Shown here: piece after piece, positions 1 to 55,973 of the stretch | Layout of the letters: each line of letters begins with the position of its first letter | Numbering within the stretch: position 1 is the first letter of the stretch | NCBI GenBank assembly: GCA_013288145.1 | Contig: JABDCJ010000009.1 | Coordinates: 1 to 55,973, forward strand | DNA from: Nitrososphaerota archaeon | GTDB lineage: Archaea; Thermoproteota; Nitrososphaeria; Nitrososphaerales; CADDZS01 | Length of the DNA stretch: 55,973 nucleotides | Reading direction: 5' to 3' | Made by a program: the position numbers and the translations under genes | Notes under the pieces: generated by a model | Databases searched by the model: none | Told to the model about the DNA's origin: nothing | What the model saw: only the letters and a program-made list of their open reading frames with translations

Positions 1-1634
1 CCAGCAGGTCCTCGAGGTGGCACAGAAGCTTTACTTCCCGCGATTACATCATCTATCCTTAGTATCATGCACGTGCATTCGGTTGCCGATTTGATCATCT
101 GTTCTTTGACTGAGACCGGTTCAATAACATCTCTCTTGAAGAGATCTACCACTCCGCTTCCGAGAACATTGACTCCAAACCATGTGTTCTTTGGATCTGC
201 ATGCTTTTCACGTAGTTCTACCCTGATATCCAATGGATCAAAGCCCGCGTTTTCAGCGAGAGCTATTGGAATGGATTCCAGAGCTTCTGCATATTTCTCG
301 GCCGCAAGCTGTTCTCTTCCCTGGAGAGTATTTGCCCACTTCATCAGGCGGTAGGAAAGTTCTTCCTCGACTGCACCGCCTCCTCCGACGATTCCAGGTT
401 TCTCCAAGACGTCCTTGATTACCATGACAGCGTCGTGAACGTCACGCTCTGCTTCATCAATCACGCGTTGACTTCCTCCCCTGACGAGAATACTTACTGC
501 CTTTGGATTCTTGCAGTCTTCTACATACGTCCACTTGTCTTCGTCGATCTTTCTTTCCTCAACTAGACCAGCTTCTCCCAAATCTGACTTTGTTAGACCA
601 TCGAGACCGGTTACAACAGTTGCTCCCGTAGCTCTTGCAAGTTTGGTCATGTCGGACTCCTTGACTCTTCTTACAGTCAAGATTCCTGCCTTTGCAAGAT
701 AGTGCTGCGCAATGTCATCGATTCCTTTCTGGCAGATCAGAACGTTAGCCCCTGCGTCTGTGATCTTTGAAACCATGTCCTTCAACATCCTGGTTTCTTC
801 GTCGAGATATAGCTGGATCTGTTTTGGATCCTTTATCTCGATCTTTGCATCAAACTCGGTCTTTTCAATTTCGAGTGGCGAATTAACGAGAGCAATCCTT
901 GCATTCTCTATTCTCTTTGGCATCCCGGAATGAACTACTTCTTTATCCAGTATGACACCTTTGACAAAACTCGTATCCTGGATTGAGCCTCCAGCTTTCT
1001 TTTCGACCTTTACATTGTCAATGTCGACCGTGAAGTTTCCCGCCGGGGTCTTTTCTGCAACTTGTAGTAGAGCATCGACGAGCAAAGTGCTTAGCTGTAG
1101 ACTATCATTCGAAATGAGCTTTGACGCCATACTTGTCCTTGCAGCTTTTACGAGAGTTGATTTGTCGTTGGGTTTTACCTTCACTGCAATCTCGTCCAAG
1201 ATTTTCTGCGCTTCAATTGCAGCCTTTCTGTAACCATCAACGATTACTGTCGGGTGAACATCCTTGTTGATTAGATCCTCAGCGTTCTCAAGCAACGCAC
1301 CTGCTAATATCACTGCAGATGTGGTCCCGTCGCCCACTTCATTGTCTATCGTCTTTGAGATTTCAACGATCATCTTTGCGCCCGGATGCTGAACATCAAT
1401 ATCTTTCAGAATGGTTGCGCCGTCGTTTGTGATTGTAACGTCTCCCATGCTATCCACTAGCATCTTGTCCATGCCGCGAGGACCGAGTGTAGTTCTCACA
1501 ATATTCGCGACTTCCTTAGCTGCCCAGATGTTGTTCCTTTGAGCATCTCTACCGCGGTTTTCGGAAGTTCCCTGTTTTAGAATCAGAACGCGCTGACCGC
1601 CTTCAGTTGTGGCGTATGAAGCTTGTTGTGCCAA
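1..1634 (-). CDS. ths: Thermosome subunit (group II chaperonin), 3' end cut by window edge
   Basis: This is an ATP-dependent cytosolic chaperonin subunit that assembles into the double-ring thermosome and folds proteins. The reverse strand reads a continuous 544-codon frame with the family hallmarks: [10 protein letters not shown] near residue 50, GDGTTSAV near 90 (nucleotide binding), and near the end [14 protein letters not shown]. Only the usual short Gly/Met-rich tail is missing, because the window begins there. The start is taken as TTG at 1634, giving [15 protein letters not shown]; no ATG gives a normal N-terminus. No strong Shine-Dalgarno sequence is visible. The gene is divergent from the one at 1838, with about 200 bp between them. 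The family is certain. Which paralogue (alpha or beta) it is cannot be told from one copy. Confidence 0.97.
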
Positions 1635-1800
1635 TTTCAATCAACCAGTAACTACTTTACTCGGTGTCCCATGGACTTGCTACTTTTCAAAAACTTCTTC
1701 TTTTGACCGGAATTATTGGTCGGTTTTGCTACTTTTGTGATTTTTTTAGATTGCACTGTTTTCATTGAATTTCCACTACCTATGTAATAGGTATTACGCA

Positions 1801-1808
1801 GTATATAC
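1801..1808 (+). promoter_or_regulatory. TATA-like box for the gene at 1838
   Basis: GTATATAC is centred about 33 nt before the GTG start at 1838. This would place transcription start a few nucleotides upstream of the start codon, as in near-leaderless archaeal mRNAs. It lies in an AT-rich intergenic region shared with the divergent thermosome gene. Confidence 0.45.
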
Positions 1809-1837
1809 GTCTATGTCGAACAAGCCTTACATATTAC

Positions 1838-2584
1838 GTGAATGCATCATGTATTGACTTGGAATTGGCTTACAACAGCAACCCATCGGTCCGGATTGCA
1901 GTTGAATCCCTAGTCACGCGCAATCCAGCGATCCATATGTGTCTCAAACTGCGGATAGTCAACTATCACGCTCTTGCCGGGGTCATAAAACCGGAGGTCG
2001 AAAAGATGGCAGGAAAGTCTACAACTCTGAACAGCCTCGTCGTCGCAATCAAGCGTTTTTCAGATACGATGGCAGAAGAGAGCAAGAAATTGCCAGCTCC
2101 ATTTGGTGTTCTAAAAGATGCCACGATAACGCTAACCAGCGATGTTGCTGATGTTACAATAAGACCGAAAAAAACAGAGTTTCTAGGTGTTCTCAAGAAA
2201 ATTGTTGAAATATCATCCCAACTCGACGAGGCACCGGATATTTTCAAATCATCAAACCTCATCAAATTGGTCACCGGTGAAAAAGAGTACAAATCTGTGA
2301 TCTTTGGAGAATTGAAAAAATCTGATATTGAAAAAGAATTGATGGGGTTGTCAAAATTGACTCTCCACCTTTCCCCTTTGGCAAAAAAGGACGCTGGTTT
2401 TGCTCTTTTCATTTCGGAGCTGTTGTATCGAAAAGGCATCGAAGTAGTTCACTCGTATATTGATGAAGATACCGTCATCCTGGTCAACAAGGCCGATGCT
2501 CCTCGAGCTTACGAGATATTCGATCAAGAAATAATCCGGAACAAGCAAATAGTCCCGATTCCAAGGCCCAGACGCAGGAAATAA
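1838..2584 (+). CDS. Conserved archaeal protein with C-terminal ACT-like domain
   Basis: This is a 248-residue soluble protein with no signal peptide or membrane segment. Residues about 60-150 form a helical/beta region. Residues about 170-235 read like an ACT or aspartokinase-type regulatory fold: SPLAKKDAGFALFISELL, then GIEVVHSYIDEDTVILV, then APRAYEIF, the alternating beta-alpha pattern of a ligand-sensing domain. The first 20-50 residues are unusual and the true start could be an internal Met. GTG at 1838 was kept because a TATA box sits just upstream. It stands alone, divergent from the thermosome gene. An amino-acid-sensing or regulatory role is inference from fold resemblance only; no enzymatic motif is seen. 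Confidence 0.75.
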   Translation: MNASCIDLELAYNSNPSVRIAVESLVTRNPAIHMCLKLRIVNYHALAGVIKPEVEKMAGKSTTLNSLVVAIKRFSDTMAEESKKLPAPFGVLKDATITLTSDVADVTIRPKKTEFLGVLKKIVEISSQLDEAPDIFKSSNLIKLVTGEKEYKSVIFGELKKSDIEKELMGLSKLTLHLSPLAKKDAGFALFISELLYRKGIEVVHSYIDEDTVILVNKADAPRAYEIFDQEIIRNKQIVPIPRPRRRK

Positions 2585-3480
2585 CTCTAATCTGAAAAAT
2601 TGATCTTTACCTAGGTCTATTGGAGACGAACTGACCTATTACTCGCGCGACATAAACCTATATAGTACGACACAATCGTTACATGGTTGTGAATCACATT
2701 GCAAACAAGAACATCATTGCCATCACCAGTATTAACACCAACCAGGCCGATAACCACTATAAAGCAGCGCGTATTCCAGATATGCTCTAGATCTGTGAAT
2801 GACGTTTCAGAGTTCTTGTCCGTCATAGGATTTTAGACCCTTGAAACTTACTTGGTGATTCGCAAAGAGTAGTGCGTTGTTCTGGGATCCTCATTTACTC
2901 CATAACCCAGAGCCGGCTTCTACCTTGCTTCACCTTTTTGGAATTGACCAGTACCTTCTATTTCTGCAGCGTTTTCCTACTTTTTCCGATCAAGTTTTAG
3001 GCGCCTGTTTTGATTTTAAAGCGTCAATAAAGTGATTTTTGTAAATTCGCTGTTTATTCCGTTGCGCGATGGTACGAAGATGCCGGAATACTATGATTGG
3101 ACGCAGATAATAACTATCGGCACAAGTGGAGTTCGAATGTGCGGTATTTCAAATGTTGATTGATTTTTCATGGACCTTAACCCTTCGGCTTAGTTTGCTT
3201 TTAATTTAACAAAGGTGTGTTGGTAGGGTCGCCATCCAGTGCCGTGAAAGAACTGATTCAAGAGTAATGGCGGAAAAGGGCATTAAATGAGTGCAATTAA
3301 GGGATCCAAGAATGACCCCTCTGAGAAACAATCAATAATGGATAGAATTTTTTCTGTTGACTATTGTAAAGTCCGCTAAACGTGATTGGTTTCTATCAAT
3401 GGTTCTTGTCACACGCGACAAAACAAAGAACTGTGGAAAAAAAGTCGGACGGGCTGAAACTAATTCAGCCCAGTTTGAGT
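2585..3480. other. Long intergenic stretch with no convincing conserved gene
   Basis: About 900 bp separate the ACT-like gene from the convergent-side gene at 3481. It contains a possible 35-codon ORF with a TATA box (listed separately) and a 30-codon ORF at 3287-3379 starting MSAIKGSKND with no recognisable domain. A TTCGAA motif near 3130 looked like a tRNA T-loop, but its flanks do not pair. Nothing else is supportable. Confidence 0.5.
2683..2790 (+). CDS. Possible 35-aa small protein or short transcript
   Basis: An ATG at 2683 opens a 35-codon frame (MVVNHIANKNIIAITSINTN...) ending at TAG 2788-2790. A TATA-like CTATATAG lies about 20-25 nt upstream at roughly 2659-2666, which is close to leaderless spacing. 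The peptide is not recognised and has no domain. An antisense frame of similar length covers the same bases, so coding is unproven and the promoter could instead drive a non-coding RNA. Confidence 0.2.
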   Translation: MVVNHIANKNIIAITSINTNQADNHYKAARIPDML

Positions 3481-3903
3481 TCACTGAGAGTAGACTTTGA
3501 GCTCGAACTCGCCGGTCTTCATATTGGCGTTGACTTCGAGACGGTTCTTGGTCCCATTCAGCCATGATAGCTTCGGAGATTTAGACATGTAGGCAAATTC
3601 TCCTTCAGCCCATACACTCGCTGGACCCGAAAGTTTTCCGTTTCCTCTACCGTTAATGGCGACAAAGTCACCGTCAACTGTAGTTTGTACAGCTTTAGAT
3701 TCCCATTCAAGAGTTCCATCAATTTTTTGGAACATGTTAACGGTTTCCAAATGGGTCGCAGAATACTTGCTTCCCACGAATTGAGCCTCATTGATTAGCT
3801 CGAATCTTACACCCGAGGGCGTAATGTCCTTGATTGATCTTGATACTATGTGGCCGCGGATTTCTCCCATTAGTTCGCCTGTTTTTTGTGTTTGAGTTTG
3901 CAT
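3481..3903 (-). CDS. Conserved hypothetical beta-rich protein (140 aa)
   Basis: This is a cytosolic 140-residue protein with no signal peptide or transmembrane helix. The sequence alternates short beta-strand-like segments with turns (for example GVRFELINEAQF, GTLEWESKAVQTTVDGDFVAI, GEFELKVYSQ). The pattern resembles small beta-barrel proteins of the calycin or DUF3224 kind that bind hydrophobic ligands. I cannot name the family with certainty. No catalytic motif is visible. The ATG at 3903 gives MQTQTQKTGE; Met12 is an alternative start. It is divergent from the PPOX gene at 4124, with about 220 bp between them. Confidence 0.65.
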   Translation of the reverse strand: MQTQTQKTGELMGEIRGHIVSRSIKDITPSGVRFELINEAQFVGSKYSATHLETVNMFQKIDGTLEWESKAVQTTVDGDFVAINGRGNGKLSGPASVWAEGEFAYMSKSPKLSWLNGTKNRLEVNANMKTGEFELKVYSQ

Positions 3904-4123
3904 TGTTTTTCTCAGCTGCTACAATGGTCAACTTGCTTATACGCCTATGTCGAGAATTTGATCAATACTTCGTCTAAGATCGCTGAAAGTCTTCAATTTC
4001 GTTATCTTCAATCCGAATGGATAACGATTATCCTCGCTCTCGATTTTTTTGGATGCAGACAACTCGATAAAGCAATTAATTCTCTGATTCTCTTAGGTTT
4101 CCTAGGAAAAGTTCAGAAATAGT

Positions 4124-4513
4124 ATGGCCAAGAGAGATGTGAATCCAAAATCAAAAGTTTCATTCAACGAACAAGAAATCAAGTTCCTGAAGGAGAGCAG
4201 GCTGGCAAGGCTGGCTACGGTTTCTCCGAGCGGTCAGCCCCATGTCGTCCCGATAGGTTTCGAATTCGACGGCGAGTTTTTCTATTTTGGAGGGTACTAC
4301 CTTACGAGGAGTCTAAAATTCAAGAATATCCAGAAAAATAACAAGGTCGGTCTCGCGATTGATGATTTAGTCTCTGTAAACCCCTGGACACCGCGCTTTA
4401 TCATCATTAGAGGAACTGCTGAGATCATAACAGAAGAAGGGGAAGGCTCAATTGACGAAAGGACGTCCATCAAAATTACTCCGTATGTCAAGAGGTCTAC
4501 CTTTGAGAAGTAA
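4124..4513 (+). CDS. PPOX-class pyridoxamine 5'-phosphate oxidase-like protein, probably F420- or FMN-dependent
   Basis: This is a 129-residue split-barrel flavin-binding protein. The segment FLKESRLARLATVSPSGQPHVVPIGFEFDGE (residues about 22-53) is the conserved N-terminal half of the PPOX fold. It is followed by LTRSLKFKNIQKNNKVGLAIDDL and an IIIRGTAEII strand typical of the group that includes F420-dependent reductases. It probably reduces a small molecule using F420H2 or FMN; the substrate cannot be read. The family length of 120-150 residues fits. Transcription is probably independent of the divergent gene at 3903. It precedes the phosphoesterase at 4643 by 129 bp. The F420 assignment gains some support from two LLM-class enzymes elsewhere in the window. 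Confidence 0.85.
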   Translation: MAKRDVNPKSKVSFNEQEIKFLKESRLARLATVSPSGQPHVVPIGFEFDGEFFYFGGYYLTRSLKFKNIQKNNKVGLAIDDLVSVNPWTPRFIIIRGTAEIITEEGEGSIDERTSIKITPYVKRSTFEK

Positions 4514-4642
4514 AAAACTCAAAGCCAGTCTATTGAGCTGCGAACGACAGAAGCAAAAAACATCAGCACTTCTCCGGATAAATAAGGAACGTCATCCGGA
4601 ACCAAAGTGTTGAAATTGCATTAAATTGTCTACGGAATAGAA

Positions 4643-6151
4643 TTGATAGACCATGTTTTCGTAGTGATGTTGGAAAACAGAAGTTTTGATCATCTTCTGG
4701 GTTTCTCACAGATTCAAGGAAAAGATCCCGCCGGAAACCCGACAAAGATCGACGGTCTCTCAGGTGAGGAAAGTAACGTTTCCATTGATGGTAGTAAAGT
4801 CAAGGTCTCTACCCCCGCTGATTTCGCACTAAATTATGGCCCGGGTCATGAATTCAAAGATGTAAGAGAGCAATTGTGCGGAAGGGAAGGAACCTATTCT
4901 TCACCCACTCCCCAACCTGGAGAAATCGATCCAAAAATCAACAATAGCGGTTACATTTCGAATTACTCTCTTTACGATCGCGAAAATCCCGGAACAATTA
5001 TGAAGTGTTTCTCACCCGAACAATTGCCAGTTCTAGCCACATTAGCAAAAGAATTTGCGTTGTGTGATCGCTGGTTCTCATCCATGCCAGGTCCTACGTG
5101 GCCAAATCGCTTTTTCATCCATGCGGGTTCATCTGGCGGCCTGGACGACAGCCCGGCTTTTTCCAGGGAATTCAAGTCCATTCTGTATGACGGATTCAAG
5201 TTCGAAAATGGGACGATATTCGACGAGCTCGAAAATCGCAGACATGATTGGATGATTTATTGTGATGATGAGTTTCCTCAAGCGCTTTCAATAGCTGGAA
5301 TGCGCAAACATTCGAAGCGCTTCAAGCCGTTTAGCTCGTTTAGGCAGGATTTGAGCGATCCCCAATTTTCAAAGTCCTATGTTTTCATAGAGCCTGACTA
5401 CCATGCTTTTACAGGAAAATTCAGAGGAGGTAACTCACAGCATCCAATGGATGACATGACTCGCGGGGATAAGTTGCTAAAGGATGTTTACGAAGCGATA
5501 CGCAATTCTCCGCACTGGGAAACAAGCCTGCTTATTATAACGTATGACGAGCATGGAGGATTCTGTGACCATGTGGTACCGCCAGTTGCAGTCAGTCCTG
5601 GGGATTCTATTACCGATCCAAGCAACAACCACAACAACTTTGATTTCAAACAGCTTGGTGTGCGAGTTCCCACTGTTATCATATCTCCCCTTATTCCAAA
5701 GGGAATAATTGATCATACAATATACGATCACACTTCAGTTCTTGCTACGATCGAAAAACTGTTTGGACTTGGTAGTCTAACGAAACGGGACGCAGCCGCG
5801 AACAGCCTGAACCATCTTCTTAAACTAGATACACCTAGGAACAATGCGCCGGTTTCGTTGCCCGATCCGGCTGTATCGGGATTGCGATTTAAGGAGGAAG
5901 AGGAGGAAAAGAAAAAGAATCCTATAACATCCTTTTTCGCTGACGTCATAACCGGCCGAATATCCTTATTCAAACGTGAACCTATTGATCCCTCTTTGGC
6001 AGGATTTCATCATGTTGCCTTCATAAGAGACTCTCAAGATTCGTCCGAAAGCGAGAGAGAACGACTTTCAAAGCGGTTCTTAGCACATAAGAAAAATGGG
6101 GCTGTAAAATACATGCGACAAGTGAAACGGAAGGTAGCCAACAAAGTCTAG
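4643..6151 (+). CDS. Phospholipase C / acid phosphatase-type phosphoesterase
   Basis: This 502-residue enzyme belongs to the bacterial phospholipase C/AcpA branch of the alkaline phosphatase superfamily and hydrolyses phosphoesters. Seen motifs are the N-terminal metal site VVMLENRSFDHLLG (E11, N12), GPTWPNRFF, TYDEHGGFCDHVVPP (about 300-314), LGVRVPTVIISPLIPKG and YDHTSVLATIEKLFG. The start is TTG at 4643, because an in-frame TAA lies 7 codons upstream, so no secretion signal can be added. That is odd for a family usually exported by Tat. An AT-rich CATTAAAT about 25 nt upstream fits a leaderless transcript. The C-terminal 90 residues are charged (EEEEEKKKN and a KR-rich end). The substrate is unknown. 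Confidence 0.9.
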   Translation: MIDHVFVVMLENRSFDHLLGFSQIQGKDPAGNPTKIDGLSGEESNVSIDGSKVKVSTPADFALNYGPGHEFKDVREQLCGREGTYSSPTPQPGEIDPKINNSGYISNYSLYDRENPGTIMKCFSPEQLPVLATLAKEFALCDRWFSSMPGPTWPNRFFIHAGSSGGLDDSPAFSREFKSILYDGFKFENGTIFDELENRRHDWMIYCDDEFPQALSIAGMRKHSKRFKPFSSFRQDLSDPQFSKSYVFIEPDYHAFTGKFRGGNSQHPMDDMTRGDKLLKDVYEAIRNSPHWETSLLIITYDEHGGFCDHVVPPVAVSPGDSITDPSNNHNNFDFKQLGVRVPTVIISPLIPKGIIDHTIYDHTSVLATIEKLFGLGSLTKRDAAANSLNHLLKLDTPRNNAPVSLPDPAVSGLRFKEEEEEKKKNPITSFFADVITGRISLFKREPIDPSLAGFHHVAFIRDSQDSSESERERLSKRFLAHKKNGAVKYMRQVKRKVANKV

Positions 6152-6596
6152 GTCATTCTCATTTGTAACCCGGTCGTTGAAGGATTTTGCATTGCCCTAA
6201 AGGAATCTTTGAGCGAATACGAGGTCTATCACTCGCGGTAAAGTTAACTAGCGATCAACGCCGACTCTGACCGCCTGCCTCTTGCTTCGCACTCAAATTG
6301 CTTTCGAATAAATTAGTGCTAAAGAGAGTAGTTTTGTCGGACGACTCACAAGATTCGGTTGAATAATCAGCTTTTTTTCCTCCCTCTGATGAGATCCTTT
6401 TTGAAAATTCGCCCCTATTGTCTCTATAGTTCTATTTACAATTCCGTTGTCACCCAAGTTCTTCTAAAGAAGAACGCGAGATAGGGGAGCTATTAGCTAA
6501 TCTGGAATGAAGTTTTCAAATGTACTAGTCATACTACTAGACTTATAATCTCAAAAAAGGCAAATGAATTTGCAAAGGATGAGTGAATAGTTGAAA
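6152..6596. other. Intergenic stretch with no long gene
   Basis: About 445 bp with no convincing protein frame. It contains a perfect 7-bp hairpin (listed separately) and a TATA-like CTTATAAT near 6541-6549 that could serve the small gene at 6597. A TGATGA near 6387 was examined as a C box, but no D box follows. Confidence 0.5.
6458..6475. repeat. Perfect inverted repeat / hairpin
   Basis: GTTCTTC-TAAA-GAAGAAC forms a 7-bp stem with a 4-nt loop in the middle of an otherwise empty intergenic region. A smaller ACAA/TTGT pair lies just upstream. It could be an operator, an RNA hairpin or a processing site. There is no following T-run, so a simple terminator is not supported. Confidence 0.5.
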
Positions 6597-6731
6597 ATGA
6601 ACGCGGGCAACAGATATAGATTGATCAAGGCAAAGCGCGAACAGTTGGAAGCTCAAGAACGATTAAAACTAGAAAAGGAGACAAAAAAGGAAACTGAGCC
6701 CGACACAATCTCTTCGGGCTTGGTAATGTAG
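6597..6731 (+). CDS. Small charged helical protein (44 aa)
   Basis: ATG at 6597 opens 44 codons: MNAGNRYRLIKAKREQLEAQ followed by a Lys/Glu-rich stretch, ending ...SSGLVM and TAG. The pattern is that of one long amphipathic or coiled-coil helix. A TATA-like CTTATAAT lies about 50 nt upstream and a GGATGAG purine run about 15 nt upstream. It resembles in composition the 56-aa protein at 48127. No function can be assigned. A 6-bp inverted repeat (AGCCCG/CGGGCT, 6697-6720) overlaps its 3' end. Confidence 0.4.
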   Translation: MNAGNRYRLIKAKREQLEAQERLKLEKETKKETEPDTISSGLVM

Positions 6732-6896
6732 CCCTGAGCTACAACGAGTCTAAACAAGGGCTCGTACTAAAGTCCAATCACTCCAGAACTAAATGCCTGT
6801 AGCTCTTTTACCACAGCGGATGCTGGATTCTCTCAATCCGCCGAAACTGTTTGGCGACTTCTGGACCTTGGATTGTGCAGCAATAGAATGGAGATT

Positions 6897-7580
6897 CTAC
6901 CACTCGACCCAATCGCCAGGAGGATGCTGCCACATCGAAGTAGTGGGTGGATCCGAGAAAAAGTCATTGATGCTTTGGAGAAATTCCGGATCTTGAAAGT
7001 GCTGTTTCATCTGGGACGCGTTCATCCACGCATCCACCGCAAGAAATTCCGTAGATTCTGGAGTGCCCGGGGGCATCATTTTGAAGTAAGCTTCATGTGA
7101 TAGATTTCCCGCTCGGCGAATCTTGTTTAACTGGCTCGTTACTATTGCATTGTTTTTTGTTATCGCGGTATCCCTAGATTGAACCAACCCCCTAGCGAAT
7201 GATACAAAGCGGTCGTTCTTTCCATACGGCGACGGAATGTGATAGGTAGAAAAGTTATCCGCGGCGTACCAGACAACCGGATCACGAGCTGAGAAGATCT
7301 GGCCTGCTTGCTGTTGAACCTGGGGATTAGCGAAAAACTGATTCAGCCCTTCCATGCTGTTCCAGATATCCAGAATCAGGAACTCGCCAGACTTTGCACT
7401 TTCAACAGGCACGTATACCATGTGACTCAAGTCGCCAAGAGATTGAGCAGCCGCAACGCTGGAGGGAGCACCTGCTGTCGCATTATGAAGCGTCCGAGAG
7501 TCCTCGATCGAGTCCTTGGATAGAGTACCACGAATGGCGAGAAGATAGAGCGAATTCATTCCATTAGGTTCGGAATCCAT
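6897..7580 (-). CDS. Tandem ABM-like (dimeric alpha/beta barrel) protein
   Basis: This is a 227-residue protein made of two related ferredoxin-like halves. Residues about 10-105 contain LYLLAIRGTL, then SHMVYVPVES, then FLILDIWNSMEGLNQFFANP. Residues about 125-227 repeat the plan with FVSFARGLVQ, then SHEAYFKMMP, then EFLAVDAWMNASQMKQHFQDP. This is the layout of antibiotic-biosynthesis-monooxygenase-like domains fused in tandem. Such proteins range from cofactor-free oxygenases to heme or small-molecule binders; no residue here decides between them. There is no signal peptide. It is transcribed alone on the minus strand. Confidence 0.7.
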   Translation of the reverse strand: MDSEPNGMNSLYLLAIRGTLSKDSIEDSRTLHNATAGAPSSVAAAQSLGDLSHMVYVPVESAKSGEFLILDIWNSMEGLNQFFANPQVQQQAGQIFSARDPVVWYAADNFSTYHIPSPYGKNDRFVSFARGLVQSRDTAITKNNAIVTSQLNKIRRAGNLSHEAYFKMMPPGTPESTEFLAVDAWMNASQMKQHFQDPEFLQSINDFFSDPPTTSMWQHPPGDWVEW

Positions 7581-7732
7581 TTATTGTTCAAGTAATCACA
7601 ACAAGAACAATCTGCTATATTCGTTAGGTAAGTTGAATTTTGACGCGGTGGAAACTTAACCAATTCTACTTAGAGCCGATCTAACATGAGCTTCCGAGAA
7701 TAGCTCTCGAGAAATCACGATTGGCAGGTAAA

Positions 7733-7975
7733 TCAGCGGTAGCCCGTTCCCTGGCACGCTCTGCAAATGCCTGATCCCGCGTTCTCGCTTTGCGGGACTC
7801 CATAGCATTCTTCGCATGTAACTATCCCCGGCACCAGGTCAAGCACGTATTGCGAGTTAATGACCCGGTAAATAACGCCGCTTCCATTACAGTTGCGGCA
7901 ATGACAAGAGCCACTACACTCTGGACAGATTGGACGGGGAGAAACGATCATGGCTACATAAAACGACTTTTCCAT
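7733..7975 (-). CDS. DnaJ-type cysteine-rich zinc protein (80 aa)
   Basis: This is a short protein dominated by CXXCXG-like knuckles: CPECSGSCHCRNCNGSG near residues 18-34, then CEECYG and CRACQGTG in the second half. It is the zinc-binding repeat pattern of DnaJ central domains, without the J domain or substrate domain. It may bind zinc as a stand-alone chaperone accessory or redox protein. The start at 7975 gives MEKSFYVAMIVSPRP; the internal Met9 is equally possible. It is isolated on the minus strand. The domain type is well supported; the function is not. Confidence 0.7.
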   Translation of the reverse strand: MEKSFYVAMIVSPRPICPECSGSCHCRNCNGSGVIYRVINSQYVLDLVPGIVTCEECYGVPQSENAGSGICRACQGTGYR

Positions 7976-8078
7976 TTTTAGGCATTTTTGCCATTTCCAT
8001 TTTTTGTATACCGAATCCCGATACTCCCCAGGAACGGTCCGGCTTGGACTTTGGAGACAATCTTCCGTGTTACACCCA

Positions 8079-8579
8079 TCATTTCTTTACAACTACAGAT
8101 TTTTTGTCACCGCTCCGTTTTGAGAGCAGCTTGGTGACATAGTCCTCAAAGTCTCCGTCGAAAGTGCCTGAGGTGCCGGAGTGGAGCAATTCAAACTCTG
8201 GGAATCCTGAAATTGATTCAAGAAAAGCCGACCACTGGAGCCAGTTGTCTTCATCTATCCAATGTTTCTTGTATAGCAGGAAGGCTTCTTCGATTATTCC
8301 ATAGGCGACCAGAAGATGACCAAAAACAGAGGCCTCTTCGGCAGTTATTTCTCCTGATTTACCGCCGGGAAATCGTGCCATCATCATCCTTCCGATCGCC
8401 GGGCTCTGAGCGAGGGTACTTATGAAATCGTTGTATCTACCCATCAAGCCCTGGTACGAAGATTCCCTGATCGCCATTTCCTGGCTTCGAAATTGCAAGA
8501 TAAAGACAATCAAAGTGAAAGTTATCACGAGAGTCTGAGCCACCGTACTGATTACAATTAGGGTAGTTGCGTCAACCAT
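8079..8579 (-). CDS. Membrane-anchored hypothetical protein, one N-terminal helix
   Basis: This is a 166-residue protein. Residues about 6-28 (LIVISTVAQTLVITFTLIVF) form a single transmembrane helix. A helical soluble part follows (RSQEMAIRESSYQGLMGRYN, EEASVFGHLLVAYGIIEEAFLLYKKHWID, WLQWSAFLESI), ending in a Lys/Val tail. The layout matches small bacterial and archaeal proteins of unknown function that hold a helical domain at the inner face of the membrane. The ATG at 8579 is well placed for the membrane helix. No partner gene is adjacent in the same orientation. Confidence 0.65.
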   Translation of the reverse strand: MVDATTLIVISTVAQTLVITFTLIVFILQFRSQEMAIRESSYQGLMGRYNDFISTLAQSPAIGRMMMARFPGGKSGEITAEEASVFGHLLVAYGIIEEAFLLYKKHWIDEDNWLQWSAFLESISGFPEFELLHSGTSGTFDGDFEDYVTKLLSKRSGDKKSVVVKK

Positions 8580-8814
8580 TTTGAATTCCTTGCCGGGAGT
8601 TGAGACTAAGCGTCAGGTTGAATAAAGTTTGTTGAATATTGAAAGCATCTGGTCATTCCCTTCTTCAGAAACAAAAATCAACCTGTGCCGGGCATTTGTG
8701 TCAGTGGCCGGACTAGATTCGAAATATCTTAGTTTAGATTGGATAATGCAATAGACGTGTTTCTAGCACTAAACTGAAATGTCCATTTCCATCTTTTGAT
8801 GAATCGATTCCCAA

Positions 8815-9468
8815 GTGTTCGCCGATTCGATCGTCACCGATGACATCCGAAACCTGCGCCAGCAAATACTGCATCACCCGCTATGGAACGGCATAGAAGC
8901 CGGAACATTAGAACGCTCCCGACTCCAGCTGTTCGCCCTTCAAGATTGGTGGCTGGTACGTGAAGCATATCGTCTCGATGCCCTCGCGATCGCTGCGACA
9001 GGTCATCTGGAAGTGCAGGAGTTGCTGATCTCCAAGCTTGTCCCCAAAATCGGCGGATACAAATTGCTCTTGCGCTTCGGAGAAGCTCTGGGTTTATCCG
9101 GAACCGATTTTGACTCAGTTGAGCCGCTTTCCGGCTGTATGGCACTCACCAACTACTTTTACTGGATGCTTGCCTATGGCAAACCGGGCGAAAAGCTGGC
9201 GTCGGTCAGCGCAAGCGAAGACATCTTCGTCCAGATTTGCGCCCGGATCGGTCCCGCACTCCAGCGCAACTATGGACTGAGCCCGGAACAGGTCGCATTT
9301 TTCACGATCCATGACGATATCGGTGCAAAAGTCACTCCAGTTGACGAGATCCTGCTGGCTCGCTATGGCGCATCTACCGCTGAACGTAAGCTCATTGTCC
9401 GGGCGATACGTCTGAGCCACGAGTACGAGTTGATGTTTTACAATACTATACTAACCGCATCCATTTGA
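8815..9468 (+). CDS. TenA/PqqC-like heme-oxygenase-fold protein, probable iron-containing redox enzyme
   Basis: This is a 217-residue all-helical protein with the layout of TenA/PqqC/UndA-like proteins: LRQQILHHPLWNGIEAGTL, then FALQDWWLVREAYRLDALA, then FFTIHDDIGAKVTPVDEILL and LSHEYELMFYNTIL. His/Glu/Asp residues are placed in these helices as in family members that carry a metal or bind a thiamine- or quinone-type ligand. Start is GTG at 8815. The gene uses many CTG, CGC, GCC and CCG codons and is clearly GC-richer than its neighbours. With no thiamine or quinone genes nearby, this suggests acquisition from a GC-rich, perhaps bacterial, donor. The exact reaction cannot be read. Confidence 0.65.
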   Translation: MFADSIVTDDIRNLRQQILHHPLWNGIEAGTLERSRLQLFALQDWWLVREAYRLDALAIAATGHLEVQELLISKLVPKIGGYKLLLRFGEALGLSGTDFDSVEPLSGCMALTNYFYWMLAYGKPGEKLASVSASEDIFVQICARIGPALQRNYGLSPEQVAFFTIHDDIGAKVTPVDEILLARYGASTAERKLIVRAIRLSHEYELMFYNTILTASI

Positions 9469-9643
9469 GTCGCAACAACAATCGTAAAGAACTATCGCTG
9501 GGCAACCTTCCGAGCTTGCTGCATTTTTGATGCTGAATTGCACAGATGACGCAAAGGAATCTCCGGAATATCGAACCCGAGCTTTCGTCTAAGTAGTGTT
9601 TATTAACAGTCTGTCTTTCTCAGAAAAACAGAGGCTATGATCT

Positions 9644-10438
9644 ATGGTCGAAAAAATGCTAGTAGTCGTGTTCGATGACGAGACAAAAGCGTACGAGGGT
9701 TCTAGAAAACTAAGCCAACTCGATTCTGAAGGAAGCGTTTCAGTCCATGCAGAGTCGGTAATCAAGAAAAATCCGGACGGATCAGTTGCCATGAAAGAAC
9801 TCGATGGTGACTTTCCAGTGCGAACGGCAGGTGGAACAGCAATCGGCGCGCTTATCGGACTTTTGGGAGGACCCATAGGCTTTGGAATTGGGGCAGCTAC
9901 TGGCGCACTTGTTGGTTATGTCGCTGACATGGATCGAGCTGGAGTGAATTCAGATTATCTTGCTGATGTGGCCACAAAACTTACCCCAGGAAAGTGGGCT
10001 CTGGTCTCTGATCTCGACGAAGAATGGGAGATTCCGGTGGATTCGGGAATGGAAGCACTGGGTGGTATTGTTTTTAGAGCAACGCGCGAGGATGTAGAAC
10101 AAACACAGAACGCGAGAGATCAAGCTGCCCTAAATGCTGAGATCAGTCGACTGAAAGAAGAGCAAGCTCAGGCGCGGGAAGAAGATAAAGCGAAGCTTCA
10201 AACAAAGATTAACGCTCTCCAGGCAAAACTTCAAGCAAAAATGCAGCAAGCCAAGGAGCAATCCGACATGAACAGGAAGGAGACTGAATCCAAGCTGCAC
10301 GCACTAGAAGAGAAAGCTAAGAAAGCCAGGGGCGACGCGAAAGCAAAGATTGAATCTCGGATTGCCTCAATTCGGAACAAGCACAAGGATTCTTCTGAGC
10401 ACCCCGACATGATGCCTCAGCAACAAATCCAGAAGTGA
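9644..10438 (+). CDS. DUF1269-type stress/membrane-associated protein with C-terminal coiled coil
   Basis: This is a 264-residue protein. The N-terminal about 60 residues (LVVVFDDETKAYEGSRKLSQ..., SVHAESVIKKNPDGSVAMKE) form the alpha/beta part of the DUF1269 family. A glycine-zipper hydrophobic hairpin follows at about 63-95 (GGTAIGALIGLLGGPIGFGI) that could insert in membranes. From about 155 on there is a long Glu/Lys/Gln coiled coil. DUF1269 proteins are often stress-linked; the role here is unknown. It is followed 9 nt later by the gene at 10448, so the two are probably co-transcribed. Confidence 0.8.
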   Translation: MVEKMLVVVFDDETKAYEGSRKLSQLDSEGSVSVHAESVIKKNPDGSVAMKELDGDFPVRTAGGTAIGALIGLLGGPIGFGIGAATGALVGYVADMDRAGVNSDYLADVATKLTPGKWALVSDLDEEWEIPVDSGMEALGGIVFRATREDVEQTQNARDQAALNAEISRLKEEQAQAREEDKAKLQTKINALQAKLQAKMQQAKEQSDMNRKETESKLHALEEKAKKARGDAKAKIESRIASIRNKHKDSSEHPDMMPQQQIQK

Positions 10439-10447
10439 AAGAGTGAA

Positions 10448-10792
10448 ATGGCGCAGTTTGTCGCGCTGGCTTACCCTGTTATAGCGGGCAACGAAGGAAA
10501 AGCCCGCGACTTTGTAAGTGATGTAAAAAACAGGCATAAGGAGTTCGAAAAAAGTTCAAAGAACCGGAAGGTGAAGAAGGAAGCATGGTTCCTTCAACAG
10601 CTTCCTGGAAGTAGCACGCTGATTATCTTCATGGAGGCGGATGACGTGGCCAAATCAATCAGTGAATTTGCCCAGTCTCAAGACTCTTTTGACGTATGGC
10701 TGAAACAATCTGCAAAGTCGATTACTGGAATGGACTTTTCGATGCCGCGCGAAGATCCATATCCTGAGTTGCTACTATCCCACGGTTTCTGA
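10448..10792 (+). CDS. Small dimeric alpha/beta-barrel protein (DUF6176-like)
   Basis: This is a 114-residue soluble protein. It has a ferredoxin-like beta-alpha-beta pattern: FVALAYPVIAGNEGKARDFV, then KEAWFLQQLPGSSTLIIFME, then a C-terminal helix SFDVWLKQSAKSITGMDF. This resembles DUF6176/ABM-type domains that dimerise into a barrel. No catalytic residue is evident. It lies 9 nt after the DUF1269 gene, and a GTGAAAGAGTGAA purine-rich stretch precedes the ATG, so translation coupling is likely. The family name is tentative. Confidence 0.65.
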   Translation: MAQFVALAYPVIAGNEGKARDFVSDVKNRHKEFEKSSKNRKVKKEAWFLQQLPGSSTLIIFMEADDVAKSISEFAQSQDSFDVWLKQSAKSITGMDFSMPREDPYPELLLSHGF

Positions 10793-10951
10793 CACTGGAA
10801 TTATTGAAGCTCGCCCAAAGTCTGAACTACATTATACCAATATGTGAGAACTCCCAAAATACATTGGAGATAGGAATTCGGTCTATGCCAGCCTATTGAA
10901 GCGTCTCCGCCCCTCGTTAAAGCCGAGGTAGTTTCGAAATTAAGACCAAAG

Positions 10952-11266
10952 GTGTTTAATGTCAGGGGAGAAACTAGGAGTGAAACCTTGACTCGTCCCG
11001 CTAAGACTCCGGAAGAAGTAGCTTCTTTCAATGAAACAAAGAAAACTACGGAATTCCTCAAGCGAATCACGCAAATAAAGCTCGATCCAGAGATCCGTGG
11101 CTATTCCGACCTCGTATCCGGACTTTTCGAAAACGGTCAATGGGTGTTTATTTGCAGTCAGCATGTTTCAGCGCGATTTTCAAATGAGGAAGAATTGAAG
11201 GAGCATTTCAGGAAGGAGTCGCACAAGCAATCGAAGATTGGTAAATCACAGTCGACTTATGATTAG
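10952..11266 (+). CDS. Hypothetical protein with possible C2H2-like end (104 aa)
   Basis: GTG at 10952 begins MFNVRGETRSETLTRP and is the first start codon in an open frame. Residues about 40-70 are helical (KTTEFLKRITQIKLDPEI). Residues about 72-95 (WVFICSQHVSARFSNEEELK) followed by EHFRKESH recall a degenerate zinc-finger-like element. The family is not recognised. It follows 10792 by 159 bp on the same strand and could be the third gene of that unit. Moderate confidence that it is coding. Confidence 0.45.
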   Translation: MFNVRGETRSETLTRPAKTPEEVASFNETKKTTEFLKRITQIKLDPEIRGYSDLVSGLFENGQWVFICSQHVSARFSNEEELKEHFRKESHKQSKIGKSQSTYD

Positions 11267-11323
11267 AATTACGTCGAGCATTGAAAAATCAATGACCGGG
11301 CGCCTAGTTCGCGCTGCCAAAAT

Positions 11324-11764
11324 TCAAGGAGCAAATGTGCAAACAGAGACAGCCCACTCCGAAGATGGCGATTCAGGATCCAAATTTGTTGTGTTTGTCG
11401 ATGCAAAACTTGTGGAAATGTCTGTCAACAGTGTTGTAATGTAGAAAGTGCTGTTGATGATTTGAGTAGTGGCTGAGGAAGTACTCGTAGAGATATAGCG
11501 GGTTGTAGTTCCGTTATGCACTTTGGTCACTGTAACGGGGATTAGCTGCAAGTTATCCGGAAGAATAAAATCCGTAGAACTGCAGTTACCATTCAGTTTC
11601 ACGAAGTTGTTATTGGTAGGACCTCTAACCACAGTTGTGCAGCAGTACGTGGTTGTACTGGATTCTGTCAATGTCAGGGCATACGCCACTGCAAGCGCCG
11701 CGAGGATGGAAATGATTGCGACAGCAATTATCATTGAATCTGAGGATGAAATGGCGCGCCGCAA
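11324..11764 (-). CDS. Membrane-tethered extracytoplasmic Thr/Ser-rich protein (146 aa)
   Basis: Residues about 10-32 (SMIIAVAIISILAALAVAYA) form an N-terminal signal-anchor helix. The rest is an outside domain rich in Thr, Ser and Asn with many N-glycosylation sequons (NGTTT, NSTF, NTTN, NCSS) and four Cys (CC, C, C) that could form disulphides. There is no recognisable domain. It is divergent from the surface protein at 11865, with a 100-bp shared promoter region, which suggests linked expression. A 61-codon frame on the other strand overlaps its 3' end and is treated as a shadow. Confidence 0.6.
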   Translation of the reverse strand: MRRAISSSDSMIIAVAIISILAALAVAYALTLTESSTTTYCCTTVVRGPTNNNFVKLNGNCSSTDFILPDNLQLIPVTVTKVHNGTTTRYISTSTSSATTQIINSTFYITTLLTDISTSFASTNTTNLDPESPSSEWAVSVCTFAP

Positions 11765-11864
11765 GGTACAGGTGACATTTAGAGCCTCTCGATAATCTGT
11801 TATTTGAATTTACATTCTTAAATGTGAGAGACTTTGCGGTCTGATTCATCCAGGCAAGAACTCT

Positions 11865-13004
11865 GTGAGTAGATTACAAACAGGAATTTTTGTTGTTGGG
11901 GCAATTATTCTTTTGATTTCACCGCTTCCGAGTCTAACAGCTCGTGTTTCATTCGCCGATCCACAACATTCAAGCCCCTCGCAGATTCTATCGGGAGCAG
12001 AAAATTTCCTCGTCAATCAGTACAATAGGACGATTGGTCTCGTCGCCGAATATCCCCATTCCAACATGTACTGGTTGTATTCCGACAATTTTCTAGCTAG
12101 CTACGTCCTGCAAAAAATCAATACTTCAAATGTTACCCAGCTGAAAATAGCCCAGAATATCTCTCGCAGCCTATCAAGGTATTTGGTGGCCGTCCCAGCT
12201 CCGATTAACCAGTACATGATTCTCAATTCCAGTTTGTTCGCATTCAACACTTCGAAGAATTATGATGTCGCTAACATCGACGGTGGGACCATTGCGGTTA
12301 CACTAAACAACGGTACTTCTGAATTGAACCCGAAAAACTATGCTGACATCGCGTTCCTTGAAGCATTATACTACAATGAGATAGGACAGGAAGACAGTGC
12401 ACTATCTGTCTTTCAAACAGGCGCCACCATGTACGACGGCATCGGGATGAAAGACGTTCCCTTTAGTGGGGTATATCAAACGTACAAGCTCGCCCTCTAT
12501 ATCTATGCTGCCAAAGTCTTGGGCCAAAATTACTCTTCATCTGCTGAGACAACTCTTCTCAATATGCAAGGAATCAACGGAGGATTTTTCACAGGTTACA
12601 ATGCGAGCTACTCCACTGTTGGAACTTTGACTAATGTTGAAACGACGTCGCTTTCGATACTTGCGATGACAGGCCCGAATCAGGCAACTCAATCACAGAC
12701 TACTACTTCGATCATACAGAATTCTAACATTACGACTTCACATTCTGCATTCACTTCGTCCACTACAAGCCACGCAAACTTGTCAATAAGTGGCTCTAAA
12801 GGCGTGCCTACTTCCAGTTCAAATCAGGCTTCTTCGACTACCTCAAGTACGTCAAACAATGCTACAAGTTCTTCCTCCTCTGTCTCTGTCATCCCGGACT
12901 CATCTTCCTCGAGCATTTCCGCTTTTCCTTACGCAGTCGACATTCTTTTACCAATCCTTCTTGTGCTTTCTCTATTGATAATCATCAGAAAGAAAAAATC
13001 TTGA
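11865..13004 (+). CDS. Secreted cell-surface protein with helical domain, Ser/Thr stalk and C-terminal membrane anchor
   Basis: This is a 379-residue protein. It has an N-terminal signal peptide (residues about 6-25, IFVVGAIILLISPLPSL) and an ectodomain about 40-265 with helical repeats (SGAENFLVNQYNRTIGLVAE, NYADIAFLEALYYNEIGQED, GVYQTYKLALYIYAAKVLGQ) reminiscent of alpha/alpha-toroid folds. A Ser/Thr-rich stalk follows at about 270-345. The protein ends in a C-terminal helix (VDILLPILLVLSLLIIIRKKKS) whose positive tail points into the cytoplasm. Many NxS/T sequons suggest glycosylation. Start is GTG at 11865. The function is unknown; polysaccharide- or peptidoglycan-like hydrolase activity is possible from the toroid resemblance but unsupported by catalytic motifs. 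Confidence 0.8.
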   Translation: MSRLQTGIFVVGAIILLISPLPSLTARVSFADPQHSSPSQILSGAENFLVNQYNRTIGLVAEYPHSNMYWLYSDNFLASYVLQKINTSNVTQLKIAQNISRSLSRYLVAVPAPINQYMILNSSLFAFNTSKNYDVANIDGGTIAVTLNNGTSELNPKNYADIAFLEALYYNEIGQEDSALSVFQTGATMYDGIGMKDVPFSGVYQTYKLALYIYAAKVLGQNYSSSAETTLLNMQGINGGFFTGYNASYSTVGTLTNVETTSLSILAMTGPNQATQSQTTTSIIQNSNITTSHSAFTSSTTSHANLSISGSKGVPTSSSNQASSTTSSTSNNATSSSSSVSVIPDSSSSSISAFPYAVDILLPILLVLSLLIIIRKKKS

Positions 13005-13413
13005 TGAATACAAGACACGGTAAGAATGAATACGCTTTCAAACGAGATTTTCTGTGACCTCCATGTAGCTCTTAGTAGATTCGATCCGTTTGGTTTCGTG
13101 GTGAGCGTCTTCTTCTGCAACTGCTTTTGACATGTGGGAAGAGAAAGAATTCCTGTCCGCCGAGAGCAGATTGTGAGCAAAGAACATACGTCGTTCGAGC
13201 TAGAATGAAAAACGTCCTCATGGGTTTGGTCTTCCGACCTGTCTGTGTTCTCCTTTCGGAATAACGCCAGACAAAAACCCGATGAGAACGAGTGATCATA
13301 ACGCTCATTCTTTGTAATAAGCCAAATGAAGATTCTTTCTAGAAATCTCGTTGGTACTTCGGTAAATATCTGCCTACCGAACTCGTTGTAGGAATCTTCA
13401 GCCTTTAGGTGTG
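13005..13413. other. Intergenic stretch, nothing recognisable
   Basis: About 410 bp between convergent genes. Short frames on the minus strand (up to 83 codons) have no domain, no hydrophobic pattern and no promoter, and are treated as chance. Confidence 0.5.
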
Positions 13414-14271
13414 CTATTTCAGCATCTCGTGAACACGCGACACGGCTTTACTCGCCGCTTCATCGGGCAGATCCATATGTGAAAAATTGCATATCGACAG
13501 AATTCCATCGAAACCTATTGTCTTCAATTTGGAAATTACTGCTCCAAAATCAATGTCTCCCTCGCCTGGCGTCGAGTGAAGATGGGGTACGACTTCTGGA
13601 GAGTATGTCGGGCAGAAGAAAATTCTTTGCGGATCCAGGGTGTCTGCCATGTGAATATAGCCGACTAGATCCTTAGCATCATCCAAGATCGCGTCAGACG
13701 AATGTCTCAGGACGAAAGTATGTGGTATACAGTAATTGTATTTCACGTGCTTGGAACCCAGCGACCTGAGCAATTTTGTAGCTTCAAAAGAATCCTCAAT
13801 AAAATCGCCGGGGTGAGCTTCAAAGCATATTGTAACATCGGATGACTCCAGTCGAGGAATTATCTGCTCCATTGATTTTTTGAAAGAGTCGAGAGAGCCC
13901 TGGTAATTTTTTCGATCTCCGGTAAGTTCTGAAACCATCAATCTACAGTCCAGTTCGCCTATGAGAGAGATTGCATTTTTCATTTGGGTGACTCCACTTT
14001 CTCTATCAGATTCTTTCGGCGATGAAAACCCTAGAGAGAATTTCGACCAGGTCATCGGATCGAATCCGGCAAGAGCAAAGAGGGCACCAAGTTTCAACCC
14101 GTGTTCAGAGAGCTGCTCTCTCAGTTTTTTGTACTCTTTCTGACCCGATCTGCAGGCATCAAAATGCGAAAGGCCGATCTCCATCTCCTTCAGACCTAGG
14201 CTTGAGGTGACTTCCAGGGCTTTGGCAAGTGGAAGCTTTCCGAAAAGCGTTGTCTCCATCGCTATTCTCAA
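13414..14271 (-). CDS. Sugar isomerase/epimerase-like TIM barrel (xylose-isomerase-like)
   Basis: This 285-residue protein belongs to the AP endonuclease-2/xylose isomerase-like TIM-barrel superfamily. These enzymes isomerise, epimerise or dehydrate sugars and cyclitols with a divalent metal. Visible landmarks are the N-terminal FGKLPLAKALEVTSSLGLKE, the metal-ligand strand CFEAHPGDF (Glu about 154), VKYNYCIPHTF (about 185) in place of the usual Asp-containing strand, GYIHMADTLDPQ (His about 216) and FDGILSICNF near the end. The last strand lacks the usual Glu (SICN), so the metal site is atypical. It is divergent from the TIM-barrel gene at 14465 (193 bp between), suggesting shared control. 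The substrate is unknown. Confidence 0.85.
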   Translation of the reverse strand: MRIAMETTLFGKLPLAKALEVTSSLGLKEMEIGLSHFDACRSGQKEYKKLREQLSEHGLKLGALFALAGFDPMTWSKFSLGFSSPKESDRESGVTQMKNAISLIGELDCRLMVSELTGDRKNYQGSLDSFKKSMEQIIPRLESSDVTICFEAHPGDFIEDSFEATKLLRSLGSKHVKYNYCIPHTFVLRHSSDAILDDAKDLVGYIHMADTLDPQRIFFCPTYSPEVVPHLHSTPGEGDIDFGAVISKLKTIGFDGILSICNFSHMDLPDEAASKAVSRVHEMLK

Positions 14272-14464
14272 GAAATATCTTTTCTCTGAACTGCACTGCC
14301 CGGGTTGAAAGTAAATAAGAGTCTCGATAAAAATCGTTTTCTCTAACTATTTGCTCTAAAGCCCCGTCTGTGAAGTTTCTATTGGTTTTGGACTTTCTGG
14401 ACAGGTAGCTAAACTGACAAAACTCAAATAAACATCGTGCTCGGCATTAGAGTCGAGTGCGAAT

Positions 14465-15325
14465 TTGAAATACTCTGTTCACATGGTAACTTACGATGCG
14501 GCGGGTTACAAATCGACAGATCCGATTCAGTTTGAAAAGATAGTGTCGAAGTTACATGACATGGGCTTTGATGGCGTGGAACCTCTTTCGGTTCCTGAAC
14601 GAATGTCTGATATGCGCGCGATGCACGAATCGTGTGTTTCGCATCAAATGAAAGTCCCAATGGTTGCCGGAGTCTCGGGAAGATACGGACAGGTAATCGG
14701 TACCTATCCCGATAAGGATCCGACAAGCGTCAATGAAAAGCAAAGAGAGACTGCCGTGGAGTACAACCAAAAATCTGCGGATGTTGCAGTAATTTTCGAT
14801 TCAAAGTATGTTCAGATCTCGCTGGGTTCGCTGGAGGAGCAGGACACCTCGCAGAAAGGAATCGAGAAGGCATTTAACAACTTGGCAAACGTCCTCGCAA
14901 GATCGGCTCGCTACGCAAAAGAAAGAGGGGTCAGCATAATTTTCGAACCGCAGTGCAGGTTCGAGGGATATTACGGCGTCAACAGTACCGTAAAGCAGTC
15001 ACTAAAATTACTCGAAAAGGTAGGCCAAGAAAACATCTATCTCATGCTTGACACGTTCCATTCCAACATCGAAGAAGTGTCCCTGGTTGACGCACTAGAA
15101 GAGGCCCGGAGTCTATTAAGGCACGTGCACGTCGCAGACAATCAGAGGCTTCCGCCGGGATATGGCTCCCTCGATTTCAGATCGATTCTGATGCAACTCA
15201 AACAAAGTCAGTACGACAATTTCTTGGGAATGGAGTGCATGCCGATTGGTCCCAAAGTGGATTTGCTTCTTCGAAATAGTCTCAACTATATGCGAAGCAC
15301 AGAGAAGATCTTGGACGAACAATAA
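14465..15325 (+). CDS. Ketose 3-epimerase-like TIM barrel (tagatose/psicose epimerase type)
   Basis: This is a 286-residue xylose-isomerase-like TIM barrel. All four metal ligands of the D-tagatose/D-psicose 3-epimerase group seem present: Glu in IIFEPQCRFEG (about 160), Asp in LMLDTFHSNIEE (about 196, with the typical DTFHxNIEE run), His in HVHVADNQRLPPGYG (about 221) and Glu in LGMECMP (about 254). Start is TTG at 14465, with an AT-rich element (CAAATAAAC) about 40 nt upstream. It likely interconverts free ketoses or related polyols. It is convergent with the aminotransferase at 15342 and divergent from another TIM barrel at 13414. The exact sugar is unknown. Confidence 0.87.
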   Translation: MKYSVHMVTYDAAGYKSTDPIQFEKIVSKLHDMGFDGVEPLSVPERMSDMRAMHESCVSHQMKVPMVAGVSGRYGQVIGTYPDKDPTSVNEKQRETAVEYNQKSADVAVIFDSKYVQISLGSLEEQDTSQKGIEKAFNNLANVLARSARYAKERGVSIIFEPQCRFEGYYGVNSTVKQSLKLLEKVGQENIYLMLDTFHSNIEEVSLVDALEEARSLLRHVHVADNQRLPPGYGSLDFRSILMQLKQSQYDNFLGMECMPIGPKVDLLLRNSLNYMRSTEKILDEQ

Positions 15326-15341
15326 TCCCGGTGAAGAGGCT

Positions 15342-16703
15342 CTAGCGGATTGCGCTAGCCTCTCTCAGAGCTTCGTGGCTTGCCTCGATGGTCTTTTGAA
15401 TATCTTCCTCGGTATGGGCGAATGAAAGATACAGCCTTCCATAGCGGGTCGGCATTGCCATCACGCCTCTGTTTATGAGACCCTGGAAGAATACAGCGGA
15501 TCTTCGGATGTGCGGGTGCATTGGAATCGAGTAGACGTCGCGGGTGCTGCCAACGCTCTCAAGATCGGTAAAGAAAACCGAAAACATGGGACCCGGTCCC
15601 TGGACGACTCCGGGTATGTGAGCATCCGCAAAACCATCCCTGATCCCTTTCATCAATTCGTTTCCGCGGCTGTAGATTTTTGAGTAAGAACCATACGATT
15701 CGAGCTCAGTTACCGTCGCGAGAGCAGCTGCAACTGCTAGTGGATTGCCATTATATGTTCCGGCGATATATGTCCTGTCGGATGTTACCGGCTCCATGAT
15801 TTCCTTGGTAGCGGCAACGGCAGCTATTGTCAACCCATTAGCCACACACTTTGCATAAGTAGCAACGTCCGGCACGATGCCGGTCGCTTCCTGAGCGCCC
15901 CTGAGGCCCAATCTGAAGCCAGTAATGACTTCGTCGAAAATCAGGTCGATTCCATTCTCTTTGGTCAGTTTTCGCATAAGTTCCAGGTATCCCTTCTCGG
16001 GAGGAATGACTCCCCAGTTCGCCTGGTAGACCTCGGTAATGACGCCCGCGATCTGATCGCCCTCACGCCTAATTGTCTCTTCCAATAGTCCTGGATCGTT
16101 CCACGGCAGTACTATGATGTCATCAATTACGCTTTCTGAAACTCCCTCCGCGGACACTACCTTCTGTCCCATATTTCGGGCGAATGACCCAATAACCGAG
16201 CCGACCGCTCCAACCATATTCCAGTCAGCCCATCCGTGATAATGCCCCTCAAACTTTAGCATCTTTCGTTTTTTGGAGTGCGCCTTGACTATTCTGCGGG
16301 CAACTGAAGTTGCTTCTGATCCAGTACTGCAAAGAACGACCTGCTCGCCACACGCCACGTACTTTCTGAACTTTCTGCAAAGTTTCAGCTCGATCTCGCT
16401 GTTGCCCCCGAAAATCGCGCCTCTTTCTAGCTGCTCTTTTACCGCAGCTACAACAGTTGGGTGAGAATGCCCAAGGATTATCGGACCGAAACTCAGGTGG
16501 TAATCTATGAATTCATTTTGATCAACGTCAAAGATATGCGAACCGCTTGCTTTGTCAAAGAAAGCCGGAGTGGAAATCGATAGACCCTCGTACGAACCTT
16601 TCGTAATTGCCGCGCGGGCGCCGCTGTTTGTACCGCCGGGAAGCAAGTCATTTGCTTCGACCTGTAGCTCCCTTGATCTCTTGAACATGGTAGAAGTTTC
16701 CAT
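15342..16703 (-). CDS. Glutamate-1-semialdehyde aminomutase-like class III aminotransferase (copy 1)
   Basis: This is a PLP fold-type I enzyme that moves an amino group between a substrate and an oxo partner. Seen are LLPGGTNSGARA near the N-terminus, DYHLSFGPIILGHSHP, CSTGSEATSVARRIVKA (phosphate loop), FEGHYHGWADWN, DLIFDEVITGFRLGL (Asp for the PLP nitrogen) and TYAKCVANGL carrying the Schiff-base Lys. The frame opens to 16760, but Met at 16703 aligns with the start of the paralogue at 26411 and is preferred. HemL proper usually has GKVIGGGLP at the lysine, so a heme-synthesis role is doubtful. The sugar-gene setting points to an amino-sugar or amino-cyclitol substrate (inference). Confidence 0.85.
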   Translation of the reverse strand: METSTMFKRSRELQVEANDLLPGGTNSGARAAITKGSYEGLSISTPAFFDKASGSHIFDVDQNEFIDYHLSFGPIILGHSHPTVVAAVKEQLERGAIFGGNSEIELKLCRKFRKYVACGEQVVLCSTGSEATSVARRIVKAHSKKRKMLKFEGHYHGWADWNMVGAVGSVIGSFARNMGQKVVSAEGVSESVIDDIIVLPWNDPGLLEETIRREGDQIAGVITEVYQANWGVIPPEKGYLELMRKLTKENGIDLIFDEVITGFRLGLRGAQEATGIVPDVATYAKCVANGLTIAAVAATKEIMEPVTSDRTYIAGTYNGNPLAVAAALATVTELESYGSYSKIYSRGNELMKGIRDGFADAHIPGVVQGPGPMFSVFFTDLESVGSTRDVYSIPMHPHIRRSAVFFQGLINRGVMAMPTRYGRLYLSFAHTEEDIQKTIEASHEALREASAIR

Positions 16704-17096
16704 AATGTCGGCTGGGATGAATTTCTGCCACTTACTTATGTTTTGCAATTTATCGCACAATTGGGCACTCCTCTTCCAAAAGGCGAAGATGATACAATCA
16801 GAACGTATGTATCGACTGCGAAGACTGTATGACTTTAGAATTCGCGCTGGTAAGGTCCGAATCCCCAGAGACTCAGACTCGGAATTGTTTTCTTAATTCG
16901 CTCGATTTAGCATCCGCGATCAATCAGTACTTCGAAATCGGTGTTCAACTTTGAAGCTCTTTGATGACTTCGTCCAAGCGAAGTTGAACTTTTTCAGAAG
17001 AGATAGAAGACATATTTTTTTCAAAAAAGAGATTAATTCAAGTTCCGGTATGAGGATTTCGCATCATCATCGAAACTCGTCAGTAGTTTGACGTAA
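16704..17096. other. Intergenic stretch at the left edge of a decayed region
   Basis: About 390 bp with no intact gene. It contains the first of three short CGAATCCCCAG repeats (16858-16868). The AT-rich run near 17010-17040 may be promoter or spacer sequence; no clear element is identified. Confidence 0.4.
16858..16868 (+). repeat. CGAATCCCCAG repeat, copy A
   Basis: This 11-mer recurs at 18821 and 19830. With flanks, copy A (GGTCCGAATCCCCAGAGACT) matches copy B at about 19 of 22 positions. It looks like a degenerate tRNA T-arm, but no tRNA can be folded. Confidence 0.5.
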
Positions 17097-17168
17097 GCAG
17101 ATCGCTGGAAGGGGGACCCTTATCTGACCAAGGATATCTTGGCGAAGATAATGGGCGGGAACCAGTGA
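17097..17168 (+). pseudogene. Possible C-terminal remnant of a larger enzyme
   Basis: After an in-frame TAA, 23 sense codons read ADRWKGDPYLTKDILAKIMG then GNQ and TGA. The KI(L/M)GGN ending resembles the C-terminus of metal-dependent dipeptidases or amidohydrolases. No start codon is available and the segment is very short, so this is a tentative gene fossil. It is supported mainly by two clearer remnants just downstream. Confidence 0.22.
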
Positions 17169-17182
17169 GGGACTTATAGCTG

Positions 17183-17398
17183 TCACGTGAAGTTGTCGCT
17201 GGACGGAGCGTTAGCCGTCTGAGGCTGCTTGTGGTACTTGTCAATCTCGGACCTAAGCTTGTTGAAAAAGACGTATCCCTCGCCTCCAGACTCGTCCTTT
17301 AGACCATCGAGGAAGGGCTTCATTGTCTTCCAGGCCAGCACTGGTTGGAACATGTCGTCCACTGTCTTGATGGTCACGATTCCTCTATCGAGGAGCAC
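17183..17398 (-). CDS. Hypothetical 71-aa protein
   Basis: A GTG start at 17398 opens MLLDRGIVTIKTVDDMFQPV..., with helices DGLKDESGGEGYVFFNKLRS and a polar tail. The frame is closed by a TAA seven codons upstream, so it cannot be much longer. It is not recognised. It could be a small intact gene or part of a decayed one, since gene remnants lie on both sides. Confidence 0.3.
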   Translation of the reverse strand: MLLDRGIVTIKTVDDMFQPVLAWKTMKPFLDGLKDESGGEGYVFFNKLRSEIDKYHKQPQTANAPSSDNFT

Positions 17399-17425
17399 AA
17401 CCCGGGTTTTATCACGAACTTAAAC

Positions 17426-17506
17426 GTGGCATACGAGTGGGACAGCGTCCGTTCTGACCCAAGATTTATCGCTCTGCTTGAGAAAGCCGGTCTCAAGGTC
17501 GACTAA
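17426..17506 (+). pseudogene. C-terminal remnant of a TPR-type protein
   Basis: 27 codons encode VAYEWDSVRSDPRFIALLEK then AGLKVD and a stop. The run of 'R.DPRF..LL.K.GL' is the familiar C-terminal end of TPR and adenylate-cyclase-associated proteins. The rest of that gene is absent upstream. It appears to be a leftover fragment. Confidence 0.4.
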
Positions 17507-17628
17507 AGTCATGCGCCCTTGATTCCTTTCACCACAATAGCTCAGTCTGCTTGATTTCCTTGCGCCTGCCCGCTCGAAGTAGAACTGGGAGGAGCGATAG
17601 ATGTTTTCTTGAACGTGTAATTTTTAGT

Positions 17629-17844
17629 CTGACCGGACTACCTCCTATCAGCATTCACGTTGGTGAGGACGAGATACTACTAGACGACTCGCGTCGTTTC
17701 GCGGAACGGGCTGGTGGCGACATTACTCCTCACATTTGGGAGAGAATGTCACATGTTTTTCCTCAAAACGTTGGTGTGCTAGTCGCTGCTGAGGAAGCGC
17801 TGGTCGGCACGGGTACCTTCATTTACAGACACGCGAATCGCTGA
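17629..17844 (+). pseudogene. C-terminal remnant of an alpha/beta hydrolase (esterase/lipase)
   Basis: The frame encodes LPPISIHVGEDEILLDDSRR, then FAERAGGDITPHIWERMSHVF. This matches the end of hormone-sensitive-lipase-type alpha/beta hydrolases: the Asp of GEDEIL and the His of SHVF are the last two members of the catalytic triad. The nucleophile elbow and the N-terminal two thirds are missing, and the upstream codons look random. The remnant ends naturally at TGA 17844. It is a decayed gene. Confidence 0.6.
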
Positions 17845-17960
17845 ATATAACACACCTGAAGTGACTTTCCTTGGCCAGGCTGGATTGACATAGTCACCTC
17901 CTTCTAACCTACTTAGTTGCCGATAACTACCAAGTATATATTCTTGATTGCGCCTGGACT

Positions 17961-18617
17961 GTGGGTTACGAGGTTACGATTATCCCATTGAATGAATTCA
18001 ATTCGGAAAACGGTACTGCGAAAGTGCTTGGTATTCTGGGCAGTTTGCGTAGTAATTCTCTCAACAAGGCATTGCTAAAGGCCACATCGAGCTTGTTGCC
18101 AAGCTGGGTCGAGTTTGATACTTTTGACATTGACCAGATCCCTCATTACAATCAGGACGAAGAAGAATCAGGAATCCCTGAGGTGGTTAGAGAATTCAAG
18201 CTAAAGTTGCAAAATGCAGATGCGATTTTGATAGCTTCGCCTGAGTATAACGGGTCAGTTACTGGGGTCCTAAAAGATGCGCTGGATTGGGCTTCGAGAC
18301 CCTACGGCGAGAGTTCATTCGAAGGAAAGCCGGTGGGAGTAATGATTGCAGTTTCTGGAAAAAGGGGAGGATTCTCAGCCTTGAATCACCTGGCTCTAAT
18401 AATTGACTATCTGGACGCGAAGCTGGTGGGAGAACCGGTAATTGTGCAGCTTGCGCACGAAAGATTTGATGAATACGGCAAGTTATCAGACCCAGAAATT
18501 CTTGCGAAAATCAAGAAGCTAGTCAGGAGCATAATTGAAGCTTTGCCGCATGAACGCATCAATTCAATACAAAGCAGCAAAGCTGGCGAAATCGTTGCAC
18601 GAATGCCAGCTGAATGA
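17961..18617 (+). CDS. NAD(P)H-dependent FMN reductase (flavodoxin fold)
   Basis: This 218-residue protein is related to ArsH/azoreductase/chromate reductase-type FMN reductases, which pass electrons from NAD(P)H to FMN, quinones or other acceptors. Seen are LGILGSLRSNSLNKALL (FMN phosphate loop, about 24-40), SPEYNGSVTGVLKDALDWAS (FMN isoalloxazine contact, about 94-113) and MIAVSGKRGGFSALNHL. Start is GTG at 17961; the first about 20 residues precede the domain and an internal start is possible. The gene looks intact although its neighbours are decayed. No operon partner is seen. Confidence 0.85.
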   Translation: MGYEVTIIPLNEFNSENGTAKVLGILGSLRSNSLNKALLKATSSLLPSWVEFDTFDIDQIPHYNQDEEESGIPEVVREFKLKLQNADAILIASPEYNGSVTGVLKDALDWASRPYGESSFEGKPVGVMIAVSGKRGGFSALNHLALIIDYLDAKLVGEPVIVQLAHERFDEYGKLSDPEILAKIKKLVRSIIEALPHERINSIQSSKAGEIVARMPAE

Positions 18618-18820
18618 CCAACGGCTAGAGCGGCATCGTCATGCATGCTCCTCAGGTCGTTAAGGGCGCTGGCTAGGAAATGACCTCGTCCACTTCTAAA
18701 AATGGAATGGAAATCATCTGATTCGAATCCAAGCATTGGTTGCTAGTAGATCCGTATCCAAATCCCATTTCTGGTTCGAATTCAGAATGTTCTCCAGCAA
18801 TACTCGCACCTAATCAGGGT

Positions 18821-18831
18821 CGAATCCCCAG
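18821..18831 (+). repeat. CGAATCCCCAG repeat, copy B
   Basis: Second copy, flanked as GGGTCGAATCCCCAGAGGCT. It lies about 100 bp before the VapBC-like pair. The GGGTCGAATCCC core is one base short of a tRNA T-loop. Confidence 0.5.
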
Positions 18832-18938
18832 AGGCTCACTTTTGCATTTGGGAATGCATTTCACGACGCTTTTTCTTCTCAAACCTATATTGGATATGCA
18901 CAAATTGTCATACAGAAATCGTACAGACTGGCTGGGTA

Positions 18939-19178
18939 ATGTCCGAAATCATTACGGTCCGTGTGGATCGCGAGACAAAGCGAAAAATCAAAGAGCGAAA
19001 AATCAAAGAGCATAAAATCAATGTTAGCAGGACCGTTAGGAAAGCTTTGGAGCAGGAAATCTCAAGAAAAGAAGAGGAGAATATTAAGAGAGCGCTTGAT
19101 GAAGCCGGTCGCATTCTACGCAAGATTCCCGAGAAAGAGATTGTTAGAGTGATGAGAGAATCTAGAGAAGAAAGATGA
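18939..19178 (+). CDS. vapB: VapB-type ribbon-helix-helix antitoxin with internal duplication
   Basis: This is a 79-residue antitoxin: the DNA-binding ribbon ITVRVDRETKRKIKE is followed by a helical, charged toxin-binding tail (EEENIKRALDEAGRI). A 15-bp tandem repeat at 18981-19010 duplicates RKIKE in frame, making RKIKERKIKEHKIN where related proteins read one copy. The insertion falls in the RHH helix and may impair folding. The stop TGA (19176-19178) overlaps the ATG of the following toxin frame, the classic ATGA arrangement. VapB binds and silences the cognate PIN toxin and represses the operon. Confidence 0.8.
   Translation: MSEIITVRVDRETKRKIKERKIKEHKINVSRTVRKALEQEISRKEEENIKRALDEAGRILRKIPEKEIVRVMRESREER
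18981..19010 (+). repeat. 15-bp perfect tandem duplication inside vapB
   Basis: CGAAAAATCAAAGAG occurs twice head to tail and adds five codons in frame. This is typical of replication slippage. Confidence 0.85.
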
Positions 19179-19611
19179 TGAGCAATTATCTCTCGATGCG
19201 AATTCAATTATGCTTTTGATAAGATCCGATGAAGAAGCACTAACTGTAAAATCCCCGATAATCGAGGATTCGAAGATCCTGGATCTTACACTATATGAAC
19301 TTGGAAATGGAGTCTGGAAGGAATCAGAGCTGATAAAGTCCCTTAACGTAGATGAGATTGATAATCTTGCAAACAGCATGAGCTTGGTCTTAGGAAGTTT
19401 AGAAAAATTATCTGTTACACCGTCCGAATTTTCTCGTGTGTTGACTATCGCAAAATCAGAAAGGAAAACGTTCTACGACTCTAGTTACATTTACGTCGCA
19501 AAAAGAGAGAAAATGACTTTTGTCACCGAGGACCAAAGACTGTCAAGAATTGCTCGAAGATATGTTCAAACAGTCTCAATCCGAGACGTCATCACGAAGC
19601 GGAAGACGTAA
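19175..19611 (+). pseudogene. vapC: VapC-type PIN-domain toxin, frameshifted near the N-terminus
   Basis: The expected start ATG 19175 overlaps the antitoxin stop but runs MMSNYLSMRIQLCF and stops. The PIN domain continues in another frame from GAT 19195: LDANSIMLLIRSDEEA, then LTLYELGNGVWK, then YDSSYIYVAKREKM and TEDQRLSRIA, giving all the acidic RNase positions. Removing two bases from TATCTCTCGAT (to TATCTCGAT) would join them as MMSNYLDANSIMLLIRS, a textbook VapC start. A start at Met 19210 would lack the first catalytic Asp. The likely state is an inactive toxin caused by a TC dinucleotide gain, or a sequencing error. Confidence 0.75.
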
Positions 19612-19987
19612 CTCCGATCCAGCAAGACATTGAATACCAAAGTATTTTGTCCTAAGTCGAAGCGCCGCACGAACATCGATATTTTTTCGCATCCCCCCAG
19701 AGATTCGTGTGCTAATCCGTTTCAGAACCAATGATAATACTTGGGAAGTGGAGAAAAGAGCAGCTCCCGAACAGGTGCACGAATTCCAGATATGGATCAG
19801 ACCGACGAATTTTTTGGAGATATAGTATGCGAATCCCCAGGTGCCCATTCATCCTGCACCGGGCACCTTAAGATCTATTCTTGTACCTGGCCTTTGGTCG
19901 CCAACGCGTGAACAAATGGGGCAAACAATGATTAGGGAATTCCCTACGTTGAAGCTCCCGGGATATAGCGACCAGAAGCTGCGATTT
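19612..19987. other. Intergenic stretch after the broken VapBC pair
   Basis: About 375 bp without a supportable gene. It contains the third CGAATCCCCAG copy. Plus-strand frames reaching into 20125 are shadows of the hydrolase remnant. Confidence 0.4.
19830..19840 (+). repeat. CGAATCCCCAG repeat, copy C
   Basis: Third copy of the 11-mer, here followed by GTGCCCATTC rather than AGNCTCA, so the match is limited to the core. Confidence 0.4.
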
Positions 19988-20401
19988 CTAAGGAGGAGGT
20001 ACTCCCTTGATATCCCAAGGTCGTTGTTCGTTCTTGACTATTGGCGAAGCTGGATCGAAGGCAACCTGTCGAACGGCTTGGATCGTCTCGACTCGGCTCC
20101 AGTCCCTCTGAAGCTCGCACGTTAATTGTGCCCAGCTCTCGAACTTTCCTCCAGCTAGAGCTATGCGCTGCAATGCGTACTGGTGAGCTTCAAGAGAAGT
20201 TCCTCCAACGGCGTCAACTACCGGATAGACGCCGTAGCCGTCTCTTAGGGCGTCCAGCGAGGGAAAAATCAAACATGCTTCGGTCCACAGTGCACACATG
20301 ATGAGCTTCTTCCTTCCAGTTGCTTCGACAGCCTCCAAGAATTCTTTGTCCTCCCAAGCGTTGATGGTTGTTCGATCAAGCTCTTTCTCATCCGAGAGCA
20401 C
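19988..20401 (-). pseudogene. Isochorismatase-like cysteine hydrolase, N-terminally truncated
   Basis: The frame encodes the C-terminal about two thirds of a YcaC-type hydrolase: RTTINAWEDKEFLEAVEATG, then KKLIMCALWTEACLIFPSLDAL, where the Cys of TEACL is the nucleophile. A tail that looks complete follows. The first about 80 residues, which hold the catalytic Asp and Lys, are missing. The frame begins inside the 3' end of the molybdenum-subunit gene (14-bp overlap), which is itself cut short. This is best read as a deletion junction that removed the end of one gene and the front of the next. Activity is unlikely. Confidence 0.7.
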
Positions 20402-22583
20402 CTACTATACCGATTTCTCCCACACCCCTCACTCCCAGGGAGCCATTGTACGGATCCGGTTTGTCGATGAATGCGACATCGATTTGTTTCACGTCAGCGT
20501 TTACTGGAACCAAGTAGTCGGCCAGATTGTTTGTAACAACGCGACCATGAATATTATCGTAAGCGGAGAACTCCATCAACGCCTGTCCGATTCCCCAGAT
20601 GATTCCTCCAATCATCTGACTCTTGGCTGTCTTTGCATTTAGAATTCTGCCTACGTCGTATACGCCGAGTATTCGAGTGACTTTTACTTCGCCGATTTCT
20701 GGATCGACTTTGGCTTCGGCGAAAACCGAGCCGAAAGACTGGGACGAGAATTTTTGCGCTTCCTCGCCAGGGGATGCAAAGACTTCTGCCTCGATGTTAG
20801 GCAGGTTGTTGCGTCTAATTATTTCGGTGAATGAATCAGACACACCGGGATCGTCTTGTCTTGACAACCGCCCACCTTCTCTCACAGAAATATTATCCGG
20901 AGGTGCTCCGTGAATGGGCGAACTCGCATCGTTTGTCGCAGCAAGGATGATTTTCTTGATTAATGCTTCAGAGGTTTCTTTTACCGCTGTCCCTACGCTA
21001 GCGGCGGTCATGCTGGTAGCGCTCAATGGAGCGAATGGCATGTTTGTATCTCCAATCTCCACTTTCACTTTCTCAATGGGTAATCGGAGAGTATCAGCCG
21101 CGATCTGGGCGAGAATAGTGTAGGTTCCGCCTCCCATTTCATGGGTAGCACTGGAGACTACTGCACTTCCATCCGGAAGTATTCTCACTCTAGCTGATGC
21201 GGGTTGACGGCCCCCAGGATAGGTGGCTGTCGCCATTCCCAATCCGACAAGATATCCTCCATCTCGCATTGATCGTGGCTCCCGGGATCTTTTTGACCAT
21301 CCGAACTGTTTTGCACCTAACTCGTAGCACTCTTTCAAATTCTTGCCCGACCACGGTAGACCCCACTGAGGATTCGCGTCAGCATAGTTAATCATTCGCA
21401 GCTCAAGTGGATCTATACCGAGCTGGTAGGACAGCTCGTCCATGGCTGATTCCAGTGCGAACCCGCCGGTGGATTCTCCGGGACCTCGCATAAACCACGG
21501 ACTGGACGTGTTCAGTGGAACAGCCTGGGTGGAGACTTCTAGGTTAGGACAGGAATAAAGTGTGGGGCTGAAGAGGACCGCTGGCTCAAAGAAAGTTCCT
21601 ACAACCGAAGATTGGCTTATGACGACATGGCGCGTCGCAGTCAATCTTCCATCCTTGGTTGCAGCGAGCAAAATCTGTTGCGTGGTCGCTGCTCTATGAC
21701 CAGTCGAGTTGAACATTTGTTGACGACTCAGCACAAATTTCACCGGTCGACCAAGCATCCGGGATGCGACAACGGCAAGAATCTCCGGCGCAAAGACGGT
21801 CTCCTTGGAGCCGAACGCACCGCCAGTATAGTAAGAGATTACACGTATATTGTCTCGCGGTACTCCAAAAATCAAGGAAAGAGTTGTCCGAGCAGCTCCG
21901 ACCCACTGCGAGCCATTGTAGACTGTTAGGCGATCTCCTTCCCAGTATGCGATAGCGTCGTGGGGTTCCAACGCGTTGTTGTACTCAACTGGAGTCGTGT
22001 ACGTTTGTTCGACCTTCGTTCCCCCATTTTCTTGCAGCTTCTCTAGAGCTGTCTTGACATCACCTCGGCTGAGCTGCATGCCAGGAATGAATCCAATCCA
22101 TACTTCTGGTTTGTAGGCCCCAGCCATACCGTCGCCGGTCTTTATGATTGGCTTTTTTTCATCGTAAGTGACCTTGACGAAGCTAGCCGCAAACAAAGCG
22201 TGTTCTAAGGTATCAGCTACAACTGCGGCAATAGCCTGACCAGCGTAGTAGATTGTGTCGTCCTGTAGTGGTATGAAATCCTCCATCATCCACGTTTCTT
22301 TAAACGCGTCAACTTTGGGCTTGACAAGTTTGGGAGCATTGTCGTGCGTTATTACTCCTAGAACTCCCGGCGCCTTTTCTGCCTTTTTTGAATCAATTGT
22401 AGTAATACGACCGCTTGCAATTGTACTTTGGACGATAACTCCGTAAGCTTGATTTTCAAAATCATAGTCTGTGGTATATTGAGCACTTCCTGTAACCAAA
22501 AGTCGCCCGTCTACACGATCAATTGGTTTTCCAATTAGGCTGGGGGCTTTGTCTATTTCCTTCGAAACAACGAGAGTTGCCAT
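20388..22583 (-). CDS. Aldehyde/xanthine dehydrogenase molybdenum-binding subunit (PaoC/YagR-like), 3'-truncated
   Basis: This 731-residue large subunit binds the molybdopterin cofactor and oxidises aldehydes or N-heterocycles. Seen are IGKPIDRVDGRLLVTGSAQY at the N-terminus, TGGAFGSKE (254-261) for the cofactor, RGPGESTGGFALE, and GVRGVGEIGIVG at the end, with the catalytic Glu at about 723. Only 8 residues follow that Glu, whereas relatives carry about 30 more. The stop falls at the junction with a truncated hydrolase. It lies 7 bp after the FAD subunit gene, so the operon order is iron-sulfur, FAD, Mo subunit. The enzyme may still be active because the catalytic Glu is kept. No Tat signal is present, so it is cytosolic. 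Confidence 0.92.
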   Translation of the reverse strand: MATLVVSKEIDKAPSLIGKPIDRVDGRLLVTGSAQYTTDYDFENQAYGVIVQSTIASGRITTIDSKKAEKAPGVLGVITHDNAPKLVKPKVDAFKETWMMEDFIPLQDDTIYYAGQAIAAVVADTLEHALFAASFVKVTYDEKKPIIKTGDGMAGAYKPEVWIGFIPGMQLSRGDVKTALEKLQENGGTKVEQTYTTPVEYNNALEPHDAIAYWEGDRLTVYNGSQWVGAARTTLSLIFGVPRDNIRVISYYTGGAFGSKETVFAPEILAVVASRMLGRPVKFVLSRQQMFNSTGHRAATTQQILLAATKDGRLTATRHVVISQSSVVGTFFEPAVLFSPTLYSCPNLEVSTQAVPLNTSSPWFMRGPGESTGGFALESAMDELSYQLGIDPLELRMINYADANPQWGLPWSGKNLKECYELGAKQFGWSKRSREPRSMRDGGYLVGLGMATATYPGGRQPASARVRILPDGSAVVSSATHEMGGGTYTILAQIAADTLRLPIEKVKVEIGDTNMPFAPLSATSMTAASVGTAVKETSEALIKKIILAATNDASSPIHGAPPDNISVREGGRLSRQDDPGVSDSFTEIIRRNNLPNIEAEVFASPGEEAQKFSSQSFGSVFAEAKVDPEIGEVKVTRILGVYDVGRILNAKTAKSQMIGGIIWGIGQALMEFSAYDNIHGRVVTNNLADYLVPVNADVKQIDVAFIDKPDPYNGSLGVRGVGEIGIVGALG

Positions 22584-22590
22584 GGTTTAT

Positions 22591-23583
22591 TCACTCCTCT
22601 TTTTGCGATACAGTAGTGAGTGCTTTGATTATGGCGCGCTCGGCAAGTTCGATCTTGAACGCGTTGTCGCCACGTGGTTTTGCTCCACGCAAGGCTATCT
22701 CGGCCGCGGACCGGAAGCTAGCTCTATTCGGAGTTTTACCCGAGAGACTTTGTTCTGCTTCGTAAGCTCTCCAGGGCTTGGTCGCGACTCCGCCGAGGGC
22801 AATTCGTGCTGACCTGATTGAGTTGTTCCTGATATCGACAGCCGTGGCGACAGAAACAAGAGCAAATTCGTAAGAAGAACGATCTCTCACTTTTAGGTAG
22901 TGAGATTTCTTTGAAAAGGGGAGCAGTGGTAAGTCCACGGCAGTAATCAGTTCTCCATGCTGGAGTTCGTTTTCCTCTTCGGGCGTATTCCCCGGCTCGA
23001 GATAGAAATTGTTGATCGGAATTTTCCTTACTGTCTCCTGTGGACCTTCCACTCTGATTACTGCATCCAGGGCGGCAAGAGCAACACATAGGTCTGATGC
23101 GTGTGTTGCTATGCATTTGTCAGATGTCCCGAGTACGGCATGCATTCGGTTATATCCCTCGATCGCAGGGCAGCCTGAGCCCGGAATCCTCTTATTGCAA
23201 GCAAACGAAGTATCCCTGAAGTAGTAGCAGCGGGTACGCTGCATCAAGTTGCCTCCTATAGTAGCCATGCTCCGGAGCTGCGGAGATGCACCGGCGAGCA
23301 GAGCTTCGGAAATTACAGGATAAGCGTCGAGGATCAGCGGATCGATTGCGGCGTCGCTCATATGCACCATTGAACCGATTCTTAAAACACCATCTGATAG
23401 CGTTTCAATTGTATTCAGTGGCAGAGCAGTAATGCTAACGAGACTCGAGGGGGATTGAACGTTTAGTTTCATAAGGTCCACGAGTGTTGTTCCCCCAGCG
23501 ATGAACGAAGCGTTTTTGTTTCCAGAGACTAGGGCGATCGCACTTTCTTCGTCGTCTGGTTGAGTGAAGTCGAAGGGGATCAA
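22591..23583 (-). CDS. Molybdenum hydroxylase FAD subunit with extra iron-sulfur motif (PaoB/YagS-like)
   Basis: This 330-residue subunit passes electrons from the iron-sulfur clusters to FAD. Seen are the FAD-binding ASFIAGGTTLVDLMKL, the ATIGGNLMQRTRC loop, and the C-terminal CO-dehydrogenase-flavoprotein-like domain (SARIALGGVATKPWRA). Cys119, Cys129, Cys138 and Cys157 (RTRCYYFRD, FACNKR, GSGCPA, DKCIATH) form the extra [4Fe-4S] site found in the PaoB type, unlike classic xanthine dehydrogenase medium subunits. The gene follows the small subunit by 11 bp and precedes the Mo subunit by 7 bp. Confidence 0.92.
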   Translation of the reverse strand: MIPFDFTQPDDEESAIALVSGNKNASFIAGGTTLVDLMKLNVQSPSSLVSITALPLNTIETLSDGVLRIGSMVHMSDAAIDPLILDAYPVISEALLAGASPQLRSMATIGGNLMQRTRCYYFRDTSFACNKRIPGSGCPAIEGYNRMHAVLGTSDKCIATHASDLCVALAALDAVIRVEGPQETVRKIPINNFYLEPGNTPEEENELQHGELITAVDLPLLPFSKKSHYLKVRDRSSYEFALVSVATAVDIRNNSIRSARIALGGVATKPWRAYEAEQSLSGKTPNRASFRSAAEIALRGAKPRGDNAFKIELAERAIIKALTTVSQKEE

Positions 23584-23594
23584 CTAAATTTCTC

Positions 23595-24116
23595 CTAGCT
23601 TTGAGTCTTCAAACGAGCAGCGGCAACTTGCTCGATTGCGGCAACAATATTGGGGTACGCGGCACAACGACAGATATTTCCGCTCATGAATTCGCGAATT
23701 TCAGATCGCTCGGGATTCGGTTTTTCTTGCAGGAGAGCGTAGGCCGACATGATCTGCCCCGGCGTGCAGTAGCCGCACTGGAAACCATCATGGGTGATGA
23801 ATGCTTCTTGGAGCGGATCGAGCTTTCCATCATCTTTTGAAAGGCCCTCTATTGTCAAGATCGACTTTCTCTGATTCATTATGGCAAATGTTAAGCATGA
23901 GTTGACTCGTCTTCCATTAACGAGAACTGTACATGCTCCGCACTGGCCATGGTCGCATCCCTTCTTCGTTCCGGTGAGATGGATGCGCTCGCGGAGAGCG
24001 TCGAGCAATGTGGTACGGATATCCGCCTCGAAGGTATGGATCCGACCATTGACCTCCAGACTTAGGAGAATTGATGCATCATCATAATTTTCACTCGATT
24101 TCGAGGAAGAGAGCAT
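23595..24116 (-). CDS. Molybdenum hydroxylase [2Fe-2S] subunit (PaoA/YagT-like)
   Basis: This 173-residue small subunit carries two [2Fe-2S] clusters. C54, C59, C62 and C74 (GCDHGQCGACTVLVNG...C) form the plant-ferredoxin-type site. C114, C117, C149 and C151 (CGYC...CRC) form the second. E. coli PaoA has a Tat leader; here the N-terminus (MLSSSKSSENYDD) has none, so the enzyme should be cytosolic. It is the first gene of the three-gene operon, read toward lower coordinates. It was probably acquired or kept for aldehyde detoxification or for oxidation of an aldehyde from sugar breakdown (inference). Confidence 0.93.
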   Translation of the reverse strand: MLSSSKSSENYDDASILLSLEVNGRIHTFEADIRTTLLDALRERIHLTGTKKGCDHGQCGACTVLVNGRRVNSCLTFAIMNQRKSILTIEGLSKDDGKLDPLQEAFITHDGFQCGYCTPGQIMSAYALLQEKPNPERSEIREFMSGNICRCAAYPNIVAAIEQVAAARLKTQS

Positions 24117-24723
24117 AATTTAAGCGTTAAAGGCGAGTCAGGTTTTATTAAAACGTGCTGTTATTCGGAGAAATTACTACACAGTTGGAAATAACTTTCA
24201 TTAAATCCAAATCCAGTCTTTTCTTTTTTAATATGCGATTGTTTAGAGCATAATGTAGATCCTATGGAATCCATTTGCTTGAATAACATCTCTTTTTAGT
24301 GTAAATTTCTGCTCAAATCTCTGCCAAACAAACCCAAGGAAATATCTAGCAAGGCAGGCGAATTCGAAAATTGGATTAGAAACTCTTGAGGGCGTCAAGA
24401 ATGTAAAGATGGAGGTAATGAATGAGCTCATCATCGTGCAGGATTGTCTCAGAGAAGAAATTGGAAGACGGATGTCAAGATAGCAGAACCTAATTGTAAG
24501 TGATTCGCGCTGACTAGATGAGTTACTCGGTAAACATAAGCTGCCAACAGATTGTATGCAAGTCATGGTACGCCGGGAATTGCTTCCATTACTAGTAAAT
24601 TCATATGTGAGTGATACGGTCCATCGGGAAAACCTCTCGGGATTTCAACCTCTCAAGCACCAACAAGTAGCTGAGAGTATGCCGGATCGCAAAGCCGTCG
24701 GGTCTGTTTATCTTTTAACAACA
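24117..24723. other. Intergenic stretch between Mo operon and VapBC pair
   Basis: About 600 bp, AT-rich next to the operon start (24117-24240), where the promoter should lie. A short plus-strand frame around 24388-24480 (TLEGVKNVKMEVMNELIIVQ...) looks protein-like but has no start and may be a remnant. Other frames are not convincing. Confidence 0.4.
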
Positions 24724-25125
24724 TCAAACAGCTCTAGGCGTACTGAATATTCTAATTTTCTTCTGACGTTGGAAGTGTCTACCATCACTCCAAATGCCCT
24801 CATTTTCGACAGCCAAAGCTGCAGCTACGAACATCGCATCACCAGGGTCGATGGCCTGCATTATATCTCGGGCTTCTCCAAATTCTGATTCAATAGCCAA
24901 GTCACTTACGACCTGAATGTGTCGCAATATTACGGAAAGAATGTCATCAAACTCTTCTCTCGTAATTCGTGCTTTTTCTGATATTTCGGGTGTATGTTTC
25001 TCGATTTCAGATTTTGCTATGCTGACTGTCAGGAATTCGAATTTGTCCGAGAACAGAATTGTTCTCCTGTAGGAATTTTTTATGAGAGCCACGATGATCC
25101 TGCTTGTATCAACTATTATTTTCAT
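24724..25125 (-). CDS. vapC: VapC-type PIN-domain toxin
   Basis: This is a 133-residue PIN nuclease. The acidic residues are in place: Asp6 (KIIVDTSRII), Glu40 (AKSEIEKH), Asp96 (AIDPGDAMFVAAAL) and Asp114 (GIWSDGRHF). Such toxins cut RNA, often tRNA, when released from the antitoxin. The start ATG overlaps the stop of the upstream antitoxin by 4 bp (25122-25125), the usual coupled arrangement. Unlike the pair at 18939-19611, this toxin frame is intact. It differs in sequence from that toxin, so the two pairs are not recent copies. Confidence 0.87.
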   Translation of the reverse strand: MKIIVDTSRIIVALIKNSYRRTILFSDKFEFLTVSIAKSEIEKHTPEISEKARITREEFDDILSVILRHIQVVSDLAIESEFGEARDIMQAIDPGDAMFVAAALAVENEGIWSDGRHFQRQKKIRIFSTPRAV

Positions 25126-25343
25126 CGCTGAAATCTTTTGCTCATTTTTGACTTTATCTCATGACCAATGCGCTCGGCATCCTTTTCATTAAGTTCACTT
25201 TTGTGCAAGATCCTCTCAGTAAATTCAATTTCATCTAATTTCTTTTCGAAGGCCTGACGAGCGATATCACTCCATTTCAACTCAGTATGGCGCTTCATTT
25301 TTCTGTGTAATTCTTCAGGTATAGAGAGGGTCATATTTGGCAT
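25122..25343 (-). CDS. vapB: VapB-type antitoxin
   Basis: This is a 73-residue protein. The N-terminal MTLSIPEELHRKMKRHTELK then WSDIARQAFEKKLDEIE is the archaeal RHH/CopG-like DNA-binding segment. The Glu/Lys-rich helix after it (TERILHKSELNEKDAERIGH) should wrap the toxin. It is the first gene of the two-gene operon and likely represses its own promoter, which would lie in 25344-25400. Confidence 0.82.
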   Translation of the reverse strand: MPNMTLSIPEELHRKMKRHTELKWSDIARQAFEKKLDEIEFTERILHKSELNEKDAERIGHEIKSKMSKRFQR

Positions 25344-25445
25344 ATCTGGTCTGTTTGTGTGATATGTGCAGACACATATTTAGCAATTCATTGCGTAATC
25401 CAAACGGAAATAGCCCGCATGCGCACCGGAAATTTTTCGCTGTGG

Positions 25446-26375
25446 TTACGCAAGACCCGCGACAAGCTGATCCATGTACGCCTTGTTCGCTTTCGCGCTT
25501 CCGTAGGCAGTTTTCCAAGGGATGTCCAGTTCCGCGATCAACCAGCCGTCATAGCCGACATCGACCAAAGCTTGCATAACTTCTTGAAAGTTTACTTCTC
25601 CATCGCCTAGCTCGAGGAATTTCCCTTTTCCGAGATCTTTCATGTGAGTGTGCGAAATCCTCGTTGAATATCTTCTCACGATCTTCGCGGGGTCCTCACC
25701 GACTGCTAGCAAGTGAGCAGTATCTAGGAGGAGACCGATCAATTTCTTGTCGGCGTATTCGTAGAGTCTATCGATGTCTTCTGCATTCTGAGCTAGTGTT
25801 GTCAGATGTGGATGAAAGACAGTCTTTACTCCGAGTTTCCTAAATTCTTCAGCGAGATCGTTCATGTATTCGCCGACCATGCGGTAATAGGATGGACGGA
25901 TGGCTTCACGGAGCATGAACGGACCTCCTAGTGTAATGATCTGTCCCTCAAGCCCCCGGAAATTGTTGGCAAACTCGATCTTATCGATGAAATCGTTCCG
26001 GATGCTTTCAGGAGTTATTTCGTCAATGGCGAGCGGCATGAACTGCCGTGGATCGCTCATCGGTAAATCCGGATTTATCTTGTCGTCCGCCGTGAATGTC
26101 TTTGCCGCTCTTGGAAGAAGAGTAACCCAGCTCGAGGCATATTCCAGTTTGTTTTCCGCCTTCATGTGGAGAAACTCACTTGGATTTGCGAAATACGGAA
26201 CGACGTCAGCGTCGGAACAATCAAAGCCATCGTAATGCAGGCTCGACATTTCCGAGAAGACCTGTTGCAAACTGGTATTCCAGATCTTCCCGTCCCAAGT
26301 ATGCCTAGTTTCTTTGTTGTTTGCTATTCCCCACTCTAGTACGTGGCAGCCTATTTTCATTTTCTCCGTAGCCAA
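25446..26375 (-). CDS. Inosose dehydratase-like TIM barrel (IolE family)
   Basis: This is a 309-residue xylose-isomerase-like TIM barrel. The strand VKTVFHPHLTTLAQN, then GLLLDTAHLLAVG, then ISHTHMKDLGKG and GWLIAELDIPW follow the IolE plan, where His/Asp/His/Glu residues bind the metal that dehydrates 2-keto-myo-inositol. IolE-like enzymes remove water from ketocyclitols. Substrate identity is inference. It is the last gene of a five-gene minus-strand cluster (31005 to 25446), 35 bp after the aminotransferase. That pairing suggests that amino-group removal and dehydration act on the same or successive intermediates. Confidence 0.85.
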   Translation of the reverse strand: MATEKMKIGCHVLEWGIANNKETRHTWDGKIWNTSLQQVFSEMSSLHYDGFDCSDADVVPYFANPSEFLHMKAENKLEYASSWVTLLPRAAKTFTADDKINPDLPMSDPRQFMPLAIDEITPESIRNDFIDKIEFANNFRGLEGQIITLGGPFMLREAIRPSYYRMVGEYMNDLAEEFRKLGVKTVFHPHLTTLAQNAEDIDRLYEYADKKLIGLLLDTAHLLAVGEDPAKIVRRYSTRISHTHMKDLGKGKFLELGDGEVNFQEVMQALVDVGYDGWLIAELDIPWKTAYGSAKANKAYMDQLVAGLA

Positions 26376-26410
26376 GGTTGTGGCACGCGCCTTGTCGTAG
26401 TTTTTGTAAA

Positions 26411-27778
26411 CTAAGCCGGAACTTCTTCGCGGCGAACTTCTTGCATTGACTCTTGACAGGCTTCAACCATATGCTGTACATCTTCTTCAGTGTGTGTAGT
26501 TGAGAGATACATGCGCCCAAATCTTGCGGGGTTGAAGAAGATTCCCCGCTTTGCGAGGCCCTGGAAAAATATTGCCGATCTCCTGATGTGCGGTAACACC
26601 GGTATTGCGTATACCTGCCTTGTCAGCGTTATTTTCTCCAGATCGGTGAAGAATATCGACCACATTGGTCCCGGTCCCTGAACCACTCCCGGAATATGAT
26701 TGTCTGCTAAGGCGTCGCTCATTCCAGCCATTATTGCTTTGCCGTTTTCATAGATCTTTGAATAGCCTTGAGTCTCGAGTTCCTCAAACGTCGCGAGCGA
26801 CGCGGACGTGCAAATGGGATTACCATTGAATGTTCCAGCCATATACGTATGTTCACTTGCAAGCGGTTCAAGGACTTTTTTCGTTCCTGCGACAGCCGCG
26901 GTTGGTAGGCCGTTTGCCATCGCCTTCGAGAATGGTGAGAGGTCTGGAACTACGCCGGTAAAAGCTTGAGCTCCGCCTAAACCGAGTCGGAATCCGTTGA
27001 TAATTTCATCCATGATAAAAGTGATCTCATTCTCCCGGGTTATTTTTCTGACAAACTCGAGGTAACCCTTCTCGGGCGGGATTTGGCCCCAGTTGGACTG
27101 GTATCCCTCCATGATCACTCCAGCTATTTCATTTGCCTGTCTCTGGATAATTTTTTCCAGGGCTTCCTGATCGTTCCACGGCAGCACGATAATGTCGTCG
27201 TAAACACTTTCGGCGACGCCCTGGGCGCTGATAGCTTTGTGCCCGAAGCCTCTCGCCGGAGTACCCATCATCGTCACCGTGGTTCCGACCATGTTCCAAT
27301 CATGCCAGCCGTGGTAGTGCCCCTCGAATTTTACAATCTTCTGCTTGCCCGTGTACGCTCTTGCAAGCCTGACTGTAAGCGAGCAGGCTTCCGATCCAGA
27401 ATTTGTTAGGGCAACTTGCTCCGCGCAGGGAACATGCTTCAAAAATTTCTCTGCGAGCTTCACCTCGCCCTCGGTGTTCAAAGCGAATGACGTTCCGTTG
27501 TCGACCTGATCCTTGACCGCCCGGCTAATGCTCGGGTGTCCATGTCCCAGCAATATCGCGCCGAATCCCAGATGGTAATCTGTAAACTTGTTTCCATCCA
27601 CGTCGTAGATGTACGGACCGTGTCCCTTTGCGATGAAAGAGGGAAGCGTCAGCGGAAATCCTTCGTAATTACCATTAACTATCCCGGACCTCGCGCCGCT
27701 ATTTGTTCCGGTCGGGATTATTTCCCGGGCTCTAGTTAGTAACTCCTTCGATCTTTTGAAAGACTGCTCGGCTTGCAT
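26411..27778 (-). CDS. Glutamate-1-semialdehyde aminomutase-like class III aminotransferase (copy 2)
   Basis: This is a 455-residue PLP enzyme and close paralogue of the gene at 15342. Seen are EIIPTGTNSGARSGI, DYHLGFGAILLGHGHP, TNSGSEACSLTVRLARA, FEGHYHGWHDWNMVG, ITFIMDEIINGFRLGL and PFSKAMANGLPTAAVAG, with the Schiff-base Lys in SKAMANG. Heme-pathway HemL normally differs at this lysine motif. The gene sits inside a sugar/cyclitol gene cluster between an IolE-like and a Gfo/Idh/MocA gene, so an amino-sugar or amino-cyclitol role is more likely than tetrapyrrole synthesis (inference). Spacing of 35 and 81 bp to its neighbours supports co-transcription. Confidence 0.87.
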   Translation of the reverse strand: MQAEQSFKRSKELLTRAREIIPTGTNSGARSGIVNGNYEGFPLTLPSFIAKGHGPYIYDVDGNKFTDYHLGFGAILLGHGHPSISRAVKDQVDNGTSFALNTEGEVKLAEKFLKHVPCAEQVALTNSGSEACSLTVRLARAYTGKQKIVKFEGHYHGWHDWNMVGTTVTMMGTPARGFGHKAISAQGVAESVYDDIIVLPWNDQEALEKIIQRQANEIAGVIMEGYQSNWGQIPPEKGYLEFVRKITRENEITFIMDEIINGFRLGLGGAQAFTGVVPDLSPFSKAMANGLPTAAVAGTKKVLEPLASEHTYMAGTFNGNPICTSASLATFEELETQGYSKIYENGKAIMAGMSDALADNHIPGVVQGPGPMWSIFFTDLEKITLTRQVYAIPVLPHIRRSAIFFQGLAKRGIFFNPARFGRMYLSTTHTEEDVQHMVEACQESMQEVRREEVPA

Positions 27779-27859
27779 TTCCTTGGTAACAAGCGCGTGG
27801 GTTTTTATTTATCAGTTTAGACTGCAAGAAAGTAGAATCAAACTTTCAGAGATTCAGTG

Positions 27860-28987
27860 TTAGGACTCCACGCTTACCCATCTTTCAGTCAACGCTGATT
27901 TCAAAATCGCTTCCATAATTTGATTGACGCGCCATCCGTCGTAGAATGATGGTTGTAACTGCTCACCTTTCGCGACGCCTGCCATTAAATCGCGCATTTG
28001 ATTTGTCAGGGAGTCGAGATACCCCATTCCGATAGATGGGACTCCGAATACAAGCACGTCCCCGTAAGGATGGCGCTGTCCACCGTAGATGGTCTTGAAG
28101 CCTTGCTCGGTTTCGGAATCATGGGACGAGTAGTACCGGAGCTCGTTGGGCCTCTCCATGTCAAAATAGACGGAGCCTTCACTTCCGTTTACTTCAAAGC
28201 CCATCTGCAGCTTTCTCCCCGAGGCAATCCACGAAGCGTTAACTTCTGCTGCGATCCCTCCTTCGAGCCTTAGCAGCGCGAAAGTCGTATCGTCCACGTC
28301 AGATTTCCCTTTGACGTCCTTTTCATTCGGCAACGGCCGGTTTTCGATTATCGTTACAGTTTGTGCACAAACTGCCGTAGGTTCACCCACGAGGTACCTG
28401 ATCATATCAATGGCGTGAGATCCGAGGTCGGCAAGAGCTCCCGCTCCGGCTTGCTTCGAATTGAATCTCCAGGTCAGTGGAAAGTTTGGAGTCGCCCAGT
28501 CCTGGATGAAATGAGTCCTTATCTGGAAAATCTTGCCCAGTCGACCATTTCGGATCATGTCCCTCGCAAAAGTGACGAGCGGGACCCTTCTATAGTTGAA
28601 TCCTACCATGGTGACATTTCCATTCCTCTTGGCGACACTGTACATCTCTTTGGCATCAGCAGCGTTGGACGAAAGTGGCTTTTCGCAGATCACACTCTTG
28701 CCGTGCTCAAGCGCATCAATGGCAGGATCTTTGTGAAGGAAAGTGGGAGTTGCGACGTCAACGAGAGTAACGTCTGGATCATTTGTTACCTTTCTCCAAT
28801 CTGATGTCCAATTGTTAAAGGAGTATCTTTTCGCCGCTGCTTCTGCAAGGGAATCGTTTGCCTCAGCTAATTTGTAAAGTTCGAAGCCCGGCTTGTCCCC
28901 GAAAAATACGGAAATGTTATTGAATCCTATAGCGTGAGCCCGGGCAATAGCTCCGCCGCCTACTAAACCCACTTTGATGGGTGACAT
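27860..28987 (-). CDS. Gfo/Idh/MocA-family NAD(P)-dependent dehydrogenase (copy 1)
   Basis: This is a 375-residue oxidoreductase. The N-terminal Rossmann fold starts VGLVGGGAIARAHAIGF. The catalytic lysine is in VICEKPLSSNAADA (about 100). The His of DLGSHAIDMIRYL lies at about 190. The C-terminal substrate domain has GFEVNGSEGSVYFDMERPNE, a glycoside/inositol-dehydrogenase-like strand. It oxidises a hydroxyl of a sugar, cyclitol or derivative. It is third in the five-gene cluster, 40 bp after the LLM gene and 81 bp before the aminotransferase. Its relatives at 36427 and 37605 share the C-terminal 'GSEGSxxFxxERxxEL' strand. Confidence 0.92.
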   Translation of the reverse strand: MSPIKVGLVGGGAIARAHAIGFNNISVFFGDKPGFELYKLAEANDSLAEAAAKRYSFNNWTSDWRKVTNDPDVTLVDVATPTFLHKDPAIDALEHGKSVICEKPLSSNAADAKEMYSVAKRNGNVTMVGFNYRRVPLVTFARDMIRNGRLGKIFQIRTHFIQDWATPNFPLTWRFNSKQAGAGALADLGSHAIDMIRYLVGEPTAVCAQTVTIIENRPLPNEKDVKGKSDVDDTTFALLRLEGGIAAEVNASWIASGRKLQMGFEVNGSEGSVYFDMERPNELRYYSSHDSETEQGFKTIYGGQRHPYGDVLVFGVPSIGMGYLDSLTNQMRDLMAGVAKGEQLQPSFYDGWRVNQIMEAILKSALTERWVSVES

Positions 28988-29027
28988 TACCAGAAAGCAG
29001 GTGCGTCTATCGTCTCATAATAAATGA

Positions 29028-29984
29028 TTATGAAACTCTCGGGATGACTTCCTTTGCTAGAATTCTCAACGGCTCCACTTCGCTTACGTTTGGCAAGACG
29101 AAAATAAAGTAGGTTACTCCCATGTCTCGAAGATTCTGCACGGTCTTGACACAAAACTCAGGCGTTCCTATCATACCTGCTTCAAAATCGAAAAGCAAGT
29201 GTTCCTGCTCAATTTTCTTTAACAGTCCACTCGTCTTGTCATTGTCTCCAACGAGGGTATTTAGGGCGTATGTCTTCTCGATTGTGTGAAAATCTCTGCC
29301 GACTTTATCGCAGGCTTCTCGAAGAAGCTGAAGTTTTTCAGGAAATATTGCGATGGGACAATTAGGATTCCAGCGGTCAGCATGCGACGCAACCAGTCTG
29401 AGCAGTTTCTTTCCATTCCCACCGATCAATATTGGCGGATGTGGTTTCTGCAGCGGTTTTGGATAGTTTATTGCTCCATCGAGCTGATAGTACTTCCCGC
29501 TAAAGTTCGATTTATCCTCGCTCCACATTTTCTTAATGACCTGCAGAGCTTCTCCCAGTCTGTCAACTCTCTCCATTGCACTGGGGAAAGGAATACCGAA
29601 TCCCTTGAACTCCTCCTCGTACCAGCCCGCACCAATTCCAAATTCTAGGCGGCCGTTTGACATTACATCAATTGTAGAGGAAATTTTTGCAAGGTATGAT
29701 GGGGTGCGAAAGAGGTTGCACGTTACCATGTGTCCCATTCGCAATTTCTTGACTTCGGAGAACAGGGAGGCGAGCAGAGTCCAGCCTTCAAAGCAGGATC
29801 CGTGCGAGAGGGGAATTGTTTCCAAGTGGTCGACCAGCCACCCGGAATCGAACTCGAGTGCTTCTCCTTCTTTCACGATCTCCCTGATCGATTGAAACTG
29901 TTTATCCGGAGTCGTATCTTCAAGATCCTGGAGTGCACCCTGTGGAATAATAAAACCAAATTTTAGATCACGTGCGACCAAATC
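29028..29984 (-). CDS. LLM-class F420-dependent oxidoreductase (copy 1)
   Basis: This is a TIM-barrel enzyme of the luciferase-like family that uses F420 (or FMN) in sugar or alcohol oxidation. Seen are LKFGFIIPQG, ALEFDSGWLVDHLETIPLS, RMGHMVTCNLFRTPSYLAKI, DVMSNGRLEFGIGAGWYEEEF and PHPPILIGGNGKKLLRLVA. The frame opens to 30062, but that would overlap the preceding gene and add an atypical N-terminus. The TTG at 29984 gives MVARDLKFGF, matching the paralogue at 43820. It is second in the cluster after the TIM barrel at 30037. F420-dependent glucose-6-phosphate-type dehydrogenases belong to this family, so sugar oxidation is plausible. Confidence 0.88.
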   Translation of the reverse strand, partial: DLVARDLKFGFIIPQGALQDLEDTTPDKQFQSIREIVKEGEALEFDSGWLVDHLETIPLSHGSCFEGWTLLASLFSEVKKLRMGHMVTCNLFRTPSYLAKISSTIDVMSNGRLEFGIGAGWYEEEFKGFGIPFPSAMERVDRLGEALQVIKKMWSEDKSNFSGKYYQLDGAINYPKPLQKPHPPILIGGNGKKLLRLVASHADRWNPNCPIAIFPEKLQLLREACDKVGRDFHTIEKTYALNTLVGDNDKTSGLLKKIEQEHLLFDFEAGMIGTPEFCVKTVQNLRDMGVTYFIFVLPNVSEVEPLRILAKEVIPRVS

Positions 29985-30036
29985 AAAAAACTCGATCCAT
30001 TTCGCGATAAAAATTATTCTTTCTGAAAGTGGAAAG

Positions 30037-31005
30037 TTACACTTGGTACCAGATTTTCTCAAGCTTCTTTTTTATCAGGAGCGGCTTGATGTACGCGATT
30101 GCCTTTTCCGCGCCGTCGTCCTGGCTCATCACCGGATCCTCGTGTTCGTAGCTTAGCACATAGTCGTATCCGACCTCGGAAAGTGCAGTGATGATTCGCC
30201 TCCAGGGAACTTGACCCCAGCCCGGAACCCTGAACCTGAACCCTCTGGTCGACCTGAATGGTGAACCATGCGGTGTCGCACCGGAGTAGCGAAGATTCTC
30301 TTCTACAAGTTCGGCGTCTTTAAGATGAAAGTGGAAAATTCGATCGCCGAATTGTTTGATAAAAAGTACGGGGTCGATCTGCTGCCAGAGTATATGGCTG
30401 GGATCAAAGTTGAAGCCGAATTCTTTCCTGCCGTCAACGGCTTTTGCTGCCTCCGACGCGGTTTCTATGTTGTAGGCTAATTCTTGCGGGTGCGGCTCGT
30501 GGGCAAACTTGATTCCACTGTCCCGAAAATAATCCAGAATCGGGTTCCATCTTTCTGCAAAGGTAGCAAAGAAACTCTCGAAGATTTTGGCGTTAAGCGG
30601 AGGAAATGGGTACCAAGCTCCCCAGTTGGGACACCCGATAAAGCCGTTCACGACAGGAACGTCTAGGAGTCTTGCAGCATCGACAGTTTTCTTGACCTGG
30701 GACGTGCCGAATTTTTCCTTTTCCGCTGCACTCCCTTTGTAGATCGGATCGGTCGATTCGTCGTATGGTCCCAGTACTAGCTGACTATCCAGAGAATTGT
30801 TCAAAGCTGAAATGGTGATGCCGTGCTTGGAGACAAGATTCTTCAATTGCTGTGCTTCGCCGTTGAGCACATTGTCAAGAACGAGGTGTCTTGTCCCCAT
30901 CCAAGTGGCGAGCTCTACCGCTTCATACCCCATGGATGAGATATGAGGAAGCACCTTTTCGAGCGGCAGATCGTCGTACATTATCGAGAATAAGCCCATC
31001 TTCAC
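30037..31005 (-). CDS. Sugar isomerase/epimerase-like TIM barrel, first gene of five-gene cluster
   Basis: This is a 322-residue xylose-isomerase-like barrel. It has the metal ligands Glu in KFAHEPHPQELAYNI (about 165), Asp/His in FGFNFDPSHILWQQ (about 198), His in IFHFHLKDAEL (about 229) and Glu in VLSYEHEDPVMS (about 288). The FDPSHLxW run is shared with many IolI-type and hydroxypyruvate-isomerase-like proteins of sugar operons. It starts the cluster 31005 to 25446 and is divergent from the solute-binding protein gene at 31170. Control with that transporter is likely through the 164-bp intergenic region. Confidence 0.88.
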   Translation of the reverse strand: MKMGLFSIMYDDLPLEKVLPHISSMGYEAVELATWMGTRHLVLDNVLNGEAQQLKNLVSKHGITISALNNSLDSQLVLGPYDESTDPIYKGSAAEKEKFGTSQVKKTVDAARLLDVPVVNGFIGCPNWGAWYPFPPLNAKIFESFFATFAERWNPILDYFRDSGIKFAHEPHPQELAYNIETASEAAKAVDGRKEFGFNFDPSHILWQQIDPVLFIKQFGDRIFHFHLKDAELVEENLRYSGATPHGSPFRSTRGFRFRVPGWGQVPWRRIITALSEVGYDYVLSYEHEDPVMSQDDGAEKAIAYIKPLLIKKKLEKIWYQV

Positions 31006-31022
31006 GTGAGTTCGCTTGTGAC

Positions 31023-31075
31023 AAAGCCCAAAAGTTCGGATATATTCCTATGTAAGGGGCGGCATTTCGGGCTTT
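31023..31075. promoter_or_regulatory. Inverted repeat around the probable promoter of the five-gene cluster
   Basis: AAAGCCC (31023-31029) and GGGCTTT (31069-31075) form a perfect 7-bp inverted repeat. It flanks a TATA-like GATATATT near 31039-31046 in the divergent intergenic region. The spacing (39 bp) fits two operator half-sites for one regulator that could control both the minus-strand cluster and the transporter gene. It is a candidate only. Confidence 0.35.
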
Positions 31076-31126
31076 ATTGCCTGTAGTCAGGATACCTTGT
31101 TTATTATTCTAGTAGATATGCGAAAT

Positions 31127-31134
31127 GATATAAG
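31127..31134 (+). promoter_or_regulatory. TATA-like box for the solute-binding protein at 31170
   Basis: GATATAAG centred about 40 nt before the TTG start predicts transcription start near 31157 and a leader of about 13 nt. Confidence 0.5.
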
Positions 31135-31169
31135 CAGGATTTTATTGCCGGCCTAATCCAGACTCAGTT

Positions 31170-33260
31170 TTGAGCGAAAAGTTACGTTTTCGAAAAGTTA
31201 CCGCGATATCCCGTGTTGTCATTGTAGTAATCGTTATAGTAGTTCTCGTAATTGCGGCTGCGGCTGCCCTGTCGCTATCAGGCAGTTCATCCACCAGCAG
31301 TAGCAGTTCATCATCCTCTTCTAGCTCGTCATCTTCTTCCTCCATTGCAACTTCCTCGTCTTCCGCTCCGCCTACTTCGTCCTCTTCATCCTCTTCGTCA
31401 TCTCAATCTTCAACTATAACATCCTCGTCCTCATCACAATCAACTTCTTCATCCTCTTCTTCTCAGCAGACTAGCTCCACATCTTCAAGCTCTAGTTCGA
31501 GCGGTGGCGGAGCTCCTTCGCTTTTGACGATTGATGATTTCTCATGGCCAGCGGGCGAGCTAAACCAGCTCAATTCCATTTCCGGTGTGCCATATCCTAA
31601 CTGGCTCTCGTACACAGTGTATCAGCCTCTGGTGACGTTTAACGGGTCCGCGGAGTACAGTCAGGGAGTGCAGCAAATTCTTCCGGTGCTGGCGAAGAAC
31701 TGGACCGTGTCTCCCGATGGTGCATCGTACACTTTCAACTTAAGACCGGGCGTTACATTCTCGAATGGCGACCCATTCAACGCGTACCAGATCTGGGGAG
31801 AAGAGTACGGCTTTTACTATCTAACCGATAATAGCTCAAACTGGTACATCTCTTACAACATTTTCGACATGTCCCACGTGAACTTTGGTCCCGCGACGAT
31901 CGCGTTGATGAACCAGAGTGGGCTCATCAATCCCAATGCTCAACTAATGAGCATTATGAGCAACACGTCATGGCCGATCTATGTTACCGGTCCCAACACA
32001 ATAGTGTTCCACTTCCGGGCTGCAGAGTCCTGGTACCCGAGTGTGTTCTTGGTCTACACCGGTCTTCTATTTGACACACAGTGGCTACTTCAGCACGGAG
32101 GCTTTGGTACGCCGGTCTCGCTTAACACTTACTTCAATACCCATCCCATCCCCGGCACCGGTCCGTACATGGTCACAAATGTTGTCGAGCAAACCTCAGT
32201 GCAGTTTACTCAGAATCCAACTTATTGGGGAAAGAATCTAACCGCTGCTCAGGTTCAGGCAAACCCGTACGTGGATCCGGGGCATGTTAAGAATGTCCTC
32301 GTGCAGGCGAAAGTAGACGATATTAGCAGATACGTAGATCTCTCCTCTGGCACGGCTCAGATATCTGGGATTCAGACACAGGACTGGCCGCTGATCGTAG
32401 CAAATCCGGACAAGTACTCGTACACCTTGTTGCCGAATAATTCTATGGTGTTCGTTGGAATTGCCCTGAATACTCACAGATATCCGACAAACATCACTGC
32501 AGTCAGACAGGCGATTGAGCATGCAATCAACTATTCTGACGTTGCGACGAAGGCCTTCTTTGGAGAGCTCGCGCCATTTTTAGGACCAGAGTATTCTGCC
32601 CAGTCGGCATACTATGACCTGGGCAATCTTCCGCCCTACCAGTACAACGTAAGTTTGGCGCAACAGATCCTGAAGAATGCAAGCGTCAACACGGCAAGTT
32701 TTCCAACTCTAGAATTTCGCATTGAAGCCGGCTGCGCCGCTTGCTTGAATGCTGCGCAGGTTGTGCAGGGTGATCTCTCCGTCATCGGAATAAACGTCAA
32801 TATCGAAGTTACTCCGGCGTCTAGTTACGGTGTACCTGATATTGGCGGTGGCAGCTATGCGCAGAACCTTGCGGCAAACCAGACCATATCGCAACTGACA
32901 TGGTACGGCAGCCTTACCTGGGCGCCTGACGAGCCCACGCCAGCGGACGGATGGTTATTAGCCGTCAATAACCAGTCTACTGCAGGAAACTATGCACTCT
33001 ATGCCAATCCCAACGTACAGCCGTGTGTTAACGCCTGGACTAACGGAGCGAGTAATACTACTCTGAAGAGCCTTTGTACCACCGCACAGGCGCAAGTTTA
33101 CCACGACGCTCCCTATGTTTACCTTGGCACAGTGAAGTTACTCTTCGGCGGCGGGTCAGTTGCGTGGAACAAAGCAGTTGTCAAGAGCCTTCTGATAGAT
33201 CCAGACTTCTCTGGTCAGGGTTACAGCGTCTTCAACACGGTTCAGTTCGTGGGAAGTTAG
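31170..33260 (+). CDS. Family-5 ABC transporter solute-binding protein with membrane anchor (copy 1)
   Basis: This 696-residue lipoprotein-like receptor catches a solute outside the cell and hands it to an ABC permease. Residues about 14-37 (VIVVIVIVVLVIAAAAAL) form a signal anchor. A Ser/Thr-rich linker of about 75 residues follows, then the SBP_bac_5 domain: VYQPLVTFN, then LAKNWTVSPDGASYTFNLRP, then FSNGDPFNAYQIW, GTGPYMVTNV and AINYSDVATKAFFGELAPFLGP. Start is TTG at 31170. In archaea family-5 proteins bind peptides or oligosaccharides; the sugar setting favours a carbohydrate (inference). No permease or ATPase gene is in the window. A paralogue lies at 40231. Confidence 0.93.
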   Translation: MSEKLRFRKVTAISRVVIVVIVIVVLVIAAAAALSLSGSSSTSSSSSSSSSSSSSSSSIATSSSSAPPTSSSSSSSSSQSSTITSSSSSQSTSSSSSSQQTSSTSSSSSSSGGGAPSLLTIDDFSWPAGELNQLNSISGVPYPNWLSYTVYQPLVTFNGSAEYSQGVQQILPVLAKNWTVSPDGASYTFNLRPGVTFSNGDPFNAYQIWGEEYGFYYLTDNSSNWYISYNIFDMSHVNFGPATIALMNQSGLINPNAQLMSIMSNTSWPIYVTGPNTIVFHFRAAESWYPSVFLVYTGLLFDTQWLLQHGGFGTPVSLNTYFNTHPIPGTGPYMVTNVVEQTSVQFTQNPTYWGKNLTAAQVQANPYVDPGHVKNVLVQAKVDDISRYVDLSSGTAQISGIQTQDWPLIVANPDKYSYTLLPNNSMVFVGIALNTHRYPTNITAVRQAIEHAINYSDVATKAFFGELAPFLGPEYSAQSAYYDLGNLPPYQYNVSLAQQILKNASVNTASFPTLEFRIEAGCAACLNAAQVVQGDLSVIGINVNIEVTPASSYGVPDIGGGSYAQNLAANQTISQLTWYGSLTWAPDEPTPADGWLLAVNNQSTAGNYALYANPNVQPCVNAWTNGASNTTLKSLCTTAQAQVYHDAPYVYLGTVKLLFGGGSVAWNKAVVKSLLIDPDFSGQGYSVFNTVQFVGS

Positions 33261-33287
33261 AGTCAAAGGAAGTATTAGCAGGATCGC

Positions 33288-34178
33288 CTAAATTGGGTAG
33301 GCGCTTCTGACTAATTCCGAGTAGATTTCGGGGCGCCGGGATCTCAATCCAGAGTCCGGCCGACCGCGCTCTACTTCCAGAAGTTCTTTGGTAAAGTCCG
33401 CCACGATCATTTCCTCCTTGGCGCCAGACTCCGCCAGAATCTGTCCTTTCGGATCCAATAACACACTGAATCCCGGATAAGAGTATTGATCGGACACTCT
33501 TCCCACTTGGTCCACGAATACCACATAGGCTTTGTTGTCGTAGGCCCTGCTGGGGATAAATGTTAGAACCTCCTTTCGTCGATCCTCAGATTTTCCAGAA
33601 GTTGGTGGTCCGAAAACATCCTCGTTGGACCATGCATGAGGCATAAGAATGATCTCAGCTCCCTTTAGGGCAAGGATTCTCGCTGCTTCCGGCATCGTAT
33701 TGTCAAAACACGTTGCGATGCCGACCGTGCAACCACTAACATTGAACACTGGAAATTCGGATCCGGACTTGCAATATGGGTACTCGCATGCGGGCATGTG
33801 CGTTTTCCTGTATTTGCCCACGAATCCCTGCGGACCGAACATGAAATAGGAGTTGTAGACGATGTGATTTTCAAATTCAAAAATACCGGCGGAAATATAG
33901 ATTCCCAGCTCCTTTGCAAGATCTCCGATGGACTTTGCAGAAGGTCCGTCAGGCACTGGTTCAGCTATCTTGTGCACTTCAAGATAGATCTGATCTCCGG
34001 AAAGTTTTGAGTCGACTCCGGCGGCATAAAATCCGGATATGCTCATCTCAGGAAAACAAACTAGCTCTGCACCTGCATCTTTCGCCTTCTTCGCCCACCA
34101 CTCTGTATTCTTGAGGTTGATGTCTTTCTGTCCTAATTCGCAGCGCATTTGCACGCCGGCGACGCGTATATTTCGCAA
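33288..34178 (-). CDS. Carbon-nitrogen hydrolase (nitrilase superfamily amidase)
   Basis: This 296-residue enzyme hydrolyses amides, carbamoyls or nitriles. The Glu-Lys-Cys triad is present: Glu in VCFPEMSISGFY (about 43), Lys in VGKYRKTHMPACEY (about 121), Cys in TVGIATCFDNTMPEAAR (about 157). The N-terminal IRVAGVQMRCELGQKDINLK is typical of N-carbamoylputrescine amidase-like members. It is the last gene of the second minus-strand cluster (38771 to 33288), 60 bp after a dehydrogenase, and is convergent with the solute-binding protein. An amidase beside dehydrogenases and aminotransferases fits breakdown of an N-acylated or aminated substrate (inference). Confidence 0.9.
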   Translation of the reverse strand: MRNIRVAGVQMRCELGQKDINLKNTEWWAKKAKDAGAELVCFPEMSISGFYAAGVDSKLSGDQIYLEVHKIAEPVPDGPSAKSIGDLAKELGIYISAGIFEFENHIVYNSYFMFGPQGFVGKYRKTHMPACEYPYCKSGSEFPVFNVSGCTVGIATCFDNTMPEAARILALKGAEIILMPHAWSNEDVFGPPTSGKSEDRRKEVLTFIPSRAYDNKAYVVFVDQVGRVSDQYSYPGFSVLLDPKGQILAESGAKEEMIVADFTKELLEVERGRPDSGLRSRRPEIYSELVRSAYPI

Positions 34179-34238
34179 ATCTTGTTCTAGGGGAACAATA
34201 TTCTTGAATGTATATTAGCCGTTCGCGGAAATTTCCGA

Positions 34239-35282
34239 TCAACGGAGTGGGAGACTAACTACAGCCGACTCTCCAACAGATTTCGCCGCAGCAATGCCAA
34301 TCTCAACTGCAGCTCTTCCGTCTCTGGCGTTTGACCTGGGTGCCCTTCCGGTTTGGACGCAATCCACAAAATCAGCGACTTCGTCCCTGTACGCCTGGTC
34401 GAACCGCTGGAAGTATGAATCCGAGAAATCATTAGATCCGTTTTCCTTCGTGAAGATGTGGCACTCGCTCTTGTCGCCGATCGAGGTGAGGATGTCTGCA
34501 TTGGTTCCAATGACCTCAACCCTGGTATCGTAGCCATACAGAGTGTGCGCACAAGAGTCCACATGGCCGATGGCGTCGTTTGACAAAGTGAACGACACGA
34601 CGACGGTGTCATAGTTCCCCACCCGCGCTCTGTTGGAATTCATGCTGGATTTTCCAATTGCGAACACGCTTTTCATTTCAGATCCGGATATCCACCTAAT
34701 GATGTCGAAATCGTGGCTGCAAGTGTCGTTAAAAATCCCGCCACTCAGCTTCGGATCATCCTCCCAGGCAGCTATCGAGCCCGGTGGATCCCTCGTCTTG
34801 GAAGTTATCAAGAGAATTCTTCCGATGGTATCAGAACTGATAGCGTCCCTGACCCGCATCAGGCTGGGATCGAATCTTCTCTGAAAACCCATCTGAAAGA
34901 CCACGTTACTCTTCTCCGCAGCCTGCACTAATTTGTCCGCGTCTTCAAGAGTTACACACAATGGTTTTTCGCAATACACGCTCTTGCCTGCTTCGAGAGT
35001 AGCGGTCACCAGTTCCAGTTTTGTGAAACTCGGCGTGGCGATGACGACCGCCTCGACATTCTCATCTTTTAGCATCTGCCTGTAATCGGAATACGTTTCG
35101 CTAACGCCTAACTCGCTCCCGACATTCTGTGCAAGTGCTAGATTTGCATCTGAAATACCTACGAGGCGAGCGTTCGGTATTCGCGTGCGTAAATTGGTAG
35201 CATGGGTCTTGCCCATTAGACCCACTCCGATTATTCCTACGCCTAATTGCTTGCCCATTGTTCCGAGAGATGCATTACTCAT
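34239..35282 (-). CDS. Gfo/Idh/MocA dehydrogenase, inositol 2-dehydrogenase-like (IolG type)
   Basis: This is an NAD(P)-dependent oxidoreductase of about 347 residues. It shows LGVGIIGVGLMGKTHATNL (Rossmann), VYCEKPLCVTLEDADKLV (catalytic Lys), VVFQMGFQRRFDPSL and GIFNDTCSHDFDIIRWISGS. The D-x-x-x-HDFD run is the IolG active-site pattern, unlike the LGSH form in the other three copies of the window. The frame opens to 35330; Met at 35282 (MSNASLGTMGKQ) gives the usual short N-terminus and is preferred. It is fourth in its cluster, after the zinc dehydrogenase. It probably oxidises a cyclitol or sugar alcohol at one carbon. Confidence 0.9.
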   Translation of the reverse strand: MSNASLGTMGKQLGVGIIGVGLMGKTHATNLRTRIPNARLVGISDANLALAQNVGSELGVSETYSDYRQMLKDENVEAVVIATPSFTKLELVTATLEAGKSVYCEKPLCVTLEDADKLVQAAEKSNVVFQMGFQRRFDPSLMRVRDAISSDTIGRILLITSKTRDPPGSIAAWEDDPKLSGGIFNDTCSHDFDIIRWISGSEMKSVFAIGKSSMNSNRARVGNYDTVVVSFTLSNDAIGHVDSCAHTLYGYDTRVEVIGTNADILTSIGDKSECHIFTKENGSNDFSDSYFQRFDQAYRDEVADFVDCVQTGRAPRSNARDGRAAVEIGIAAAKSVGESAVVSLPLR

Positions 35283-35349
35283 TGTTAACGGGCTTTTACC
35301 TAGTTTGTAAAATAAGCCTATTGAACGCAAGGGGCAAAACTGGACCGAA

Positions 35350-36378
35350 TCAGGGAAAGATAGTTATCTTCATGCTCTCGTCACGCCGCGAAGCTTGTTC
35401 AAAGGCATCCTTTACATTGTTTAACTCGAACCTGTGAGTAATCAATTTCGTCGGATCGATCACGCCCCTCGCTATCAGGTCTATCACGTGTGGGAAGGTA
35501 TCGTGGCCTGAATGACCGAGACTGCCAACTAGAGAAAGCCCCTTTCTTACGAGTGTGATCCCGTTAATCGTGGAGGGTTTTTCCAGCATCCCGACGAGTA
35601 CCGCCTTGCCTCTGAATCGAAGGCATTCAATAGCGGTCGAAACTACGGATTCATTTGCGGTACATTCGACAGACATGTTCGCTCCGTACCCTTCGGTCAG
35701 ATTTTTGATTTCCTTAACCACGTCAACCTCTCTCGGATTTAGAACATGGTCAGCTCCAAAATTTTCTGCCATTATTCTCCTCTTTTCACTGATCTCGATG
35801 ACCGCAACCTGCGCCCCGGCAACTTTTGAAACCATCATAGAAAGAAGACCGATTGGACCCGCGCCGAATACCGCCACGAAATCACCGGGAGATAGACCAC
35901 CTCCCTGCACGAAGATCGCGTTGTACGAGACCGAAGTAGGCTCGACGAGTGATCCCGCTTCATAGCTCACGTTTGGTGGAAGTTTGTGCGCGTATTTACG
36001 GTCTACTTTCAAATATCCAGCCAGCGCGCCCGGAACTGTAAAGCCGAGCTCTTGCAGGTTCTGGCAAAAATTGGGAAAGCCAGCTTTGCACGACCTACAA
36101 TAACCACACCACAGTATTTCTTCGGATGTTACTCTGTCTCCTGGCATGAGATCTTTGACGTTAGCGCCCACTCTTGCAACTTCGCCGACGAACTCGTGTC
36201 CTGGTGTTACAGGTAATTTCCAGAGACCGGAGTAGACGCCCCTGTACATGTCGACGTCCGAACCGCAAATGCCGACAGCTTTCGGCTTTACCAGAATTTC
36301 GTTCTCGGATATCTGGGGAATAGGAATTTCTTCAAATCGAAAATCTTGCTTCCCTACCAGCACCGCCGCTTTCGGCAT
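35350..36378 (-). CDS. Zinc-dependent medium-chain dehydrogenase (sorbitol/threonine DH-like)
   Basis: This is a 342-residue MDR enzyme. The catalytic zinc ligands are Cys in AVGICGSDVDMYRG (about 39) and His-Glu in TPGHEFVGEVARVG (about 60). The structural zinc is held by four Cys in CGYCRSCKAGFPNFCQN (about 92-108). The cofactor fold is VAVFGAGPIGLLSMMV. It oxidises secondary alcohols of polyols or amino alcohols with NAD(P). It lies between two Gfo/Idh/MocA genes (48 and 19 bp to the full frames), in the second five-gene cluster. Substrate specificity cannot be read. Confidence 0.92.
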   Translation of the reverse strand: MPKAAVLVGKQDFRFEEIPIPQISENEILVKPKAVGICGSDVDMYRGVYSGLWKLPVTPGHEFVGEVARVGANVKDLMPGDRVTSEEILWCGYCRSCKAGFPNFCQNLQELGFTVPGALAGYLKVDRKYAHKLPPNVSYEAGSLVEPTSVSYNAIFVQGGGLSPGDFVAVFGAGPIGLLSMMVSKVAGAQVAVIEISEKRRIMAENFGADHVLNPREVDVVKEIKNLTEGYGANMSVECTANESVVSTAIECLRFRGKAVLVGMLEKPSTINGITLVRKGLSLVGSLGHSGHDTFPHVIDLIARGVIDPTKLITHRFELNNVKDAFEQASRRDESMKITIFP

Positions 36379-36426
36379 ATCTCAATACGTCCTTTTGCGC
36401 AGTCTAGTTAGACTCTGATTTTCCTC

Positions 36427-37590
36427 TTACGGCTTCGGTTCGATTTTGACCCAACGCTTGGTCCTGTTGGATTCAACAATTGAATCGATCAACAACGAGT
36501 TGATGTATCCGTCTCTGAACGTCGGTATTTCAGGACCGCCAGAAGTTCCCGCCGCAATCTTGTCGTAAAAGTCCTTCAATTCCACAACAAACAAATGATT
36601 CCAGGTAAAGCCTCCACCTTGGTCGACCCAGAATTTGTCCATCCTCGGATGATCTTTTGACGTCACAAAAACGGTTCTAAATCCATTAACCTCGGGCGAG
36701 CTGTCCCTTAAGTACACTTCCAATTCTGTCATACGTTCAAAATTGAATCTGATTGATCCTTCGCTTCCGTGAACTTCAAAGTAAAAGAAATCTTTCTTCC
36801 CTGCCGCCATCCAGCTAGAGTCAATAACCCCGAGAGCCCCGGACTTGAATTTTAGGGCAGCTACTGCTACGTCGTCAACGGTTACAGCTTTCTTTTTCGT
36901 TGGATCGTCCGGCAATGGTCTTTCGTGAACTATCGTTTCCGTGGCTCCGCACACCTCGGTAACATCCCCCAACAGATAATACACCATATCCAAGACGTGC
37001 GAACCCAGATCGGTTATCGCACCATTGCCGGCGATAGTTCTATCAAAGTGCCAGTGAAATGGAAGATTCGGATCGAGATAGCCGTTCAGCCCTGTCTCGA
37101 TGTTCATGTAGCAACACCGGATGTTGAATATTCGCCCGAGTTTTCCGGAGTCAATCAGGTTTTTTGCAAAGATGACTGCCGGAGCAAACCTCACTGTGAA
37201 GCCGGTCATCGAAACCGTGTTGAATTTCGAAACTGTTCTGTACATCTCGTAAGCTTCATCAGCGTTTCTCGCGAGTGGCTTTTCGCAAAAGATCGCTTTG
37301 CCCAATTCTGCGGTTTCTTGACACAAATCCACACGGAGGTCAGGAGGCGCGCAGTTGTCCACAACTTGTACTTTTGGATCCCGTACTAGATCCCTCCAAT
37401 CTGCATAGGTCTTGTCGAATCCAAAACTTTCCGACATTTCAGCGCGTCTTGTGGAATCCCGAGCGCAAAAAGCTGCAAGCGTGGGTCTTGAGCCAAGATC
37501 ACTATAGAATAGCGGAAGGTTCTTCCAGGCATGGGCGTGGACGCGACCTATCCCAGAGCCGATGATTCCAATTCCTATTTCTTTGGACAA
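36427..37590 (-). CDS. Gfo/Idh/MocA-family dehydrogenase (copy 3)
   Basis: This 387-residue enzyme has IGIGIIGSGIGRVHAHAW, the catalytic-Lys motif IFCEKPLARNADEAYEMY and ITDLGSHVLDMVYYLLGD (active-site His). The C-terminal strand FEVHGSEGSIRFNFERMTEL precedes a Pro/Trp-rich segment. It is clearly paralogous to the adjacent 37605 gene (shared NCAPPD, EKPLAR and WVDQGGG/WPDQGTS segments), a likely tandem duplication with later divergence. The 14-bp gap indicates one transcript. Two tandem, non-identical dehydrogenases suggest a heteromer or two successive oxidations. Confidence 0.92.
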   Translation of the reverse strand: MSKEIGIGIIGSGIGRVHAHAWKNLPLFYSDLGSRPTLAAFCARDSTRRAEMSESFGFDKTYADWRDLVRDPKVQVVDNCAPPDLRVDLCQETAELGKAIFCEKPLARNADEAYEMYRTVSKFNTVSMTGFTVRFAPAVIFAKNLIDSGKLGRIFNIRCCYMNIETGLNGYLDPNLPFHWHFDRTIAGNGAITDLGSHVLDMVYYLLGDVTEVCGATETIVHERPLPDDPTKKKAVTVDDVAVAALKFKSGALGVIDSSWMAAGKKDFFYFEVHGSEGSIRFNFERMTELEVYLRDSSPEVNGFRTVFVTSKDHPRMDKFWVDQGGGFTWNHLFVVELKDFYDKIAAGTSGGPEIPTFRDGYINSLLIDSIVESNRTKRWVKIEPKP

Positions 37591-37604
37591 AATATTTTCC
37601 TCCT

Positions 37605-38771
37605 TTACTTTCCTTTGGGAGTTACTTCATGCCAATTGCCGTCTCTGGCGGATGCTATGAGTTCGTCATTTATTAGGGCAGTGATATACCCATCGTAGAA
37701 GGAGGCTCCCAGCGGTTCGACGCTCTCAGATTTCTCAACCGAGTTCAAGAAATGAGCCAGCTCTGATATGAAACTTTGTTCGAACCCATAACTCGTCCCC
37801 TGATCCGGCCAGAAGCGCTGCATCAGCGGGTGGGCCTTGCTCGTGCAAAGGATCGTTTTGTATCCGTTCATTGCAAAGTCCCGATCGTCGTGAATATACA
37901 CCTCTAGCTCTGCCGGTCGCTCGAAATTAAAACGGAGGCTTCCTTTCGTACCATACACTTCCAGCACGAGATAGTCTCTAGTTGCAACCGGTAACCAAGA
38001 GACACTGAGATTTCCAATTGCCCCGTCAGCAAATCTAAAGCAACCTACGACTAGGTCTTCGACGTCTACCGTTCCCTTAGACGAGTTGTTCTCCGGTAGC
38101 GGACGTTCCTTTACGAATGTTTGGGTGGCGCCGCAAACTGAAGAAATTTCTCCGATAATGAATCGCAGAAGGTCTATCACGTGCGAGCCTAATTCATTGA
38201 TTGCGCCGTGTCCCCCAATCTCACTGCGAAAACTCCAAGTGAGTGGAATGTTTGGATTACTGTATCCTTCCCCTGTTTCGATATTGTAAAATGTTGCAAC
38301 AACGTGGGTTATCTTTCCAAGCCGGCCGCTGCGCACTAATTCGCGGGCATACATTGTCGAGGGGAGGAATCTTTTGTTGAACCCCGTCATGTGAACCTGT
38401 CCGGTCTTTTCGGTCTGACGGTACATTTCGTAGGCCTCGGACGCAGTCCTTGCCAGTGGCTTTTCGCAGATTACAGATTTTCCTGATTCCGCCGCCAAAA
38501 TGCACGGTTCCAGATGAAGGTCAGGTGGAGCGCAGTTGTCCAGGATCTCCACTTGCGGATCTTTGATAAGATCCTTCCAATCACTGTAAGTCTTTTCGCT
38601 TCCATAGTGTTCTGCGAAAGGCTTCAATGTCTTTTCGTTGCGTCCGCAGACCGCGGCAAGCCTTGGGGAGTAAGTAGTGGGATAAAATTGTGTTAGGTTC
38701 AGCCAAGCGTGGGTGTGAACCTTGCCTATTACGTATCCGAGGAGGCCGATGCCAATTTCTTTGCGTGTCAT
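37605..38771 (-). CDS. Gfo/Idh/MocA-family dehydrogenase (copy 4), first gene of second cluster
   Basis: This is a 388-residue NAD(P) enzyme: IGIGLLGYVIGKVHTHAW, VICEKPLARTASEAYEMYRQ (catalytic Lys) and INELGSHVIDLLRFIIGE (His). The C-terminal strand is LEVYGTKGSLRFNFERPAEL. The glycine motif GLLGYVIG is looser than GxGxxG: Tyr-Val replaces one Gly, which is unusual for NAD binding but shares its position with the paralogue at 36427. It opens the minus-strand cluster; the promoter should lie in 38772-38900. Confidence 0.9.
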   Translation of the reverse strand: MTRKEIGIGLLGYVIGKVHTHAWLNLTQFYPTTYSPRLAAVCGRNEKTLKPFAEHYGSEKTYSDWKDLIKDPQVEILDNCAPPDLHLEPCILAAESGKSVICEKPLARTASEAYEMYRQTEKTGQVHMTGFNKRFLPSTMYARELVRSGRLGKITHVVATFYNIETGEGYSNPNIPLTWSFRSEIGGHGAINELGSHVIDLLRFIIGEISSVCGATQTFVKERPLPENNSSKGTVDVEDLVVGCFRFADGAIGNLSVSWLPVATRDYLVLEVYGTKGSLRFNFERPAELEVYIHDDRDFAMNGYKTILCTSKAHPLMQRFWPDQGTSYGFEQSFISELAHFLNSVEKSESVEPLGASFYDGYITALINDELIASARDGNWHEVTPKGK

Positions 38772-39043
38772 TATTTTTCTTCATTCAACCGGATCTAAGG
38801 GAGAGATATCCTAGTTACTGCTGAAGTGGTCCTCTCTTTGATTATGTCTTAACATTTTCACAGTTCGTTCCCCTTTCCACGTGAATCTTTCCCCAGCCGA
38901 CAGATAATAATTAGCGATATTTTCAATTTTTTAGATAGAATTACTTGGCTCCGTCACTAATCTTATTGACTTCGTCCGCCTTGCGTTTCAGCACATTCGG
39001 GATCACAAAGCAGATTTAGACACCGACTTGAAACCTCGGAATC
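38772..39043. other. Divergent promoter region between dehydrogenase cluster and MscS gene
   Basis: About 270 bp separate the minus-strand cluster start from the plus-strand channel gene. An AGATTTAG element (39012-39019), about 28 nt before the ATG at 39044, could be the channel gene's TATA box. No inverted repeat stands out. Confidence 0.35.
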
Positions 39044-39967
39044 ATGGCGTCGACCGAGGAAAAGAGAAGTCTTGTAAGGTTAATTGTTTATTCTGCAGTC
39101 CTAGTACTTCTGATAATTCTGGTTGGGATTGCGCTCTACTATACTCTTTACGTCTACCACATCGTCCCTTTTTCCCTTGAACTTGTTTCCAAACTCGCCG
39201 TGGCACTGGCTCTTGGTTACGTCGCTATCGAATTCATTGGACGGGAAATCCGCAGTCTTTCGGTCCGCGTGTTTGGAGAGAGAAGAGGCGACATGGTACT
39301 CGTCGTGTACCGGTTCGTCACCTACGTACTTCTCGCTCTCATTCTTCTCGCCATCGCGGGTATTAGCGGAACTGCACTACTCGCAGGCGGGACATTTGCC
39401 GGGCTGGTCCTAGGTCTTGCTGGTCAGACAGTACTTTCTAACATCATCGCCGGCATCATGCTGATACTTTCAAGACCATACGAAGTCGAGGACAGGATAA
39501 CTTTCGTCACCTGGCAGTATGGGCTGATAGTACCTTCCTATCCGCCAAAACTCTTTTCCCACGAATCACTCATGCCCGGTTATAGCGGGAGGATTCTGGA
39601 CATCGGGCTGCTATACAGCGAGATCAAACTTGATGATGGACCGACGATGAAGGTTCCCAACAGTGTCATGGTAGTGGCCGCGATCGTCTCGCACGAGCTG
39701 AAAGAACGCTGGGTAAGAACGAAGTACGAGATTCCCGTAGCGATCGATCCAAAGCAGCTTATTCCTGCTCTAACTGAAATCGTCAAGAAAAACGAATGGG
39801 TGAGCAAACCAGAGACAGTAAGCGTACTGGTAAACGCTGTGACGAGCACTATCTACATTGTATCCATTGACGCTCTCTGCAGCGGAAGCTTCGAGGAGCC
39901 CCCGCGAAGCTCGATCCTCCTGGACGTAATGGAAGTTGTGAAGCGGATGAGAATATCGATTCCATAG
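39044..39967 (+). CDS. Small-conductance mechanosensitive channel (MscS family)
   Basis: This is a 307-residue membrane protein. Transmembrane helices lie at about 14-34, 40-62 and 84-106. The pore-lining helix is GISGTALLAGGTFAGLVLGL followed by AGQTVLSNIIAGIMLILSRPY (about 104-145), the Gly/Ala-rich TM3 of MscS. A cytosolic beta domain has VEDRITFVTWQYGL and GRILDIGLLYSEIKLDDGPTMKVPNSVM. It releases solutes under turgor stress. It is divergent from the catabolic cluster and has no operon partner. Confidence 0.92.
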   Translation: MASTEEKRSLVRLIVYSAVLVLLIILVGIALYYTLYVYHIVPFSLELVSKLAVALALGYVAIEFIGREIRSLSVRVFGERRGDMVLVVYRFVTYVLLALILLAIAGISGTALLAGGTFAGLVLGLAGQTVLSNIIAGIMLILSRPYEVEDRITFVTWQYGLIVPSYPPKLFSHESLMPGYSGRILDIGLLYSEIKLDDGPTMKVPNSVMVVAAIVSHELKERWVRTKYEIPVAIDPKQLIPALTEIVKKNEWVSKPETVSVLVNAVTSTIYIVSIDALCSGSFEEPPRSSILLDVMEVVKRMRISIP

Positions 39968-40230
39968 CCATTAGGGTTATGGTATCTAGAAATTCTTTGA
40001 GCAATGATTTATCACAGAAAGCTCGGCTGATGACTGGCTTCAAATAGATGTTGGAGCTCCCGCCCTGATCCATTTATAATTGCCTTAAAACCGACCCCCC
40101 TAAATCAATTCCATCCGGGAGAGTACGACAGGCAATTGTTTTTGTTGGATCCTCATCCCGTCCGCTTTGGATTCTGAATCGATCTTAGATACAGGCTAAA
40201 GAGGACGCGAGAAGAAATCTAATGGGAGCC

Positions 40231-42267
40231 TCAGCCATTTACAAAAGTTACAGTATTGAAAATAGCTGAGGTCGTCTGACCTGTGAATATGGGGTCGAAC
40301 AGCATGCTCTTGATTACGCTCTTTTCATAGCAGACTGAGCCTGCACCGAAAACTAGGGTCGTCGCACCCAACCAGATATACGGCGCGTCGTTATAGTATT
40401 GGGCTTGGGCGGCAGTGCAGAGTTGCAAGATATTCGAAACGTTCGAGGTAGTTTCCCACGCGTTAACGCATTTCTGAACAACTGGATTGGCGTATACTGC
40501 ATAATCGTTTACCGGCGTGTTGTAATTTCCGAATAATATCCATGCGTCAGCCGGAGTAGGAGCGTCAGGAGCGAATGTACTCAGACCGAACCATTGTAAT
40601 TGTGCACTCTGGTTTGCATCAGCAAGTGCTTGCTGATACGATCCATACCCTGAAATGTACGGTAAATTGAACTGACTCGATTCGGTTACCTCAATATTCA
40701 CCGTTATCCCAAGCTGCCCAAGATCCGCCTGCACTAACTGGGCGGTAGTAACACAATACGAACAGCCGGCGACAACCCTGAATTCAAGCGCGGGGAGACT
40801 AGCGACTTTGAGGCCTGACTCGTTCAGATATTGCCGGGCCAGCGTCAAGTTATTGGAGTACGGTGCAAGGTTGCCCAGATCGTAGAACTGTTTCATCGAG
40901 GGGTACTCCGGTCCGACCATAGGTGACAATCCTCCAAAGAATGCTTTTTGATTAATGTCAGTCAAGTTTACTGCGTGTTCCACGGCGAGCCTGAAATCGG
41001 TATTATTCGTAGGGTATCGGTGAGTGTTCATCGCCATGCCAACGAAGAGCATGTCATTGCTTGGGAAACGCACGACTCCGTACTTGTCAGGATTTGCAAG
41101 AACCAATGGAAAGTTCGCTGACTCTACCGCCGATATTTGCGCAGCTCCACTTGCGAGATCCGTGTACCTGGCCAAGTCGTCAGTCTTTGCATAGATAATG
41201 ACATTTTTCACGTGTCCTGGATCAAGATAGGGGTTCGCTTGAATCTGAGCAGCGGTTAGATTCTTTCCCCAATAAGCGGAATTCTGAACAAACTTGACAT
41301 AAGCACCTGATTGGACTCCGGTAACTACGTATGGTCCAGTGCCTGGCGGCGGACTGAGATTAAATTTTGGATTAACAGCTGTCAAATTGCCGAATCCGCC
41401 GTTTTGCAAAACATACTGGACGTCATAGAGTAAGCCAATGAAGTCTGGAAGGATTTGTGGAAAATAGATGAAGGGAGCTGCGAGCCGGAATACTATTTGA
41501 TTAGGACTGGTTACATAAATCGGCCAGCTGTTGTTCATCATGATAGAGAGTAAGGCAGAATTTGGTTTGACGACACCACTTTGTTGCATTAGAGCAAGTG
41601 TCGCAGGACCAAATTTTACTCCTGTAAAGTTGAACACGTTATACGCGTTCAAGAAACTAGTATTGTTAGCCGCAAGATAGTAAGTCGCATACATTTGTGC
41701 CCAGACTTGATACGCATTAAATGGATCTCCATTCGAGAAATTGACATTTTGTCTCAGATTGAAGGTATATGTCGTATCATCGGGTGAAGCGGTCCAATTT
41801 GCAGCGAGCATAGGTAGAACTTGAACCGTTCCATTTTGATACAACAAATTTCCATTCACTGTCGTGAGAGACTGATACACTGTGTACATCATGGTATCCG
41901 GCGCAACATATCCGTTAAAGGCAAGTGGATTCAGATCTGCAGGATTCCATACCTCCATATCAATTGTCAGAGTATTAGGACCGCTCTGTGACGTAGAACT
42001 AGAGACCGTGGAGGCTGACGTAGAGGAGGAAGATGACGAGGGAGAAGTAGATGAGGAAGAAGACAAGGTAGAAGTCACGCTAGATCCCGATGATGATGAA
42101 CTTTGAGACGTGGTAGTTGTAACTGAATTGGACGACGATGTAGAAGACGTAGTAGACAAAGAACTTTGCTTTGACAAGAGCAGAGCCGCGCCCGCTATGG
42201 CGGCTACAAGCACAATTACGATAACGATAACAACTGTAACAATGCGAGTGATGCCTTTGATGCTCAT
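40231..42267 (-). CDS. Family-5 ABC transporter solute-binding protein with membrane anchor (copy 2)
   Basis: This is a 678-residue paralogue of the protein at 31170. It has a signal anchor at about 9-33 (IVTVVIVIVIVLVAAIAGAA) and a Ser/Thr linker of about 60 residues. The SBP_bac_5 domain shows LAANWTASPDDTTYTFNLRQ, then FSNGDPFNAYQVW, then GTGPYVVTGV and AVNLTDINQKAFFGGLSPMVGP. A TATA box is centred 27 nt before the ATG, which predicts a leaderless transcript. No permease or ATPase lies nearby. Two paralogues in one island suggest related but distinct ligands. Confidence 0.93.
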   Translation of the reverse strand: MSIKGITRIVTVVIVIVIVLVAAIAGAALLLSKQSSLSTTSSTSSSNSVTTTTSQSSSSSGSSVTSTLSSSSSTSPSSSSSSTSASTVSSSTSQSGPNTLTIDMEVWNPADLNPLAFNGYVAPDTMMYTVYQSLTTVNGNLLYQNGTVQVLPMLAANWTASPDDTTYTFNLRQNVNFSNGDPFNAYQVWAQMYATYYLAANNTSFLNAYNVFNFTGVKFGPATLALMQQSGVVKPNSALLSIMMNNSWPIYVTSPNQIVFRLAAPFIYFPQILPDFIGLLYDVQYVLQNGGFGNLTAVNPKFNLSPPPGTGPYVVTGVQSGAYVKFVQNSAYWGKNLTAAQIQANPYLDPGHVKNVIIYAKTDDLARYTDLASGAAQISAVESANFPLVLANPDKYGVVRFPSNDMLFVGMAMNTHRYPTNNTDFRLAVEHAVNLTDINQKAFFGGLSPMVGPEYPSMKQFYDLGNLAPYSNNLTLARQYLNESGLKVASLPALEFRVVAGCSYCVTTAQLVQADLGQLGITVNIEVTESSQFNLPYISGYGSYQQALADANQSAQLQWFGLSTFAPDAPTPADAWILFGNYNTPVNDYAVYANPVVQKCVNAWETTSNVSNILQLCTAAQAQYYNDAPYIWLGATTLVFGAGSVCYEKSVIKSMLFDPIFTGQTTSAIFNTVTFVNG

Positions 42268-42290
42268 TTTTCTCTTGCATTTTAGCCAAA

Positions 42291-42298
42291 GTATATAA
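42291..42298 (-). promoter_or_regulatory. TATA box of the solute-binding protein gene at 42267
   Basis: On the minus strand the sequence is TTATATAC, centred 27 nt upstream of the ATG. This is the canonical distance for a leaderless archaeal transcript, and the box stands in an AT-rich region. Confidence 0.65.
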
Positions 42299-42563
42299 CG
42301 ATTTTACAATGATGTTGGAAAATACCTTCTTGTTATAGAAGAATGTGTTTTTCTTATTCAGAGTCTAATTGCCCTAAAATGTTTATAAAAAATCAAAATG
42401 CGTTATTTTTTTCTTGATTTTCATCTGATCAGAGTCTATTCAGATCGCCCCAGAGCGAGCTTTTTCGATCACGAGTCTCATGTTATGGATTGCTTGATAT
42501 TGCCACTAGATCCCGTTGAGTTCAACAGTCAGTCGGAAAAGGAATTGAGAGTGATACAGTAGT
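42299..42563. other. Intergenic stretch, AT-rich
   Basis: About 265 bp between the solute-binding protein and the zinc dehydrogenase. It contains A/T runs but no gene and no clear terminator hairpin. Confidence 0.4.
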
Positions 42564-43775
42564 TTATTTGGACGGTATAATTACGGTCTTCATGCTTTCC
42601 ATTTTTCTCATAGCCTTTAGAGCTTGTTCAGTTTCGTCCAAGCCGAATTTGTGTGTTACAATTCTTTCAAAGGGAATCTCTCGGTGATAACGTTCCATCA
42701 CTCTCTTTGCCCAAAGAAAATCAGGAGGCAGTCCGCCATAAACGCCCAGCAAGTTAACGTTCTTCGAGCACAGAAGGAACGGATTTACTGGCTCCGACCC
42801 TCTGTCGGTAAAGTGACCCAGCTCGACGAATGTTCCCTTGTCCCTGATCATACCGATTCCCTCGCTGAACGCACCCGTGACTCCGGCCGCTTCAAAGACC
42901 ACATCCGCGCCCTGACCGAAAGGCGTTAGCTCCTTCACAGCAGCTATCCTAGTTGCCGGATCAGGAAATTTCTCAATACTAATCGTTTCATCTGCGCCAA
43001 ACTCGCGGCAAAGAGCCAGTCGATTATCAGGAGCACCCACAACAATGGTCTTGCCTGCTCCGCAAATTTTGGACATCGCGGTCAGCAAGACGCCAATCGG
43101 TCCCGAGCCCTGGATGACTACAACCTTCCCCGGTCCCATGCCTTGAAAGAGCCAAGAAGCCCCCATAGAGGCGCGACCAAAGGCGCTTGCAGCAATTGAA
43201 AGCGGTTCCAGTAAGACTGCTGCCTCAAGCGGCAAGTCGTCCGATAGTTTGTAAATCGCTTCGATCCCATGTGTATACCTGAACTCTGCCCAGCTTCTCT
43301 GCCAACCCTTTTTCAGAATCGAGTAATCTCTTGGCTCCTTGTTTGCACAGAATACCGGAAAGCCAGTAGCGCAGTAGTAACATTTTCCGCAAGGTGCAGA
43401 ATCCATGTCTTCGACACAAACCGCAACTACATCACCAACCTTCAGGGGCTTGCCTTCGACATCTACCTTTGCAAAATCTTGACCCATCTCTTCAATCCTC
43501 GCAACAAATTCATGCCCAGGGATGAAGGGATAGAACTTTTCGGTCATCCATGGAATAGGCTTGCGATCGTAAATTATGTGTGGGTCGGTTCCACATACAC
43601 CTGTCATTTCAATTTTCAGAAGTACGTCTTTAGGTGCGGGATGAGGTTTTTCGTATTCCTGGACACCAAAAATACCGGGCTCGCTGACAGTCAGCGCGCG
43701 AAAAGAACTATTACTCGTCAATTGCTCCACCAAATGTTTTTTGCAAATTAAAGTGTTTTCTGTAGCGGCAGTCAA
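42564..43775 (-). CDS. Zinc-dependent medium-chain dehydrogenase (glucose/alcohol DH-like)
   Basis: This 403-residue MDR enzyme has the catalytic zinc Cys in MTGVCGTDPHIIYD and His-Glu in IPGHEFVARIEEMG. The structural zinc Cys are in CGKCYYCATGFPVFCANK. The Rossmann motif is VVIQGSGPIGVLLTAM. Its length, and the insert around RDYSILKKGWQRSWAEFR, separate it from the 342-residue enzyme at 35350. It likely oxidises a sugar or polyol alcohol with NAD(P). It follows the LLM gene at 43820 with 44 bp between, suggesting co-transcription. The long polar N-terminus (about 30 residues) may contain a later true start. Confidence 0.9.
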   Translation of the reverse strand: MTAATENTLICKKHLVEQLTSNSSFRALTVSEPGIFGVQEYEKPHPAPKDVLLKIEMTGVCGTDPHIIYDRKPIPWMTEKFYPFIPGHEFVARIEEMGQDFAKVDVEGKPLKVGDVVAVCVEDMDSAPCGKCYYCATGFPVFCANKEPRDYSILKKGWQRSWAEFRYTHGIEAIYKLSDDLPLEAAVLLEPLSIAASAFGRASMGASWLFQGMGPGKVVVIQGSGPIGVLLTAMSKICGAGKTIVVGAPDNRLALCREFGADETISIEKFPDPATRIAAVKELTPFGQGADVVFEAAGVTGAFSEGIGMIRDKGTFVELGHFTDRGSEPVNPFLLCSKNVNLLGVYGGLPPDFLWAKRVMERYHREIPFERIVTHKFGLDETEQALKAMRKMESMKTVIIPSK

Positions 43776-43819
43776 CCCAATTTAGGGCACAAAGTTCCAC
43801 TTCTAGGTAAAACTAGCAT

Positions 43820-44818
43820 TTAGAGTGAGGGAACCACTTGCTGGGCAAAGGGAAGTATACTATTGAGCGTCGGATAGTCCAGAAAGTAGATCATGAATCG
43901 CTGGACGCCGATGTCTATGTATTCAGAAATCCTTTCTGTCACTTGCGCTACTGTTCCTACAACATACTCTTGCTTTACTTGTTCGAGAGTTGCTTCGGTT
44001 GCTGGTTTTCCCTGACGAATGCGCTCAGGATTTATCTTAGTCTGCCATGTAACCCAGTCGACAATCCTCTGGTAGTCCTCCGGCTTGTCAGATATCAAGA
44101 GGTAGGTCTCGAGGGTTTTTTCAATTTCGTCATAATCTCGGCCTATTGCCTGACAATGATTTCGAAGGACAGCAAGTTTACTGGAATAAGCTTCGGGGGA
44201 AAATTCATCAATGTTCCAAGCATCTGCGTACCTTGCAACCGCTCTCAGCAATAATTTCTCCCCCTTTCCGCCAATCAGAATTCTGGGAGACGGTTTTTGA
44301 ATTGGCTTCGGAAGGCAAACGGCATTGCGAATATTGTAGTACTTTCCCTCGAACGTGAAACTATCATTCGTCCAAAGACCCTTTAGGATCTTCAAAGTCT
44401 CGACCAGACGTTCGATGCGTGATTTTGGGATCTCTTCCCAAGGAAGCCCATATGCTAGTTGTTCAAAGCCATTCCAGCCCGCTCCCACTCCCAGATCAAC
44501 TCGTCCGTTCGACATTATGTCAAGAGTAGCAACTATTTTTGCAAGCATCGCAGGGGATCTATGGGTTGGGCAGGTCACAAGAGTACCCAATCTCATAGTT
44601 TCAGTTACTTGGCTCAATCCTGACAAAACAGTCCAGGCTTCTAGCGCTTCCAAATCATGCCCGGTCATGAGGTGATCAGCAACCCAGACAGAATCGAATC
44701 CCAGAGTCTCGCACTTTTCGGTTACGTTTTTCATTCGTTCGAAATTAAGATTGTTATCCCACGCACTGGAACCCGAAATGATCGGTAAATCGAGACCAAA
44801 TTTTGCTTTTCTTGTCAT
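43820..44818 (-). CDS. LLM-class F420-dependent oxidoreductase (copy 2)
   Basis: This is a luciferase-like TIM barrel: AKFGLDLPIISG, TLGFDSVWVADHLMTG, RLGTLVTCPTHRSPAMLAKI, DIMSNGRVDLGVGAGWNGFE and PSPRILIGGKGEKLLLRAVA. It is clearly paralogous to the protein at 29028. The frame opens to 44875, but Met at 44818 (MTRKAKFGLD) gives a family-like start and is preferred. It probably transfers hydride between a substrate alcohol and F420. It pairs with the zinc dehydrogenase downstream. Confidence 0.88.
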   Translation of the reverse strand: MTRKAKFGLDLPIISGSSAWDNNLNFERMKNVTEKCETLGFDSVWVADHLMTGHDLEALEAWTVLSGLSQVTETMRLGTLVTCPTHRSPAMLAKIVATLDIMSNGRVDLGVGAGWNGFEQLAYGLPWEEIPKSRIERLVETLKILKGLWTNDSFTFEGKYYNIRNAVCLPKPIQKPSPRILIGGKGEKLLLRAVARYADAWNIDEFSPEAYSSKLAVLRNHCQAIGRDYDEIEKTLETYLLISDKPEDYQRIVDWVTWQTKINPERIRQGKPATEATLEQVKQEYVVGTVAQVTERISEYIDIGVQRFMIYFLDYPTLNSILPFAQQVVPSL

Positions 44819-44900
44819 TTCCCGGTGAAGGTCAGTTTTCAAATTGTACTTATGAATTTGGAGACCGATATGCATTCCTCAAACGTCCGTCATGCAGTCT

Positions 44901-45224
44901 TCAAGCATTGTGTCGACCACGTGCCAGCTCTATTACCTTCTTGAGATCAGTCATTCCTCGGTCATCGATGTCAAAATCAGAACACACTTTGATGATTAAT
45001 CGCCTTTCGATCATCGGAGTACCAGCTCCGAAAATTTGGCGCAATCCTTCAATTAGTTCGTCCGGTTTTTCTGCAAAATTTTCTGGTTTCACTCCGAAAT
45101 TCCTCTCCAGGTGCCATAGCGTACTGCACTTGGCGCTGTCACCCATGAAACCAAACCCACTTTCCAAGCTCTCGCTTAGCTTTGTGCTTTGATTCTGTTT
45201 TGTTTCATCGTGAAACCCTAGCAT
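44901..45224 (-). CDS. Conserved hypothetical protein (107 aa)
   Basis: This is a 107-residue soluble helical protein. The central ESGFGFMGDSAKCSTLWHLE and AEKPDELIEGLRQIFGAGTP, then a C-terminal helix, recall small archaeal proteins of unknown function. No DNA-binding or catalytic motif is evident. It follows the 45240 gene by 15 bp on the same strand and may be co-transcribed with that regulator-like gene. Confidence 0.55.
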   Translation of the reverse strand: MLGFHDETKQNQSTKLSESLESGFGFMGDSAKCSTLWHLERNFGVKPENFAEKPDELIEGLRQIFGAGTPMIERRLIIKVCSDFDIDDRGMTDLKKVIELARGRHNA

Positions 45225-45239
45225 AATTTATCCAACTGA

Positions 45240-46166
45240 TTATCGAGTAATTTCGTTTTTAGTAGACTTTTTCATTTCCGTCTCGGAGAGATTTCTTCTC
45301 AGTTCATCCTCTCGTGAAGTTCGAGCCATGTCGTCAAAAAGCCAGATTAATTTTTCGGCGAGAACAGGGCTCTCTAGGTAAAATGCGAGGAAAAACGTGT
45401 CGGGGTCTTCCGGGTTGATTATTTCAATTTCTACGCTGTGGCGGTCGACAACAATAAAGCTGAATGGAATTTGGGCTTCACCCGTCTGGATATTTGGATG
45501 GTTCGAAAACTCTTCATAAGCGGAAGCTGCCCGTGGGTTCGACATTAAGTTCCCTAAGAGCTGAAGTTTGGTGGAGGATTGATTTCTATCGCTGTGCAGT
45601 ATACGTATTTTTCTGCCCAGCTTCGCCTGATTGACAGCAATCTCCGCTGTCCTAAAATCCATGTATCTAGTCGCAACAATGATCTCATGCTTCATTTTGT
45701 TAATCAACAGAGCCGTCTGCATGCTCAAACTAAGCCAATCACTGAAAATTTGATCCGGATGCAGATTAGCAATTCCCGCGGAGCACTCCAGGTCTTCTAT
45801 CAACTCTTTCGCAAGTATCTGTGCATCAATACTATTTTGAGAATCGGAAGAACTTTTTTTCTTGTTGATAAATCTGTGAAGTCGCTCACCAGTTTTACTG
45901 ATCAAGTTTTGACCCAATGAATCGATCTCGGTTCTGAATATTTCCTTACCCAAAGCTGTCTGTGAATACAAAGATCCTTTAAATTGTACCAAACCTAGTG
46001 CAACAAGTTCTTGAAGGCTCGAATGCTCTTTCGTGCTTAACGAGGTATCCTCAGTTAGTCCGTGCGCGACCGTTCCCAATATACGAACCATATCTGCGTC
46101 TGTTAGAACGGAGCTGAATCTATTTCCTAAAGGCTCCGATTTCAAAACAGACCTTATATCGGACAT
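45240..46166 (-). CDS. Putative regulator: winged-helix N-terminus with PLD-like C-terminal domain
   Basis: This is a 308-residue soluble protein. Residues about 20-80 (VLTDADMVRILGTVAHGLTE, LQELVALGLVQFKGSLYSQT) look like a winged-helix DNA-binding domain. The C-terminal half (LLINKMKHEIIVATRYMDFR, GRKIRILHSDR, FSFIVVDRHSVEIEIINPED) matches the sensor half of archaeal TrmB-like/phospholipase-D-fold regulators. No HKD catalytic motif is seen. It is divergent from 46250 and upstream of 44901. It could regulate the neighbouring catabolic genes, but that is inference. Confidence 0.55.
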   Translation of the reverse strand: MSDIRSVLKSEPLGNRFSSVLTDADMVRILGTVAHGLTEDTSLSTKEHSSLQELVALGLVQFKGSLYSQTALGKEIFRTEIDSLGQNLISKTGERLHRFINKKKSSSDSQNSIDAQILAKELIEDLECSAGIANLHPDQIFSDWLSLSMQTALLINKMKHEIIVATRYMDFRTAEIAVNQAKLGRKIRILHSDRNQSSTKLQLLGNLMSNPRAASAYEEFSNHPNIQTGEAQIPFSFIVVDRHSVEIEIINPEDPDTFFLAFYLESPVLAEKLIWLFDDMARTSREDELRRNLSETEMKKSTKNEITR

Positions 46167-46249
46167 AAGAAGTGAATTCTGAATACTGATTCTTAGGAAA
46201 TTTCACCGTTTTTTTCGAAGATACCCGGGAATTCCTGTATTTCGGCAAC

Positions 46250-46765
46250 TTGCAATTAATACCGGAAAAGGGACACTATTTTCTCCCGAAGGTCCCAGAT
46301 TTGGTTTTGGCTGCTAAAGCATCCCTTGAGATTCAACAACAGAAAGAATCTCGCTTTGAGGGAGTTCAAATTGATGAAGTTGTCAAAACACTTGACGACC
46401 TGGGATATAGCTACGAAATTGGCGGCTCTTTGAGGGGAATGAGTGGAGCCATGCACCATTTTGATATCATCTGTAAAGGGAATGTCGTTAGAATCACCAT
46501 AGATTTTCTTCCTACTCGAGATCACCCGAATCCTGAAACCGTCTTGATCCGATCTCGAGTGAAGTTCTACGATTGCTCTCCGGATCTTGGAATAATAATT
46601 TGCCTAAATGAGATCAGTGATGATCTAAAACGACTTTCTGAATTTTATAGGTTCACGATAATAGAAGCTGCGGACTCTGGTGAAGCTTGCCAAAAGCTAG
46701 CAAAATTACTGGCTGATCATTTGATCTCGTCAGACTATGGGAAGCTGCGGACGACCAACAGCTAA
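46250..46765 (+). CDS. Hypothetical protein with nuclease-like (PD-(D/E)XK-type) fold features
   Basis: This is a 171-residue protein starting TTG at 46250. The stretch GMSGAMHHFDIICKGNVVRI, then VLIRSRVKFYDCSPDLGIII, then ISDDLKRLSEFYRFTIIEA has the strand-turn-helix order of restriction-endonuclease-like folds; the HFDI Asp and a later RVK Lys are possible catalytic residues. The canonical ExK is not complete, so activity is uncertain. It is divergent from the regulator-like gene (83 bp), a layout seen in small self-contained modules. Confidence 0.5.
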   Translation: MQLIPEKGHYFLPKVPDLVLAAKASLEIQQQKESRFEGVQIDEVVKTLDDLGYSYEIGGSLRGMSGAMHHFDIICKGNVVRITIDFLPTRDHPNPETVLIRSRVKFYDCSPDLGIIICLNEISDDLKRLSEFYRFTIIEAADSGEACQKLAKLLADHLISSDYGKLRTTNS

Positions 46766-46817
46766 TCATCTTCTAAAGTACCCTATCCACTAAAAATGTA
46801 TGGATTGGGGGAAACTG

Positions 46818-47753
46818 CTAGAGGGCGAGTACTCCAATAATGAACGTCAATTGTAACAGAAAATGAACGACTCTCATCCTAGTTTTTACCTTGCGACAAA
46901 CTGTGGGATTATCGTATCCTGAAAGCAGCGGCCTCATTGTGATAGAACAGTAAACAGCCAGGCCGATTAGAATTATAGGAAACACGATATTGAGTCGCGC
47001 AAATTGGAAAAGCACAACGCCTAACGCGCTTATGATCAATGGGATCATTATCACCGTCCACACCGAATTCTTGGGACCAACGACCAATGGAAATGAGCGA
47101 ACGCCCGTTTTGGCGTCGCCCTTTAGGTCTGCAATGTCGCCAATGAGCAGGGTGACGAGAGCGAAGAGAGCGAACGAAAATGCAGCGAAGAAAATTACAG
47201 GGCTGAGACCTTGGGCAGCCACGCCTCCAGCTAGACTTATCACGGCAGCACCGGAACTTGGGACAACTGCCTTTAGTGGAAATCGCTTCTTTACATTCGT
47301 CCTAGGAATCGAATAAGAAAGACCCAATAGAAGAAAAAGAACAAAGAGAGCAACTGTTGCTGCATCGATAAACAACGCCATCAATATTGATGAAGCTATC
47401 ATAAGTATGGCGAGAATTTCCGCCTGCCGAGGTTTTACCTTGCCTGAAGCTAATGGTCGATTTGGAGAATTTATTTTGTCATCCTTTACATCAGCAATAT
47501 CGCTCAATATGTAAATCCCCAGCACAAGTAAGTACCCAGCCGGGATCAACAATACGAGAGTGCGGTAATTTGGCTCCAGCCTCGAGGCGACTAGATAAGA
47601 AACAGTTAGCGACCAAACAAAAATCGTTACTCTGATTTCTGAACGCGCAAGAAGAACAGCCGCTCGTGAAAATTCGGAGAAAGAGCCCCTCCAAGACTGA
47701 GATCCGGCAAGATTCGACTCTTGGATAGTCACTGAAGCCGGTCCCATTACCAT
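46818..47753 (-). CDS. UbiA-family prenyltransferase
   Basis: This is a 311-residue membrane enzyme with about eight hydrophobic helices. It has the two Asp-rich motifs that bind the prenyl diphosphate and Mg2+: SDIADVKDDKINSPNRPLAS (about 84-103) and GDIADLKGDAKTGVRSFPLV in the second half. UbiA enzymes attach prenyl chains, for example in archaeal ether lipid (geranylgeranylglyceryl phosphate to digeranylgeranyl) or quinone synthesis; which one cannot be decided. A TATA-like box lies about 23 nt before the ATG. It is convergent with the 46250 gene. Confidence 0.9.
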   Translation of the reverse strand: MVMGPASVTIQESNLAGSQSWRGSFSEFSRAAVLLARSEIRVTIFVWSLTVSYLVASRLEPNYRTLVLLIPAGYLLVLGIYILSDIADVKDDKINSPNRPLASGKVKPRQAEILAILMIASSILMALFIDAATVALFVLFLLLGLSYSIPRTNVKKRFPLKAVVPSSGAAVISLAGGVAAQGLSPVIFFAAFSFALFALVTLLIGDIADLKGDAKTGVRSFPLVVGPKNSVWTVIMIPLIISALGVVLFQFARLNIVFPIILIGLAVYCSITMRPLLSGYDNPTVCRKVKTRMRVVHFLLQLTFIIGVLAL

Positions 47754-47771
47754 CGTTTATTTATGAATTCT

Positions 47772-47780
47772 TATTTTAAT
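47772..47780 (-). promoter_or_regulatory. TATA-like box of the UbiA gene
   Basis: On the minus strand ATTAAAATA is centred about 23 nt before the ATG at 47753, consistent with a leaderless transcript. Confidence 0.45.
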
Positions 47781-48126
47781 TCTAAATCAATACTAATTTA
47801 GTCAAATGCCAAATGGACTGATAATATATATCAATGCCCGGATCAGACCCTCATTTTTACCGCAGCATCCGCCATAGCGCTGAAAAATACGCAAATTTGT
47901 GCAACGATTGCGTTCATAATTATACATAATTAGTTTTGTCGAACGGTGGGCTTCCCAGAGACTTCATGAAAAGACTCAACGAGTGTCTGTTTGGATCTAT
48001 TGTTGGTTCATAAATCATGAATTACTTTGAGTGACATCACTCTTTACTCCAGTGTAGGAAATTGAAGGTCGGAATGGCGACTTGGGCTCCTTGTTCTATT
48101 CTTAATGTTCACTTTTCTGAGTTGAA
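47781..48126. other. Intergenic stretch
   Basis: About 350 bp, AT-rich, with a palindromic ATAATATATAT run near 47820. No gene is supportable. Confidence 0.4.
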
Positions 48127-48297
48127 TTAAGCTACCGTATTTTCGTCCGTACGTTTCTTGATTTCGATCTTTGATTGCTCAGTCGAGGGAAGTACATCTC
48201 GTAGTCCCTCTTCAACTCCAACATTGTCCCCACTTTTGTCTTCTTCCTTCGAAGGCTTTAGCTTCTTTCTTATTCTGTAAGGGTCATTGACTGACAT
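48127..48297 (-). CDS. Small charged protein (56 aa)
   Basis: ATG at 48297 opens MSVNDPYRIRKKLKPSKEED, continuing to a Lys/Glu/Thr-rich end, with TAA at 48127. It has a strongly basic N-terminal half and an acidic middle, like small disordered archaeal proteins. It resembles the 44-aa protein at 6597 in composition and in the N-terminal YR(I/L)(R/I)K motif. A function such as nucleic-acid binding is possible but unproven. It lies in an otherwise empty interval. Confidence 0.4.
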   Translation of the reverse strand: MSVNDPYRIRKKLKPSKEEDKSGDNVGVEEGLRDVLPSTEQSKIEIKKRTDENTVA

Positions 48298-48723
48298 CCT
48301 TGCATCTTACCTCGTCTGATACTTGCCACAGGGTCCCAATTATACCTTTTTCTGGTGAATAGATTTGGATAGGATCATTTTTCGCTTTCCTCTTTCATAG
48401 TTTCCAAACGGGGCTTCCAGAGGTGGTGGAAAATGCTCTTTCGAACGTTACTTTCAAGGACACAGAAGTTAGCTGATCGAGTAAGTAATGAATGTGGGTA
48501 GATAATCTGAATAAATACAGAAATTCGAGCAGGAGGGGCTCAAAATCGAGATCACGAAAGAAATTGTTAGGGCAGTCGAATCGTCGCTTAGATCCTAAAA
48601 TTCTAGAGTTTTCTTTAACTACTCTGATACATCCTGTTATTTCCAGCTCAAAAATCTTGCATTCCAAATGCTAAAGAAAAGTAATTATCCTAGGGACTTT
48701 ACCGGGTCGAGAGTTTCAAATTC
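48298..48723. other. Intergenic stretch upstream of the FadH-like gene
   Basis: About 425 bp. A plus-strand run at roughly 48520-48597 (KFEQEGLKIEITKEIVRAVE...) is protein-like but follows a stop directly, with no start. The frame at 48395-48667 on the minus strand has no domain. A TAATTAT element near 48680 could be the FadH-like gene's promoter. Confidence 0.35.
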
Positions 48724-50805
48724 ATGACATCCGCTACTCGCTTCGAACATCTCTTCACGCCAATTTCATTGGGTCCCGTGACTCTCAAAAATAGAATTTA
48801 TGTTACGCCACATGCAACGATGTTTGCATCTGACGATAGAAACAACCTGCCCGGAGAGACTTTGGCGTACTACTGCGCCGAGCGAGCAAGGGGTGGTGCG
48901 GCTTTAGTCGAGGTTTCTCTCGCCATGGTTACCCCCGGTGGAGGTAATACAAGTACTGACGTAGACTCGCAATTCGATCCACTTTGCGTGGGGCATCCGA
49001 TGGCTCTCTCGGGTCGGTGGCCAATTCGCGGTTTCGATCCCAAGGTTGTTGAAGGCTATTCCCGACTTGCAAAGGCAGTGCACGCGCATGGAGGAAAATG
49101 CTTCGTCGAAATCCAGTCTGTTGGCACAAACCAGGCAAACTTTTCCGGAGTTTCGAAATTCCCCTGGCCGACTCATCCTATTCATACACTTCCATTCACG
49201 TCGCGTGAGCTGGACAAGAGTGAAATTGAACAGGAAATCGAGGCTTATGGCGTCGCTGCGAAGTTTGCAAAAGAAGGCGGACTGGATGGCATTGATCTTC
49301 ACGGGAGTCATGGAACTCTAATTTGCGAATTCCTTTCGGGCGCAATGAACAAGCGAAAGGATGAGTATGGCGGCTCGATCGAAAATAGGGCCAGGTTTGT
49401 CGAGCAGGTGATAAAGCGCGTCAGGGAATTTACCAAAAACGAGATAGCTGTTGCAATGCGTCTTGATGGAGATGAGCGATTTGTCGGCGGAAATACTCCA
49501 GAAGTGGCAGCAGAAATTGCAAAGCGGTTGGACGGATCGATTGACATGGTCACCGTAGATCAGGGTATTTCACCTCAACAAGAGGACTGGCAAGCCACTC
49601 CAATGTACGTGGAATCTGGATACAATCTGAGGTTAAGCTCGCCCGTGAAATCTGCTCTAACAAAGACGAAGATGGGCGTCGTTGGCAAGTACCTTGATCC
49701 CGTCTATGCCGAGAGTTTGCTCTCAAGCGGGTTGGCGGACATGGTTGCGATGACGCGGGCGCTGATAGCAGATCCCGAACTGCCAAACAAAGCCATGGAT
49801 GGGCGCCTGGAGGATATTCGACCCTGCATCGGAGTCTTGCAAGACTGCTGGGGAAGAATGATACGCGGACTGCCGATTTCGTGCACGGTAAATCCGGTGG
49901 TCAGCCGCGAAAAAGACTGGGGAATGAGCGTTGATTACAAACCGGTGGAGAAGCCCAAGAAGATCCTGGTTATCGGAGCCGGTGTTGCCGGATTGGAGCT
50001 CGCGAGGGTTGCGTCCAGTCGCGGTCACAGAGTCGTCGTCTACGAAAAATCGAAAGAGCCCGGCGGTCAGGCTCTCCTTGCTGCAAGACTTCCAGGAAGA
50101 GAAAATATCAGGGCAATAGTCAATTGGCTATTGGTCCAGATAAAAAAGCTCCATGTCGAAGTAAAGTACGGACTGGAAGTGACCTCTGAAGAGGATGTTG
50201 TTAGTTACGTTCTTCAGGAAGAAAAGCCCGACGTCGTGGTCATCGCTACGGGATCTTATCCAATTAGAACCGGATTCCAGCCATACACCTTCAACGAGGT
50301 AAGCGGGTGGAACCAGAAAAACGTGTTCACAGATTTTGATGCTTTTGACAGCAGCCTAGATCTGGGGAAAAAAGTCATTATCGGCGACACGCTCAGCTTC
50401 ATCGAGGCGCCAGGTATTGCAGAATATCTGGCCAAAAAAGGGAAAGAGGTACACATCGTTACTCCTCTAGACAATATCGGCCTGGAACTTAATCTGTTGA
50501 ATCACTGGGACCACTTGCTCCCCAGGGTGTTTGCGGCCGATGTTCAGATACACCCGTTTACCTGGATCAAGAATATTGGAGATAGAGCGGTGACTCTTTA
50601 CAATTTCTACTATCATGAGAAAGAAACTCTCATGGAAGACGTGGATAGCGTAATATTTACCACGGGGAAGTTGCAGAATGATTCGCTGTACTCTGCGTTC
50701 AAAGGCAAAGTTCCGGAATTGTACTTGATTGGCGACGCCAAGATCGGTGGCGCAAGGATCGGAAACGCCATTTATGATGGACAGAAGATCGGAAGAGAAA
50801 TTTGA
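48724..50805 (+). CDS. FadH/OYE-like NAD(P)H flavoenzyme with Fe-S site missing one Cys
   Basis: This is a 693-residue three-domain enzyme. An OYE-type FMN barrel (FTPISLGPVTLKNRIYVTPH, GLDGIDLHGSHGTLICEFLS) is followed by an iron-sulfur segment, then an FAD/NAD domain with VIGAGVAGLELARVA (about 416-430). This is the 2,4-dienoyl-CoA reductase/trimethylamine dehydrogenase layout. The cluster loop is CIGVLQDC...C (C368, C375, C387): the second Cys of the CxxCxxxC motif is Val371, so the [4Fe-4S] cluster may be lost or ligated otherwise. It reduces enoyl or similar double bonds, or demethylates amines. It is 30 bp upstream of the GNAT gene. Confidence 0.9.
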   Translation: MTSATRFEHLFTPISLGPVTLKNRIYVTPHATMFASDDRNNLPGETLAYYCAERARGGAALVEVSLAMVTPGGGNTSTDVDSQFDPLCVGHPMALSGRWPIRGFDPKVVEGYSRLAKAVHAHGGKCFVEIQSVGTNQANFSGVSKFPWPTHPIHTLPFTSRELDKSEIEQEIEAYGVAAKFAKEGGLDGIDLHGSHGTLICEFLSGAMNKRKDEYGGSIENRARFVEQVIKRVREFTKNEIAVAMRLDGDERFVGGNTPEVAAEIAKRLDGSIDMVTVDQGISPQQEDWQATPMYVESGYNLRLSSPVKSALTKTKMGVVGKYLDPVYAESLLSSGLADMVAMTRALIADPELPNKAMDGRLEDIRPCIGVLQDCWGRMIRGLPISCTVNPVVSREKDWGMSVDYKPVEKPKKILVIGAGVAGLELARVASSRGHRVVVYEKSKEPGGQALLAARLPGRENIRAIVNWLLVQIKKLHVEVKYGLEVTSEEDVVSYVLQEEKPDVVVIATGSYPIRTGFQPYTFNEVSGWNQKNVFTDFDAFDSSLDLGKKVIIGDTLSFIEAPGIAEYLAKKGKEVHIVTPLDNIGLELNLLNHWDHLLPRVFAADVQIHPFTWIKNIGDRAVTLYNFYYHEKETLMEDVDSVIFTTGKLQNDSLYSAFKGKVPELYLIGDAKIGGARIGNAIYDGQKIGREI

Positions 50806-50835
50806 AATTGGCGGAGCTTTAGTCACTCAAGTATC

Positions 50836-51327
50836 ATGATCGAAGTGAAGTCTCTCCCTCCGGAAAGATGGAGGGAGGCGAGAGAACTGCGATTGCAGGG
50901 ACTGAAGACTGATCCGGTTGCCTTTGGAAGTTCGTACGAAGAGGAGGAAAATTTCACCGAAGATGAATGGAAGAGACGAACGGGTAATGCCCTGTTCGCA
51001 ATATCAGATGATGACATACTTGTTGGGACTATAACCTATGTATTCAGTGACAGGATAAAGACAGGACACATCGCTCGAATATTTGCCGCATATGTTGATC
51101 CAAATTATCGCGGCCGTGGCGTTGGCAAAAAACTCCTTTCAACAGCTTTGAACCGGATTCAGGAGAACAAGAACATTGTGAAGGTACAGTTGATGGTGAA
51201 TATTAAACAGAATGCAGCGGTCGCCCTCTACAAGAGCCTTGGGTTTGCTATAGTCAGCGAAATGAAGAAGGAATTGAAAGTTGACGATGAATTTTATGAT
51301 GAGTACGTGATGGAAAAGATGCTCTAA
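50836..51327 (+). CDS. GNAT-family N-acetyltransferase
   Basis: This 163-residue enzyme transfers an acetyl group from acetyl-CoA to an amine. The CoA-binding strand-loop VDPNYRGRGVGKKLLSTALN (about 91-110) carries the R-G-x-G-x-G/A signature, followed by VKVQLMVNIKQNAAVALYKS, then LGFAIVSEMKKELKV. It is small and cytosolic. It follows the FadH-like gene by 30 bp and may be co-transcribed. The acceptor is unknown. Confidence 0.9.
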   Translation: MIEVKSLPPERWREARELRLQGLKTDPVAFGSSYEEEENFTEDEWKRRTGNALFAISDDDILVGTITYVFSDRIKTGHIARIFAAYVDPNYRGRGVGKKLLSTALNRIQENKNIVKVQLMVNIKQNAAVALYKSLGFAIVSEMKKELKVDDEFYDEYVMEKML

Positions 51328-51335
51328 AAACTCTG

Positions 51336-52151
51336 TCATTTAGGTGCAACCGCTATCGAAGGTTTACGCGACATTAATTCGCTCCTCTTTTTCTCCAGTC
51401 GATTTTTCGCCAGCTCACAGTATTTGCTGTCAATGTCGACTCCGATCCCGGATCTTCCTGTTTCATAACAGGCAAGGAGTGTCGTGCCGCTACCCAAAAA
51501 CGGATCCAGCACGGTATCTCCGACATAGCTGAACAATTTGATGCATCTTCGCGGCAATTCTACCGGAAATGGAGCCGGATGTCCGATCCTGTTTCTGCTT
51601 TCGCCGCTAAACGACCAGACTCCATTTGTCCATTCAAGGAATTCATTCCGCGAAATGTCTGACTTGCCCTTGTTCTCTTTGATCCACCGCTCCTTGTACA
51701 GTACCAAAATTACCTCGACCGGCGCGATGACGTAAGGTGCGGATGCGCTGAGCCATGAGCCCCAGGCTGTCCTTCGCGAAATATTTTGCTCGTTCCAGAT
51801 TATAGTCGAGTGATACTTCCAACCTACCTTCTTTGCAACTGTAGTGATGTCGGCTGAAACGCTCTGCTGCCCGCCCTTATTTTTGTCGAGCGGGATGTTA
51901 AGGCACAACCTTCCATCTTTCTTTGAAAGTTCGAAACACCGCACAAGCCAACTTTCGCTGAACGACAAGTATTCAGAATAAGGAATATTGTCGTTGTACT
52001 GACCATATTTTATGTCGACACTATACGGAGGAGAGGTAACCGTTAGGTCAATGCTTTCGCTTGCAATCTTCGCCGTCGTAAGAAAGTCGTCGTTGTAGAT
52101 GCGCAGTCCTTCAGTTTCAAAGAATGCTGATTTTGCAGAACGTTTTGCCAT
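51336..52151 (-). CDS. Orphan site-specific DNA methyltransferase (N4-cytosine/N6-adenine type)
   Basis: This 271-residue enzyme methylates an amino group of DNA bases using S-adenosylmethionine. The catalytic motif TVTSPPYSVD (SPPY at 40-43) and the AdoMet motif DPFLGSGTTLLACYE (216-224) appear in the order catalytic first, the beta-type arrangement; SPPY often marks N4-cytosine enzymes. No restriction endonuclease lies adjacent, so it is an orphan, possibly regulatory, methylase. A clear TATA box lies about 40 nt upstream of the ATG. It is convergent with the GNAT gene. Confidence 0.9.
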   Translation of the reverse strand: MAKRSAKSAFFETEGLRIYNDDFLTTAKIASESIDLTVTSPPYSVDIKYGQYNDNIPYSEYLSFSESWLVRCFELSKKDGRLCLNIPLDKNKGGQQSVSADITTVAKKVGWKYHSTIIWNEQNISRRTAWGSWLSASAPYVIAPVEVILVLYKERWIKENKGKSDISRNEFLEWTNGVWSFSGESRNRIGHPAPFPVELPRRCIKLFSYVGDTVLDPFLGSGTTLLACYETGRSGIGVDIDSKYCELAKNRLEKKRSELMSRKPSIAVAPK

Positions 52152-52186
52152 CTGAGTCAGAAATCACTCGGATAATTATTGGGAGG

Positions 52187-52194
52187 GATTTATA
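52187..52194 (-). promoter_or_regulatory. TATA box of the methyltransferase gene
   Basis: On the minus strand TATAAATC is about 40 nt before the ATG at 52151. Transcription would begin near 52165 with a leader of about 14 nt. Confidence 0.6.
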
Positions 52195-52440
52195 CATATG
52201 ATGAAACTGCTGCCATCAAGCGACTCTTTCAGTTGGCGGGCCTGATCAGCATTTTTGATCATGGGTCCGACAATAATCACAGACAGCATTTGGGTTTGAG
52301 AGGAGCTCGAAGACTACTACCTTCAAAAACGAATTTTTCCTCAATATAGCATCACTCGATACAAGGATTAGTTACTTACCTCAGATTCATAATGGAAAAT
52401 AAATCCACAACCGATCTATGATTTTGCCTTGCTCTCCAAA

Positions 52441-52866
52441 ATGGAAAACCCACTGAACAGGATGGTAGTTGAAGACCGAAAGAGGAAAAAGTACGGAAAA
52501 GCCACCGGGATTCTCTCAGCTGCCCTGGGATGCAGTCTTTTGGCGATTGCGGTCACTTCAAAGACCGCGGTGCAGGGACTCGAAAGCCTTACGAGCGGAA
52601 GAATAGCGGGCAACACCTTCTTGATCCTGGACGTCGTTGGAGCCGCATTTGCGATCCTAACTGGATTGCTGCTTTTGAGATACAAACACTTTAGCAAGGT
52701 GACGTTTTCTGCTGCTTGCGGCTTTGGGATATTTTTCGGGCTTACGCTTCCTCTTATGCAGGTATACCACTGGTCCGGGAGCCTTCTTTCGATAGTCGGG
52801 GCTGAGGGAGTACTTGCTCTCGTCCTCACGGGTGTAGTAATGGCACTCTCGGTCATTTCTTCGTAA
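52441..52866 (+). CDS. Small four-helix membrane protein
   Basis: This is a protein of about 141 residues starting at Met (MENPLNRMVVEDRKRKKYGK). A basic N-terminus is followed by hydrophobic helices: ATGILSAALGCSLLAIAVTS, NTFLILDVVGAAFAILTGLL, VTFSAACGFGIFFGLTLPLM and SIVGAEGVLALVLTGVVMAL. A TTG at 52429 would add four residues. It has no recognised family or motif. A long antisense frame covers it but lacks hydrophobic logic and is rejected. Confidence 0.65.
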   Translation: MENPLNRMVVEDRKRKKYGKATGILSAALGCSLLAIAVTSKTAVQGLESLTSGRIAGNTFLILDVVGAAFAILTGLLLLRYKHFSKVTFSAACGFGIFFGLTLPLMQVYHWSGSLLSIVGAEGVLALVLTGVVMALSVISS

Positions 52867-52935
52867 GACCATCTGTCACTGGGGGAGTTTTACTCGCATG
52901 TCGTTCGGTTGAAGAATCGGAGAGAGTCATAGTAA

Positions 52936-52942
52936 TTTATAT
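52936..52942 (+). promoter_or_regulatory. TATA box of the aldehyde dehydrogenase gene
   Basis: TTTATAT is centred about 26-27 nt before the ATG at 52966, which predicts a leaderless transcript. Confidence 0.65.
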
Positions 52943-52965
52943 TCCGTTCTTACAGACTGCCAGTC

Positions 52966-54435
52966 ATGCAATCTCAGATGGATGCAGCTAAGAACCTCAT
53001 CGGTGGCAACTGGCAGGAATCTTCCAGTGGGCAGGTCTTTTACGATCAAAGTCCTGCCGACACTGCAAAAACGCTTGGAGTTTTTCAGTTATCAGATAAT
53101 TCCGATGTGAAGGCTGCTTTCGAGTCAGCGAGGAAGAGTTTTCCAAAATGGTCAGGAACCTCTCCCATCGAAAGAGGCAAATTGCTCTTCAAGGCAGCAG
53201 ATCTTATGACAGCCAAATTTGAAGAGTTCTCTAAACTTCTGACAACAGAAGAGGGGAAGACACTCGCGGAAAGCAAGGGTGAAGTCCAGCGGTCTGTCGA
53301 CATGCTACGATTTTACGCAGGGCAGGCTTCAAGGCTGAAGGGAGACACATATCCTTCGTCGACGCCCAAGACGCTTCTCTATTCAATGAGGGAAGCTGTT
53401 GGAGTTATTTCCATTCTTACTCCCTGGAATTTTCCGATCGCCATTCCGACCTGGAAAATAGCTCCTGCGCTGGTCTACGGAAACACGCTGGTATTCAAGC
53501 CGGCATCAAAGACTCCCCTAATTGCATTTGAATTCATGAGAATTTTGCAGAGCGCCGGAATCCCGGATGGCGTAATTAACTTCGTCACGGGTTCAGGAGA
53601 AAAAGTTGGGGATGAAATGGTAACCAACGAAAACATTGATGCGATCTCCTTTACCGGGTCTTACGAAGTTGGGTCGCACATTCAGAAGCTAAGAGGAGGC
53701 GCCGCTAAAATGGCAAGAATCCAGCTGGAAATGGGCGGAAAAAATCCAACCGTTGTCAATGAGGATGCAGATCTCGCAAAGGCGGTACAATTAGTCACTG
53801 CAAGTGCTTTCGGTCTGACGGGGCAGGCTTGTACAGCGACGAGCCGGGTTATCGTTCACGAAAAAATTGCAAGCGAGTTCAAATCAAAGCTAGCCGATCG
53901 AGCCTCCAAGCTGAAAGTTGGAAATGGACTTGAAGATGGAGTTGAAATGGGTCCAGCTGCGAGTGAAGCGGAGCTAAAGAAGGATCTAAAGTATATCGAA
54001 ATTGGGAAAAGCGAAGGCGCTAAACTGCTTACTGGTGGAAGCAGGCCGTCAGGGGACTATTACGAGCGTGGTTACTACATCAATCCAACGATTTTCACGG
54101 ATGTGCAGTCGGACATGTCAATTGCAAGGCAGGAAATTTTCGGCCCAGTACTCTCCATACTTGAAGCCAAGAATCTCGATCAAGCGATCGAAATTGCAAA
54201 TGACACTGAGTTTGGGCTGACTTCGGCAATAGTTACTAACAATCTTGCAGCGGCTCTTGAATTCGCTGAAAAAAGCAGGGTTGGAATCGTTAAGGTAAAC
54301 AGGACTACACCGGGCGTCGAGCTTCAGATGCCGTTCGGCGGAGTGAAGCATTCCAGTTCTGACACGTTCAAGGAGCAGGGCGAGGAATCAGTCGAGTTCT
54401 ACACAAGGAAGAAAGCTGTTTACGTGAGCTACTAA
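52966..54435 (+). CDS. NAD(P)-dependent aldehyde dehydrogenase
   Basis: This 489-residue enzyme oxidises an aldehyde to the acid. The catalytic set is complete: Asn155 in LTPWNFPIAIP, Glu255 in QLEMGGKNPTVV, and nucleophile Cys289 in GLTGQACTATSR. The cofactor segment NTLVFKPASKTPL is present. Family length is normal. Many archaeal relatives act on 2,5-dioxopentanoate (ketoglutarate semialdehyde) or succinate semialdehyde in sugar or amino-acid oxidation; the substrate here is inference. The leaderless promoter is clear. It is transcribed alone, 530 bp upstream of the MFS gene and before the cupin. Confidence 0.94.
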   Translation: MQSQMDAAKNLIGGNWQESSSGQVFYDQSPADTAKTLGVFQLSDNSDVKAAFESARKSFPKWSGTSPIERGKLLFKAADLMTAKFEEFSKLLTTEEGKTLAESKGEVQRSVDMLRFYAGQASRLKGDTYPSSTPKTLLYSMREAVGVISILTPWNFPIAIPTWKIAPALVYGNTLVFKPASKTPLIAFEFMRILQSAGIPDGVINFVTGSGEKVGDEMVTNENIDAISFTGSYEVGSHIQKLRGGAAKMARIQLEMGGKNPTVVNEDADLAKAVQLVTASAFGLTGQACTATSRVIVHEKIASEFKSKLADRASKLKVGNGLEDGVEMGPAASEAELKKDLKYIEIGKSEGAKLLTGGSRPSGDYYERGYYINPTIFTDVQSDMSIARQEIFGPVLSILEAKNLDQAIEIANDTEFGLTSAIVTNNLAAALEFAEKSRVGIVKVNRTTPGVELQMPFGGVKHSSSDTFKEQGEESVEFYTRKKAVYVSY

Positions 54436-54572
54436 TTTGAAGAGACTCTAAAGCATTCGATATCGTCGATCAAATAACAAATCAGGATGGATCATAGTGA
54501 ACCAAACATTATGATCCGACTTTTTCGCCCTACGAAAGATTTTACTAAAGTTGAGGATTTCCCTTCCAGCCG

Positions 54573-54989
54573 ATGCCAGCTAGGCCTGAAAAAGTTTCGT
54601 TCGAAAACACTCCGAACATTGATCTAGTTCGAGGTATGCATGCGCGTTGGGTTATCTCGTCTGAAGCAAATGACTCGGATGAAGTAGGAGTAGCAATTAT
54701 TCACCAAGATTCGGATATGGCGGATTTATCTTGGGATGGAAAGATAGACGAAGTATTTTTCTGTGCAAAAGGAAAATTGAAAGTACTTTTCCAAGACAAG
54801 GACAATACAATCAAAGGCGAGATGATGGCCGATGAAGGTGAAGCGCTGTTTCTCCCGAGAGGTTTCCATTTCAAACTACAGAACACGGGGGTGGATTCAA
54901 TTAGTGTGCTTATTCATAAGGCGAGGCTGCTAACCAATCACCCTGAATATAGCGAGCAGCTCAAACAAATTCGACAATCTCAGGCTTGA
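54573..54989 (+). CDS. Cupin-domain protein
   Basis: This is a 138-residue single-domain cupin. The beta-barrel segment EVFFCAKGKLKVLFQDKDNT, then EGEALFLPRGFHFKLQNTGV, is the second cupin motif (P-R-G-F-H). The usual metal His pair of motif 1 is absent, so it may be a sensor, isomerase-like or EutQ-type protein rather than a metal oxygenase. It stands between the aldehyde dehydrogenase and the MFS gene on the same strand. Confidence 0.8.
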   Translation: MPARPEKVSFENTPNIDLVRGMHARWVISSEANDSDEVGVAIIHQDSDMADLSWDGKIDEVFFCAKGKLKVLFQDKDNTIKGEMMADEGEALFLPRGFHFKLQNTGVDSISVLIHKARLLTNHPEYSEQLKQIRQSQA

Positions 54990-55043
54990 TACAGAACTGC
55001 TCTACGAATCCATTGGAACGTTCGCGGACTAACTGTTTTTCAA

Positions 55044-55973
55044 ATGCAGTACAAGTGGACTGCACTCTCAGTTACTACTGTGGGCGTCCTCATAACCGGT
55101 ATTGACTCAAGAATTCTGATTGTGGGACTTCCAACCATTGCACAACAACTTCATGCCAGCGCGGCAGAAGCAATCTGGATTACTCAATCCTATCTGCTAG
55201 CCAGCACAATCGGATTGCTCCTAATCGGCAGAATATCAGATCTTTTCGGTAGAATAAAGATCTACAATTTGGGATTTGTAGTTTTTACCCTTGGGTCAGC
55301 TCTTTGTTCCTTGTCTGGCAGTGCAGCACAATTAATCTTGTTCAGAGTTGTACAGGGCATTGGTGCAGGTATGATTGCGGCAAACAGTGCTGCAGTCATC
55401 ACCGACGCGAGTCCAAAGAACGAATTGGGTACAATGTTGGGAATAAACCACACAGCTATTAGACTTGGCAACATAGCTGGGTTCACAATTTCGGGTGTGA
55501 TACTATCTCTCGTAGATTGGCGTGGGTTATTCTACATAAACATACCAATCGGAATATTCGGTACAATCTGGGCTTATGTTCGCTTAAGAGAAATAGCAGT
55601 AAAAGATCCGGTAAAAAAAATCGACTGGACTGGTTTTGCTCTTTTTTCTATTGGCTTGACATTGATCCTCGTTGGCATCACCTTTCTTAGCTATGGATTT
55701 TCTGGAATTGAAGCTGGTCTTTTCCTTGTATTATTCGGAGGAATTCTAATGGTAGTCTTCATTCGAACAGAATCAAGAAGCTTTTTTCCTCTGCTTGATT
55801 TGCGGCTTTTCAAGATACGCCTGTTTGCTATGGGAAATCTCGCACAGCTGCTAAATTCCCTGTCTTGGTACGCCGTTCTTCTCCTAATGGCATTTTACCT
55901 GCAGATCGGCCTCAACTATTCTCCGCTTCAAGCAGGTGTTGGGATATTACCCGTGGAATTGACCTATCTGGTG
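55044..55973 (+). CDS. DHA2-type MFS transporter, 3' end cut by window edge
   Basis: The first 310 codons of a multi-pass transporter start at ATG 55044. The first helix has VGVLITGIDSRILIVGLPTI, the DHA2 (14-helix) motif, followed by motif A GRISDLFGRIKIYNLGF. Later helices include IGAGMIAANSAAVITDAS, then AGFTISGVILSLVDWRGLFY. Such proteins export drugs, lipids or other hydrophobic molecules using the proton gradient. It lies 55 bp after the cupin gene, and no separate promoter is clear, so the two may share a transcript. Confidence 0.9.
   Translation, partial: MQYKWTALSVTTVGVLITGIDSRILIVGLPTIAQQLHASAAEAIWITQSYLLASTIGLLLIGRISDLFGRIKIYNLGFVVFTLGSALCSLSGSAAQLILFRVVQGIGAGMIAANSAAVITDASPKNELGTMLGINHTAIRLGNIAGFTISGVILSLVDWRGLFYINIPIGIFGTIWAYVRLREIAVKDPVKKIDWTGFALFSIGLTLILVGITFLSYGFSGIEAGLFLVLFGGILMVVFIRTESRSFFPLLDLRLFKIRLFAMGNLAQLLNSLSWYAVLLLMAFYLQIGLNYSPLQAGVGILPVELTYLV

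What the first reader, a model, noticed from the sequence alone, without database searches (positions are those of the whole stretch)
25446..44875. Archaeal sugar/cyclitol catabolic island with no recognised pathway match
Within about 20 kb the minus strand carries two xylose-isomerase-like TIM barrels (one IolE-like), four Gfo/Idh/MocA dehydrogenases, two zinc MDR dehydrogenases, two F420-type LLM enzymes, a HemL-like aminotransferase and a nitrilase-family amidase, flanked by two paralogous solute-binding proteins. Two more TIM barrels and a second HemL-like aminotransferase lie at 13.4-16.7 kb. I know of no described archaeal pathway with this set. The combination fits stepwise oxidation, dehydration and deamination of a cyclitol, amino-cyclitol or amino sugar.
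Basis: partly seen in the sequence, partly recalled or inferred. Interest (0 to 1): 0.75.

Follow-up and report, generated by a model that had tools for sequence, protein, structure and literature searches.

The report
Archaeal cyclitol and sugar breakdown island
A stretch of archaeal DNA carries a cluster of enzymes that most likely oxidise and take apart ring-shaped sugars or inositol-like compounds; similar clusters occur in related archaea, but this one has an extra, unusual amino-group enzyme whose role is not known.

Summary
The genes are there as described (Pfam), except that the two solute-binding proteins lie inside the island and 13 of its 15 genes are on the minus strand. The clustering is not chance: stretches of 16 contigs (11 of 202 related genomes) that encode a relative of one island dehydrogenase hold 42 further island-family matches in 204 kb, against 4 in 178 kb of 20 control contigs. 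"No recognised pathway" is only partly right. One operon resembles the dehydrogenase part of inositol-type islands: IolC-, IolB-, IolD- or IolE-like genes share some of those contigs, and an annotated iolM locus exists in Haloterrigena. Inositol genes are already reported for Gagatemarchaeaceae (PMC10640624). The other operon matches levoglucosan-type oxidise-eliminate-hydrate enzymes. Except the two LLM enzymes, no island protein tested reaches a curated NCBIfam cut-off that would name its reaction, so substrates stay open. The HemL-like aminotransferase is a rare separate clade, linked to the IolE-like enzyme in one other genome and not found on the 16 contig stretches. The nitrilase shows no conserved link. 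Best reading: a lineage-specific variant of a known kind; amino-cyclitol use is possible but unproven.

The parts
25446..26375 (-). TIM_25: IolE/LgdB1-like TIM barrel, candidate metal-dependent beta-eliminase (dehydratase) of a keto sugar or keto cyclitol; HxH, D, H, E positions conserved
   Evidence: PF01261; IolE model 99 bits, cut-off 290; alignment with the TIM barrel of a levoglucosan cluster; 12 proteins at E<=1e-20, its own included
26411..27778 (-). AT_26: HemL-like class-III aminotransferase of a separate clade
   Evidence: PF00202; HemL 362 bits, cut-off 527; SQFE motif replaced, invariant R422
27860..28987 (-). GFO_27: LgdA-like Gfo/Idh/MocA dehydrogenase
   Evidence: levoglucosan dehydrogenase model 364 bits, cut-off 650; PDB 6a3f E 3e-94
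29028..30062 (-). LLM_29: F420-type LLM oxidoreductase
   Evidence: TIGR03560 245 bits, cut-off 231; an LLM gene next to a TIM_30 relative in G343
30037..31005 (-). TIM_30: LgdB2/AtHYD-like TIM barrel, candidate 2-hydroxy-3-keto-glucal-type hydratase
   Evidence: 2zds E 1.5e-51, 8ro4 (2-hydroxy-3-keto-glucal hydratase) E 2.9e-25, candidate ligand residues conserved
31170..33260 (+). SBP_31: family-5 solute-binding protein, likely importer component
   Evidence: PF00496; relatives on 4 of 16 island contigs, 49-59% identical
33288..34178 (-). NIT_33: nitrilase-family amidase of unknown substrate
   Evidence: PF00795; no relative at E<=1e-45 in 202 genomes
34239..35330 (-). GFO_34: IolG-like Gfo/Idh/MocA dehydrogenase
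   Evidence: IolG model 304 bits, cut-off 355; relatives on 7 of 16 island contigs
35350..36378 (-). MDR_35: IolM-like zinc dehydrogenase
   Evidence: IolM model 349 bits, cut-off 450; 37% to annotated iolM of Haloterrigena
36427..37590 (-). GFO_36: LgdA-like Gfo/Idh/MocA dehydrogenase
   Evidence: 301 bits to levoglucosan dehydrogenase model; matches in 11 of 202 genomes
37605..38771 (-). GFO_37: LgdA-like Gfo/Idh/MocA dehydrogenase, paralogue (46%) of the previous
   Evidence: 274 bits; 35% to a Gfo in the Haloterrigena iolM locus
40231..42267 (-). SBP_40: second family-5 solute-binding protein
   Evidence: PF00496, 54% to the first
42564..43775 (-). MDR_42: second zinc MDR dehydrogenase
   Evidence: PF00107/PF08240; MDR-family matches on 8 of 16 island contigs
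43820..44875 (-). LLM_43: second F420-type LLM oxidoreductase
   Evidence: TIGR03560 246 bits, cut-off 231
13414..14271 (-). TIM_13.4: TIM barrel with one candidate metal-ligand position changed (D to C)
   Evidence: PF01261; alignment
14465..15325 (+). TIM_14.5: IolO-like TIM barrel; its relative neighbours TIM_25 and aminotransferase relatives in JOPF120
   Evidence: IolO model 130 bits, cut-off 300; L002
15342..16760 (-). AT_15: second aminotransferase of the same clade, 74% to that of JOPF120
   Evidence: PF00202

Best explanation
The interval is a composite catabolic island for a ring-shaped polyol (an inositol or related cyclitol, or a glycoside handled in the same way). Shown: gene families, operon layout and conserved neighbourhood. 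Inferred: the chemistry. A family-5 binding protein delivers the substrate. Gfo/Idh/MocA enzymes and the IolM-like zinc enzyme oxidise ring hydroxyls to ketones. The IolE/LgdB1-like TIM barrel uses a metal and its HxH pair to beta-eliminate water or an aglycone next to the ketone. The AtHYD/LgdB2-like TIM barrel adds water back to the enone. F420-type LLM enzymes serve as extra redox steps. The aminotransferase works on a ketone intermediate, or removes an amino group from an amino-substituted version of the substrate. This is the least certain step.
For: Families. Eliminase and hydratase assignments with conserved candidate ligand residues. A levoglucosan-type cluster whose LgdA passes its cut-off (747 over 650) has counterparts of GFO_27 (40%), TIM_25 (29%) and TIM_30 (36%). 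Known four-step route: PMC7676230 (abstract and passages). Conserved neighbourhood: 42 non-seed matches on stretches of 16 contigs against 4 on 20 control contigs. Iol-type genes beside the same dehydrogenase families in sister genomes: IolC and IolB-like on 2 of 16 contigs, IolD-like TPP enzymes on 4, IolE-like on 4. Haloterrigena iolM locus.
Against: Apart from the LLM enzymes no island protein tested reaches a curated NCBIfam cut-off, so no substrate is assigned. No IolB, IolC or IolD relative was found in the window. 8 of 16 related contigs carry a match to a sugar-acid dehydratase of the enolase superfamily, which points to plain aldose oxidation for some islands. The MDR, LLM and IolE-like matches in relatives are only 26-40% identical, so they show the family, not the orthologue. 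Three of the 16 stretches (L140, L141, L142) carry only the seed. The aminotransferase and nitrilase are not part of the conserved set.
Confidence: 0.55

Rival explanations
1. Glycoside reading: both operons form a levoglucosan-type 3-keto-glycoside pathway (C3 oxidation, beta-elimination, hydration, reduction), not a cyclitol pathway. GFO_27/36/37 oxidise or reduce C3, TIM_25 eliminates and TIM_30 hydrates.
For: Three of four Gfo proteins score best against levoglucosan dehydrogenase; TIM_30 matches 2-hydroxy-3-keto-glucal hydratase; similar gene set in Arthrobacter; a match to one of the window's Gfo proteins lies near TIM_30 relatives at 8 of 10 loci read, one of the 8 weak. Five of the 10 are plasmid loci picked from 633 matching records, one of them because its Gfo neighbour already showed in the listing.
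Against: 364, 301 and 274 bits against a cut-off of 650; scyllo-inositol dehydrogenase 5ya8 also matches well; IolG-like and IolM-like enzymes were not seen in the Arthrobacter cluster; iol-type genes stand beside the relatives.
Confidence: 0.25
2. Plain oxidative sugar pathway: the dehydrogenases make aldonolactones and sugar acids that are dehydrated by an enolase-superfamily enzyme encoded elsewhere.
For: Matches to a sugar-acid dehydratase on 8 of 16 related contigs, 27-100% identical, the query's own contig included (family scans of some of these).
Against: No such gene was found in the window by the same tblastn; it leaves both TIM barrels unexplained.
Confidence: 0.12
3. The aminotransferases are divergent glutamate-1-semialdehyde aminomutases for haem synthesis and only neighbour the island by chance.
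Against: Below the HemL cut-off (362 of 527). The PPSQFE motif of four loci that I take for HemL is P-x-R-x-G-R in most rows of the clade. Two copies each in the window and in G001. Next to TIM barrels in the window and JOPF120.
Confidence: 0.1

Closest known systems
Bacterial myo-inositol (iol) pathway and its archaeal versions (iolB, C, E, G in Gagatemarchaeaceae, PMC10640624; iolM locus of Haloterrigena turkmenica pHTUR01)
   Same: IolG-like, IolM-like and IolE-like enzymes and LgdA-like Gfo proteins together; some sister genomes add IolC, IolB-like and IolD-like genes
   Different: IolB, IolC and IolD were not found in the 56-kb window; scores are below cut-offs; extra aminotransferase, nitrilase, hydratase-type TIM barrel and LLM enzymes
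Levoglucosan pathway LgdA-LgdB1-LgdB2-LgdC (PMC7676230, PMC10066097)
   Same: Gfo dehydrogenases plus one IolE-like and one larger AtHYD-like TIM barrel
   Different: LgdA cut-off not met; aminotransferase and LLM genes inside the operon; no certain LgdC
Thermotoga inositol route IolG-IolM-IolN-IolO (recalled; family models used here)
   Same: IolG-like, IolM-like and IolO-like proteins in the window
   Different: IolN: 5 of 12 related genomes match, 0 over cut-off, none on an island contig; no IolN match among the window proteins scanned with NCBIfam; IolO-like protein far below cut-off
Rhizopine (scyllo-inosamine) catabolism, moc genes (recalled; search listing only)
   Same: Gfo, IolE-type TIM barrel and a periplasmic binding protein acting on an amino-cyclitol (recalled)
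   Different: No moc gene was compared here; the known pathway has no HemL-like aminotransferase as far as I recall
PctV, 3-aminobenzoate synthase (HemL-like enzyme acting on 3-dehydroshikimate; PDB 4zm4)
   Different: 30% identity; active sites not compared; biosynthetic (recalled)

Membership tests
iol (IolG) | TIGR04380 cut-off 355 bits | tested here: not met
   34239-35330: 304 bits; relatives in G344 and G340 346 and 343
iol (IolE) | TIGR04379 cut-off 290 bits | tested here: not met
   25446-26375: 99 bits
iol (IolB, IolC, IolD) | genes present with the dehydrogenases | tested here: not met
   tblastn with the sister-genome proteins finds none in the window; the rest of the genome is not held
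Thermotoga-type inositol route | IolM cut-off 450, IolO cut-off 300 | tested here: not met
   349 and 130 bits
Levoglucosan dehydrogenase | NF052479 cut-off 650 bits | tested here: not met
   364, 301, 274 bits; positive control L095 747
2-hydroxy-3-keto-glucal hydratase group (AtHYD, SCO6571) | sequence match and conserved E, H, D, H, E positions | tested here: met
   (that these residues bind metal is inferred by analogy with PMC10628242, passages)
2-hydroxy-3-keto-glucal hydratase group (AtHYD, SCO6571) | hydratase activity | not testable with these tools
   needs enzyme assay
HemL (GSAM) | TIGR00713 cut-off 527 bits | tested here: not met
   362 and 360 bits
HemL (GSAM) | PLP lysine (position recalled) | tested here: met
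   K285 in 26 of 26 rows
HemL (GSAM) | SQFE motif near the C terminus | tested here: not met
   E position is G, A or N in 26 of 26 rows; motif present in 4 loci taken for HemL and in 3bs8
F420 LLM family TIGR03560 | cut-off 231 bits | tested here: met
   245 and 246 bits
Nitrilase / N-carbamoylputrescine amidase | NCBIfam equivalog cut-offs | tested here: not met
   133 of 500 and 122 of 410 bits

The most novel reading that the evidence does not exclude
An archaeal amino-cyclitol (inosamine or rhizopine-like) or amino-sugar pathway in which a new clade of HemL-derived transaminase swaps the ring amino group for a ketone, which a new clade of IolE-like enzyme then eliminates, feeding an archaeal inositol-type island.
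Probability: 0.15. Interest if true: 0.7.

Novelty: new variant of a known kind. Interest (0 to 1): 0.45.

Why it matters
If the lineage assignment holds, this is a conserved island for cyclitols or glycosides in little-studied archaea of the Nitrososphaeria, and it names candidate growth substrates for enrichment. Two rare enzyme clades (an IolE-like TIM barrel with 12 detected members, the window's own included, and an aminotransferase that left HemL) could reveal new activities if assayed.
Full report
What was checked. Short names used below give family and start in kb: TIM_25, AT_26, GFO_27, LLM_29, TIM_30 (first operon, 25446-31005); NIT_33, GFO_34, MDR_35, GFO_36, GFO_37 (second operon, 33288-38771); SBP_31, SBP_40, MDR_42, LLM_43; and TIM_13.4, TIM_14.5, AT_15 upstream. 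Thirteen of the 15 genes between 25446 and 44875 are on the minus strand. Gaps inside the two operons are -26 to 81 bases. The two binding proteins are 54% identical and lie inside the island.

Origin. No genome is held for the window. In the genome collection the closest hits of the aminotransferase are Thaumarchaeota archaeon AcS1-27 (59%) and Nitrososphaerales archaeon JOPF120 (53%) (best 80 of a capped list kept). The UbiA protein of the window is 53% identical to that of G319, which belongs to the same family as JOPF120. AcS1-27 is a Gagatemarchaeum (table in PMC10640624). So the window is most likely from the same order, near JOPF120; this is inference, and its habitat and energy metabolism were not tested.

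First operon. GFO_27 matches levoglucosan dehydrogenase 6a3f (E 3e-94) but reaches 364 bits of the 650 needed. TIM_30 matches SCO6571 (2zds, 1.5e-51) and 2-hydroxy-3-keto-glucal hydratase (8ro4, 2.9e-25), with the E, H, D, H, E positions kept. TIM_25 resembles IolE (99 of 290 bits; alignments). It carries an HxH pair, D, H and E shared with the IolE-like TIM barrel of an Arthrobacter agilis cluster. That cluster's LgdA passes the levoglucosan cut-off (747), and it holds counterparts of GFO_27 (40%), TIM_25 (29%) and TIM_30 (36%). The HxH pair resembles His132 and His134 of the O-glycoside eliminase AtOGE (PMC10628242, passages). The known levoglucosan route is oxidation, elimination, hydration, reduction (PMC7676230, abstract and passages; distribution in PMC10066097, passages). 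Keto-directed elimination also serves IolE (recalled), so these matches alone do not choose between glycoside and cyclitol.

Second operon. GFO_34 scores 304 of 355 bits for IolG and MDR_35 349 of 450 for IolM. GFO_36 and GFO_37 are LgdA-like (301 and 274 of 650) and keep the EKP lysine and a conserved histidine; GFO_37 has E in place of a nearly invariant D.

Neighbourhood test. GFO_36 has matches at E<=1e-45 in 11 of 202 genomes drawn from the order, 21 matches on 16 contigs. Stretches of all 16 contigs, up to 20 kb each, were read (fetched). At tblastn E<=1e-10 they hold 63 island-family matches in 204.0 kb: 21 are the seed matches, 42 are others. IolG-like matches are on 7 of 16, MDR on 8, TIM on 7, LLM on 6, SBP on 4, nitrilase on 1, aminotransferase on 0. 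Twenty control contigs of the same genomes, picked by arbitrary number and shorter on average, hold 4 in 178.2 kb. Three of the 16 stretches hold only the seed. GFO_27, GFO_34 and SBP_31 relatives are 43-60% identical; the MDR, LLM and IolE-like matches only 26-40%. The best cases are G344:C51 and G332:C67, with GFO_37, MDR, GFO_34 and GFO_27 relatives in a row. In the family of JOPF120, 4 of 9 genomes match GFO_27 at E<=1e-40.

Iol-type genes beside these islands. On G323:C70 there are IolC (324 bits, over the cut-off of 300), a TPP enzyme related to IolD, and IolB-like (86 of 205) and IolE-like (76 of 290) proteins. On G334:C42 there are a TPP enzyme, IolC-like (293 bits) and IolB-like (84 of 205) proteins. 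TPP enzymes of this kind are on 4 of the 16 stretches and IolE-like proteins on 4. A TPP-IolC-IolB run is also in AcS1-27 (G001:C115, partial locus) and G332:C1, away from the seed contigs. The TPP enzymes score higher against acetolactate synthase models than against IolD, so IolD function is only suggested. In the haloarchaeon Haloterrigena turkmenica a plasmid locus holds two Gfo genes, a TIM barrel, annotated iolM and a TPP enzyme. One of its Gfo proteins, its IolM and its TPP enzyme are 35%, 37% and 43-44% identical to GFO_37, MDR_35 and the sister TPP enzymes. PMC10640624 already states that iolB, C, E and G were gained by the Gagatemarchaeaceae ancestor (passage). Against the inositol reading: 8 of 16 stretches carry a match to an enolase-superfamily sugar-acid dehydratase, and the window has no IolB, IolC, IolD or such dehydratase by the same search.

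TIM_25 clade. Twelve proteins, the window's own included, at E<=1e-20 among 827 candidates of a 5.8-billion-protein set; this search needs shared five-residue words, so distant relatives can be missed. In the order, 2 of 202 genomes match at E<=1e-50.

TIM_30 and LLM. TIM_30 has matches at E<=1e-30 in 4 of 202 genomes. In G343 one run of genes holds GFO_37, GFO_34, TIM_30 and LLM relatives followed by an enolase-superfamily gene. A match to one of the window's Gfo proteins lies near TIM_30 relatives at 8 of 10 loci read, one of them weak (L093); at L103 a neighbouring Gfo is my own reading of the sequence, and L106 has none. Five of these 10 loci are all the hits; the other five are plasmid loci that I picked out of 633 matching records, one because its Gfo neighbour already showed in the listing.

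Verdict. The cyclitol idea is the best-supported substrate class for the second operon, with levoglucosan-type chemistry for the first. The amino part is an open and testable addition. Overall it is a new variant of a known kind.

Noticed in passing
window 20388-24116 (-): Three-subunit molybdenum hydroxylase (CoxL/M/S type; PaoC model 535 of 1180 bits) next to the first operon. Related genes also stand near GFO_37 relatives in L105 and L141, so it may be a further oxidation step.
   Followed up: partly
window 48724-50805 (+): Old-yellow-enzyme family protein (mycofactocin OYE model 498 of 793 bits). A 76% identical gene sits directly before GFO_27, LLM and GFO_37 relatives in L133; it could reduce enones made by elimination.
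   Followed up: partly
window 13414-14271 (-): TIM barrel that keeps the Glu but has Cys where most of the aligned proteins have a candidate metal-binding Asp; possibly altered activity.
   Followed up: no
L103 13992-17640: The closest TIM_30 relative found (63%) stands beside what I read as a fumarylacetoacetate-hydrolase-like gene and a divergent Gfo gene (own reading).
   Followed up: no
window 51336-52151 (-): DNA methylase of the N6/N4 type, with no restriction gene recognised among the proteins scanned.
   Followed up: no
G001 (AcS1-27) and G002 (JOPF120): No HemL with the usual motif was found at E<=1e-40 in either genome; may be incompleteness.
   Followed up: partly
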